Below, piece after piece: positions 1-64,000 of a DNA stretch of 64,000 nt. How positions within the stretch are numbered: position 1 is the first letter of the stretch; each line of letters starts with the position of its first letter. This stretch comes from Ectocarpus siliculosus (Eukaryota > Sar > Phaeophyceae > Ectocarpales > Ectocarpaceae). Below the pieces are notes generated by a model. The model saw only the letters and a program-made list of their open reading frames with translations. It was not told where the DNA came from and searched no databases. The position numbers and the translations under genes were made by a program. The stretch is taken from contig FN649749.1 of NCBI GenBank assembly GCA_000310025.1, positions 1,557,601 to 1,621,600 of the forward strand, written 5' to 3'.

Positions 1-155
1 CATTCTCTCTCTCTCTTTCTCTCCCCCACTCTCCCTCCGATAAGCAGCCGATGGTTATCTTTCCATCGGTGTGGGCAACTCTTTCAACACACAGCACGCA
101 ACACGAAAGGCGAGCAGTAGCAGGAACGTCCGCGCCCCACCTCCCCATCTCTTAC

Positions 156-280
156 ATCAAGGTACCGACGTTGATCCCCATTGCGAGCGCTCCCGCGAAG
201 CCCCCCCCCAGAGCCCGCTTGAGGGACTTGTCCAGGATTTCCTGGGTGGTCGGCGGTGCTTTCGGCGATGTGCTCGACAT
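156..280 (-). CDS. First coding exon of a possible mitochondrial-carrier-like membrane protein (rest off the left edge)
   Basis: A minus-strand exon opens with ATG at 280 and reads MSSTSPKAPP, then a stretch containing LDKSLKRALGGGFAGALAMG, and ends at a good donor (GTAAG, 155-151). The open frame upstream of the ATG is a poly-cysteine stretch from a CTG run and is more likely 5' leader than protein. The Lys/Arg-rich segment followed by a Gly/Ala helix resembles, from memory, the first transmembrane helix of a stramenopile family related to mitochondrial carriers. About 41 residues are visible, so the family call is weak. The alternative is an unrelated membrane protein. The exon status (ATG, frame, donor) is better supported than the function. 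Confidence 0.4.
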
Positions 281-372
281 GGTCGGTCGGCTGCTTTCGT
301 CAGTCTGTCGGGAGCAAACTCCTGCGGCAGCAAAAGAAGGCGCGTTTCGAAGGCATAACGTTGTGGGGACGT

Positions 373-374
<2 letters not shown>

Positions 375-404
<30 letters not shown>
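375..404. repeat. (CAG)10 microsatellite, CTG on the transcribed minus strand
   Basis: Ten perfect CAG units lie about 95 bp upstream of the ATG of the minus-strand exon at 156-280, so it would be (CTG)10 in that gene's 5' leader if transcription starts further right. Read through, it would give a poly-Cys tract, which argues against coding. Confidence 0.9.
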
Positions 405-406
<2 letters not shown>

Positions 407-1211
407 AATAAATACTTTACACAAGAGCAGTCAACCCAACCAAGGGTTTCAAGTCGACGAGGGGAAAGAAGTGGGAGGCTCCTCCTCGCTCTTGTTGAAA
501 GGTAGGTTTGCCAGGGAGGGAGTCGTGATGAGCCGTGGAGCAAGCGGGGCGCAGCAGACCACGGCAACATGTTTCGAAAGTGATCTTCTCGTTCGACGAA
601 GCCAAGAGAGACCCCGCGAAATGGAAACGCAGGGTACCACCGCGAGACTGCTGTTGATCGCACACCCCTTAGCAAACCATTTCTCGAAGCCCGATACTAC
701 CCCATTGCTGTACCAAGCAGAAGGTTGTGATAAGACGGACCGATTCGCGAAAGGAAACTCTGGACGAAACACTTCCAAACCCAACGCCCTCGTTGGGCAT
801 CGGTGTATCTACCATCATTGGTTGATGCGGAGACGTCGAAAACCGCCTTGAGGAAACTCTAGGCGCAAAAACTCTTCACTGGCCTGCCTCCAACGGGTGG
901 ACCATTGGAACAGGCAGTAGTTGTGTTGTACTCTCAAAACAGAGTGCGGGGAGGCGGGTTCAAAAGAGGTTATATCCCATGCTGAGAATCCTCCAAACAC
1001 ACACACGTTAGAGGCATGATTTAGCACAAGGAGAGAAGGAGGAGAGCCCAAAATGGCTGCTGTGTGTCAAGTATTTATTATCTGGCTCGGTTCGTATCGC
1101 CCACCGGCGAGCTGCAAAAGCGAACGAATGACGTGTATTCGCTGACAGATTGAGCACGTTGTTCTGTGTTAGTATCAGTGGTATCTGTTCAACGAGGATT
1201 CGTAATTTACT

Positions 1212-2453
1212 AAGGACGTATATTAACGAAGTGCCGAAAATCAAAATCGAAAAAATCAAAATCAAAATCGAGATCTGATCGGTCGAATATCTGCTACCTC
1301 CTGACGACGCCCTATGATTTTAAGCAAGTTCCTCTGTCTGGGAAGAAGTCCCCGGCGGAATTTTTTTTATCAAAATCAAGATCAAAGAGGCAAGGATTTC
1401 AAGACTTCGAAGGCTTGGAGCACCTGCCGCGAGGCCGCTGCAAAGCAAGTGTACGACACGACCTGCTGCACACTGCTCATAGAGGGGCTATCGGCACCCT
1501 ACCACCGAGACCATGGCCATTATTTGTAGCCAGAAGACTCTGCTCGCCGGCAAGCCATAAAACGGGCCGGCTCGTTGGGTGCTCGAGGAGAAAATGCCGA
1601 TCGTGACAAGAGGTGAACGGGGTGACGATCAGAACAGGGCTGCGCGGCTTTTTCGGGCTGTTCCGTGCGGGAGAGGGTAGTTGCAACCTTTTTTCTCCAC
1701 ACTCACGATACCCCAAGGCATCTGACCTTGTACGAGACAGGTGGTGGGTAAAGCTACCTCCCGTCGCGTGGCATTGCTAATGCTGTTGCTTCCTCCTTCG
1801 AAGAGTTATCGCTGAAAAACTAAACTGTGAACAGACATTCGGCGCGAACTTGAACTAGCCGCTCTCTGACGTGGATTTTTTAGGGTCAACCATTTTTTTT
1901 CCCTACACGCACGATACCCCACGGTAGCAGACCTTGGGCTTGAAAGATGGAGCAGAGACGTACCTCCTGCCGCGTGGCGTTGCTGTTGCTGTTGCTTCCT
2001 TCTTCGGAAAGTTATCGGTGGATATCACAACCCGTGGCGGCCCAAAACACCAAAATTGAAGTGACCTCTCGCAACCGTTGGCATTTTTGCTTCAACACAA
2101 CCTTTTTTTTCCGGCGCACTCGGCACCTCACGGCCCCAAACCTTGGCATTGCCCAACAGCCCATGTTTCCAGCTCCTTCCGGAAACCTTTCTTGAGGCAA
2201 CTCGTTCAGTATTTGGCGATATATCGGCTAACACGGGTACAGAAGAGCGTAAAACGCACCCTAGAAAAATCACCGCTGCGCTGCTGGCTCTTCCCCTGGC
2301 GCCAGGTCTTTTTGATTTTTTGCCTCATCTGTCTCCTATCCTCGTTAACATACACGAGCCTCTTTTTTCAGTTTTCCACGATAACGCATTTTGATTTTGA
2401 TTTTGTGCCAATTTGGATTTGGATTTTCGGCTCTTCGTTAATATACGCCCTAA
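1212..2453. repeat. Possible inverted-repeat element with AT-rich ATCAAAATC arms
   Basis: The left arm (1212-1276) contains GTATATTAACGAAGTGCCGA followed by repeated TCAAAATC. The reverse complement of 2388-2453 has the same GTATATTAACGAAG and GCCGAAAATC series. Arms are about 65 bp and imperfect. No target-site duplication is obvious. It could be a decayed terminal-inverted-repeat transposon or two unrelated insertions of one repeat. Confidence 0.4.
1655..2010. repeat. Degenerate tandem duplication, unit about 225 bp
   Basis: Block 1670-1815 (containing CACGATACCCCA, then CTACCTCCCGTCGCGTGGC, then GTTGCTTCCTCCTTCG) is repeated at about 1895-2015 with the same order of words and scattered differences. 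A weaker third echo begins near 2090. Confidence 0.5.
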
Positions 2454-4508
2454 GGCAGACAAAGGCGACATGCGTTTGCTATTCGCACGGCGCGTAGATT
2501 TTTTAGAGCGTGCCGTCGTGGAAAAACGGTCGACCGCACTTTACAGTAATAAAAAGAAAGATAATGTTATGAAAAGACCGACGGTGGAGTTGGGTTGCTG
2601 TGCCTCCTCGCCTCCTCTGTCTTCCCACTAAGTGCCACGCGCGCGCCCGGGTCGTTCTTTCAAGAGACATGGAGGGTTGTGCATTTTCAGTCGGTAAGGG
2701 GACGCGTTTTTCACCTACAGTAGTGAAAGTGTGACCGGCTCACTTGCAAAATGAGAGGAAACTCTCGAAATCGGAATATGAGCAAATCACACATCGGGTT
2801 AACCTACAATAAAGTGACATGTAGGCGTTAATTTAGCCAACACATCAGTAGCGTTAACACATTGATTGATAGTAACTCTTTTTAAGACCAGAACTTGTAA
2901 CGCCTTTTGAGTGGTCGGGCGTTTGGCGTTTTTAACATTACACCCTAACATGTCTGTCCGCCTGGAAGATTCTTCGGCATCACTAAATCGCATGTCTCGC
3001 CGCCGTCGCCGAAAGTACCAAAATGACCACAAGGCAGAGAGGTCGCACGGCTAGTCCCTCCAGTCCCCGCTGCCGCTCCCTTAAAACCCGATTGTTGAAA
3101 GCCTATAAAAGATAGATACATGCAAGCTGTCGCTCGGGAGCGTATGCGGATGAAATGGTGATCTTCCTCCCCGTCCATCATGTGCGCTGCCTCGTTTCGA
3201 CATCACACACCGAGACCCCTCACAAAAACATACTGTATCATGGAGCCGCATAGCAGGTCATTCGAGAATCAGCTGCGAGTACATCTTGGCACGGGCGGAA
3301 AGCGTGTACCACTCCTTTTCGTCCAACGCTTGGAGGGCTTAGTCTCTAGTGAGCTTGTGCACGTGCTAAAAGTGGCCGGTGGCCGTTGCCGGTCCGCTAC
3401 CCAACCCTGCGTAGCCGCGGGGATCAAGGCAGTAAACCTCACGATGCCTTACAACACAGCAGCAGAGCGGCGCGTACGGTAACACCCACAGCGCCGACGA
3501 GTTACTTACACCCACCACCCTGCGAACGGTTCATGGCGTATCATGGCTACAGGACTGCATGTAAACGCTGTCCTTTTCGGTACAAGAGGTATCTCATGTG
3601 CTGGTTGTTCGGCACATTTGAACACCAATAATACGTGCCGCTGAACGGATGATTCTACATGACATTGATGACAAGGCCCCCCTGGCCCGCAGAGGAATGG
3701 GCTGCTGCTGCGCATGACGCGAGCGCGACGTCGGACTGCTCTACACAAAGATTGGTCAGTTTCGAAGGTCGTGATAGAGCTGGCGTGCCTGCTGTGAGTG
3801 GTCTAGGGGAGGGTGCGTGTGCCGGCGAGAAGTACAAGGCGCCGAAATGAAGGCTCTCGAAAAACTAAAAAAAAACTTGCTGACGTTTGTCTACATGCCT
3901 CCGCTGATAACGCAGCAAGCAGCACGGAAAGGCTTATATGCTCACTTGCTGGATGGACTTGGTTCGCAGAGTGAAGAAGGTTGACAGCTCTCTCGGCCAG
4001 CTCTCTCTTTCTCTCTGTCTTCACACTTCCTGTTACAGCCCGATGAGCAATATGGTCAAGGCCGGAAGAACGCTACCAAAGGCTAGATGTATGTGCGGTC
4101 CAACTTCTCATCGCGCGCGCAGTTCTCCTCTGGGAGTTGCTAACGATATTCGGTGGCAAGGTGCCGAAAAATGAGGTTTGACGGTTTTTGACCGCACAAC
4201 ACACATCCCGCGGTTTTTCCGGTTCAGACGTGGTGCAGAGCTCCAAACCACACGCGCTTTCTCGAAAGCTCTTTTCTCACCTGTCTTCTTTCTCTTGCAG
4301 AGAGGACACACACACCAACTATATCATACAACCACAGAGAGAGAAAGCCCACTTGATCGACAGAGCACGAGAGAGAGCGAGAGAGACGTTGCACTTGAAA
4401 CCGACCAAACCAAAGACACCTCTTCCAAACGGGTGGCAGCGGCCAGCTAGCTGTGCAAGAAGTCAACAACTCTTGGCGACCCGATTTTTTTTCGCAGCAG
4501 CAGGCAGG

Positions 4509-7500
4509 ATGGACCCGGCGAGAGGGAGTAACGGCATCCCCCCGGACCCCGCTGCTGCAGCCGCCGGCGTGACTCCCTCCCCAAGGGGCACGAGCAGGCC
4601 CATCACTCCCGCGTCCGAGCAGCGGACGGGTCCGCACTGGTGGAAGAGCCAAGTCCCGCCGCCACCGCCGCCACAAGGTGTGTCCATGCGAGGAGCAACA
4701 GCAGCAGCAGCAGACCCGTCGTTTGTTTGATGTCGAAAAAATAATTATTTGCGGCGCTACGCTACTGCCCCATAGGGTTGTGTCTCCCCATCGGTAAGTT
4801 ATGAATTGTTGCGAACGGTAACCTTCCGCGCTTTCCGCGCGCCAGCTCTTTTCGTTCGTGCGTGTAAACTATGCTTAAACTTGAGGTGCTGTGAGTTAGT
4901 TGCCCCTGTCTCTCTTTTCTCTCTCCCTCTCGCGTGGTAGTGTATACCATGGTATGTAGCAGAGTCAACATTTGTGTTTGAGCGGAACTATAGGGGACAC
5001 GGGACGCAGCAAAACAGCTGCTGATTGTTGATGATTGATGACCGCAAAACAAGCCGCGAGTATTATGTTGAGCCGCTTTGTGTTTTCTTTTTATGCCAAC
5101 ACATGTACCCCCCGACAGCGGCAACGGCTGTGGTGTGTGCGCGATGAAAGCGTTTCCACACGTATTTTCTGCTGTATAGAACCACGGCTTGGCATACACT
5201 CTGTACGGCAGCAGAAGCTGTTTTTTATTCGGGCGGAAGTGGCTTAGGCAGTGTCTCGCCCGCGGAGAGAGGCAAGGGGCGTCCAGCCTTGGAGCACGGC
5301 TGCTCGTATACTACTGCTAAACTCACACGTGTATGCATATTCATGCATAGAAAGTCTCTGCTCAAAGTGTACATTACTACTGCTGTGTACCTCTTGACAT
5401 CGGTTCAACGACACGGGCGTCTGCCGTGGTCCCAGCAGACGCTGCACCGCGGAAAGAAGTAGGTTGTGCTGCTGCTGGCGTGTGTGCGTGTATCTGTATC
5501 CTGCTGGCGCGTGTCCCTTTCTTTACCCACACATGCGAAGGGACGTCGTCATTGTTGTGCTCCCGGTGTACCACACGGAAGAAGCAGGCGGCAATCTGCG
5601 CGTCTGTGGCAGCACTTTGAAGAGTTCCGTTGCTATTTATTTTCCCCTAATTGCTGCCGCTCGTTGTGCATGCGCTATTGTGTGTGTATTTATTTTTCCT
5701 TAATGCGCAAGGAAGTGCCACCCGCCCCTTGCCACCTCTCACCGCAGATCATTTTCCGCGAGGCGTTTTGTGCCCCCCCCCCCCCTCCCTCCCCCGCCGA
5801 TCGAAGCTGAACGCTTTTTCTGAAGACCGGTGCCTAGTCACTGCTGTAGACCCGAGGGAGGTCGTTTAATATTCCATGAGCCTTTGAAGTTTGTGTCAAC
5901 CTTTTTTTTTGTGGTGAGCTCTTCTGGTGATGTTTTCCTTTTCCGCGTGTCAACTTGACGATCCCTGCTCGACACCCACACAACTCTTTTGTGTTGCAGC
6001 CAGAGAGACGAAACGGCGCGGTGGCGTTTCTGGTCCCGGCGAATTAATGTGTTTTACCCGCCGCTAGGCTCCATATTTTCAAAATACATTTTTTGCCGTC
6101 GGGAGCGAGAGTAATGGCCACCTGCTACTAGTTGCTGAGTGTCGTTTGTACGTAAGCGGTAAGGCAACAAGCCTGCTCTGCTGTTTTTGGTAACCAAGGT
6201 CACGGCGGTTGTCACCTACAGTGTAAATAGTAGGAATGGGACCCAGCCGAAGAGCTAATTCTCGGAAGAAAAACCAAAAGGGTTGATCGTCCGCTCCCCA
6301 ACTTGTGTTTGCATGAATCCTTCTTCTTACACCCATAATGACGACGGACTGGGGCTCCCACAACATGGATGGCGTAGGCTTTGCTGTTGTAGTGAAACAT
6401 GGACGGTACTGCTGTTGTTGTTGTAGTTGTTGTTGTCTTGACGTTACGAACCGTTCCGGTCTCCGCTCGGTACCTTCTCATGTCCGTACTATAACAGCCC
6501 AACTGACGCCGACGCCTTGCTTTCCGTGGTCACAAGCCAACTGCCCCCACAGGGGGTACACCTTGCAATAATAAAAACGGACACCTGTAAACGGAAGAAA
6601 TGCGGTGCTGTCTTGTGTGTGGGAACGCTCATGTGTCGTGATGGAACAAGAAAAAGCATCGCGCCATCGACCTGTGCGTAGCCGCGCGGCGATCTGATCG
6701 CCGAGACCACACACGCCGACCGGCGTTAAGGGCTCAATAAATATGCCATCGTCCTGGTCTCTACCCGGTCACCCTTCCTTACACGCCGCCGTCTTTTTCG
6801 CTTCCCGTGGGGTAGCGAGAGTGGATGGTGGCGTTGGCAAACCTGTTGGACTTTCAGAAGGTCCCCTACAGCAGCAGCATAGCCTGCTGTGAACGACCTT
6901 GCTTGGCTTTTTGAGAGTGGGCCGCCGAACGATAGACTATATCGCAACCGCTTAGCGCTAGGCGACCAGGCTGCATGGAATTACGCCTAGATAGACCAGC
7001 CTCCCCGAGCTGTTGTGTTTTTTTGTCGTATCGCCACTTCGAGCCATGCAGTCGATTCGATCGCTAAGCAGCCAAGGGGAGAATTTTCAACAGGTGGCGG
7101 AAAAAAATGACGTCGAAACCTTTTATTTTGCACGTGCGTGCCGTCAAGGTTGGAAGGAGGCGCAGACAACTCTTGCGTCTTGTTCGTGCTGCGTTGCTAC
7201 GTGTGAACACGCTATTTTGATGATTTGATCGAGTTGGCATGATTGTCGGTGGCGACTACAAGACCCGCCCGAGCTCCTGCTGCAGGCTTACCCGGATTCC
7301 AAGAAAAAGCGTTAGGAAGCCATCATGCCCCAAGTCTTGCAGTTTGAACCGCATTTTGTTTTTTGTTAATACGGAGTATGTATGAGTCTACCTATCCATG
7401 TTTTTTGTCTTGAAGGGGAGCAGCGCCGGTTGAGGCATATGACATAGAGCAGCAACTAGTACTGGACCTTCCGTGAGCTTGCACCCCCCGACAACGTCCT

Positions 7501-10500
7501 GCTTACACATTTCGAGCATGGCCGAAATCGTGGATCTCGTAGATACAACCAAGGGGGCGGGAGCGTGCTCGGCGGCACTTGGATCTCCCGTGCCTTCGTT
7601 CCTAGGTTGAATACACTTTACTGATGAAATCTCCGGCATCCCCGTCCTCTCGCCCCCCGGCCAATCAGCGGCAATACCCGGATCAACCTCAATTCTCGCA
7701 ATCCCTCACTTATTGTCTCATCCAACGTAAGGTAGCTATAATAGCTCGCTTTCGATCCGTCCACGCCTCTTTCCCCCTTTTTTCGTCTCACAACAACATG
7801 ATGTTGGCGTTACTCTGCAGACGGGGAAAACTCCTTGAACGATGGCAGCACAGCCGCGACAAACGGAGGGGAGGAAGCGGGGGAGCAGAGGCGGTTCTGG
7901 AGAGCGGCCTACAGCCCGGACGAGTTCGCGTCGGTGCGCCGCGCGAGCGAGAGGGTCACGCTCAACCTTAGGTATTTAGGTGTGGAATAAGATGACCTAT
8001 TTTGCTGGAACGTGCAGCAGTCTTTCTTTGATTGTTGTGGCCGTCAACAGCATCGGCATCGGACACCGGTGAAGGGTTCCGTGTTAACGTAACCGACGTT
8101 TCGTTGGGGTCGGAGGAAGTATTGATAGTCGGTATTTTCTACAAGAGTGACGGGCGTTTGTAGTGCAGGAAGGCAAGTTGCGTCTACAGGGCCAGGTTTT
8201 TCGGCCTCCTACTGCTGTAGTGTCAGGAGGGAATGTGGTCGCTTTGCAGGGCAGGTCGCTCTTGCATAGCGGCTGCTGAGGATGCAGTGGTGCCGCCCGA
8301 CGTTAGCCTTTTTCAGGAACACCTGTTCCCGTTTGAGGGAGGTAGTCTGGTATTTTTTGGCCTTTTGTCAACGTTGGTGAGAGAGGCAAGGGACAGAGAG
8401 AATGCAGCAGTGCGAGACAGAGCAACATAAACGAAAGGAGAAAACGAGAGAGAGCGGCAGAGACCGATAGAGGGAGAGATAGTCTATACGATATGAAGAC
8501 ACGAAAATTGCATGCTCTAACGCCAACATCGGCCGCTAGGCTACGAAAGAATCCGAACGAGATCATGATCATCCCCCCCCCCCCCCCCCGGATCACCCCA
8601 GCGGCACCTCTTTCATGACGACCCGCGACACCCTGGCGAGAAACCCGCACACGTACTTCGCGGCCATGCTGAGGATGCAGCCCCCCACGACGCCGGGCAG
8701 CGCATCCGTCCGGAGCGGGAGCACGGGCAGCGCTAGCGCGGCGGCGGAGGAAGAAAGCAGCGGCAGCGGCGGCACCATGAACGGCGGCACGCCCGCGGCG
8801 GCGGGAGGAGGGGGTGGAGGGTCGTCGTCCTCTGCTTCGGACGGCGTCGAGTTCTTCATCGACCGTGATCCCACGCACTTCCGGTGAGAAAGTGTCAAGA
8901 ACGAAAAAAAAAATGGCCGCCGGAGTCTAGTGTTCGGTTGACGCAAAATACTACACCCCCCTGGACCGATTTTCGAAGGTCGATTTCTCCACGAAGAGGA
9001 TGCCGAAATATTGAAGTGCCTGGTATACGTTTTCGGAAAGCTCTTGACGAGACCGTTCCAACGCCTACCGCCATTGTCGGCACCATCACTGCTTTTTCCT
9101 GCCGAAGTATCGAGCTTCGAAAATCGGTCCAGGTCCAGGGGGTGTTATCTTACGGTAGTGGTGGGGTGACGTAGGATATCACACCCCCTGGACCACGCAC
9201 TTCCGGCGAAGAGTGACAGAGAAAAAATGGCCTAGCGTCGAGTGTGAGCACCGACCGTAGGTGACGTTAAGATACCATACCCCCTGGACTATTTTTCAAC
9301 TCTCCATTACTCCACGACGAAGACGATGCATGATGCATACATCAACCGTTCCGAAAGCTCTCGGTGTGGCGGTTCCAACACCGCCTTTTTCGGCGCCGCT
9401 GCTCTCTTCTGCCCTGCAGTTATCGAGCTTTGAAAATCGGTTCAGGGGGTGTGATATCTGGTGTCACCAACGGTAGTGTTGTAGTAGTGTGTAGGAGAGA
9501 GGCATTTCATGGTGGGAAGGTGGGAGTGGGTCGGGGAAGACGGTAGAAATATCTTCTCTCTTTTTTCTGAAGATCCTCGGGGGATTGAAGTTTTTGTTTT
9601 TTAGTGAGGGATGAACGGCAATAGCACCTGTGCCATATTACATGGCCCCGGGTGAGCACGTCGATTTCACGCCGACCATGCAACAAGCGTGGCAACGCTG
9701 CGCGAGTCCCCGTCGTGAAAGTGTTGGAAACGTTCGTATCGTGCAAGACAATCGCCTCAGCCGCGGAGCTTTGGCGAGGCGGGCAGAGTCCTTCTTGAGG
9801 ATTTATTGGCACGGAAAACGTGGCAGTTTCGGATGTTGGGTTGTTGATCTTGGAGTGCGGTAGGAACACATTGAGTCACTCAACCTATATATGTATTTTT
9901 TTTTGCGTCACCATCTACAATATTCTGTTTTTTCAATTAACACCTCGAATTGTTGTTGTTTGTACGTTGCTATCGCTGTCAGCAGTACCCTCCTTTCGCC
10001 CCTTTTTTTTTCAGGCACGTCTCGAATTGTTTGTGGGTCGCTTGCAGCAGTATGGCTTATCGTGAATAAAACTTGCGTTTTTGTTCAGGCACATCTTGAA
10101 CTATCTGAGAGATAGCTACATCGGGCTGGAGTCCTTCGGCAAGGAGGATCTGCATTTCTTGGAGGAGCTATCCCACGAGGCACAGTTTTTCAACATCGCC
10201 GGCCTTTGCTCGGACATATCTCGCAGGTGGGGCATGGAAGTTACGTTCAAGAGAGAAATATGTTTTCTGCGGGAAAGAGCGAGAAAATATGTTTTTCTGA
10301 GCCAGTAGAGAAAAATTGCAAATGCTTGCGCTTGTATCCGGGAGAATCTTTTGTTCAAACCTCGAGAAAAAAAGTCGCAGTTATCGGTTTCGCGCAGGGA
10401 AGCCGCGGACAGGAACAATGAAAAGTGTCAGCCCCGGTGCACGTCTAAAGTGTTTTGTGCGTCGAGCGAGCACACAGACATCGAACGGGAGCATCCGTCG

Positions 10501-11491
10501 TCGATCGAACGGCTTGCAAGCGTCGGGCTGTGATATCAGCATCCAGCCGCGACGGCGGTTGAGTTATTTATCTACCACCCACGTGGACGTCGTACTGTAG
10601 TGCGATGGGTGGGGGATGTATTCAGCAGGTGCGCAGCGGCGAGTTGAGGGCAGCGACGACCATGACAACAGCGAGCTCCAACATTGCCAGCAAGGTGTCT
10701 CGAGCCGCGTACTCGACTGGGTGCCCCCCCCTGTTTTTTGTTTTGTACCATGTTGTTCCCCAGGATGTCGGACATCGCACGGCAGCACAGGGAAGGGCCA
10801 TCGGGAGACAAGGACTTCAGGCTTGTGCAGTGCTCCACGGGCCAAATACAGGCAAGAAAGAGAGAGCGAGAGAGAGAGAGGGGGAGAGAGATACCATAGA
10901 GGGTTGTGGATACTGCAGGTAATAAAACATGAAATACTTCGTACGTAGCTTCTGGGCCGACTAATGTGCTGCGCGGCGGGCGTGCTCTTCGTCCTCGTCC
11001 ACGCACACGTAGCATTTCTCGAGAGCGGGTGGGAGGCAGGCGTGGTAGTCGCAAGTCGGATGCGTCCACCGTGACGGATGGCGCACGACGCCGGGTCTTG
11101 GTTCCGGCCCCCACTCCCCTACTCCCCTCCCCTGCTGGTCTCGAGGAATGCTGCTGTGTGTGTGGACGAGCAAGAAAGCACGCCCGTCGCGCCGAAAAGA
11201 GTTTGTTGTTGTTCCTACAATTTGGCGGGTGTGCGGGTGATAGAAGTCGATGCTGAGAGAGCACGGAGACCGGAAACACACACTTGTTTCTGACGACAAG
11301 ACACACGAAAAGTACAGCAGTACGACGAACAATGTTTTTTTGTTTTCCAGGACCTTTTCCACGAGTGGGTCATCGAGAAGAACTACGAGTTCGAGTGCAT
11401 GCAGATCGTGGGGGATACGGCGTACATCGTGCTCGGACGTCGAGTGAGCCGTGGAGAGCTCGCGCTGGTGGAGCGCTTGATGAAGACCTGA
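4509..11491 (+). CDS. BTB/T1 (KCTD-type) domain protein, six exons, complete
   Basis: Exons: 4509-4677, 7821-7971, 8602-8883, 10089-10226, 10764-10851 and 11351-11491 (TGA). All junction phases agree, giving 969 nt and 322 residues. Residues 1-56 are Pro/Ala-rich. The T1-type BTB fold starts around residue 100 with RVTLNL, continues GTSFMTTRDTLARNP, then FFIDRDPTHFRHILNYLRD, and ends near residue 246. This is the characteristic pattern of the potassium-channel tetramerisation and KCTD family. There is no channel pore or transmembrane segment, so a soluble adaptor role (oligomerisation, often cullin-3 binding) is likely but inferred. A Gly/Ser-rich insertion of about 55 residues interrupts the domain before FFIDRDP. 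Exon 5 ends CAG followed by GCAAG, a GC-AG intron. Most family members have Gly where this has Ser in the LNLSGT motif. ATG 4509 is the first in frame after an upstream CAG-rich leader. Confidence 0.8.
8860..9475. repeat. Tandem duplication of exon-3 end plus fold-back element
   Basis: The exon-3 donor region (CCCACGCACTTCCGG, 8871-8884) and the DNA after it recur from about 9186 (GACCACGCACTTCCGG). Each unit carries a fold-back element of about 190 bp whose ends are inverted copies of CCCCCTGGACCGATTTTCGA (near 8955/9145 and 9280/9460). In the second copy the donor GGTGAG has become GGCGAA, so only the first can splice. All of it lies in or at the start of intron 3 of the BTB gene. Confidence 0.6.
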
Positions 11492-12005
11492 TGATGGGGG
11501 ACGGGGCGGGGGGGGGTCTCAACCAAAGCCTTGCAGGGCGGGCGGCGGGGGCGGGGGAGTGTGCCCCGAGGCACGATTAAGGCCTGGGGGGTAGGTCGGG
11601 CCTACGGACATGTGTCATGTGTGCATGGCTCGGCCGTTTACACGGCGCCGGTCGGCTAGCAGTACAGTTTTTCCCAAGCCCCTGGGCGAGCGACGTTTTT
11701 TTCACCCTCTGCGTCTTCAGCGGACGCACAGCGAAGAGTGTGCTGCCGCGATGTAGATATAAAAGTACTTGCGCATCCAGCTAGAAAGTGAGGTGGAGGC
11801 GTGCGTAAGCCTGGTACTGCTTGTTTTCATCCTGGTTTTGTGCCAAAAATGGGGGCGGGGGAGGGGGGGGGGGGGGGGGGGGGGGGGAAAAAAAAAAAAA
11901 TTCGGTCCCATTTAAAAGGGGGTTTAACCCCCCGGGGGGAATTTTTTAGTTTTTTTTTTAACCCAAAAAACCCCCGCCCCCCCCCCGGCCTGGGGGGGAA
12001 GGGGG
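11492..12005. other. 3' flank of the BTB gene running into low-quality sequence
   Basis: From 11492 to about 11850 is presumptive 3' UTR and spacer with no further exon seen. From about 11865 the sequence collapses into homopolymer blocks and is a smeared copy of 12145-12262 across the gap, so it should not be interpreted biologically. Confidence 0.6.
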
Positions 12006-12105
12006 NNNNNNNNNNNNNNNNNNNNNNNNNNNNNNNNNNNNNNNNNNNNNNNNNNNNNNNNNNNNNNNNNNNNNNNNNNNNNNNNNNNNNNNNNNNNNNN
12101 NNNNN
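12006..12105. other. Assembly gap (100 N)
   Basis: A run of exactly 100 N, probably a placeholder length. Both flanks appear to represent the same locus. Confidence 0.99.
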
Positions 12106-13119
12106 AAAAATTTTTTTTGTTGTTGGGGGGGGGGGGGGGGGGGGGCAGGAAACAGTAATATCGGGTCCTATTATAGAGGGGTCTGACGCCACGGGAGGGA
12201 TGTTTTAGGTTCTTGATTGAACCATGACATCGTCTGCCCTCCCCCTGACCTGACGGGCAAGGGGAGACGGAAAGTTTTCCGGGCGAGAGCGTAGCAACAT
12301 TATACATGTACGCAAGTAATAGGAGATGCACTTTTCGGCGCGGCGGGAGAAACCGCACAGGCACCCGCTCGTTTTGATTGGCTTGCTCTCTCTCTCTCTC
12401 TCTTGCTTTTTGTTTTTGAGCCTAGCTTTTACCGACGGGAAGGAAATAACAAAAAACATGGGCCAACGTTTACCAGATGCTTATATTTTTTTTACACGCC
12501 GCATTGACTCGGGCACAGTAGTGTTGGCGTCAAGAGAAGATCATCGGGCTGCGGGCGGTGGGTGGGCGCGTAGTGTTTCAGTTGTTTTGTGTATCACGTT
12601 GTGTTCGCTTCGCATGCTGTGTTGTTTTTTTGTCGCGGGGTGTCAAGAGTATCATGGTAGTATAGCAGTAAAAGAGAGATGTCTATATTCTGTCGGAGTT
12701 ATCGTGTAGCATAGTGGGGTGGGTAGGTGAAGCTCGTGTTGTGGGTGGTGTTCTGTGTGCGTGTATTGTGTGTTGCACGTTTCAAGTCCCAAGTACTTTT
12801 TTTTTTTGTCTTACTTCAAAGTTTGATTCTTGTTAGTTGTGCCTGTCATGACGCACACGCATCAGTCACCCTGCGGTGACCTCTGCTCCTTCGCGACGGG
12901 AGAAATTCGCAAGCTCAAAGCATACTCATGCTTTTATCGTTGCGCCACGCAGTAGTAGCTACTATCGCTCGAGTTACATGGACGCCTGCCTGGCCCCAAG
13001 TAAATACACTGCAGCATACACGTGTGTAGAGTTACTGCTGTGGGTCGGTCGTGTCCCAAGGCGGCGGGGTGCCCTCGTCAGCGGGGGGTTCGTGGCGTTC
13101 GCGGGCCGACGACGGGGGG
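12106..13119. other. Gene-free stretch
   Basis: It contains a poly-G tract just after the gap, a CT run near 12386-12402 and T-rich stretches. No exon with convincing splice sites or coding character was found on either strand. Confidence 0.5.
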
Positions 13120-13342
13120 GGTGTACTCATAGTCGTGCATGCCGTAGTCGTTAGACCATTGACCTCGCATCCCTACAAAGCCGGGACGGATCACGCCGGG
13201 TTCTCACCGGACCAGGCTCTCACATCACCAAGCGCGAAGCGCCGTGAGGTATTCGGCGAGTCGCATGAAGGGTGCGCTGCATCCTGCTAAGGGTGTTCGG
13301 CATCTTGTGCTTACTTCCTTGCCTACGGATGACAGCTGGGTA
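13120..13342 (-). repeat. Dispersed repeat family R1, copy 1, tail half (split by a transposon)
   Basis: It begins GTGTACTCATAGTCGTGCAT (plus-strand reading) and matches 15174-15392 and 37222-37443 closely, and 56472 downward in reverse. The copy is interrupted at 13342/14723 by the TA-flanked element and resumes at 14725. By comparison with the LINE fragments, the true orientation is probably minus, with this block at the 3' end. Confidence 0.75.
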
Positions 13343-14722
13343 CAGTAGGTGGCCCGATATAGTGGCAACCTGAATAGTAAAGTGCCCGATATAGTGGCAT
13401 GGAAATCTCCTGGCAAAATCTCAACCCGATATAGTGGCACTTTGCCACTTTTGAGGACGGGGCCCTCAATAGTGGCATTTCGGGCATCACACACACCCAA
13501 TAGTGGCAGTTCCAACTAGTGGGCCCCCACTACTGCTGTACCACCCCACACCTGCCCACACACACTCTCAGCAGTGGGCGCCACACGTATCATGCTAGTC
13601 TGCGCGGACCAAGAACTGTGTAAACTCCCAAACCGACCACTGGGAGAGAAAGATGGGCACGAGTGTCGTCTTGGCTGCGGTGGCAGGCTTCATCGGCGTC
13701 CGCGACGCGGCGTCCGGGCCGGGCGTGCAGGACTCAGAGTTGGTAGAGGTTCTGGCGAATCCTAACATCGCCCCGGGCGCGCCTGCTCCCCCCACGGCCA
13801 TCAAGGCCGTGGAGGCATGGGCCGGGTTGGAGGAGCAACCCGAGTTTGCTGAAACTCTGTCTGAAGACGCAAAGGAGATTTTCATGGAAAAGGTTAACAA
13901 CACTTTCAAGGAGGACGAATACATTTCTGACGACGACGACGAGCTAGACAGCACCGAAGATTCTGAGAGTGCGGGGGGTGGTGGGAAGAAGGCGCCGCCG
14001 TCGTTCGCGGAGCTGGCTGAATTTTTGGTCCTCTAGAACAATACGCAGAGTCGTGTGGCATTGGTGACGCCGGGCACTTTCTCCGCAAGGCGAAAATGGC
14101 ATTCTTGGCAGCTACATTCGCTAGACCGGCACGGCAGTTGGACATTAGAGTGTTTGCCGACTCGTAGTGCAATCAGTCGGCTGACGCCTACAGTTGCAGA
14201 GCATCGTGGTGGTTGGATTGATGCGCCGGTGTGGGGGTGTTTGATTTTTCTAGTGCTGTAGGGCTGTTTCAGTTAGTTTCGCGTCTCTACGTTGCTGTTT
14301 TCATGCGTTCTACACGTAGTGTTGAACCCCGTGTTACACTGCCCGCCGGACAAAAAAAAATGATGTGCCACCTATGATACCATGCGTTTGGACGTGGTGT
14401 GGTCTGCCTGCACAGAAAAAACAGGTCTTGACCACAGAAGGCTCGGTAACCGTTGGATAATCAACGGCCATTTCATGTGTTTCATGCGGATACTGCTGCA
14501 CACAAATACACCACGAGGAGTGGAACAGTATACACGGCTTTACAGCGCATAATGAGTGTACAGCGTGAACATCGAAGCTCTTTATTCGATATAGTGGCAC
14601 TATTGCCACTATCGACTGTCTAATAGTGGCAATTGTGCCACTATATCGAATAGTGGCACTGCCCTGAATAGTGGCACAATTCTGTCTGGCCACTATATGC
14701 CACTATATCGGGCCACCTACTG
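13343..14722. mobile_element. TA-flanked terminal-inverted-repeat DNA transposon, 1,380 bp (pogo/Tc1-like signature)
   Basis: The left end reads CAGTAGGTGGCCCGATATAG and the right end is its exact inverse complement; the perfect match extends 25 bp. TA lies directly outside both ends (13341-13342 and 14723-14724), the target-site duplication of the Tc1/mariner/pogo superfamily. Subterminal regions carry many copies of ATAGTGGCA in direct and inverted orientation (13360-13510 and 14590-14715), possible transposase-binding sites. The inside is too short for a full transposase, so the copy is probably non-autonomous. The uninterrupted repeat at 15385-15412 shows the empty site as GACAGCTGGGTATGACTTAA. 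Confidence 0.85.
13653..14036 (+). CDS. Acidic 127-residue ORF inside the TA-flanked transposon
   Basis: A single open frame from ATG 13653 to TAG lies wholly inside the 1.38-kb inverted-repeat element. The middle reads IKAVEAWAGLEE, then ETLSEDAKEIFMEKVNN, followed by an Asp/Glu/Ser-rich run (ISDDDDELDSTEDSE) and a Gly-rich linker. No DDE catalytic motif or DNA-binding domain is visible. An acidic C-terminal tail after the catalytic domain is common in pogo-type transposases, so this may be a remnant of one. It could equally be a captured host exon or unrelated. The frame is open upstream of the ATG for at least 12 codons, so the start is uncertain. Confidence 0.4.
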   Translation: MGTSVVLAAVAGFIGVRDAASGPGVQDSELVEVLANPNIAPGAPAPPTAIKAVEAWAGLEEQPEFAETLSEDAKEIFMEKVNNTFKEDEYISDDDDELDSTEDSESAGGGGKKAPPSFAELAEFLVL

Positions 14723-14724
14723 TA

Positions 14725-15168
14725 TGACTTAATTTATTTTTTGGTGTTTCACTTCCAGAGACAGTAATAAGCACTGTGTATCTGCCTCGAGGGTGCTTGA
14801 CCAATCTTAACACAACGTGCGATTATCCACTTTGCGCGGAGTCAGGGTTCTCGACGCCGCACAACATAATCTACTCGAGCACCATTCATTGTGGTTACCG
14901 CAAAAAAAAAACCGAAGACAAAAAAAAAAGGGGTAACCTGGGTGCTGAGTTCACGAAGTGATTGGCTGGTTTTACAACATCGCTGCCAAGCGACGAAAAC
15001 CCAACCCCGATGGCAAACACCGGGCGGGGCGGCTTGTTTTACAACGTCGTTGCCAAGCGACGAAAACCCAACCCCGACGGCAAACACCGGGGGGCGGCGG
15101 CTTGTTTTACAACGTCGTTGCCAAGCGACGAAAACCCAACCCCGATGGTAAACACCGGGGGGGGCGGG
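14725..15168 (-). repeat. R1 copy 1, remaining half, with a 67-bp tandem triplication
   Basis: It continues the interrupted copy from TATGACTTAATTTATTTT through the ACAACATAATCTACTCGA block to a GC-rich end. Within it, a 67-68 bp unit starting GTTTTACAAC is repeated three times (starts 14969, 15036, 15104), each containing AAGCGACGAAAACCCAACC. Copies at 37.7 kb and 56.1 kb have only one such unit. Confidence 0.75.
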
Positions 15169-15173
15169 GGGGG

Positions 15174-15558
15174 GTGTACTCATAGTCGTGCACGCCGTAG
15201 TCGTTAGACCATTGACCTCGCATCCCTACAAAGCCGGGGCGCAGCACGCCGGGTTCTCACCGGACCAGGCTCTCACATCACCAAGCGCGAAGCGCCGTGA
15301 GGTATTCGGCGAGTCGCATGAAGGGTGCGCTGCATCCTGCTAAGGGTGTTCGGCATCTTGTGCTAACTTCCTTGCGTACGGATGACAGCTGGGTATGACT
15401 TAATTTATTTTCTGGTGCGTTCACTTCCAGAGACAATTGTAAGCTCTGTGTAAGTGCCTCGAGGGTGTTTGACCATTTTAACACAACGTGTGATTATCCC
15501 CTTTGCGCGGAGTGAGGGTTCTCCACCCCGCACAACATAATCTACTCGACCACCATTC
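15174..15558 (-). repeat. R1 copy 2 (uninterrupted)
   Basis: It directly follows copy 1 and has the same order of blocks, from GTGTACTCATAGTCG to ACATAATCTACTCGACCACC, without the transposon. It supplies the empty target site for the element at 13343-14722. Confidence 0.75.
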
Positions 15559-15574
15559 GGGGGGGGCGGGGGGC

Positions 15575-15840
15575 GTACTCTTATGTTTTGCATGTCTTAG
15601 CGGTTAGATCATTGACCACGCGTCCTCGAGAGGACGGAGCATTGTTCCCACAGGAGGACCGATCACCGATGGCCAATCGTTCCTTCCTACTTTGCCAAAG
15701 GTGGCTCAAAAATGTCTTCCCTAGTCTGTCTATCCTAACGATATCCCTTCCCGCCTTTTCAAACCACTTCCTACTCCCCAGTACAGCTACCGTCCTCTCC
15801 TCTCTATTCCATGCCTCAAGCATCTCCCTGTAGTCTACGT
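15575..15840 (-). mobile_element. LINE 3' fragment (C-terminal ORF end and tail)
   Basis: A minus-strand reading gives EAWNREERTVAVLGSRKW and later GKTFLSHLWQSRKERLAIGD. This corresponds to plus-strand 29550-29790, where the same segment follows a zinc-knuckle-like LINE C-terminus. It is 5'-truncated and ends in the tail shared with the R1 family. Confidence 0.6.
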
Positions 15841-15844
15841 CCCT

Positions 15845-15955
15845 TCAGACAGGCCATTTCTGTCCGGATTTGGGTAGAGTCGACTCTTTTATTCTTATAT
15901 CGAAATGTGATTTCGAGATCTGATTTCTTCGTTAAGACCGACCCTTATTTTTGTA
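15845..15955. repeat. Dispersed repeat R4, copy 1
   Basis: This block of about 110 bp (GACTCTTTTATTCTTATATC, then GAAATGTGATTTCGAGATCT, then CGTTAAGACCGACCCT) recurs at 41828-41935 in the same orientation with few differences. Confidence 0.7.
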
Positions 15956-16872
15956 CAGACATCACTTCAGACAGCACGCTTTAGTGGACAACATTTTGGT
16001 GAAGTGCGGGACAAGGGGGGTGATGCCGCTGCTGTAGTCGAATTGTAGTGTGTGGGCGTGTAGTTCAGTTGTGAGCACGCAAACGTGCTGCAGGGATTGA
16101 TTATAGGTGTACCTCCTCGGGCTTGTGTACCCTTTTCTTGCTAACTATTAGTGTGCGTGTTCCTTAGATCTTGTGATGGCTCTAGCATTTTTGTGACCAC
16201 GGGCCGAGTCTTTGTCAGATTATGGGATTAGCAGCTGACACGAGTTTAACGTGAAGAAAACAACAACAACAACAACAACAACAACATTATGTTGCGTTGT
16301 TGGTGCAGACCTTCGCTCGATGGTTGGTACCACAGAAAATCTATGGTTGGTACCACAGAAATATTTAACGATCGACACGACGCGTAATTTCTTTAGGTTA
16401 TTTATGTAGATGATGCAGATAGATGCATGCATCCAAGCGAGGGTGTGTAGTCTACAATTCATTCAATCGGTTAGGCCTCCTATACCGCAGCGCATGCATT
16501 GCATGCAGCGTTGCTCCCCGAGGTCCACCCCAATTTCTGAGATTTCTGGCTGGTGTCAAGTGGAAGGAGAGCTACATACAGCAGCCTAAAGACATAATAT
16601 TCTGTAGGTACAAGCTTGGTAGGTGCAACATTTTAAAGCGAGCGGTATCCAGCACCTTATAGCAGATGCCACGTTGACTGCCGGCAAGGACTCCCTCATC
16701 GCGTGCTGTCGGATGCTGTCGGGTGCTGCGCGCGAAAAAGATCCCCGACCTACCTGCCTGGTTGGGCGGTCTCATCGGGGTAATCAGTACCTCACAACAC
16801 ACGACGCATAGTCTACACATGGCATGATGAGGCAAGAAAGACACACACACACCCCTCTCGGGGTCCCAGTTC

Positions 16873-16980
16873 ATGGCAGATAGAAGTGTTAGTGTTTTGT
16901 GTTTTCAACCGCACTAAGGCTGACGTCTTTTCATTGGTCAGCCGGTTAGCGCGGTCGATGCTAATAACTAAGGCACGCAC
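16873..16980 (+). repeat. Dispersed repeat R5, copy 1, beside GA microsatellite
   Basis: It contains CTTTTCATTGGTCAGCCGGT followed by TAGCGCGGTCGATG. It matches 27500-27610 in inverted orientation. In both copies a long GA run lies within a few dozen bp, so the repeat and the microsatellite may have spread together. Confidence 0.65.
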
Positions 16981-16983
16981 ACA

Positions 16984-16986
<3 letters not shown>

Positions 16987-17016
<30 letters not shown>

Positions 17017-17028
17017 CGGACGCACACA

Positions 17029-17087
<59 letters not shown>
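16987..17087. repeat. (GA)n microsatellite, two blocks
   Basis: Two long GA tracts are separated by GACGGACGCACACACACA. Confidence 0.95.
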
Positions 17088-17088
<1 letters not shown>

Positions 17089-19345
17089 GGACCTAAAAGT
17101 CTGCACAAACCGACCGATCCGAAAGCATTAGCACGCACAGCCGCGCACCGCAGCTCTTATTTTCCGAGGGCAGTTGCTCTTCTTGTTGTTGTGCACAACG
17201 GATTGTTTCCCTGGTGGGAGGAGGAAAATATTTGTATGATAATAACGGGTAGACTTGGCGGTGCACCATGTATGTAGTCTAGTGGTGATCATGTGATGCT
17301 CCTCCACGCTAACACCGACAGCCAGTAGAAGACACGCACCAGGAAAGCAGCGACCTACTTCCTTCATATGTACGCCTCGCCCAATCTCATCATAACATCA
17401 CAACAGCAATCCTTCACCCACAGCAATCTGAAATCTACAAGAAATCTGCTCGATCGCAACATCACAACCAAGGTGATGCCACTGCCGAAACACAGCTTGC
17501 CCGTCCGTGTTTCATTTTTCTCCCCTCTTGCAGTAGCTGCTTCCCTCCCCCACTTACCTGTGCCACACAAACAGGAGATCTGCTCCGTGCCCCCGCCTCG
17601 CCTTCGCACCCCTCGCCTGTGACGCCGGGCTTGTTTTCAGTGCGTCGCCCGTTGCGGTGTGTGTGGAGACTACATACATGTAGGAGACCAGCGTGTGTGG
17701 AACCCAAGGGCACGAAACAGAGCGAGAGGGCCGATACTGGAACAACAGCGTATGTACAGATTTTCAGTCGTGTGCTTCGAAGGCAGCAGCAGCAGGCACG
17801 CCGCAAGGGCAAGGGCACAACGACGAGAGGGAAGGGCTTGCAGCAACCGGGGGAGGAGCAAATGTCGCAGGTTTCCTCGTATGGTGAGCGCTCGGGCTGG
17901 CCTTTGCCTTGCTTTGTGATCTTCTCGTGGCCTGCCTGTGTTTTCACAGCGGGGTGTACCACATCAGGGAGACCCCTCTCTCAAAGAGCTGCGGGCGTCA
18001 ATTTCCACCTGTTTGTGGAAAACCCCGCTTCAGCGAGTCATGCACCTACTGTCTGCGTAGCAGCCAAGACCTCTGGATACCTACTGTACCGGGTGAACGT
18101 ACCTTTTTTAGATATAGGTTTCTACCAGCAAGGTGCAGCTGTTTCGCAGCAGCACAGTAGTGAAACGGTTCAGCGTTTACCTTTCTTTGTGAAGGCACTT
18201 TGCAGGGCAGGATCCAAGCCCCGATCCAAGGATTTTGTTGAGCTAAATAGCCGCTATTTTCAGAATATTATGATGCGTGTCCGTTGTTTTGTGGATGGAG
18301 GATGGAGAGGGATTTGTACAACATGGTTCAGTTCGGAAGCATTTTCAACGTTTCCGATACATTTTACAAATTGCCTTGGACATAAACGTGGGCCACAGGC
18401 ACGGCATCCGCGCCCCGTTGGTGTGTTTTATCGTGGTCGATGGCGCGCATGCACAACCACCTGGCGCCGTACACACAGTCGGCGTCGGGGGATCATCGGA
18501 AGGAACGGAGGAACACAGCACACAAATCCCGAATTTACGCAACGTGTATGAAGTACTTGCTGTAATGCATAAGGCCCGTCCGTGTATCCACGTATCCACC
18601 ATGCATTTGCACTTTCAGCGCGTGTCCACCCAGGGTGTGCTGTGAATCGCCAATGCCGAGGGCGAAGAAGAGACAGACATCTCGATTTTCAGGGACGCCG
18701 CAGCAACGTGACTGCTATTGCTATAAGCGATCATCATGATCTCAACCTCTCATGACTTGGAGCCTGTTGTTTCGGCCAAACATATCCAGTTTAGACTGTA
18801 TTCCGACTGCCATGATCGCTCCAGCTGTCTTTTTCTCGGAACGTGCCGCCGCCGTGTTGCCGTGTTGGGATGAGTCCTCGCAACCCCAACCCCCATCGAT
18901 TGAATTTCGTACTTCGAGTTACTTCGTAGATAGATACATGTAGGTCGTTGCTCGACACCAAGACGCTGACTGCCAATCAATCAACGCCAAAAATATTTGT
19001 CTCGGAAAGATCTAGCCAAGAGCTTTTGCCTCGCACGCCATCGGTCGGTGGTCGCAGCAGACGCCTGGGATGCGACTACAACATGCACGCAGTACCCAAC
19101 CGGTTTCCCTCCATTCACTGTAAAGATTCCAACACATCCCGTTCGACTGTGGTTATATCTCGAATTGCTAGTCTTTCCGTGTTTGTATTCATGGTTCCTA
19201 ATGCACGGCGGTCGTCGACGCGACATGGATCACGCTTGCAACATATAAAAGGCGGACCGCCCTTCGATATCGCTCTCTTTGAGGGAAGATGTTACTCGGT
19301 AGTAGGGATTGAGGATTGAAGCGTGAGCTTCTGGTTCTTTTGCAG

Positions 19346-22300
19346 ATTCACTGGGCCTTGCTCGAGCACTCATCAAGATCGGGCTTCTCCCGGTCCGGTA
19401 TTGTTCGCCGGCCAGGTTCTTGCACAAGATTGGCGCCTACGGGCGTTGCTCCTATTCCTATTCTCTCACGTCGTTTGCGCCCCGCCGCACGTTGGATGTG
19501 CGCGTCCGTCCCATCTAGACTACTCTTGCGCCAGTCCTACTATTGCCTTACACACCGTCAACACCGTTCAGTGCACATTTTTTAGGAAGGTCGCACCTGT
19601 GGAGATTTTCTCACATCGTAAGTGCTTTGTTTCACTGCCCCACCACCGTGCCCTCCTGCGGTGCTTTAGTGGTCTCGGTATTCACTGTAGTCAAATCGCG
19701 AAAGACGCCTGCGTACCAATCCCTCGTAGACTAGTCTAGACCATACTGTCGACTTGACCGTAGAGGTTGCGATGAAGTACATCCTTCAAAGTTTACCCGT
19801 CTGGCCACGCCATACCTATCGACCGCTGTAGCGGATGCCCCCCACACGGGTAGGCTCTGTTTCTCTCGAGAGAGTCGCGCGAAGATATGCGAGGCTGATG
19901 TTTCTTGCTCCTGCTACGGCAGGTTCTGACGGCGGTAGCCCTGGCGAGGTTCCTCCGAGCGGGATCTCTTCGTACGGGTACTCTTCCTTTAGCGGCAGCG
20001 ACACCTATGGCGCCGAGTACGCCGACCTCCTAGCGAAGTTCGAGCATGACCACACGCCAACAGATGTCGGTAAGTGCAACTACGTTTACAGTTACGAGAA
20101 TATTCCCGGGAGAATCAAGCCGCGGTAGATGCGTTTAATTGTCGCGTTTCCCGAAGTTGAACGTGAAACCCAAGGGAGGTGTTTGTTGTGGGTCTCCCTA
20201 CTGTCTACAGTTTTCCTAAACCGCCTATGGGCACCACGTTGGGCCCATGGGCTGCCCGTGCGGAATCCATGGGCACGCCCATGAGCAGCCGATGGGGAAT
20301 GCCCGTGGGCAAGCTCATGATGAGTAGCCCGTGGGTAGCCCATGAGCGGCCAGTTAGTGCCCTTCAACCGGAACCAGTGTTCTCCTAAACAATATATTAC
20401 TTGCTTTGGAACGGGCATTATAGCGGCTAATAACCCTAACGGTAACGTTAGCCCTAACCCTAAGCCCACGCGATACGTGCTAGGTTGATTCTAGGTTGAT
20501 GTGCCGGTGGCGAAGTTCTAGGTTAAAGTGCCCACGGTGGGCACTTCATCGGTACAGTAGTGCATGGGCTGCCCATGGGCCCACCCATGGGTGTCCCATG
20601 GATGGTTTTGCAAAACTGCCAGTAGTGTGGGAGATGATATGTTGTGTGCGCGTTGTTTCCGCAGTCAAAGGGTACCTCGGGGCAGCAGTTGGTGAAGTTC
20701 GGCGGGACTCCGAGTCGTCGATCCTTTTGCCGACTGCTTGCTGTGGGGTGCGAGTCATCATCATTTGGCACGGGTCAGTGGCGAAGAAAGCGGCAAGCAA
20801 GGCATCGGGGAGCTCTTCTCTTCTTGTTTGCATGTACCATTTGCTTCGGACGACTTCGCCGAGTGTTCATCCCTGTCCCTGTCATTCTTTTCTTCCTTAG
20901 ATAATAGTCTAGGCTACAGAACAGGCCCTGCGATAAGAAACGTCAACGGTAGGTTGAGGCTCACATTCTTTTTTCATCGCCACTACTGTCGAACACAGGC
21001 TGGTATATGGTAGAGTTTGGACTAGGATCTACCGCTGGGCTGTATTTCTTATCCCTATCTTCGTATTTTTCATGAAACTTGGAGCCCCTGTTTGCCAACG
21101 AATATTTCTTGTTGCTTACCTGCGGGCCCGTTCTACGGTACAGCACGGAACTATGACCCCTGTAGTGGTACTTCACGGACGCATGATGGGTATTCCACAG
21201 AAAAGCGAATCACGATCTTTCGTGAGAAGCGCTTGACACCCCTGGCTGCTCACGAGCCCTCCTCGCGCTAACCCTTTGGCGTGCGTGTGTCGTTGCTTCG
21301 TCGCACATAGGCATTGCTTGGTTTCTGCTGGTGGTCAGCAGCGGACTCCTTGTCGTAATGACCGGTGTGATGTTCCTCCTCATCAAGAATCGACACGTCT
21401 TCGAGATCAGGGCAAGGTGGGTGTCCGAAAAAGCGCAAACCGCGTTTTACCGGCCCACTGCGGTTACAAGTTTAGAGGAGGCGTTTTTAGGACGGCCTAC
21501 ATGTAGATGATACTAGTGACTCCAGTGATGAAGATCGTGTATCGAATTGCCATATTCGATCTCGATGTATCGGCGATCCTCAATATTGAATCGCTGAAAT
21601 ATTTTGCAGATATCGCCGATTCTGAATCGAGACTGGAGATCGATTATCGACGATTGATTCCGATTCCGATTTTTCAAGCAGGGGGGCAAACCGCACATAC
21701 CCCCCTTCAATTGATACATATGGCACCCCCCTCCACCGCACGCGGGTGCTGGGTGCACAACGCAACAGGTATTGGAACCATATTTCCCACAACGCATCCT
21801 TTCGATATTATATCCTCTTCCTCTTGGTCAAGGGGGGGTGATGTGTCTCACCTGCGGTATTTTGCCACCATATCGAGATCGAAAGATCTATTGTCCGAAT
21901 ATCGGCCACCTCGGTGAATATCAGAAAATATCGAAAAGCGGCACTTTTTTTTTTTTTATATCGTATCAGCAACCATTTCCAACACCGTGTATTAGTCCGT
22001 AAGTGTCGAAGGTAATGCTGTTACACTTTAACGCTCGTTTCGAGAAGCGGCTTGTCTTGAGGGGGGCGATGAAACGCGCATGCTTCTTCCTGGAGTTTTG
22101 CCCAAAGTATTCTTCTTGTTGCGGCAATACGAAGCGAGCTCGCCGGAATCAACCGTTTCTCAAGAAATTACATACGATCACTGAAGCCTACCCGTTCGTC
22201 TTTTCGTTACGGTCATGACGGAATTTTCGAAACAGCAGCACGATCACCGTATTTTTTTGAAGATGATGAAGATTTCACATAGGTACTCGCGTTACCGAGA

Positions 22301-24330
22301 CGCCTCTATGCTCTCGCTGCATGCAGCATACCTTGGGGCCTACGCCTGTGGGTTGGCTGGTGGGAGAGCCCGCTACAGAAACGTTCTTGCGTGAAGACGA
22401 CGATCGTTTGACGTCGGAAGATGATACCTACTTGCCCAGACCACGTGCGTAATGCGCCCGCATCACCCCGATTCGGAAGCCATTATCCCGCTTCCCGACA
22501 CAACCCAACTACCCGATTCGAAAGCCAAAAGGATCCGTTTCCCCTCAAGAGAACGCCGTGTCTATCGTTAAAAATATCGCGTCTCGTGTCTTCGATTTCC
22601 CCCTCACGCGTTTCTCCTGCTACGTTGCTGGTCAACCAAGGTCCGCCTGTCTGGTGATGCTGTTGGGCGCTTCCACGATGACGGCGCTGGCGATGAACAT
22701 GGTCGGTCAGTCGGTGGTGATATTCAACGCTCTTCCAAACCTCTACACCTTTTTCATGGCGAGTGCTTCAGCATCGCATAGCTTTGTGATTTGTTTTGCG
22801 GTTTGCAGGCGCGAGGGGGTATGTGTTGCTGTGTGCGTTTTATGTGTTACCTAACCGTTTGTACAGAGTTTTCTTCCCGGGTTTGCTAACAAGAAGACGT
22901 CAGCCTTGCAGGTAACTGGATTTTAGAATGCTAGAACAGCGCTCTTGTGCGTGTATCGACCGTCCTTGTCTCTTTTTGTTTTTTCTTATTCCTCCGCCTC
23001 GGGTTCTTTGTCTCTCGCCCCCCCCCCCCCACCCACCCTGACGACACAACGCCCGCGACAGACGTAAAANNNNNNNNNNNNNNNNNNNNNNNNNNNNNNN
23101 NNNNNNNNNNNNNNNNNNNNNNNNNNNNNNNNNNNNNNNNNNNNNNNNNNNNNNNNNNNNNNNNNNNNNAACAGCTATGACCATGATTACGCCAAGCTCG
23201 AAATTAACGCTCACTAAAGGGAACAAAAGCTGGAGCTCCACCGCGGTGGCGGCCGCTCTAGAACTAGTGGATCCCCCGGGCTGCAGGAATTCGGCACGAG
23301 GTTAAAGAGTCTTTCCCAGGTTCATTGTCCGATTCTCTAAGTTGTTAAGGAAAATGGCTTCCTCCAAGGTTTTTCTTCTTCTCGGTCTTGCCTTTGCCGT
23401 TGTTCTCCTGGTCTCAGCTCGTGAGCTCGCTGAGACTACTCAAACCCAGGAGGCTGTACAAACTGACTCTGTGGAGGATGCCAAGTATGGTGGCCATGGG
23501 TATGGCTACGGACACGGCTACGGACACGGACACGGCCACGGTCCCCCCCCCCCCCCCCCCCCCCCGGCTGACGATGCCAGCTGTACTTCTTTATCTTGGT
23601 CTGCGGTTCTTGCTGCTACGGCAGTCGGACGATTCGACTGGCCGTCCTTTTCAGCACGGGCACGAGGAGAGTTGTTCCGTGGTTAGCGTCGGTAAGAGGG
23701 ACGGGTCAACGCAACCACGAGCTTAAAAAAGTTGAGCCTGGACAGGCGCGTCGTTTGGACGTCGTTGGGGCGAAAATCCCACTTGTGGCAGCAGCGCTAC
23801 CAGAGTTTATGATAGTTGTTGTAAGCGAATGGAAACATTGAAAGTGAAACGAGGAGACCTCTCCCTCTTCGTAGGCGTGAAGAATTGGATCTACATGTAG
23901 TAGGTGTGCGATCAAGCTGTTGTAAAAAATGCAAGCATTCAGAAAACACGGGTCGTTTCTTCTCAAAATGAGGCGCGTGGGGCCCGGACGCGGCACGGCA
24001 CTCGTCACCAGGGAGGGTCGATGTGGGTGCGGGAGTTAAACCTATACACACAGCCGCAGCACAGCCGCTGGGGTGGCAGCGCGAAAGCCACTGCGCCGCC
24101 AGAGGGGGGGCACACGGCAGACACGGAGCATGCCTAACGAACATACCTTCGCATCTGACACAGAGCAAGTGCCGAACGAGATGCCTTCGAATCTACTAAT
24201 TCCCAATGTAACCGTGCGGCAGGCGGCATTTGGCACTCAGAGCGGAGATGAGGCTAAAATCGCTGCGACGTCGTGCGTGTGTGTGAAAGGGCCCGAAACC
24301 AACGCCACTATCTCTGTGTGTCTCTCTTCT

Positions 24331-24381
<51 letters not shown>

Positions 24382-27300
24382 CTCTGTCTCTCTCTGTCTC
24401 TCTCCTTTTCCGAGCTAGGATAAATCACTCTCGGCTCTGTACGTATCTAACAGCCAAGAGGCGAGGTTCTCCCCCCTCCCCCCCCCCGGCTCACCAAGAA
24501 CATTCCACCCCGTACCCCCCCCAAACACAAGGGTGATGATGACACTACCAGCTTCTGGCTCATCCTTACAAAACGTAACCTGGGACACCGGGGAAAACCC
24601 GGCGTATCGCTGCGTCTCGGCATCGTAGGGACGCGACGTCAATGTTCTAACGGCTACGGCATGCGCGTACATCACCATACCCACCACCCGTGGTCACGGT
24701 GGTTGCGCCTTTGTCCTTCGCGTTCCTCTCGCAGGAACGAAACCACGTGTGTATGTGCCTGGTTCTCGGAGCCGGCTCGCTCGGGTTTCCTCTGTACGTC
24801 ATGTACGACGTCGGGGACGGGCCCTTCGCCGAGCTGTAAGCATCCTCAGACGGGTCGGGGATAGTTATTGTGCGCGTAGGTTGACGTGACTTCGCTTGTT
24901 CTTCTTCACGTCTGGGGGGCTTTAGTTGTCTCCATTCTGAGGCGCGGGAGGATTTGGTTTCCCCCGCGGTCGGATAGCTATTGAATTGAGTTTGCACCAT
25001 GCTGCCCTGTCCCGCTCCACTTTTGTCGAAGCTGCTCATGGTTTGCCGAGGTATCAACCATCGCACGCACATGCGACTCGTTCGCCTGGCCGTGTGGTAG
25101 CCACCAAGAGGGCGATTTGTATCCGAAAAGTATTTCAAATCGCCCGCGTTTCTCCACAAGAAACTCGAAAGTCCATTCATTTGTGGGAGGGAATGTTATT
25201 GAAACGAAATCGCCCAAGTGTCGTGTTTCCACCCCGCTGCACTCGTCAACATGACACGACCAAAAAAGTCCCCCGGGTTAAGAGGCACGGGCGACATCAG
25301 CCTGGTTGATGCGCAGGCACAAACCATCCGAAATATGCGCATATATTTGTATCTGCTTCGAGTGTTCTAGGTTTTGGCTCACCGTCACGATCCTTTCTTC
25401 AGTTGCACCGCACCGAAACAAGTCTTGCTGTCGCTGTCGCCGTGGTGGTTTCTTGTAATGATTCTCGTCCAACGGAGGCTTTTCGCCGAGCGTGCGGGGG
25501 TTTTGCTGTGGCGCGTCTCGATAGCGTCCCAGGCAATGGTGCTATCCCTCTACCCCCTCGTGTGGTGAGGCTTTTGCGGTCGGTCATCTTTGCCTGGTAG
25601 AGGTGTTCGGTTACAACGCAGACCGAGGAGTTTGCTGTTTGCGTGCTACCAAGTACCATCAGGCACCGACTCGGAAGTCGGTCATCATCGTCGTCGATTG
25701 GTTCGCGTAACTCCTAACGAAACCAGTTCTCACGTGCAGCAAGCAGGGCATCTTGCACCGTGCCTCGAGTCGGTCATCGTCATCGCCGGCGCCGGCGCCG
25801 TTGATCGAGTACAAAATTGATCCAAATTTCTTAGTACGTCCAAGTAGGGCATCTTGCGCTCCCTCTCAGATGTCCGGAGCCTTTGCTTGGACAACGACCG
25901 GCTTTTTTGATGATCGCCTGGGTTGGAACACCCGGCGTCCTTGTGCGTCCGTCGATCGCTGAAACGCTGCCTCTCCCTGCTGTCGCCTAACCACGTCATG
26001 CTGCAGGAAAACGGACGATATTTTCAACATCTCTCGAGAGCTTCGTGTCGTCATCGTCTTGACCTTCAGTACGACACGTGAGTATCTACGAGAGATAGAT
26101 CGAAGTTTAAAGTCTTCGGACCTTCAGTTTGACACGCGAGTGACAGAGAGAGAAATGTCGACCGGAATCGGCTTCCTCTTCATTGCGACACGTGAGTAAC
26201 AGCAAGACGTCGGTCGTCCGGCAGCCGACACTGATATGACATCGTTGCTCATGATATCCACCAGGAACCACACATTGAGCGCGCTTTATCATGAAGTAAG
26301 GTCGGAGAGGGCGTGTTTCGTTGCAATGCTGTTGAAATGATGTAGTGCGCGCTTCATCGATCGGCTGACAGCCCCGCCACGGTCTGGGGAACGTTTCTTC
26401 CGTTCTTGCACCGCTTGTGCCGTCACATGTACTGTATTAGTACGGCGAGCTCGTCTGCAGTTGTTGAAAATGGCGCCGTGGTTATGCTTTTCGTGTGTAC
26501 GCACGTGACAGATAAAAATAGTTTCGTTGTTGTTGTTGGTGTTGTTGCTGTTCTTGCTGCTGCACTTCACTCACCAGAAAGAGTACAAAGCCTTTGTTGG
26601 CGTGCGCGCAACTTACGGGGGGCGTAAAACCAGGGCACGTGTACGTTTCCGTATTCAGGCTAAAGTGGTACGCGAAAGTCACTCCTGTGGTGGGAATACT
26701 GTAGTAACCCGGCGCGGCATGAACGGTGTTACGGCCAAGGTTTCATGCGACAGATCTTGATGCTTGGACGACACTTATTTGCTCCAGGCAGACGGCAGAC
26801 GTTTCGATGCACATGTCATTTTAGATGCATTGTCCCCTGTTCAGCGTTTTTTTTGTTCGGACGGCAACGAACTCGTCTGCTTCACTCGTCGTTTGAGAGG
26901 AGTGCATGACATTTGATCTTATTCGATCAATCCTATGCATATGTTGGTAAGGAATCAAGTCTTCCACGAATCGAAGGCTGATAGAAGAAGAACGTGAGAC
27001 TCTCGTGATTTCGTATGCACCAAAGTACCTCGTATGCCTGGCCATGACCGCTTAAGAGCGCGGGTTCTTCTCCAACTTGGTCTTGTTTGAAGATTTTGGC
27101 CTACGGCGGAGGCACACTTTTTCCGCTGTGGGAAGTCCCTCGAGACTAGAAAACGTGACGGTCTCTCACCAAAACCCGAGCGATTTACCCCAACAGGCCC
27201 ATGCGGCAGGTCTCCTGTCCGTGGCACTTGCTGCTGTCGCAGCCCTCTCTCGTAGCATTCCCTTGTCCGTCTCGTGATCATGCAACTTACCTTACCCCCC

Positions 27301-27608
27301 ACCCGCATCTTGTGGCAGTCATCGGGCATTTCGGGGACAACCATTCTAGCGAGGATGTCGCCCGTTGGGTCAACACGAGAATCATGGGCTTCATCTCGGC
27401 GACCGTCATATTTTTCTTGAGGTGAATAAAGTACTAAAGAAATATGCAGCGATTTAGAGAAGAAAAAAGGGAGACAACGATATTATAAATAGTGAGAGTG
27501 AGTGTGTGTGTGTGTTTATTGTTAACATCGACAGCGCTAACCGGCTGGCCAATGAAAAGACATCAGTCTTAGTGCTGTTGAAAACTCAAAACACTTCTTG
27601 CCATGAAC

Positions 27609-27668
<60 letters not shown>

Positions 27669-30600
27669 CAGACAGAGCACACACAGAGCACACACAGAGC
27701 ACACGCTTGTACCGAGGTGGTATGAGGCGGTGCTCCACATCATTCGGCCGCGTCAATCGGTGTTCCAGACGAAGAAGTGGCCGCCGTGCGATCTTCCTGA
27801 CTATTTAACAAATATGTACCGCATTAATGGAAGTATAAAATCAGCTTCCATGGAAGTTGGATCTACTTCCATGGAAGATCATACCAGCTCCATGGGAGCT
27901 ACTCGTTTCGCACTTCCATGGAAATAAAGATATGAAATATGGATGTGCCGCTTCCATGGAAGTTAGCTTCCACGGAAGTCCCGTGGAAACTCCATGGAAG
28001 TAGAATAGCTTCCATAGAAGTCGAGCCTTAGGCTTCCATGGAAGTTATTCAAAACAGGTTTAGGGCTGCTTCCATGGAAGCATTCAGCCTCGGGTTAGCT
28101 TCCACTGTCTTATCGGGGTTAAGGTTAGGGGAGCTGGAATGACCACATATCCAGACGCTTCGGTGGAAGTTTTTTTCATGGAATTTTCGGTTCTTCCACC
28201 GAAGTCGGGTCCGACCTCTGTCACTCACTTCTATGGAAGCTGCCTTCATGGGAGTGTTCGTGCTTCCACGGAAGTATCAGAGACTCTGTGAAGCGAGGAG
28301 CTTCCATGAAGGTAGTACTGCCATGGAAGCTCGTCGCGCTTCCGTGGAAGTCTGAAATACATCCTCCATGGAAGCAACGAACGGTTTATATCGGGTGCTT
28401 CCATGGAAGCGGATCAACTTCCATGGAAGCAGAACAACTTCCATGGGAGTTGTTTTCCGCTTCCATGGACGCATCAGGGAAGCTAGCACCCGAAACAGAC
28501 GAACAGATTCCATGAAAGTCAATTTGACTTTCATGGAAGCTTATTCCATTTGTAGTGTAGGTTACCTCCGCCGTATGTCATTAGGCGGATACCTGTAGCC
28601 ATGACAGCATCGCCTGGGATGTGTGTGCGTAGGTGTGTTCCGCCATACCACCACCACCGCCATCACCACCACCACCGTCGTTCCCGTCAATGAAGTGTTC
28701 CCTCCAGCCACATACCACCGCAACCCCCCGGTAGCCCTGCGGCCTCGCTGGGGGACCAGACCACACCTTTTGTCGCCCCCACCTCTATGCACGCATCAAA
28801 TTGATGGTTTTGAAGAGAGTAATCGTTCCGCCGCTAGAGTACGCCGGAGAAGTATGGGAAGGTAATAAGAAGGTAGTCAACAGAGCTTGAGGCAGCGCAG
28901 ATGAAAACAGCGAAAGTCATCCTATGATGCTCCAAGCGCATAGGTAATGCAGCCGTCGGGGCAGAACTGGGGATCCGATCCCTACGATCGGGAAGAGACG
29001 CAAGGAAGCTGACATGGCACATGGCAGTATCGCATATGCGGTATGGGAAAGGAGAGGTTACGGAGAATAGCTTGGAAGGCGGAGTGGGCAAACAGAAGAG
29101 GGGTAGATAATCCACGGAGTGGGTCAGGGTTGTAGGTGAGGGTTCGAGACTGACGAAGGCGATACGCTGGATACGGACGGGCCAAAAGGGTTCAAGGAGA
29201 AGACATCTGTTGCTTTTGCCGAGAGAGAAGAACATAATCTAAGAAAAGAAAGGAAGGATAAGGTGGGCATAGAAGTGTACGGAATGTTGAAAGGAATAAT
29301 AGGTACCTATATGGACCCGTGGATACAGGGACAAAGCTGAAGGTCAAATTCAGGACCGGGGATATTGGCATTCGAGAACGTAGACGAAGACATACGAAGG
29401 CAGACGATGAAGACTCCAAATTCAAATGTGATTGCGGCTCCGAGTGCGAAGACCGTGTTCATGTAGTCGCAGAATGTCGACTGTACAAGAAGGAAAGGGA
29501 AGGGTACATTGATGAGCTGGGAAAAGCAGAAGAAAAGTACAGGAAGATGTTTGAGGCATGGATAGCCAGGAGAAGACGTTAGCTGTACTGGGGCATAGGA
29601 AGTGGGCTGAAAGGGCGGGAAGTGATATCGGTAGGATAGATGAAATAGGGACGACATTTTGAGCCACCTTTGGCAAAGTAGGAAGGAACGATAGGCCATC
29701 GGTGATCGGTCCTGTGGGAAAAATGCTCCGTCCTCTCGAGGACGCATGATCAATGGTCTGACCGCTAAGGCTTGCAAAACATATAGAGTACGCCTCCTCC
29801 CCCCCTCCCCCCTTTTGCCCTGCAACCCCTGTCAAAACTCAACTTCGCCATTTCGAAAATCACGAGAGCCGCTGGACTTCCAGTCAGCGGTCATCGAGCT
29901 GTTCACTAAAACCAATGCTGGAGTCTGTCTACCTGTTAGGCCACCAACTGTCGGAGTTCACCCCCACCCAGGGTTTGCCTTCCCTGTGTCTTGACCACAA
30001 CGATTTCACCCCAAATCGCCGCTCGATGAATCATTCGATGCTCATTTAACCCTGCTTGGCTTTGTACCCTGGCGTCTCCCGTGACCATCATACATCTCAG
30101 TCTGGGGCTGCCTATCCGGCAGCTTGTGTTCGATCCCCTCGAATCGTCGGACCCCCGGGTCTCCAGGGCCCTGGCCAAGCGCAGACAGGGCCGCCTCGGG
30201 TAAGCAGCAAGCGACTACCAGCGCCTTGAAGAAATCTTGCGTTCAACTCGTCGTCGCGGCCGCCCGTGGGTTGCTGCCTTCCTTCCCTGTTGCGATTTTC
30301 GGTGTGTCGTTCCTTGTTGACCCGCCGTCCGGCTATGTACACCGAAGAGGTAGCCACTGGGTAGGGCTAGGTTTAGGGAAATAGATGTATCATCTTCGGA
30401 CTAATGGTGGATCGCAAGTGGCAGCTCCGAGGCGTTGTCAGAGAGTAGGACCCCTCTGCTGTTTGGCGGGCGCGTCCCTCTTCCAAGCTTCGCGGTGTGC
30501 AACCAACACACGCCTCCCACGGGGATTGATTCGACGTATGCGTGGTTTCACAAATACTGCCGGAAAATCTTTGTGGGTACCAGGCCTTGGATGATGCTAC

Positions 30601-33600
30601 CGTTCGAATTGGGCCGAACCTCAATCACAGAAATGGCGTCTGTGGATGTCGGTTGCGGGTGGGAGGCGTCTCTTTATTGCTATGGGGACGTTGCATCTTT
30701 ATGTAGGTAGACCACCAGCGTGAAAACATCGCCCAAGGAAGAACTCCGTGCGGAACGTACTTACCGTCATTCACACATTCCTCAGAGTCCCGGACTTGAG
30801 ATGCGGAGATCTCGGGCACCACATTCAGTAATAGAGTGCCCGCCCCCTTCCCTGCCTTCATGTCCAGGCCTGAGTCGACGACAACCCCTTGCTGCACGAG
30901 CAGTGCTGGCTCGGAGTTTTCCGGCGTGAACACGCTTGCTCTTTGGACGTACGAGAAGGTGAGAACAACTACGCCTTTGTGAGAGAGAGAGAGAGAGCTA
31001 AGAGCACGAACAACAACTGCGCCACTTTTTGACTTGCGGAGATCGCCTTGTAGTGAAGAATAACGTTCACTCCTCGATAGCGAAGTTCCAAACCCTTCTC
31101 AGAGCACGAGTTGCGCCAGTACCACAAGCGACATACACCCGTGAGCCGGAGTGCCCTCCGCCGTCCCCCTCCTCCGGAGAAGTAAAGGACAAACAAATGC
31201 AGTAATCTCAAAAGGCATGCCTCCGAAAAAAACGCGCTCCACGTGTCCTCAGATGGACAGATGGCGATATGAAAAAGCAGTCCCCTTCGCACCCCTCGTC
31301 GACCGGGCGTGCCACCTATCTCGTGCTTGAAAGGGGAATTCAGGAATTCTTCTGGCGCTTGGCACCCTTAAGGGTTACTATTATTCTCGTGGTTTGTTGC
31401 TTTTGCGCTGGCGTGCGAACCGACAGGTGGAAGCCATGCCGAGCGTCTCCGTAGCCTTCCACGAGTTCTCCCGCAAGGCCCTGTGCCAAGAGTCCATCTT
31501 CTTCCTCAAGGACGTCACGAAGTGAGCGCTTTCGTTGGCTTGCTCAGCCTGTCTGTCACACGAATCCTTCACGCTTGCCTGCCCGGGGGCAAAATTATGT
31601 GCTAGATTTATTGATTCGAACGCCTGCGGCAGTACCGGAGCTAATTCGCTACATACTAGGAATGGAGACTCACGCGTCGCTGGGGGGTCGGAAAAGCACT
31701 GTAGGTGCGGCGGCAGGGTGAGGGTTAGCCCCTGCGCGAGGGTGTAGATAGCATTAAACAACAAGAGATAAAAAAACGGGTGCATGGAATCACAGCTTTC
31801 CTATGGGGGGGGGGCAAATGCCACATTGGTAACGAAATGAGCACGCCCCACCGGCGCCGGGCAAACGCGGATGGATACGTTCACGATACATCTCGCTCAT
31901 GTGCCCACACGAGCCTAAGCGCAAACGAGTCGACTTTTTTCCTTTTCGAAACCGTGATTAGGAACTTGGGGGCAGAAATTGTAAAAAGTGGACCGAGTAT
32001 ACAGATTTAACACATTTTTGAGACCTGCAGGGTCGAGTGCCTTGATTCATATTCTGTGCAGTCCATAGTTGGCTCGTGAGCCCCATTTTCTCTCTCTCTG
32101 AGGGTTCCGTAGCTGCGAAGTCCAGCGAAACGGCGACAACGCGCGGGTTGGTGGTTGTAACCGGCAACGTCCATCTGTTCATGTTGTGTGATTGTTGCCC
32201 GGCCAATGGCCTCATTGGACAGGTTCCAGTGTGACGGCTATAGCGACGCTGTTGATGACGGGGGCGGCGAAGACGGCGTTGGAGGCAACAAGTTTGCGGC
32301 CTTTACGGAACTCGTTCTGAGGTATATCGTCGACGGCGCCCCCGAACAAGTCAACATCAGGTACAGTACATAGGTCAAGATCGGGTGCAAAAGTACGGTG
32401 ACCCTCACGAGGTCAACGTCAGGCACAGTACATAGGTGAACATCAGGTACAACATTACATTGGCTTCAACTTATTCCGTCTGCTATGTACCATCTAAATG
32501 TTCTCTTTGGGTTCTTCGTGATGGAAGGATTGGATACTCTTGGTTCGCGGTCTTGTGACGTGCACGATATTATTTCAATAACATATCGTTTTCCGTCCAA
32601 CGCAAGGAGAACGTCCAGCACGATCTTGTTTTCAGAGACAGGTGAACACACACCGCGGAGGGTTGCACGCGGTCGATTTGTCTCTACTTCGTAGACGAGC
32701 GGAAAAAGTGATTTATCACGCGACGGGCGAGGAAGGACCCATCCTATTGCTTGATGCGGCCGCCAGTATCCACTCCGCCCTGATCCCCTTACCCGCTGCT
32801 GTTTGAGAACCACAGACAAAAACTCGCTCCCGATGACTTTACCGCTGTGAAGTCAAGCACGTTCGTGACAGGAAGGTGCTCGTGTCGTCACTCTTCGACG
32901 ACCTAGCGTCGTGCGCCACCCTCACCCGTTGTTTGACGAACCTGGAAAAGTGTTGTAGACAGTGAAATCCTGGCCTCCGACAACTTAGCCCCCGTGAAAT
33001 CAAGCACGTTCGCGATGGGAAGGTGCTCATGTCGTCACTCGTAGGCGACGTAGCACTGGGACGCCGAGAACATTATCCCTGACGCACACACCGTCCCTCC
33101 AGATGTAAACATGCTCCCATGGAGCACGCACAGTGGTTTGTTCGACGGTTTTGGCCGGACTTGTGTGGCGACGTGTTGACACTGCTGTAGGCGCTGTGGA
33201 TTTAAGTTTCAATCCGCCGTAAGCTCATCGTTTTGAAACAGCCGTGAGGGGGAGGACTCGCACCACGCTGCCGCCTCTCCCACCACACGAAGGTCTTGAA
33301 AACTAAGAAATTCGCGTGTTGCCCTCCCCCCCTGCCTCACCGGAAAACCTTTCTCCTGCTCCTGTGTCGCGGCAGCTCTGGCAACAAGGATGCAATCGTT
33401 GGTGTCTACGAAGCCGGGCAACTAGCGTTCTACGGCCTACCGTCCAGGGAGAGGAGGTATTGCTCTTTGCAGGGCGTGTAGAAGCTGAAATATAGTTTAC
33501 CCATCCGTATGGTGATCGTTATGCGTTTTACCGTCAGAAAACGCCATCATTATGTGATTTCAAATATGAAATGTATTTAGTCTTTGGTTTTATGGAGGAA

Positions 33601-34332
33601 ACGACAGACTAATTCACTCAGCGCTGACAAGTCTAGACAAATGGGTTGATGTCGGCAACCATAAAGGCTACTTGGGGACTCCTCATGACCAGAATCCTTC
33701 ACTGCGAGGAAGCCAAAAACGAACCATTAGACCAATAAGCTTACTCTGAACTCACAATATTTGAAGACTAATCAGGGTTTGATTTCGGCTCCTATTGCCA
33801 TATCTGGCCTACTTTGTGACAAAAGGATTTTGTCTTAAGCAGTGAAACCGGAGAGCCGATAGAACAAAAAATCTCGCAGAATTCATTGTGTTGAATGGTG
33901 TTGGAGTGAAAATGAAAACGGAAGCTGTCAGCCCATTGAGCCGATGAGGATAGCGCGGAGTTTCCATGGCCTGGTGGCCTCGACGGGCGCTCCGCTTTCC
34001 GTTCTTGGCCCTTGACACGTTGGATGAGTTCCTTTGGCAAGGCTCATTTCTCGGCCTGCTCCGTCCTCGCGGGGATTCGTGTTTCAGAGATCTAGCAACT
34101 AAGGCACGCGAAGCTGACTACGCCGCCCCCTCCCAACAGCTCCGTCCTCTCGAGGACGGTCTAGCCACTAGGCACGCAAAGCATAACTACGCCCCTCCCC
34201 GACAGGTTTGTCTTCGCAAACGCTTACGCGGAGGTGCGCTTCGTGTTGGAGAGCAATTTGATGGCCAAGTTTATTTCAACGGATGGATTCAAGAACGCCA
34301 TGGCGGAAGACCGGGCTAGAAACAGCGTCTAG
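19346..34332 (+). CDS. 7TM receptor-like protein with C-terminal RGS domain (gene A), about 16 exons, 5' end not found
   Basis: Exons with agreeing phases: about 19346-19617, 19923-20069, 21311-21416, 22641-22713, 22867-22911, 23581-23691, 24735-24835, 25403-25564, one unresolved (best guess ends 27251), 27319-27421, 30101-30199, 30868-30958, 31427-31521, 32223-32360, 33376-33456, 34206-34332 (TAG). Cys-rich and Ser/Tyr/Gly-rich extracellular sequence precedes TM1 (WFLLVVSSGLLVVMTGV). TM2 is LVMLLGASTMTALAM. TM3 runs into YGSRTIRLAVLFS. TM4 is in exon 24735, more TM sequence in 25403, and TM7 (GFISATVIFFL) is followed by SLGLPIRQLVFDPLESSDP. The RGS domain spans the last four exons: FHEFSRKALCQESIFFL, LRYIVDGAPEQVNIS, then FVLESNLMAKFISTDGF. 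It keeps the Glu and Asn expected at the G-alpha contact. RGS domains accelerate GTP hydrolysis by G-alpha, here probably at a membrane. The exon at 19346 is the least certain. The donor of exon 22641 has several in-phase options. Confidence 0.75.
20193..20634. mobile_element. Inverted-repeat element with GCCCATGGGC palindrome arrays (P1, copy in intron 2 of gene A)
   Basis: The left end reads TCTCCCTACTGTCTACAG and the right end, reverse-complemented, reads TCTCCCACACTACTGGCAG; both continue into AAACCGCC/AAACCATCC-type words and then CCCATGGG arrays. A core of about 210 bp (20345-20560, containing TTCAACCGGAACCAGTGT and a CCCTAA-like stretch) matches 41050-41275. No target-site duplication is evident. 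Confidence 0.65.
23070..23169. other. Assembly gap (100 N)
   Basis: A run of 100 N inside intron 5 of gene A, directly followed by cloning-vector sequence. Confidence 0.99.
23170..23300 (+). other. Cloning-vector contamination: pBluescript reverse-primer site, T3 promoter, polylinker, cDNA adapter
   Basis: It starts with AACAGCTATGACCATGATTA (M13 reverse region), then a T3 promoter with one base changed (ATTAACGCTCACTAAAGGG), then the ordered SacI, SacII, NotI, XbaI, SpeI, BamHI, SmaI, PstI and EcoRI sites, ending in GAATTCGGCACGAG, the EcoRI adapter of lambda ZAP cDNA libraries. This is recognised from established vector maps and is not genomic. Confidence 0.97.
23301..23541 (+). other. Foreign cDNA insert: N-terminal part of a plant-type glycine-rich secreted protein
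   Basis: After the adapter comes a 53-bp leader and an ATG at 23354. The product has a signal peptide (MASSKVFLLLGLAFAVVLLV, then SARELAE) followed by a Gly/His/Tyr repeat (GHGYGYGHGYGHGHGHG). This is the layout of land-plant cell-wall glycine-rich proteins of the type beginning with a hydrophobic leader and ARELAE. Codon and base use differ from the flanking alga. The frame then runs into a 23-bp poly-C (23543-23565), probably where the read failed and was falsely joined to algal DNA. Confidence 0.85.
24318..24405. repeat. (TC)n microsatellite
   Basis: A nearly pure TC run with a few interruptions, inside an intron of gene A. Confidence 0.95.
24565..24690 (+). repeat. R1-related fragment (tail only, inverted relative to copies 1-3)
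   Basis: It contains ACCCGGCGTATCGCTGCGTC, then CGACGTCAATGTTCTAACGG and CTACGGCATGCGCGTACATC, a diverged version of the R1 tail seen at 56400-56470. It lies in the intron just before the TM4 exon of gene A. Confidence 0.55.
27500..27672 (-). repeat. Dispersed repeat R5, copy 2 (inverted), plus GA microsatellite
   Basis: The reverse complement of 27500-27610 matches 16873-16980, including CTTTTCATTGGCCAGCCGGT. A GA run follows at 27622-27672. Confidence 0.65.
27840..28552. repeat. CTTCCATGGAAG palindrome array (P2), in an intron of gene A
   Basis: Roughly two dozen exact or one- to two-base variants of the 12-bp palindrome CTTCCATGGAAG occur in about 710 bp at irregular spacing, separated by non-repeated DNA. 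Near the middle is TTAAGGTTAGGGG, a telomere-like word. It is the same design as 57563-58395. Confidence 0.8.
28798..29800 (+). mobile_element. Degenerate 5'-truncated LINE (non-LTR retrotransposon) C-terminus and tail
   Basis: Broken reading frames give RVIVPPLEYAGEVWEG, later WQYRICGMGKERLRRIAW, and finally an open stretch at 29319-29582 with KCDCGSECEDRVHVVAECRL, the Cys/His cluster followed by Y..ER that typifies the end of many LINE reverse-transcriptase ORFs. Several stops and frameshifts separate the parts. The polymerase core is missing. The 3' part (29550-29790) is shared with the minus-strand fragment at 15575-15840. It lies in an intron of gene A. Confidence 0.65.
34070..34200 (+). 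repeat. Two LINE-tail-like segments just before the last exon of gene A
   Basis: The pieces ATCTAGCAACTAAGGCACGC and GGTCTAGCCACTAGGCACGC, each followed by a C-rich end, resemble the 3' tail of the LINE and R1 families. The second one's C-rich end forms the pyrimidine tract of the acceptor at 34205. Confidence 0.5.
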
Positions 34333-35251
34333 ACTATTGGAGCAGCTAGAGAGCGGGCTGTGTCTGGGTTTCTCGGACGAACCGTAGAGGCGGGTCAAAC
34401 GCTGTTGTCATTTCGGGTGAACAGCAGTACTCATGTATCCTGGTCGTCACCTTCGACACATTAAGTAAGGATGCAACAGGCGGTGGGTGTCACAAAAGAG
34501 AACGGCCGGCCACACAGGAAACAGAAGAACAGGGGGGGGGTTGTTTGTTGTTCGTAAAAAATGCTTCTTGCAATATGAACTTGTAGATGGGCGACAACGA
34601 ATGGCGGTGGCCATTGTTGTTCGTAAGTCTTTAGCAGTGTGCCCCACATGAATGTACAGCTTGGGCCCGGAGATACGGAAAGCGAACAAATTGGAGGAAC
34701 CTCAATTCCTTACATGGGGTCGAAGTTCCTGCCGAACTCATCCATAATTGATAGATTTGTTTTCGTGTTTTTGGGGCTGTCGCAGACTTTGCTAATTCAT
34801 GTACGACGACAACCACAGCTTGGTTCGAAACGCCAAGAAAGGCGGCGGAGAGTTCTTTTCGAGCCGATTCAGCAGAGAGCGTGTGGCGGTCGCGACGTGC
34901 AGCGCTACGGCAGAAGCGAGGAGGGCAGCCCGCGGAGGCGCTGGGGCGCCGCGAAATCGTTCACTGACTCCTTTTTGGTTCACAAACTACTTTTACCTAG
35001 GGACCAACTAGGGGGTGGGAGCAGCACAAGGAGAAGTGGGATGTTTCTCATTGGACTCGCTCCCCGCCCCCCCCTTGTTTCTTCATGTCTTGGGTGTATC
35101 GCATGATCCTGTTTTGGGACTTTTCTCATGTTGTAACCGATATTAAGCTCTGTTTCTTGGCCCAATTTTCTTACTCCACTCTGATCGAGAGTTCGTGGCC
35201 AGCATGGACGATCGTCTTGCGGCAACCGGGCATCATCAGAGAGGACCCGGG
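34333..35251. other. Intergenic stretch after gene A
   Basis: No polyadenylation signal could be fixed. A 70-codon open frame (34799-35011, plus) has an Arg/Ala-rich end but no splice or homology support, so it is left unassigned. Confidence 0.4.
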
Positions 35252-35462
35252 NNNNNNNNNNNNNNNNNNNNNNNNNNNNNNNNNNNNNNNNNNNNNNNNN
35301 NNNNNNNNNNNNNNNNNNNNNNNNNNNNNNNNNNNNNNNNNNNNNNNNNNNNNNNNNNNNNNNNNNNNNNNNNNNNNNNNNNNNNNNNNNNNNNNNNNNN
35401 NNNNNNNNNNNNNNNNNNNNNNNNNNNNNNNNNNNNNNNNNNNNNNNNNNNNNNNNNNNNNN
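35252..35462. other. Assembly gap (211 N) with repeated flanks
   Basis: GCATGGACGATCGTCTTGCG lies at 35204 on the left and GCATGGACGATTGTTTTGCG at 35463 on the right, so both sides start with the same word of about 25 bp. Confidence 0.98.
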
Positions 35463-35761
35463 GCATGGACGATTGTTTTGCGGCAACCCCCCCCCTCCCC
35501 CCCCCCCGAATACGTTTTCTCCTCGCCGCGGCCCCGAGCTCCATGCGCTCCAACCAACCACGTCGAGCAGCAACCAAAAAACAATTTCTCGGCACCTCCA
35601 GAGACTCCTGCGTTCATTCATTCGCAAGGTCAACATTCATTCCACGGGGGGGGGTTGGAAAATTGCCGAGGATTAAGGAGACAAACAAACTTGCAGTTCC
35701 GTGAGATGTGCACGGACGCAGTATGTTCGAAAAAATCGAAGCACAAGCAAAACCTGTGCAG

Positions 35762-36313
35762 TCTCCCACACTACTGCATTTTTCTGAAATAACCCAAGGG
35801 CGGCCCATTAGCCCATGAAGTGCCCATGGGCATTTCTTGGGCTACCCATGGGTGACCCATGGACTGCCTATGGGCGGTCCATGAAATGCCCATCATGGGC
35901 TTAGCATGAGCATGCTCGTCATGAGCTGCCCATGGGCCGCCCATGGGCAGAGCAATGGCCCGCCCATGGGCGGCCCATGGTGAGCACTCACGTGACCTCT
36001 GGGCAGCCCCTGCCCACCATGGTGGGCACGTGCCTATCGTGGGCAGCCCATGGGCAGCCCATGGTGGGCACTTACGCCATTGCCCATCATGGGTTTAACC
36101 ATGGGCTGTCTATGGGTACCCATTGGCACCTTCGTTACCCACGGGCGGTGCCCAGTGCCCCGTATTGGGCACAGCCCATTGGCAGCCGACTCGCGCAATG
36201 AAGCAACCGGCAATCATGGGCCAACAACATGTCCATGATGATGGGCTGCCCACGGTCTGGCTAGGGTCGTGGGCACCCACGCACGCAAGGGCTGTCCGTA
36301 GGCCGGCCATGGT
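35762..36313. mobile_element. GCCCATGGGC palindrome-array element (P1), second copy
   Basis: It begins TCTCCCACACTACTGCATTT, matching the terminal repeat of the copies at 20193 and 40841, and then holds many CCCATGGGC-type palindromes up to about 36313. The right terminus is not recognisable. Confidence 0.55.
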
Positions 36314-37221
36314 GTAGATAGAAATCTACGCAGACATACACAAAACCATCCATGCGGACTTACCACGGAATAGTGTTTTTGCAATTCTTAGCGTACTTTG
36401 GCCCAAACATGCTAGTTTGTGTATGCATAGTTACAGTATAATAGTAGGCCAGTGGTTAGCCAAAACTGAGTTCGCGGGAAAGCCATCTACTCCTCGAAGA
36501 ATTGGTAATTTTTCAAATGGAAAATAGCGTTGTGGCCGCAAACAAGCGGCCACAACATTCTGCTGGTGCAGCATTACCATCTTCCCTGCAACGTACTGAA
36601 CCAGGGACGTCCGGAAATTTTCATAGGGATAATGGGGCCCTATGAAATTCCTTACCAGAAACCCTGTTTCTGGTCACTATCTCACCTTACATTCATTTTC
36701 ATCAAGATCGAAAGAACGCGAATTTTCCTTTAATCCTGGCGGATCTGCTGCAATAAACGGGGTGTAACTCGTCCATGTGTGCTTCTCGAAATACACCAAG
36801 AGAGAAGAGGAGCGAAATGTTTCCCTGATTGATTTCTATCTGCAGTATTTAATCAACGCTATTTGCTCCACCGGTGGAGTAACCTCTTATTTGCACCACC
36901 AGGCAGATCTCCACTCACAGAGCTCCAATCGACCTCAAACCAATTGCATCGTGTAGCTATGGACTACAACTTTCTGCAATGCTAATTGAAAAAAGCTAAA
37001 TGCGACCGGTGGCTGAAGAGATATACTGAAAGGGGGGGGCTCCGCAGAATGTCAGGAAGCAGCAATCGCCTAGAACCACCGTCCACACAGCGTTCATTGC
37101 CCTCAAACCTTTTTCGTCGTGTCCGCAGGATCCATAGCGTTCTTCCGAGCTATCGCGCACTCCCATCAAATATGTTCCCGCAGAGACATGGTCAGCAAAG
37201 GGGGTTCCGCAGTATCTAGGG
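36314..37221. other. Gene-free stretch
   Basis: I see no exon, repeat family or RNA gene here on either strand. It contains a short inverted pair near 36530 (GTGGCCGCAAACAAGCGGCC). Confidence 0.45.
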
Positions 37222-37735
37222 GTGTACTCATAGTCGTGCATGCCGTAGTCGTTAGACCATTGACCTCGCATCCCTACAAAGCCGAGACGGAGCACGCCGG
37301 GTTCTCACCGAACCAGGCTCTCACATCACCAAGCGCAAAGCGCCGTGAGGTATTCGGCGAGTCGCATGAAGGGTACATTGCATCCTGCTAAGGGTGTTAG
37401 GCATATTGTGCGTACTTCCTTGGGTACGGATAACAGCTACGTATGACTTACTTTATTTTCTGGTGCCTTCAGTTATAAGCACTGTGTAACTGCCTCGAGG
37501 ATGCTTGACCAATTCAACACAACGTGATGCGATTATTCCCCTTGCGCGGAGTCAGGGTTCTCGACCCGCACAACATAATCTACTCGACCACCATTCATAC
37601 CGAGAAAAAAATAAAAAGGCAAAAAAAATAAAAAATGGACACAAACTGGTTGCCGAGCTCACAAAGTGATCGGCTTGTTTTACAATATCGCTGCCAAGCG
37701 ACGAAAGCCCAACCCCGATGGCAAACACCGGGGGG
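37222..37735 (-). repeat. R1 copy 3
   Basis: It has the same block order as 15174-15558, extended by one copy of the 67-bp unit ending AACCCCGATGGCAAACACCG. Its TA site is unoccupied (ACAGCTACGTATGACTTACT). Confidence 0.75.
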
Positions 37736-37844
37736 GGAGACTCTAGAGGGGGGAGGTAAATGCCAATTGTCTCGGTATATCTCCCGCAGCATAGCGGAAC
37801 CACACCTACCTCTGCCAGCACTGTGTTGGCACGGCTCACAGCTA

Positions 37845-38280
37845 TCATTCAAGCCATCATGCACCCCGATCGGATCAGTGGGTGCAGAGAAACGCCCGCC
37901 CGCTGGGGCTCAGTGACTCAACGGCCGATGGAGCACAGAAGCTTAACTGCTCCACTAGGCCAAACTCTTTCAAAAGGGTGCTGCTTGCTCTACGACGACT
38001 TTCATTGTGTTGGCACGTGTTCCAAAGCTATCATACAGAGGCCATCAGGCACGCCGATCCGACCAGTGGATTCAGAGAAACGTCCACCCACGGGGGCTAA
38101 GCGGCTCAAGGGCCGGTGGAGCTTAACTGCTCCACCAGGCCAAACTCCATTCACATGGCATCGTTTGTCCTGCTAAGACTTGCATTGTCATACAAGCCAT
38201 CCCGCACCCCGATTGGACCAGTGGGTGATGAGCAACTCTCACCCACGGGGACTCATGGCTCAAAGGTCGGTGGAGCAGAT
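37845..38280. repeat. Degenerate tandem repeat, three units of about 160-185 bp
   Basis: Units begin near 37847, 38028 and 38187. Each has CTATCAT/TGTCATAC, then GCACCCCGAT, then a word like GACCAGTGG, and ends in a hairpin around GGTGGAGCTTAACTGCTCCA. Confidence 0.6.
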
Positions 38281-38299
38281 ACGTGGTTTTGAGCCATAT

Positions 38300-38865
38300 C
38301 CTCGTCAGATTCACGGTACCCTCGCGTCCGATTCAATTCATTCCCTGATCAGATATATATATATGCTGTATTCCCTCGTCAGATCCACTGCATTCCCTGA
38401 TCAGACACGCTGTCTTCGCTGAGCCGATGCTCTGTATCCCCTTGTCAGATGCACTGTATTCCCTCACCAGATACACTGTATTCCCTCGTCAGATTCACTG
38501 CATCGGAGCACAGCATATCGGACGAGGGAATGCAGTGAATCTGATGAAGGAATACAGTGAAACGAACGAGGGAATGCGGTATACCTGAAGAATAAATACA
38601 GTGATCTTGACCAGGGAGTGCAGTGTATTTGATGAAGGAATGCAGTGAGATGAACGAGGGAGTACGGTGAATCTGAGAGGAAATACGTTGAACCTCCTCA
38701 GGGAATATAGTGAAAAGTACAAGGAATGCGGTGTATCGGATAAGGGAATACAGTCATCCTGACCAGGGCATACATGAAGTAATACGGATAAACGAGAGAG
38801 GGAATACGGTGTATCTGATGAGGGAATATAGTTAATCCGCTCAGGGAATACACCGGAACTACATC
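38300..38865. repeat. ATTCCCTCGTCAGAT array that switches strand (P3)
   Basis: From 38300 to about 38510 the words ATTCCCTCGTCAGAT and CACTGTATTCCCT repeat on the plus strand. From about 38520 to 38865 the same words appear in reverse complement (ATCTGATGAGGGAAT, AGGGAATACAGTG). Units are about 22-38 bp apart and imperfect. Transcribed, the block could fold into one long hairpin. Confidence 0.75.
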
Positions 38866-39339
38866 ATTCCCTATCAATTCCTGCACGGCAGTATTGACCA
38901 CAATATTCCGAATGAGAATGAAACCTACATGTATATGTGTAGTCCGATTTTCCATGTATATGAGGATACAAAATTGAAATTTCGTGGATACAGGGCAAAG
39001 ACTTTCCGAGGTTCAATGGGTTTCGGACGATGGATTTCTGTTGGGAGATCGACGATTTCGGAGGACAGCATCATCTTGGTTGGGTGGATTAGTTCGATTT
39101 GGATAGATGGCTTGTAGAAGGGCGATCCCCCTTCCGCCGTGCGTGGGCCAGCGTCCTCCCTTCACTAACAATTGAGTCCTCATGTGTCAAAATTCCTTAT
39201 AACCCTGCCAGGTCGTACTCGGCCCCCAACGCTTTTAAATCTTTTCATGCAACGGCTACCCAATATGAGAATCGCCCAGAATGAAAGGGGCGCTCATGTG
39301 AGCCTACAGTTGGCAGCAACGTTCGCCCTAAATGGCCCA

Positions 39340-39545
39340 TCCAAGGCCATGCCCATGGGAAACATTCCCTAGATGCTCACCAAGTGGGCTCCCAACGGTG
39401 GGCTGCTGACATTTCATAGCAATTCCGCCTGCTATGGGCGGCCCATGGGCGACCAAATCGTCGTTCCCAACATGCTCACCGCGGGTTGGCCGCTTTTGAT
39501 GGTCTGCATTTGGCGGACTGCCCGTGGGCAACCGTCTACCCCTTC
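39340..39545. repeat. Short P1-type palindrome cluster
   Basis: It has a handful of CCCATGGGC-related words without recognisable element ends. A TTTAGGG-like run (TAGTTTAGGGTTAGGGTTAG) lies at 39601-39622, about 56 bp beyond it. Confidence 0.45.
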
Positions 39546-40142
39546 TGATCGGAAATATATGATCGGTTGGGTTATTCGGGATTTATACATGAACGGTTTG
39601 TAGTTTAGGGTTAGGGTTAGTGGCTAGATATTCCTTTTCTTCAGAATTTGGTTTTGCATTATGCTCGGGTAGGATATAGGCGATGCTTCAGGAAAAAAAA
39701 GAAACGTGGATGGCCATGTTTCATCCCCTCCCTGTTCAAAATTTCTCCGCAGAAATCTCAAGCGAACATTGTTACAGTAGTAAGGAACCGAGTGTGTCGA
39801 TTGCTTTTTCTCGTACGGCCCCAAAAAATGTTGTTTTTCCGATGTTTGTTTTTCTTTGTATTCTTGAGTATTGCAGCTATCGGTAGAGCGCCATTCTCAC
39901 TTGTTCTTACTTTGTCTTTGGTGTTGACCGGAAGAAAAGCGTTAGGGTGGCAAGAATGAGACGCTACGAGAGGCAAAAACGAATGAAAGAAACACTTTTT
40001 TGGAAAATACAAATATTCTTTCGGGGGAAAAAAAGGCGTTCTACTTGTAAGAGGGGATCAAGCTCCTGACTTCTTCTTGTTTCCACGTCCTACCGAGAAA
40101 TTTCGCCCAATGTCTTCACCGATCTTATGTTTCCATCAGAGG

Positions 40143-40646
40143 GAGTATGTCGGTAGCCCATGATGGATGGGCTGTGTCCATCAGCTGCCCACGATGGGCT
40201 GCCCACAACAAAGGCTGCCAACAAGGGCTGCCCATGGGCTCCCCACCATTTCCTGCTCTGCCCATGAGCTGCCAACGATTCTCTCCCATGATGGGCTACC
40301 CATGATCTACCCAGGATAGGCTGGTCACAAACCGCCCGTGGTGGGCTACTCTTGAGCTGCCCACGATGGGCAGCCCACCATGGCCATGTGCCGCCTGTCA
40401 TGGGTATTTTGGGCATGCCCATGGGCATGCCCACGGAGTGACCCACGAGTGACCCATGGGTCGCCCATGGGCTGTCCATGGGTCACCCGTGGGCATGTCC
40501 ATGGGCATGCCCATGGGCAGCCCATATGGGGCACCCATGGGCAACAAACGCCCGATGGGTGCCCCATGTGTGCCCCATATGTGCCCCATGGGGCACATAT
40601 GGGGCACTCATGGGCCGTTTGGGAAAACTGTAGAAAGTGTGGGAGA
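40143..40646. repeat. Dense GCCCATGGGC array with one recognisable end (P1)
   Basis: Dozens of CCCATGGGC, CCCATGGG and ATGGGCA palindromes. The right edge (AAAACTGTAGAAAGTGTGGGAGA, given here only as the positions 40624-40646) matches the right terminal repeat of the other copies. The left terminal repeat is missing or too diverged. Confidence 0.6.
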
Positions 40647-40840
40647 CCCTATTCAAGGGGCTATTCGAGCTATCGCGAAACGTGTGCCGCAGGTCGACAT
40701 CGGTCTGTTTCTTTCTGTAATGCTGACACATGAGGTTCGAATCCTCTAAAAAAGGCGAGGAGGACTGGAAGACGGCGAACCCGTGAATTTAGACGAGAGA
40801 GAAACAGCGCACAAGCTCGCACATGGCCGCACACGTGGGG

Positions 40841-41378
40841 TCTCCCACTCTTTGCTAAAACCGCCCATGGGTCACCCATGGGTCACCCATGGGCACTTTG
40901 TTGCTCATGGGTCACCCATGGTTGACCCATGGGCAGCCCATATGGGTTGCCGATGGGCATGCCCATGGGTAGCCCGTGGGCATCAGCCCATGGGCGGCAC
41001 ATGGGCGGCCCATGGGCATTACATGGACCTGCATGGACGGCCATTGAGTGCTTTTCAACCGGAACCAGTGTACTCCTAAACAAAAGATTATCTGCTCTGA
41101 AACGGACAGTATAAAGGCTAATACTCCTGACGTTAACCCTAACCCCAAGCCCACACGATACGTGCTAGGTCGGCGTTGGGTGGCTAAGTTCTAGGTTGAT
41201 GTGCCGATGGCTAAGTTCTAGGTTGATATGCCGGTGGCGAGTTCTAGGTTGAAGTGCGGCACTTCGTGGGCAGTTCATGGGCCGCCCATGGCGGTCTATG
41301 AAGTGCCCATGGACGGCCCATGGGTGACCCATGGGTGACCCATGGGCGGTTTAACAAAACTGTCAGTAGCGTGGGAGA
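40841..41378. mobile_element. Inverted-repeat element with GCCCATGGGC arrays (P1), best-preserved copy
   Basis: The left end reads TCTCCCACTCTTTGCTAAAA then CCGCCCATGGG. The right end, reverse-complemented, reads TCTCCCACGCTACTGACAGT and reaches the same AAACCGCCCATGGG. Between the arrays is the core shared with 20345-20560 (TTCAACCGGAACCAGTGT; AACCCTAACCCCAAGCCCAC; CGATACGTGCTAGGT). No protein is encoded, so it is a MITE-like candidate. Confidence 0.7.
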
Positions 41379-41827
41379 TTGCTTGTGACGTGCGCTATTA
41401 CACGCGGCAGTCGATTGAACGTGGCGACTGATCATGGTTTGGGATGCCTTGTCGAGGCACACGCGAGATGCGCCGCGAGCCGTGCGCCATCTAGGTCGAG
41501 ATCGGCGTTTGAGTCACGGTGGGGGGATCGGTATAAGAGGGTCTACAGCGACAAAAGGAACTAACAGGTCGGAGAGTCTGAAGATGACAGCTTCAGAACG
41601 ATGTCGCGAGCCGTGCGCCGGATGAGGGTCGATTCAAAGTGTCAGACATCGTGTCAGTACCGCACAGAGGCCATGTACGCGTTTGGTGTGTGCTTCTCGG
41701 GAGCGATTGCTCCCCATGTGGAGTGGCCACGTCATACGTCACAACAGCAATCTGGCAGTTGGCAAGCGGCGAACCTCTCGGGTTGTTCGTAGTGGACTGC
41801 AGAGATTCGTTTCCATTTGGCAGATCT

Positions 41828-41935
41828 CCCACACAGGCCATTTCTCTCCGGAATTGGGTAGATCCGACTCTTTTACTCTTATATCGAAATGTGATTTCGA
41901 GATCTGATTTCTTCGTTAAGACCGACCCTAACATG
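41828..41935. repeat. Dispersed repeat R4, copy 2
   Basis: It matches 15845-15955: GACTCTTTTACTCTTATATC, GAAATGTGATTTCGAGATCT, CGTTAAGACCGACCCT. Confidence 0.7.
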
Positions 41936-44482
41936 CGCAAGCAAGAGTCATTGACACCCATCTTCCCTGCCATTTTTGGTACAATATAGGGTATCCACAT
42001 ATGGATTGACGCGGAATTTTGACCTTTGAGGATTGACGCCAACATAAAGTGACGGTTGAGGGTTTTGACGGTAATCTCGGATTTGAGACGCATCTAGATT
42101 TCGGAACGAAATCGAGAAGAGTCAGATATTCCAGAAAGGATGTTGGAAAATGACCCCACCTAGTTCAGTCCCCCTTTTCTCTCCCGAAATACGCCGGAGC
42201 AGAGAAGAAGGGGTATATTTGAGACCATCCCACCCGCCCTACACAATGCTTACTATATTCATGAACTTGCTGATCATTCAAACACTTTGGGCCTGGGTAC
42301 ACCCAGCCCAAAGGGTTACTTGTGGCGAGGCCCTCCTGCAGGCGCAGGAGGCCTCACCCAACCAAATCCAATACTTACATTGAATGATCTGGGTAAGGGA
42401 TAAGAATACAACAGAAAAACGTATCGAGAGCAGTCACAGAAGGAAACGCATCTTGTACAGCGTAACGAGACGGGACGAGAGGGGTAGGAGACGTAGCGCG
42501 AGCCCCGTACAGTAGTACCGTAAGGATGCGAAGGTAAGCACAGGGCCGGGGAGAGATGGTACAGGCCGGAATCATCGGGTTCAGCAGCGGCTGAGCGTGA
42601 GATATGAAATGACAACAAACGTGGGAGCCAGCGGTGGAAACGCACAGCAGGCATCAACACAGGTAGGTACAGTAGCAGCACTCACTTTAGGGATAGGGGT
42701 TCGGTGCCACCGCTTGCCAGTAGCAGCAGCAGTAGTCGCGTGCGAGTTCCGTCCCCATAGGGCTGAGAACTGGGCCAGCAGTTGGGATGTTTTTGCTTTG
42801 GGGCGGATCAACAGAGCAAGCACCACGGCTGTGCGGTCGAATAAAAACCAAGAGGACAAGAGGACCGGACCATCCGCTGGAGTTTTGGAGTTGTGCGGCG
42901 TCAACCGAAATGGCAGTTACATACAGCAGTTGCAGGTCGGGGATAGTGAACTAGTGCTGTGTAAAGTTTCCTCCCGGTACTGCTGTAACAGGTCTATTGT
43001 TCTATTGCTGTTGCAACACATCTTGAGCTTGTACCAGTGTATGTGGTGTGCTGTGCGGTACAGCATATGGTCCGTATGGACTCCTCGTCGGGCTATTTTT
43101 CAAGCCGTGGATGATTCCGAGAGAGTTCCGGTGGGGCAAGGGTTATTCATTCTGGTCGTAGAATTAGTCCGATGACCATACTGTACCACACCAAATGCGT
43201 GTATTCGTCTCATTAATTCAGGCGCCAGAAAACGCACGTCTCTATGTATCTACACAGACAGGCAAAACATTTTTGGCGACACATACTGATTGCTGGAAAA
43301 GGGCCACCGAGGTCCACTTTTTTTCTTGTGGGGTTGCGTTGTCGGGGAGTTATCATTTTTGTCCACAGAAGATTTTATGGCAATCCCGACGACAGACGGT
43401 CGTTTGGTATCTCGTGCTTCCGTTCCCCACGACCCCCACCATGCACACACATCTCTCACTTCCCACCCAGCCTCCGATTACAACCTCTACATTTGCTGTG
43501 GAGCGCGGGCAGTCACCGTCATCGCCACCAGCCCAGGATATTGTAAAACCGATCGCCTGCTCCAGACGCCGCAACAACACCTGTAAGCACGACGTGGGAC
43601 GCATACATGTCCAACTATGGAGTTGTTTGTAACTGTTGTTGTGTATACCTGATGCGACCATACTGCAGCTGTACATGAACACGACATTAGCCCTCTTTCG
43701 TTGCATGTCGGAAAGTGCGCGCTGCATAATTCAACCCAGAACGCTCTGGCTGCCAGTGCGCGCCCATCGTCTCACGTTGCGGCTACTTGGTTGGTCGGCG
43801 TACATGCCGATACGGGAAAAATTCACGAAAGCTTTGGGTGAGTCTCACTTCAATGCAGACCTAAGCCGATGGTCACAAGAGGAATCGCAAAATAATGAAG
43901 GTTGGGCGACCGTCGGCCCCCACAGGAGGTCTCACCAAATCTAATACTTACTGTAAGTGATGTGACATCAAATAATCTACGAGGAAGAGAACACCATAGG
44001 AATTCATCTCGTGTGAGGCAGAGAAATGCCCGCCCACTCGCCCCTATGAATCACCATTGTTGATGCAATGGTCTTCTGGGATTTTAACACAGACAGGTTC
44101 ATACCCCAGAGTGTACAAATGACCCTTGGTGCTGTCTTGCGGACGCTAGCCGGCGCTGCGGTAAAGGCTCCCAACAAATACGCGCTTCCGCAGACACACA
44201 TATGTGAAACAACATCAGCATTTAAACGTTCCAGTCTCACATCATTTACAGTACATAGTAATACCAGGCGCCGAGATCGCCGGCCTGTGGTAATCCACGG
44301 TAGCATTGCTCTGTCCCGATCGGAGAATTTTCGGGACGGTGTGCGCCCACAAGAAACAACCACCAGAGCCAGAGTGACTTGGAATAACTCAATCCGCCAT
44401 CCATGAACCCCGTTCCGTGTTACTCCGCGTCGCGCTTACATGACGCCAACGGGTGTCTTCAACTCGATATACGGCAGACAAG
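41936..44482. other. Gene-free stretch upstream of the WSC gene
   Basis: Several long open frames (for example 42597-43175 and 43195-43632, plus) occur but show no recognisable motif, signal peptide or splice continuity. The last several hundred bp should hold the WSC gene promoter. No TATA box stands out. Confidence 0.4.
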
Positions 44483-47400
44483 ATGTTGGCTGAGCCGAAG
44501 CATCTTCTCGCCGCCATGATGGCCGTCCTGTCCATCGGCCACGCGTCTGGCCAGTGTGCCAGTGCGCTCTACGTGTTCTGGGGTCCGTGTGCCAACTCGA
44601 CGTGTGAATCGGCTCAGCTGTATTTCCCGATCCAATGGGAGGCAGACGTGAGTGGTGGGATGCATGAATCACAACGCGACATGCGTTAACTCGGTGGCGT
44701 GACAGCTATAGTATAGTCTATTCTGCGCGAGTAGAATAAAGAGGAGCTATGTAGAGCGCACGCTGAGAAACTCTTGGGTTCTTCAACTCGCTAGAGCACG
44801 CGCCATCCGTCATGCGTTGATACGTACGACAGAATTCATTCGCCCCTTTCGCCTGACGTTGCCAGAATGTTCAACTGGAACACTCACGCGTTCCTGTCGT
44901 TGCCCCCTGCTTGGTGTGTGACTTCGACCTGTGCAGTGCGTTGCGTCCAACCCGATCGTGACAGTCGATTTCACGGCACCTATCGTGAACAGCGGTGTTG
45001 CCTCGGCCACTGTCGAGGGCAACTCGACCACCGTGTACGGCGAGGTGTCGGATGATCAGATGAGCGTCACGTTCGGCATGGGCGAGTCTGGTGTAGATCC
45101 AAGCTCCTACGATTCAGGTTGGTCCGGGTTTCTGGTTAGTCTCGACAATTGCGACACCTCCTACACCTGGAGCGACAACTTCTTCGAGGTGTCCTACGTC
45201 GACGACGAGCAAAACACGATCGACCTGTCCGCCTTTGAAGACCCTGACATCGAGATTCCTGACACCGGGATATGTCGTGAGTACGGTTCAGGGGATGGTG
45301 CCAACTCAAACACTGAGTAAGAAACGAATAGGTCGTCTCCAATGCCATTGTTGTTACACTGCTCGAACATGACTTCCTGATCGAAGAGGGGGGGGGGAGA
45401 GGTTGCGCTGCCGATGGGAAGGGGGTCGACTGTATTGTGTACTAGCCGTTCCATAGTTCACCGTCTGTGCCTGCAACGTCGATGACGGCAACATTTTATG
45501 AACGAAACATCGACCTGTAGGGTAGTCTGCCACCTCCCCACTTCAGATGGACATGCCCTTGTCGTTCCATTCTTCTCCTGTCCTGGCAGCCACTCCTAGC
45601 CCGGTCACGCCGTCTCCAGCCGCACTAGCACCTGTCACCAACGCTGCTGCTAGCCCCACGGAAGCAGGCTCCTCGCTCGCACTCGGGTGCTACGAGGATG
45701 ACCCCGAAGACCGTATCATGGACAACCTCGCTCTTTCCGACTCGTCCATGACAACCGAGGTGAATAGATGTCAGAAGATGCTATTTGGTCCCACTCCGAC
45801 ATTTGGTCGCATGTTTCTTGGGTTGTGTCAAGACGATCAATTACAAAGGCATTCCAGAACCTTTGCTCATCGACACGGCATATGGGTGACGGTGTCCTCC
45901 TAGCAAGACCGTGAAGAATCTGCCATCACGTTGGAAATTGAGCCCTCCCAAGGTCTGGGGTAAAAGCCAGCATTGCACGTAGACGAGGGCGGGGGTGTTG
46001 TTCCTGTTGACCTTGTGCAGGCATTCGAAAATGCCACCACGCAGGTGTTTCGCTGTTGCTGGTCGTAAACAAACGCTCCGCGTGTCCACGTCAATCACTC
46101 GCTCACATCCCCGCATGCGGCGTAGGAGACCGGCTTCATGTGAGATTGTTACGGGAACGCATATGTCGCTATCCTGGGTCTCATGACGTTGTCTGACTGA
46201 GACAATTGCGCTTATTAAGCATAAAGGATCATCTCTACGGTCTACATGAACATCTGAATTTGGACATTGTGCACCCCTACACTCGTTGAGCTGGCGCGTG
46301 AAACGTGTCCAAGGCTACCCCGATGATCCAGTCTTCTTCCATTCTGTCCGCAACGGGCTAAAATGCACGTCCGCTCGTTTGTTTTCCGCGTTCCTTCTCC
46401 TACTGGCCATATTGTACGGTGGCGTTATTCTAACATCAGCTGTGCGAGCTGACATGCGTCGGAAGCACCTACTTTGCCACACAATACCGACGAGAGGTGA
46501 GTTACGGCCGATAGCGTAGAGCCATGTGCTGAAAATGGTGAATGTTTCTAAGGCTTCGTTGTAGTGAGGTGGAGGCACAATGTTGAAATTGTTATTTCAG
46601 ATCATCTTCTTCTCTCCCGACATTTCCGAAGGTTCTGTGCACACACCAATGCCCAAGGATCTTCTTACACGTTTTCTGTCCCGAGTGACGGTCGAGGTGT
46701 ACCATTCTTGGTCCTCCACCCTTGGGCGCGTTCCGTGTTCTCTTTCACACACTACGACCACCGGGGCAAGGAAGCCAATACACAACGAGTTGTCGAGTAG
46801 AGTCCAAACCGGTTGTGAATGTACTTCAGTAGGAAAATAGTAACAATGGTGACAATGGCGAGGAGCGGGTACCGCCTAGAAAAGCAATAAAACCATGTTG
46901 AGACAGTTGGCCCCCGAACGTCGGAGAAGCGGGGTGAACTACATGGAATGTATTTCAGTCCTGTATCATGAGAGCTTGAAATCGAGCAATGTGTGTCATG
47001 TTTCAAGTGCGTGTCGATGAACGAAGCGCTGAGGTCGAATTGGTGAATCGCCGTTGTTTTCGCGTTCCCGAAGACATCAGTCCCCACACGTGCTGTTTCA
47101 TCAAGTCATGAACGAAAAGGGCTACAAGCTTCTTCTCGTCGGACTGGCGGTGTGTTCGAGCTTTCCTCGTCTCTACCGACACTAACTCTGTCGCCTCCGC
47201 CAACCAGTGGTCTCAACCAAACCCCCCACCCCGCTCTTCTGCTCACGTTACCTCCACCAAATACCACGAACACGTGCACAGTGCTGGTGCGGTTCGGCTG
47301 ATGCGGACTACGCTCTACACGGGGAGTCCACCGGCTGCACCTACGCCTGCTCAGGGGACACTTCTCAAACGTGCGGCGGGTTCAACGCCGCCAACGTCTA

Positions 47401-50400
47401 CCTCTACCCGGATGACAGCACTCCCAGCCCCACTCCTAGCCCCATTCAAGAAGGCCCCTCTCCTGCACTTGGGTGCTACGCGGATGACCCCGAAGACCGT
47501 ATCATGGACGACCTCGTTCTTTCCGACTCCTCCATGACAACCGAGGTGAGTAAGATGTTGGAGGATCTTGTATAGTCCCACTCCGTATAGTAGTCGGTTG
47601 TATCTTGGTTTGTGCAACGACGAAGAAATGTACAGGCATGCCGCGTCATGCTCAAATGACATCCCAAGATGCGGTCATCACGTCGATAATCGAACCGCTC
47701 GAGATTTCTCGTTATAAGGGGTAACGACACGCCAAGTAGACATAGGTCAGGTTTTTCCAGTCGGACGGTTTCCACGTTTCGACTGGTAGGTATTTTGCAG
47801 GTGCTGGTCGTGAGCGAAACGCTCCGTTTTCACCACTCACGTACATCCCGGCATACGTGGTAGAGAGACTGAGATCATGTGAGATTGTTACGGGAACGTC
47901 CAGTCTCTGCATGTATTGCCTTGGGTCTCATAATGTTGGGTGACGGAGAGAAAATGGGCACAACGGCAGGCAGAAAAAAGACCAGCTCCATTGTCCTACA
48001 TGAAGACGCTTATTTACTCATTGTGCGCCTCTAGTCGCTGAGACGGTGCATCAAACGTGTCTTACGCCATCACGTTGATCTATTGTTTTTCTGTCCTGTC
48101 TGCAACTTGCTGCACTTTCTTGTCCTCCTTGTCGTATTGTGCCGTGGCGTCAATCGGACATCAGCTGTGCGAGCTGACATGCGAAGGAAGCACCTACTTC
48201 GCCACACAATACGGACGAGAGGTGAGTTACGGCCGATAGCGTAGAGTCATGCGCTGAAGCCATTTCGAAAGGTTTCGGCTAGTGACGAACGTTTCAGAAG
48301 CACACGTTGAAACTTCTGTAGAGAGGTGGTTTCTTATCGTCTTGTTCTCCTGCGATGTTTCCGAAGGCCCAGTAGACACACCAACAACCCGGAATGAGCG
48401 TCTTACACGTTTCATATTTCATATTTGGAGCGACGGTGGAGTCGTACCATTCTTGGTCCTCTGCCCTTTGCCGTGTTCCGTTTTCACGTTCTCAAATTGG
48501 GACCAAGAACAGCCAATACACAAGAAGGTTCCGTGTAAAGTCTAGCACGGTTGTCGATGTGGAAAAAGAGAAACGACGGCGACAGCGACAAGATGCGTGC
48601 ATTACGTAGAACAGCAGTGAATACGATTGGAGACAGTTGGTCTCCAAACGCCATTTATATATAGTGGAGCATACGTTCAATCCTTCAACGTGAGAAATTG
48701 AAACATCAACATCGGGCAACTTGGCCATGGTTCAACTGCATATCGGTGGACGAAGCGCTGAGAATCGCCTGTGTTCACGCGTTCCAAAGGTCTAGTCCCC
48801 ACACACAATATTTTCAGAAGTCATCGAAAAGGACTACAAGGTTCTGTACGTTGAGCTGTTCTTGTGGTCGCACGTTCCTCGTTTCTACCGGAACCCACTC
48901 GGGCGCCTCCGCCAACCTACGTTCTCGACCAAATCGCCCACCCCGCCCGTCTGTCAACGGAACCTCTACCTATTATCACGAACGCATGCACAGTGCTGGT
49001 GCGGTTCGGCTGGTGCGGACTACGCTCTACACGGGGAGTCCACCGACTGCACCTACGCCTGCTCCGGGGACACTGACCAAACGTGCGGCGGGTTCGACGC
49101 CGCCAACGTCTACCGCTACCCGGATGACAGCACTCCCAGCCCCACTCCTAGCCCCACGGAAGCAGCATCCTTTGTCGCACTTGGGTGCTACGGGGATGAC
49201 CGTGAAGACCGCATCATGGACGAGCTCGTTCTTTCGGACCCCTCTATGACAACCGAGGTGATTCCAACGTCGTGGATTTTCGTTGATACCACTCGGTAAT
49301 GTCTTGCAATCATTTCTTGGATTGTGTGAACAGGGAAAATGCAGAGGTATGCCTGCACCGTTGCTTATCGACACAGTGTACATGTGACGGTTTCTCCAAA
49401 AAACGGCCCCCAAGATGCGGACATAACGTCGGACGGTTCTCGCTAGTTGAGGTAAATGCATCAGTAGACTAGGGCCGGCGTTGCTGCTGACCTTCTTGAA
49501 GTATAATAAACAGTTTCCACCTTCCGGCTGTTAGGTATTTTGCAGGTGCTGGTCGTAGGCAAAATGCTCCGCTTGTCGACGGTTGTCACTCATGCACATC
49601 CCCGCATCCGTCGTAGGAGACTGACTTCATGTGAGAGTGTTTTGGGTGTTTTGGGAACGCCCAGTCTCTGTATGGGTTGCCCTGGGTCTCATGATGCTGT
49701 GACACGCGCAAAAATGGCAGACAAGAACTAGCTCTGCCGTCCTTCATGAAGAGCCGTAGTTGCGCATTGTTCACGCCTATTTAGTCGCCGAGGCGGTGCG
49801 TGAAATGTGTCCCAAGCCATCCCGTTTATCAGTTTTTCCTCTCTCTCTACGACTACACTGCGCTCATGATGCACGTCCGCCGTGTGCTGTTTGATTGCTG
49901 CACTTCTCCTCCTTGCCGTATTGTACCGTGGCGACATTCTGACACCAGCTTTGCGAGCTGACATGCCTCGGAAGCACCTACTTCGCCACACAGTACGGAA
50001 GCGAGGTAAGTTAAGCCCGATAGCGTAGCGCCGTGCGTGAAACCTTATCGAAGGCTTCGTTTTGGGGACAAACGTTTCAGAATACGTTGAAACCGCTGTG
50101 CATGTGTGATTAAAATCACCTTGTTCTCCTGCGTTGCCGAAGGTTCAGTAGACACAAAATTTTCCAAGGAGCCTCTTACACGTTTCCGAAGAACGGTTGC
50201 CAATGTGGGAAAAGCGAACGGCGACAACCGCAAGCGGCAGGCACTGCACGGAGAGAGAAGTCAAGACATTTCAAGACATTGATCCCGAAATGCCCGGAGA
50301 GTGGGGTAAACATTGATGGAATACATGTCATGTATGGCATGTTTCAGGTGCATGTCGATGGACATAGTTCTGAAATTGTATAGATGAATCTCTGTTGTCT

Positions 50401-53400
50401 TCGCGTTCCCAAAGGCGCTGGTCCTAAGCGGGTTGTGTTGAAATTGTTTCGCAATATCTATCGAATAACAACAAACTTCTGCAAGTCGGGCTGGCCGTGT
50501 GGTCGAGCTTTCCTCGTCTCTACCAGCCCCTTGTGTCTGTTGCCTCTGCTCAACGCATTCTTGACCAGATCCCTCACCCTTACCACAACGAAAACACGCA
50601 CAGTGCTGGTGCGGGTCGGCTGGTGCCGACTACACTGTACACGGGGAGTCCACCGACTGCACATACGCCTGCTCAGGGGACGCTGACCAAATGTGCGGCG
50701 GGTACGACGCCGCCAACGTCTACCGGTACACGGCTGAGAGCACTCCCAGCCCCACTCCTAGCCCCACGGAAGCTGTTTCCTTCGTTGCTCTTGGGTGCTA
50801 CGAGGATGACCCCGAAGACCGTATCATGGACGACCTCGTTCTTTCGGACGCCTCCATGACAACCGAGGTGATTGGAATATTGGAGGGTTTTGTTTGGTAC
50901 CACACCGCATAGTAGTCGAATGCAACTTGGTTTGTGTGAAGGCGAAGAAATGCAGGTGCATGATCCCATGCACTTTTCTAACCGACACGGCGTACGTGCC
51001 ACGGAAGTCTCCAAATGAGCCCCCTCAAGATGGGGTAATCACGTTGGGAATCGAACCTCCCATGGTATTGGCATCATTCCAAGTGGACGAGGGTCCGGGT
51101 TGCTGTTGACCTTCATTAGGTACCCCAAACAGTTCCACCTTTCGGCTGTTGGTGTTTTGCAGTTCCTGGCCGCAAGCAAAACGCTCTGTGTGTCCACGGT
51201 AGTGACTCACTCACGTCCCCGTATGCATCATAGAATGCCGGTTTAACTTTAACGTGAGATTGTTATGGAAACGCATATGACAGTACCCTGGATCTCATGA
51301 TCTCACTAACATGACAAATGCTCGTCTTGAATGAAGGGCCGTAGTTGCACGGTGTACCCCTACGCCCGCTGATAGGGTACGTGAAACTTGTCAAAAGCCA
51401 TCCCGTTGATCCGTTCTTCAATTTTCTCTGCAGCGTGCTGAAAACGCGCATCCGCTGGTTTTGGTTGCCCCATTTATTTCTCCTCCTTGCCGTAATGTGC
51501 CGTGGGTGTAACTCTGAAATCAGTTGTGCGAGCAAACATGCGTCGGGAGCATCTACTTCGCCACACAATATGGACGAGAGGTGAGTCAAGGCCGGTAGCG
51601 TAGAGGCGCGCAATGAAAAAGGTGGAATGTCGTTGTTTCGGTGACGAATGTTTCAGATGCACGGGTTGCAACCACTGTGCATGTGTGATTTCAGATCAAC
51701 TTCTTCCCCTGCGACATTTCCGAAGGTTCAGCAGACACGCCAGTTCCTCAGGAGCCTGGAACACGTTTTCTATCTCGAGCGACGCTCGAGTGGTACCATT
51801 CTTGGTCCTTCACCCTTTCGCGGGTTCTGCGTTCCGTGCACACATGGCGACCACCGGAGGAATAGCCCGTGAAGATAATTTGAGGCAGCAGTTTTGTCCC
51901 TAAATACGAGGGTAGTGGGGTATTTTTTCGCGACATATATGTCAATTCATGCCATCTCTCAATGATGTACATGGACGCAGCTCTGGGATCGTCTTGGCGA
52001 ATCGCTACCAAGCAGGTGTTGATAGCAGGACTACACACTTGACATCGGGCTGGCCGGGCGGTTCGTGCGGTTAAGCTGTCCTTGTCTCCAACAACAGCCC
52101 CCCTGTGTCTGTTACCTTTGGATACAGCATTCTCGGCCAAACCTTCCTTCCCGCTCGTCTGTCCACGTCACCTCTACCTGAAAAATACAAAACGTGCACA
52201 GTGTTGGTGCGGTTCGGTTGGTGCCGACTACACTGTACACGGGGAGTCCACCGACTGCACATACGCCTGCTCAGGGGACGCTGACCAAACGTGCGGCGGG
52301 TTCGACGCCGCCAACGTCTACCGCTATACGGATGACAGCACGCCCAGCCCCACTCCTACCCCCACGGAAGCAGCCCCCTTTGTCGCACTTGGGTGCTACG
52401 GGGACGACCGCGAAGCCCGCATCATGGACGACCTCGTTCTTTCGGACTCCTCCATGACAACCGAGGTGATGACAACTTGAGGATATTGTTTGGTTGCACT
52501 CTCGTCATAGATCGAATGGTTTAGGTTCTTAGAAAGACGACCAACAATCCGAGGTACGCCAATTGGGTTTTACCTGCGTGTCGACAGACGCACAACATGT
52601 TCTTCATACCTTTTCTCGCAACATGGCATACTTAAGAGATGTTTTCGAACACCCCCCCGACATGCGGTCACCATGTCGGGACTCGAACCATAAAGTTCGA
52701 CCTTGTTGGTTTCGGTAAACTCGGTGACCTTCACCTCCATCGGCGCTTGTGTACGTAGAATTCTGCCGTTACTGACCTTGTGTCACCCTACGCAACAAGT
52801 ATTGTCCTGGGTCCACGGTGTCGTTCCTCGACACGCCCCGGATGATGTATGTAGTACTGCAACGCCGGCCCCCCGCGTCGGTATGGCTGTGCGTCGTTGT
52901 GTTTGGTGGCCGACCAATGTCTTGGATGCCAATAAAATGTAATGTGTTTTGTTTCTGTTCCTTGAGAGAATTTGTTCTCCGAAACCTGTTCGAGTGCCGT
53001 CGAGTTGTAAAACACCAGCCGGTTCCGACAGGACTTCTCCTGTTCCCTCGACACGTTGTCCAATGTACACGCCTTACGTGGTGCCTGCTTCTCTTGTCTC
53101 GCTGCGTCCCATTCAAAACCTCAAGTTCCTTTCTCTCTTCTCGTTGCCCCTTTCTTTCTTTACATGTTCGTGTGTCTGACATCAGCTGTGCGAGCTCACA
53201 TGCCTCGGTAGCACCTACTTCGCCACACAGTACGGGAGAGAGGTGAGTTCAGGCAGATTGCAGTGGCCTTTACGGCCATCCGCTTGGAATCTAGCCAGCT
53301 TGTACCATCTTTCGGGAGCCGCAGTGATGTTGTGCATCCTCTTGAGTATTGTTGCATTCGGTTGTACATCCTGTTTCCGCCGTAGGAACAATTGTCTTGC

Positions 53401-54692
53401 CGATTGTACCAGCGCGGCGTACGACTTGCCGCACATGAAGCATGAAAAAGAGGTGCCGATGGACGTGGTAGGCGTGAGAACCGTACAGCCTGTCATATTT
53501 GCCTCATTTCGTTGATGAAACAAGCCCTATTGATGTGATAGAAGTATATGTGAGTGAGTTGCGGATCTTTCAACGAGGACCGCCACACCCAAGAGTGTTG
53601 TTGAAATCCCTGCACTAATGCACAAGGGTTCCGAGGTTCTACCCGTGCGACTCCCGTTACGGCCGAGCTTTCCTCGCCTCGACCAAAGACTAAGTTCCCG
53701 TTTGTCCGTTTGATTTTCTGTCTTCCTGTGTTTCCTCTGCCGAAACTCGCACGCACAGTGCTGGTGTGGTTCTGATGGTGCGGACTACGCTTTGCACGGG
53801 GAGTCCACCGAATGCACCTACCCGTGCTCGGGGGACGCTGATCAATTGTGCGGCGGGTTTGACGCCGCCAACGTGTACCTTTTCACGGGCGAGACGTCGA
53901 CATCGTCCCTCGTGGGATGTTACCAAGACGAATCGGATGCCCGCATCATGGAATTCGCGCTGACGGACACTTCTTCCATGACAATGGAGGTGGGCGCGGG
54001 TTTGGGTACCGATCGGTAGCTCTAGCAGTAGTCTTTTTGTGGTCAACGCTATATGTGCCGATTTCGCAAGACAAGCACGCGCCTATCTCTTTGAGGGAAG
54101 ACTCAGGACCGTTTTTATTTCGGACAGTGAGTATTTGATCAAGTTTGCAGCAGTGAGAGATTTCGTTTCGATATCGATGACAGTTTTCCGCTCCTTCCGC
54201 CCGCTGTTGTTGGCATTTTCTAAAACGTTTCGTTTTGCAGATGTGCGAGGCAGAGTGCAGCGGCAACACGTACTTCGGCATGCAGTACGGGACGGAGGTG
54301 AGAGGTGGCCGCTTGCGAAACAGCCACGCCAATAATGAATTTCATGTACAGTACGCCATTCTCTCACATCATATTTCTCGTTCCTCATCTTGGACAACGT
54401 TTGGTGATGACTGCTTCTGTAAAGGCCTACCTATTATAGTACTCGTGGAGTCCCTCGTGCAGTATCATCGCTTGACCCAACTTGACAACGATCGACAAGG
54501 AAAATGACAGCGGAATGTTCGTTTTCTTGCGTCGTGTCTTTTGGCCATCAATCTCTCTAGTGCTTCTGCGGAGGAGAGTCAACCGACCTCTTGCAGCATG
54601 GGGAGTCAACTGCTTGCGACTACGAGTGCCCGGGGGACTCGGAGCAAGTGTGCGGAGGATTCTACGCCATGAGCGTGTACTCCTACTCGTAA
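44483..54692 (+). CDS. Secreted six-WSC-domain protein, 15 exons, complete
   Basis: Exons: 44483-44647, 44937-45276, 45590-45759, 46440-46496, 47282-47545, 48165-48221, 48994-49257, 49949-50005, 50604-50867, 51524-51580, 52202-52465, 53186-53242, 53759-53989, 54241-54297, 54561-54692. The sum is 2,436 nt, 811 residues. Residues 1-24 are a signal peptide (LLAAMMAVLSIGHASG). Exon 2 encodes an acidic domain of about 113 residues that I do not recognise. Six WSC domains follow, each assembled from three phase-0 pieces: GCYEDDPEDRIMDNLALSDS to MTTE; LCELTCVGSTYFATQYRRE; and CWCGSADADYALHGEST to QTCGGFNAANVY. Each carries the eight-Cys WSC pattern. Linkers are Ser/Thr/Pro-rich (DDSTPSPTPSP). There is no C-terminal membrane anchor. 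WSC domains are thought to bind glycans; a wall or matrix role is inferred. Confidence 0.88.
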
Positions 54693-56097
54693 TAAGATCC
54701 CACCACGAATTTTCGTGTCCTAGATTCGCGTCAGAGATTGGTGCTCTAGAGTATTGTGTACCAAGTTGCGGCCGAGACAATGGCAACACCCCTCCGATAC
54801 ATTTCGTGGGGGAGACAGAGGAGACGGTCGAAAACGTCGCAGACGCCAGAAACGATATGTATTTTCGGTTCCAAAGTTCGTTGTCAGCAACGTTGGTGTA
54901 CCCCGCCAAATCTTTGCATCGCTCAACGTCAATTGTGGTCATGGGATCAAAGGTGGCATGTTGCCTGGGTGTGATGGCTTGATCGGCCGCCTATTGTAAC
55001 TACGGTAGCACTCGGTTTATGAACGTGAGGGTTCAACCTTCTCGAAAGAACTCGAACCCCACCCTAGAATAAGCCCTAGTCTACGTCGCCCCCGTTGGTG
55101 TGCCCACGGTGGGGAAAGGAGCGATCCTGGTGGCGGTGCGTTCTTTCCCCCCTCCAGGATCTGGTCACTATTGATGAAAGGCTAAAGTGCTCGGCGTGGT
55201 TGTACTTCTCTACACGAAGAAGCGGGATTCTTACGGGCCGTGATTGTAGCTCTAATCTTCCCATCATGCAACGGGGTAGCATATTTCTACTGGTCGCCGT
55301 TGGCGAACTGACCGACTGAGTGGTTGCCATCCGGCGTTGGCGTTGATGTTTGTTTTGGTTGCGGTTGTAGTTAACCTTGTATGTTTCTCTCCAGTGCATG
55401 CCGTGGGACTCGTGGTCCAGATTGGAACTAGACTACGCCACGAGATCCATAGACTAGTTGGTGTAAGGTTTTGACGTGATGACGGAAGACAATGCTGGAT
55501 TGATGAAGTCATGTTCGTTTCTGCCTACTCTTCTTGGATATATTTGTTCTCCTTTCGAGGAAGATATACTGTATAGTGCAGGTAGGATATAACCTTCATT
55601 TCGTACATAGATGCGTTATAGTCGCGATCTGGTTATATCTATGACTACACATCGCTTGGCAACAGGAGTAAAAACATGTTTCTTTCTGGGTATGGGTTTG
55701 TGCAGCATTCATATTTCGAGGGTTGTACATGGAGGAGGGGTGGCCAGTATTCAGATTTGGCCCGTAGATCTAGCGCAGAGTGATTTCACGCGAGACGAGA
55801 AACGGATGGACGTAGGTATATATTCTACAGTAGCCGATGGGTTAGTCTACTGTATGCGTATACGATAGAGATCGTTTCAGCGCGTCCCCGTTGCTCTTCT
55901 TCTATCCCGGTTTTCTGCAAACGAACGACGCAAGCCCTGTTCAGTAAACTTATTTTTACATCTTATTCTTGACAACACCAATACTGGAGCACGCGCGACC
56001 TGACTCTGGTCTGAGTGTACATGTTGTACATGCACGAAAAATACAAGACATCGAACACGAAAAGTATGAAAACTTGGTACACCCCATTTTAGCCCTC
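54693..56097. other. Intergenic stretch between the WSC gene and gene B
   Basis: It holds the 3' flank of the WSC gene. Open frames here (for example 55611-55868) have no supporting features. Confidence 0.4.
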
Positions 56098-56472
56098 CCC
56101 GCCCCCCCCGGTGTTGGCCATGGGGGTTGGGTTTTCGTCGCTTGGCAGCGATGTTGTAAAACAAGCCGATCACTTCGTGAGCTCGGCAACCAGGTTACCG
56201 CTTTTGTTTTGCCTTTGTTTTTTTTTTGCGGTAACCATGAATGGTGGTCGAGTAGATTATGTTGTGCAGGGTCGAGAACCCTCCGCGCAAGGGGGATAAT
56301 CGCACCACGTTGTGTTAAAATTGGTCAAGCACCCTCGAGGCAGTTACACAGGGCTTACAACTGTCTCTCTGTGGAGTGGCCCGGTGAGAACCCGGCGTGC
56401 TCCGTCCCGGCTTTGTAGGGATACGAGGTCAATGGTCTAACGACTACGGCATGCACGACTATGAGTACACCC
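56098..56472 (+). repeat. R1 copy 4, opposite orientation, with internal deletion
   Basis: Its reverse complement matches the R1 copies at 13.1, 15.2 and 37.2 kb. A segment of about 150-200 bp between the ACCCGGCGTGCTCC block and the CTCGAGG block is missing, so the TA insertion region is deleted here. Confidence 0.7.
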
Positions 56473-56723
56473 CTCCCCCCCCCCCGACAAGAACGCTTCA
56501 TACATACTGTGCACTATTCGTGACGAGCACACTCGAGAGGTGTAAAAATCTGGCGTACAGACCTGGTACAGATTACTGGTCCGACACACACGCGAACGAT
56601 GCACTTGCGTAGCACACACAGGTACAGACAAAACACAAATACACATCGCCAAACATCTCTCGACGCCCGCGGTACCCTCGCGCTCTGTGGAGCGTCCAGA
56701 CGGGTTCCACCGAACACACAGCT

Positions 56724-59700
56724 TCAGGCCCGATCCCCATCCATAGCCGTCTTAAACCCATCGGTTGAAAGGAACCTGGTCATCAAGTTACTCTCCAACA
56801 CGAATCTTATCTCTGCGTACAACTTGGTGAAGATGAACCTGCGCGCGGGGTGGGGGGAGAAACAACTCTAGGAAATGAATGAACGTGAAGGAAAATATTG
56901 CGTAGTTGTTCAATCGTTATGCACTCGGTTCAGGTTAAATCGAAACACCGTCCTGGTTCCATCGGCCCAGCGAGTGTCGATCAGAGTACCGAGCGGTTCC
57001 AGTCTGTCTGTGACCTACTATGTCAACCCTCGCGCCCACCACCTCCACCGCATATATGTTTCCACAGCGATGGGTTTCACTATTCGGAAACAATGGCAAT
57101 ATTCATCCGAAGGGCGAAAAATCTCACACACACCAATTTACCTTCTTTTCATCGGCGGGAGGTCGTAGAATGCTGATTGTCCGGCTCGGTAGATATCAAC
57201 AATTTCAGTCTTACTGTGGGAGCTGCATTGGAACGAAGATGGCCGGAATTCAATTCCGCGAGACAGGGCAAACGCGGACAAGCAGGGGTTCAACTTGACC
57301 TTTGGAATTGCGGTGGTATTTAAGTGCAAGACCTCGCCCTACGAACGTTTCATCAACGACGCATGTACTTAGTTCGTGAGGCAGTTGCTCGCAAACGGAT
57401 TGGAAACAAGAGCAGCGTTGAAACATCGAAACGTCGGTGGTCGAAGCCGGTAGTACCGCGCTATTTTTAACGCAAGTGCGGTGCCTGCCTTCCGTATTAA
57501 TGGTGGCGTTCACCCTATCACATCCAAACCTACTTTATTGTTTGACGTATGGTATTGTTCACTTCCATCGAAGCTGTGCACAGCTTCCGTGGAAGTCGAT
57601 GGGAGCTTCACATGCTTCCATGCCATGGAAGTAGAATCGACTCCCATGGAAGTCACTAAATTTCCATTGAAGGAAGTGGTATGGAAGTTATTTGTCAGAT
57701 TTCAGTGCTAGCTTCCGTACGGCTTCCTGGAAGTCGTATCTACTTCCATGGAAGCATGTGAAGCTCCCGGAAAATGCGCAAAGTTCCGATGGCGCAGCTT
57801 CGATGAAAGTCAATATCGACTCCCATGTCGGATTCCGGCGCCAGCTTCCATACGGCTTCCATGGATGTTGCCGCAACTTCAATGGTGGTTGAGCAGTTGA
57901 AATGGAAGCCACGGGTGATTGCTTCCGTGGAAGTCGCATATTCATCTTCCACGAAAGCGTGAAGAGCTTTCATGGAAGTTCGTCCGTCGAACGCCTCTCC
58001 ACGAAACCGTAAGGTACTTTCAATGAAGCACGCGATAACTTCCATGAAAGCAACGTCCACGGACGGGGCTGGCAGGCAACCTCCATGGAAGCTCGAATAC
58101 GTCCAAGAAAGCAAATCCAAGCACCCACTCCCAACCCTAACCCTATATTATCGCCCAATGGTATCCTCAAGCTGGGCTCGGACGATACACTTCCATGGGA
58201 GTTGTGCCATACTGCTTCCATGGAAGAAGTCAACAAATATTTTTCCATGCAGCCCGAAGGTAGGGGACGGCCACGGTACTTGGTTGAATTGACTCCCTCT
58301 ATTAGATTCACATGCAATTGGAAGCCAAAGTTTCAATGGAAGTCGCTCGTGAAACGCGTCCATGGAAGTCAAATTCAACCAACTTCCATGAGAGCTTCAC
58401 GCAGTTTCCCAAAAAACGAAGGGGATTACAAATTCAGCAAAAATCGCCCGTAAGTCCGTCACCAAGGTGCCCGACGTCATAGTTTCATTCACGGAAGCGA
58501 GGGTCCGATCCCAGCGTCGAAACCACATGCCACGCAACACGTCGGGCTGTATCTGTCGACATGGGTGCGTCGGAGACTCTCCAGTATATAACGGACGTCG
58601 AAAACACTGAGTGAGGCCGTAGAATAGAATGCAGAAACGACATACACTGAATCTTAACCTTTCAATATCTGAAAAACACGTTTTTGTGTACCTGATGTTA
58701 ACTTCTTCGGGGGCACCGTCGAAGATGTACCGGATCACAATCTGAGAAAATGCGTCGAAGTTGCTGCTGTATTCCGTGCCGTCCCCGCCACCCCAGTCGT
58801 TGTTGAAGTCGTCGTAGCTATCGCTTTGAAACCTTTCGAACGAGGAAATCGATTATCCGCGCAACATCTTGACGCGAACACATACATCATACATATTGTT
58901 GCGTGCAAACATCGGTGTGCGTACCGCTTTCGCTCTCTTGTGGTGGCCACAGAACCGTGAGCCGTGGGCAGAAGACATTAGACAGGTGTCAATTGAGTAC
59001 TCCGTCAAAAGCGGCACCTCGACACCCTTGCGCAGGTCTCAAGCATGTGGCAAATCCAAGATCTCGGTTCACTTGTATGAAAAGCAGCGTGTGCTCCGAC
59101 CAGTCTAACTCATTTTGTTCGTTCGCGGCTAGACTATAGTGTACAGAAACAGCGGTTGGCACGATCTGACCTCCGGTCGGGTGAACGTTTGCGAGCAGTA
59201 TGGTAAAGTGTATCCGGCGATAATATCCGTCGATGTGGAATGTTCGGGAAATGAAGTTTTACCCCCCTGATGATTGCTTCGCGCATTTGCAGCCCTTTCC
59301 ATATCATTCGGAAAGACTTGTTGACGGACGAACTTGTGTGTGACGACAACTAAAGCACTGGCCTTGTGACGTCCTTGAGGAACAGGATGGACTCTTGGCA
59401 CAGAGCTTTTCGGGCAAACTCGTCAAAGACTGCGGACACGCTCGGCATCGCGGCCACCTGGGTGCGTAAGCAATATAAAACGAGAATGGGGGCACAGGAG
59501 AGTTCGTGATCACCACAGCAATAGATTTACAGTAGTGAAGAAGATATCGATGCAAGAGGCGGGTGGAAGTCCTGCTTAAACTGTCATCTGGGTTTCAGTG
59601 TTGTGTGGAGGACTCACAAAGCGTCGTTATCGATGTGAAAGTAATGTCCCTCGAACACCGATTCATCACTGTCTTCAACTACATAGGGGGCAATAACGGC

Positions 59701-61832
59701 CGAGGAGAGGGACGGCGACGGGGATCGACTACACCGGGCAGACAGGTGTAGGTCGGGAATGGCAGAACTCGTCTTGCTCTATCAAAGCGTTTCCGTCAAT
59801 CAATGTCTGGTGAGTGTGTCGACCGAAGCATTTCTGTGTGGCCATATTTGGCGCGTCCTGAGCGCTCTCTCACCTTCTCGTACGTCCAAAGGGTGCTCTC
59901 GGACATCTCCGAATCAGCACCGTCCACCGTCGAGTTGGTGGGTGCTGTTGAGTCTCCCCTAAACGTTAAGGCAGCAGGGACGTGACAACTCCTGGGGGAT
60001 ACTGCCATACGTGACGAACACATTACTAGGACCGCCCTCTATTTCTGATCCATGAGGTAGACTGCTGTGTTGCAACGTACTCTTTGCACGCGGTTTCAGG
60101 CGTGAAAGCCGAACGAAATCAGTGTGTGCGTGTACGCGGTGGGGGTGGTACGGGTCAGGCGAGGGTGAAAGAGATGGGTCGCACGGCTGGAAGGCATGCT
60201 CAAAAAGCAGTGCCTACAAACCATTAATTCTTCATGTGGAGGAAAATGCAACTTCTTCGAGCCTTCCATGTATCCAGTGACCTAAGAACGTCGCAACAGT
60301 CTCCCAAGGCCTGGCTGAAACGGCTTTCCCACCTTACGTAACGGGGGATTACGGTTGAGCGTCGATCCATCCTCGAATCGAATCCTTTGATTGCTGATAG
60401 ATATGTGCATTTGGTTTAGGTAAGGCGCTCACCCTACGGATGTATTATTCTTACCAGTACCACGCAGTTCGCAATAGGCCGAACGGTTGAGCAAAGAGGA
60501 AGTGTCCTCCTCCGTGAAGTTGTTCAATACGCGCGATACATGGATCCAACGACAACGGTAGATTCGCTGCTATGTAGCTAGGCTGCCGGTTGAGGAAGTA
60601 GAGACATGCCGATAGCGCGACGGAAAAGTTCTAACTTTGGGCAACCGCAGGTGGGAACATAGAAACGAAGCACTGGCGTTGACTCCTCACCCGATGGCGG
60701 CTCTTCGATCCTTACGCCTGGCCAAGGCATCGGAAACCTCGGGGTCCGACGATTCGAGGGGGTTGAAGAAAAGCTGGCGGGCAGGCGCTCCCAGACTGCG
60801 ATAGGGCGAACACGACGGTAGCAGGGTTTACAAAGAAGAGGTTTGACTATCGTTGATCGAGCCAAATCGGGTCAAATTGGCCGTCGAGTTTGAGTGGATG
60901 CATGGGGTGCCGGGGATAAGATGGGGCCGTGAGAGTAGTACTGTATCCGCCCGCGAAGTCTCATACCTACCGGAGTGCAGCTCAAGACAAACGAGTTGGT
61001 GGTGGTGGTTAGCGAGGTATCGCGGTACACGTAAGTATCCCAAAAGGTGATGCTGCAATGGCCGATGCATCGGCTCGATGACGCCGGGCCACCTCTTCTC
61101 GCGTGTACTAGAAAAGGAGGCGTCTGAACCGAAGCTTGCTTTCCGGATTTTTCTTTGGAATTCAATTCATGGACAAGGTTGTGGAACGTCCAACGACTGA
61201 ACCCATGAACCCTCTACACACACCGCATCTGTCAGTATACCTACCATGTCACAGGCCATGCCTGTCCATCTTTGTGGGGCAATTCGGAATCGCGTTTGGT
61301 TCGCGGCGGGGGGCTGCTGTGCCTCCTGCGCTAGCACGCGGTAGGGTTCATTTTGCGAGTATCGTAATTCCAGTTTCGGGGAACCTGATGGTGAACTGGA
61401 GGAACAGCTGGGGGTGTGGGTGTACAGGAGCATATATTCTCTGCAATGTAGGCATATCCTCGTTGTGTTAGCTTTCTCGTCATTAGTCGGAAGAGAGAAA
61501 ACGACATGCCAAGTATCGAAATGCGCCTGGTCACTCGTGTCTTCTGTCCATTTTTCGTTCTTTCTGCCTTTGCTGGTTGCTCTAATGCCCCTCAATCCGC
61601 GAACACAACCACGACCACACACACACACCTCTCCTCTCTTGCGCAAGCTGACACACAACATAACCTTTCAAAATCTCTCCAACAAACACTCTCATGCCTT
61701 CTCTCAATCAGCCTACACCACTCGTTTACCTTAAAGAAAACATGACACAGGACGAGATGAAGGCGATGTATCTCTCCGTGATCCAAAGAGCTGCGGCTTG
61801 GTGTAGATAGGCGTCCGCGAGTTGCCCCGTGA
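56724..61832 (-). CDS. 7TM-RGS protein (gene B), 3' portion only, paralogue of gene A
   Basis: Minus-strand exons in order of translation: 61832-61730, 60795-60691, 59991-59874, 59457-59363, 58832-58692, 57222-57142, 56838-56724 (TGA). Every junction has the same phase as in gene A, and the 103-, 95- and 81-nt exons have identical lengths in both. The product covers TM7 (ERYIAFISSCVMFSL), the following helix (ARQLFFNPLESSDPEVSDAL), a Ser/Thr-rich linker ending LWTYEK, and the full RGS domain: FDEFARKALCQESILFL, IRYIFDGAPEEVNIS, IVDIYRAGQSAFYDLP, FVLESNLMTRFLSTDGF. The Glu and Asn expected to contact G-alpha are kept. Upstream TM exons were not found before the window end. The donor of exon 59457-59363 is GC, not GT (AG then GCCAGT); this is either a GC-AG intron or a damaging mutation. 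Otherwise no stops or frameshifts are seen. Confidence 0.75.
57563..58395. repeat. CTTCCATGGAAG palindrome array (P2), in an intron of gene B
   Basis: Over 20 exact or near copies of CTTCCATGGAAG and its variants occur, with CCCAACCCTAACCCTATATT near 58130. The design equals 27840-28552, but it lies in a different intron of the paralogue, so the two arrays inserted independently. Confidence 0.8.
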
Positions 61833-64000
61833 CTGTGAAAATAGACAAGGTGCGGTTGGGCCTGAGGTGTGCCGGCGGGTAACTTGGTGGACAGGGAACG
61901 AGGTATGGCATGTTCGCGTATGGAAATGTACGTATGTATTTATATCATTTCGCCTGTTTTCGTGCTTCGAGACATTTTTCGCTGGCGGAAGCGAGTCTTT
62001 TCCCACGCTTCCTTCTCAGTGGCACGCATCGTCGGTACATTACCACGCACACCCGAGGAGTACCAGCCACCCGTGGCGCGTGTGCTTGGCGTTCAAAGTT
62101 AAAAAAACAGGCCCTATACGCCGGGGGCGTGTTCCGCATGAAAAAAGCCTTCGCAAGAAATACGAAAACCTGCTTTGCGTGAAACAGGAAGACTTTTTTT
62201 TCGATTCCCGCGCAACGCACACAAGCCCCACAGACCATGGGCATCACGAAGTAGGGTTACGAATTGCCCCCTCGACCCCAATGGGCGGGCGGCCATAACG
62301 AGACGGATGGCGGCGACGGTTTGGGAGGAACTGAAGTATAAGAAAAAGGAAGACGACCGTTGTAGGGGTGGCAAAGAGGTTATCGGTGAGTCCGAATGTG
62401 TCATGACTGCGCGTGTGATATTTTGGATTTGCGCGGAAGGCAAATAACAAAAACGCGAAATTGTTCCTTTTTTAGGTACTCAAAACAATCATTTGTCTGG
62501 CAACCAAAGAAACAAAGTCTGTTGACGTAAGAAAGAGACGAATCTCAATTAACACTGCTTGCGAAGACCGGACTGCCTCTCTCTCTCTCTCTCTGGTCTC
62601 TTGGTGGATTCATGTTTTAAGAAGTATTCAGTGTGAGGTTACACGCGTGACCGTGTACTCTTTATTTGCTGCTCACGCAACGTTCTCGATCAGACGTGCA
62701 GGCACTCACGAGTCGCCTGTGCAGTTCCGCTAGACTGCGCTGCCAAGCAAACGTCTTTCAGTACCCTGATCCATCGAACTGATATCTCTCTTGCAACTTT
62801 GCTAGTGGCTCGTTTGTCTGTCCCGCCCAAAGAATATGAAAGAGGCACACCTCATTACTGATTGCTTGTTGGCTCCTCTGACAATGTTTCTGGACACACG
62901 CCACATCGACCACTTTTATTCCACTCAGACCACGCGGTGCAAAGGCCGGCCGCGAAGGAACCTTTTGCACATACGCTCTACCTCTGAGGTATTTGCTTCT
63001 ATATGGCAGGCTGACCCTGACAGGGGTAGCTAGCGTGCTGCGCAGCGCCTGAGCTCTCGGCTTCTGAACAGTTGTGTGACTATCTGTCGTTTGAAAGTGT
63101 TCAAACTACAGTAGAGAGCGTGTGTTGCGAGGTGCTGTGGTAACGAGCAAAATGTATGTGGGTGCAAACACGCCTCCCTCTACCCTCCGCCGGCCGCAGT
63201 TTCTACCACATCATTGGGCTCCCCCTGGTACACACACACGGCTGTTCGCGTTGTTTACAGTGCGCATGAAGCCCACGGGGTATCTCGTGGGGCGCTCGGC
63301 CAACCAGCAACTGTTCCCGAAAAGATGAACATATTTAGCGAACAATTACTGAAATAAAAGTAGTAGTAAAAATTATATTCCTCAAGATCTTTGAAAAAAA
63401 GCGTAAATAGCTCGTAACCGGTGGTACTTGACGTAGGGACGACTGCAAACCAAAAAAGGCTCCCCGTGGGGAGTTAGGTGGCTTGCCTCCCGGGGGTGGC
63501 GCAAAAGAACATACGGTGAATATCATCGCGGTCGCATCGTTGCATCTAAAAGTCATGACGTTCAGTAGTGAGTGCCGGTTTTGCATATATGCTGCGGAAT
63601 TTTCTTGAGATTTCGCGTCATGTGCGGGGCATATTTTTTTCTCGCCGTGACGCTTCGCGTGTGCGTGAGTGTGTGCTTTTTCGTTAGTGACGTCTCTGCT
63701 GCAGGTCCTACAGATAGATGTAATGCCCTGCGTTTGATTAATTTCTCTTCTGTATCATAATATTTTCCTCACAGGATAGTCGCCGTGTCGCGACATAGAC
63801 TAGTACTTGTGTTTCAGTATGGAAATCCGAAGGGGCCATCTGTTGTCCTCTTGATTTGATTTTCTGTGCGCATCGTGAACCGTCTGAACACGACAAATGA
63901 ATTTCGAAGCCTGGTGACTGCAGCCCGCAAATTGCAAAATCAGAGTCATTTTAGATTTTAGATTTTCGACTTAGGAGGTTCCAACGGCAAGAGCCTACCC
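61833..64000. other. Right-end stretch, probably intron of gene B
   Basis: Gene B needs an upstream exon ending in phase 1, and none with TM character was found here. It contains a short CT run (62578-62594). The remaining open frames lack features. Confidence 0.4.

Follow-up and report, generated by a model that had tools for sequence, protein, structure and literature searches.

Proteins that join seven transmembrane (TM) helices to an RGS domain have precedents in plants, fungi and protists; what is of interest here is the expansion of this architecture in a brown alga. AtRGS1 and other plant 7TM-RGS proteins consist of a short N terminus, seven TM helices, a linker and a C-terminal RGS domain, as do the products of the two genes described below (A and B). 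Arabidopsis is described as having a single 7TM-RGS gene (PMC3718340), against at least 13 loci in the present genome, and AtRGS1 is described with a C-terminal tail bearing a serine cluster (PMC12017998), whereas A and B end soon after the RGS domain. The original prediction had named Arabidopsis RGS1 and some protists as precedents, to which the fungal class VI receptors and Naegleria can be added. Judged by their description, the class VI receptors GprK and GprR resemble A and B in placing an RGS domain C-terminal to 7TM; GAP activity of the Aspergillus class VI RGS domains is reported in yeast, an EN/AA mutant is described in the same work, and A. oryzae, which belongs to a lineage different from the host of A and B, is credited with three class VI genes (PMC10794492). 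The 7TM-RGS families of Naegleria and Trichomonas are likewise similar by description, with 28 members and G-alpha partners reported in N. fowleri and in vitro GAP activity for the Naegleria RGS domains that were assayed (PMC9283941). Ectodomains of EGF-like or lectin type, and motifs for proteolytic sites, are described for several Naegleria members, in contrast to the short N terminus of A and B as far as it is resolved. Work on Ectocarpus gametes describes six paralogues of G-alpha, together with several genes of GPCR-like type (PMC3879662); in its main text, the term "RGS" does not occur.

The window, i.e., the whole stretch of 64,000 nucleotides that was analysed, contains gene A on the plus strand, ending at 34332, and the 3' part of gene B on the minus strand, ending at 56724. 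All seven exon pairs originally predicted over TM7, the linker and the RGS domain are present with lengths agreeing modulo 3, and seven further pairs were found upstream (the N-terminal exon and TM1 to TM6), giving 14 exons common to both genes. Both gene ends stand as first proposed. The outer limits do not: B continues past 61832 and leaves the window, reaching at least position 68666 in window numbering, and a start of A at 19346 was rejected, no conserved exon having been found there and the earliest supported exon being 19923-20069. The exons, all shared between A and B, and the neighbouring WSC-repeat gene are as follows.

19923..20069, plus strand: A, N-terminal exon, phase 1 at both ends, pairing with B exon 68666-68541
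21311..21416, plus strand: A, TM1 exon
22641..22758, plus strand: A, TM2 exon, GC donor as in B
23581..23691, plus strand: A, TM3 exon with SRTIRLAVLF
24735..24835, plus strand: A, TM4 exon
25478..25564, plus strand: A, TM5 exon
26007..26077, plus strand: A, TM6 exon
27319..27421, plus strand: A, TM7 exon
30101..30199, plus strand: A, end of TM7 and start of linker
30868..30958, plus strand: A, variable linker with LWTYEK at its end
31427..31521, plus strand: A, RGS exon 1, with the Glu counterpart of RGS4 Glu87
32223..32360, plus strand: A, RGS exon 2, with the Asn counterpart of RGS4 Asn128
33376..33456, plus strand: A, RGS exon 3
34206..34332, plus strand: A, RGS exon 4 and stop codon
45526..54689, plus strand: WSC-repeat gene, a bystander between A and B (extent of the repeat-bearing ORFs)
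56724..56838, minus strand: B, RGS exon 4 and stop codon
57142..57222, minus strand: B, RGS exon 3
58692..58832, minus strand: B, RGS exon 2
59363..59457, minus strand: B, RGS exon 1, GC donor
59874..59958, minus strand: B, variable linker with LWTYEK at its end
60691..60795, minus strand: B, end of TM7 and start of linker
61730..61832, minus strand: B, TM7 exon
64059-68666, minus strand, outside the window: B, TM1 to TM6 exons and N-terminal exon (the latter at 68666-68541, pairing with A 19923..20069)

The WSC gene had been correctly placed between the pair, and Pfam WSC matches with E < 0.01 were found in six of the eight ORFs scanned, one of the six lying below the cut-off. Exon lengths are identical in 9 of the 14 A/B pairs and equal modulo 3 in all 14; for A and B, respectively, they are 103/103 nt for TM7, 99/105 and 91/85 nt for the linker, and 95/95, 138/141, 81/81 and 127/115 nt for the four RGS exons. 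From TM1 on, the two products are 57.8% identical in an alignment of 438 residues (E 0.0 when A is the query and 2e-176 when it is B), and the 490 and 480 codons modelled in the two genes are free of frameshifts and stops. GC donors occur at 3 of the 26 modelled introns: one follows the TM2 exon in each gene, and one follows RGS exon 1 in B alone, A having GT at that site. Splicing of B may therefore be inefficient at its GC introns. Over 479 codons, dN and dS between A and B were 0.31 and 0.77 by NG86 and 0.29 and 1.14 by YN00; by NG86, they were 0.22 and 1.31 in the RGS part, and 0.29 and 0.60 in the TM part (248 codons, 57.7% identity). These values point to purifying selection on A and B. 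The pair had been read as an inverted duplication that kept both RGS domains intact. The dS values mean that the pair itself is not a young local duplication; A and B are an old tail-to-tail pair inside an expanded family.

This expansion, initially suggested from the two genes, is strongly supported by the genome-wide count: at least 13 loci carry both TM and RGS exons (A, B, eight on C26/C68, and one each on C13, C155 and C15), and at least five G-alpha loci accompany them. The 13 exon groups on C26/C68 comprise eight with TM followed by RGS exons, two with TM alone and three with RGS alone, while the C13, C155 and C15 loci each have TM and RGS exons in order and on one strand. Around two further RGS loci (C10:1490009 and C14:1831781), no A/B-like TM exon was detected at E 0.05 in 20 kb around each. 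Three C68 loci are mutually 96.7-97.7% alike across 2.4-3.1 kb, whereas pieces of C26 and C68 are 67-94% alike, mostly over shorter stretches. Because likeness within C68 exceeds that between the two contigs, we rejected the view that C68 is the second haplotype of C26: at the loci compared, it is not a mere duplicate. The family thus appears partly clustered, with some young arrays and a recent expansion on C68, where the high likeness may, however, come from an assembly artefact. A viral origin of the family was also rejected, the scan of viral contigs with the A/B alignment returning 64 pattern matches and no relatives. The predicted fusion of TM and RGS exons in one gene is supported by their compatible phases and by the same exon order in relatives elsewhere in the genome. 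That A and/or B are decayed, or that the TM and RGS exons are separate adjacent genes, could be argued from the GC donors, in particular the B-specific one after RGS exon 1, from a 2.7-kb intron in A between the TM7 exon and the next, and from the C26/C68 groups holding only one of the two parts. Given the uninterrupted reading frames, a dN/dS below 1 and the TM-then-RGS order repeated at many loci, we regard this as very improbable.

The RGS domain is C-terminal in both products. With the Pfam RGS profile (cut-off, 23.9 bits), B scored 36.6 bits (E 6.8e-9), a composite of the C26 relatives 27.0 bits, and A 23.3 bits (E 8.7e-5), so that B passes and A falls 0.6 bits short. Two alignment columns, E22 and N76, equivalent to RGS4 Glu87 and Asn128, are invariant in A, B, the C26 composite, RGS4 and AtRGS1 (provisional sequence); at the position of RGS4 Asn88, A and B have Ser and the provisional AtRGS1 sequence has Thr. 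We take these three RGS4 residues to be contacts for G-alpha. When the provisional AtRGS1 sequence was compared with A/B by hhalign, the RGS parts aligned (probability 58.9%, E 9.4e-5, 23% identity, 114 columns) and the TM parts did not. The search of solved structures returned no match at E 0.01 with a first A/B profile, a single weak RGS14 match (E 0.81) with a second A/B profile, and a single non-RGS match (E 0.37) with the RGS region of B alone. The RGS assignment is thus supported by Pfam, but not by the search of solved structures taken by itself.

We propose, with good confidence, that A and B are 7TM-RGS proteins anchored in the membrane, which act on G-alpha as GTPase-activating proteins in the manner of AtRGS1, the fungal class VI receptors and the Naegleria 7TM-RGS proteins. 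The short N terminus would lie outside, the seven helices in the membrane, and the variable linker and C-terminal RGS domain inside, where the latter would stimulate the GTPase of G-alpha at the membrane. Through the seven-helix part, an outside cue may modulate RGS activity, either by altering access of the RGS domain to G-alpha or through internalisation, as in Arabidopsis RGS1. The probable role of the family is to turn off G-protein signalling at the cell membrane. Possible substrates were found in the same genome: PF00503 (G-alpha) gave 22 exon matches, and more than one exon lies on each of C1, C3, C7, C19 and C479, i.e., at least five loci, compared with the six G-alpha described in Ectocarpus (PMC3879662). 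DVGGQ, with the switch II glutamine, is present in all five sets, as is the switch I Gly, judged by eye. G-gamma (PF00631) had no match in the genome and none in the controls either, so its silence is no evidence of absence.

A hydropathy scan (Kyte-Doolittle, 19-residue window) gave exactly seven peaks of at least 1.0 in each spliced product, all before the RGS domain. It is possible, though less likely, that A and B are 7TM-RGS proteins by descent whose helices are a mere membrane anchor for a constitutive RGS domain, with no sensing. The N-terminal part is short (about 42-49 residues without the first exon), and the A. oryzae RGS domain without its 7TM part is reported to rescue the phenotype; the same source, however, relates that A. 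fumigatus GprK requires both parts (PMC10794492). Moreover, conservation of the TM part and the recurrence in distant relatives of FEI.AR, an R..RLAV stretch in TM3 and DD.F.I seem to go beyond the needs of a plain anchor. The TM3 motif SRTIRL is present as first noted, but its description as GPCR-like was overstated: relatives have CRALRL and CRVLRL as counterparts, and it looks like a motif of the A/B family. No Pfam family reached its cut-off in the TM part of either product. The class C GPCR family 7tm_3 scored 9.9 bits (E 0.71) in A and 10.3 bits (E 0.54) in B against a cut-off of 33.5, and other GPCR families were not listed for A or B. These sub-threshold matches, together with seven TM segments and a genome in which few plain class C receptors were detected (two 7tm_3 exon matches, one passing the cut-off together with its neighbours), might be taken for a true GPCR, one protein both activating and switching off G-alpha. 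This seems improbable to us with scores so far below the cut-off, and the plant 7TM-RGS protein is described as a GAP for a G-alpha that activates itself (PMC3718340).

Brown algae evolved complex multicellularity independently; to our knowledge, little is known of their receptor-level signalling, and we know of no brown-algal receptor for gamete pheromones or gamete recognition. At least 13 receptor-like GAP loci and several G-alpha genes raise the hypothesis that in brown algae G-protein signalling may be governed by its switching-off step, as in plants, and they provide located candidates for receptors of outside cues. As a long shot, brown algae might have evolved, separately from land plants, a large and still growing set of receptor-like GAPs, in which cues would act mainly through the G-alpha brake rather than through classical GPCR activation, and the young C68/C26 arrays might be chemoreceptors, e.g., for gamete pheromones or recognition.

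The genome itself points to a brown alga through at least 150 EsV-1-7 repeats over the cut-off (all of the 150 scored among 880 candidates), against none in 14 control genomes, a large family of these repeats being presumably a brown-alga marker.

The original prediction of seven exons common to A, the plus-strand 7TM-RGS gene (seven-helix membrane part TM1-TM7, linker and C-terminal RGS domain) ending at 34332, and B, its facing minus-strand paralogue ending at 56724, was correct but understated. Most of the seven were recovered by stop-to-stop frame comparison and all seven after splice-site reading. Because B clearly ran on past the window (C24:1557601-1621600), a further 20 kb of C24 were added to the comparison, and six additional exon pairs covering TM1-TM6 were found between the upstream region of A and this extension. 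An N-terminal exon pair also matched (E 0.008, with the open frame of A as query), its phase-1 splice sites agreeing on both sides.

Exon models of A and B (extended coordinates beyond the window)
19923-20069, 21311-21416, 22641-22758, 23581-23691, 24735-24835, 25478-25564, 26007-26077; plus strand; A exons 1-7
27319-27421, 30101-30199, 30868-30958, 31427-31521, 32223-32360, 33376-33456, 34206-34332; plus strand; A exons 8-14
68666-68541, 67659-67554, 67193-67076, 66287-66177, 65567-65467, 64816-64730, 64129-64059; minus strand; B exons 1-7, outside the window
61832-61730, 60795-60691, 59958-59874, 59457-59363, 58832-58692, 57222-57142, 56838-56724; minus strand; B exons 8-14, inside the window

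Exon lengths are equal in 9 of the 14 pairs and congruent modulo 3 in all 14. Donors are GT in all but 3 of the 26 introns, the exceptions being GC donors in the TM2 intron of both genes (GCGAGT) and in the RGS exon 1 intron of B (GCCAGT). By eye, the A intron from TM7 to the next exon holds open frames (29140-29582, plus strand) resembling a non-LTR retrotransposon reverse transcriptase at its cysteine-rich end. Similar minisatellite-like repeats, translated FHGSW or SMEA, lie within introns of A and B or close to them (27828-28500 and 57560-58450). Runs of N occupy 12006-12105, 23070-23169 (within an A intron) and 35252-35462.

The modelled products (490 residues for A, 480 for B) share 57.8% identity across 438 residues from TM1 onward, and each has exactly seven hydropathy peaks of at least 1.0. 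The Pfam search of the spliced models bore out the predicted RGS domain for B (36.6 bits, E 6.8e-9), whereas A fell just below the cut-off of 23.9 (23.3 bits, E 8.7e-5); class C 7tm_3 gave only a sub-threshold hint in both. In an alignment of A, B, RGS4 (one difference from PDB 1agr_E) and Arabidopsis AtRGS1, the columns of RGS4 Glu87 and Asn128 are invariant, and Ser stands at the Asn88 place in A and B.

Over 479 codons, Nei-Gojobori dN/dS between A and B was 0.31/0.77 (TM 0.29/0.60; RGS 0.22/1.31), and YN00 gave 0.29/1.14 overall and 0.28/0.73 for the TM part, the RGS part giving no value. Judged from these distances, both genes appear to be held by selection and their duplication is not recent. 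Nei-Gojobori dS is uneven between the TM and RGS parts, a difference that partial gene conversion might explain.

Genome searches, whose match counts are lower bounds, substantiated the idea of an expanded family. With B as query, 49 exon matches were obtained (E up to 0.1), many of them away from the A/B locus, on contigs C68, C26, C14, C13, C155, C20 and C10. A composite of the C26 relatives gave 67 matches (E up to 0.01), which formed 13 groups by strand, order and distance: eight in which TM-side exons are correctly followed by RGS-side ones, three RGS-side only and two TM-side only. Since the whole-genome TM match on C13 was weak (E 0.07), 10 kb there were examined closely for TM and RGS ORFs, as were 9 kb of C155. 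On the minus strand, C13 carries in order TM1 (E 8e-7), TM3 (2e-4), TM5/6 (0.001) and three RGS exons (first and last 4e-10 to 2e-7), and C155 carries TM1 (5e-5), TM3 (1e-6), a weak TM6 (0.04) and three RGS exons (best 4e-9, third 0.02); the opposite strand of both stretches gave no TM or RGS match at E 0.1. On C15, an ORF matching TM1-TM2 (E 4e-4) shares its strand with one matching RGS (E 9e-5; 29.8 bits in Pfam). Together with the eight exon groups, A and B, at least 13 loci thus have both parts, matches on C20 and at C10:1270115 being outside this count.

Three C68 loci share 96.7-97.7% identity across stretches of 2.4-3.1 kb, and part of the expansion is therefore recent. Along this contig (217,709 bases), 7TM-RGS exon groups lie at 845-91272 on alternating strands (minus, plus, minus, plus, minus, plus, minus); this order resembles repetition of a divergent pair, and the spacing would fit tandem duplication of a divergent gene pair of ~22 kb. 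C14 has four last-exon matches; the one examined further shows RGS exons and an exon that, by eye only, is TM3-like. Besides the C68 array, a cluster of RGS last exons ~12-19 kb apart spans C14:338577-384270. The conserved Glu of A and B is Gln in RGS exons at C14:349001-359000 and C10:1490009.

Exon matches to G-alpha (PF00503) numbered 22, and contigs C1, C3, C7, C19 and C479 each carried several. All five loci have the switch II motif DVGGQ and a switch I stretch with glycine readable by eye (RTRTTG on C7, RIRTTG on C1, RVRTSG on C3 and, just upstream of DVGGQ, SSG on C19 and TSG on C479). The expanded 7TM-RGS family, recent in part and accompanied by several G-alpha genes, is what deserves further study. 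Class C 7tm_3 gave two exon matches, one above the cut-off with its neighbours.

The best-supported account, drawn from homology and from measurements made in other organisms, is that the A and B products would be membrane-tethered GTPase-activating proteins for G-alpha, the seven-helix part probably sensing a cue. Naegleria 7TM-RGS domains speed GTP hydrolysis on several G-alpha subunits (PMC9283941), class VI RGS domains from Aspergillus are active on yeast G-alpha and account for the developmental phenotype (PMC10794492), and 7TM-RGS restrains self-activating G-alpha in plants (PMC3718340). The seven-helix part can also be seen as a plain anchor, with the RGS domain acting without it, as the A. 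oryzae result shows that an RGS domain can do (PMC10794492); conservation of the TM part speaks against this and argues for a role beyond anchoring. The architecture is already known from plants, fungi and excavates (PMC3718340, PMC10794492, PMC9283941), and A and B are additional members of this type. Ectocarpus is reported to have six paralogues of G-alpha, several GPCR-like genes (PMC3879662) and a GRK-like protein (PMC3307776), and among four diatoms a complete RGS domain was found in T. pseudonana only (PMC3727952). In the open-licence literature, we found nothing joining "7TM-RGS" and "Ectocarpus", and wider searches showed, among the papers listed, none whose title or opening of the abstract concerned 7TM-RGS in brown algae; the family may already have been described elsewhere.

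Between A and B lies a WSC-repeat gene (45526-54689, plus strand), five of whose repeats are spaced ~1.5-1.8 kb. The WSC family of Pfam is matched only over about positions 39-82 of 82, and a GCY...RIMD stretch comes after these matches; each exon seems to join the latter half of one WSC domain to the first half of its successor. EsV-1-7 repeats (PF19114), a mark of brown algae, gave at least 150 matches in the genome (150 scored of 880 candidates) and a signal in 0 of 14 control genomes.
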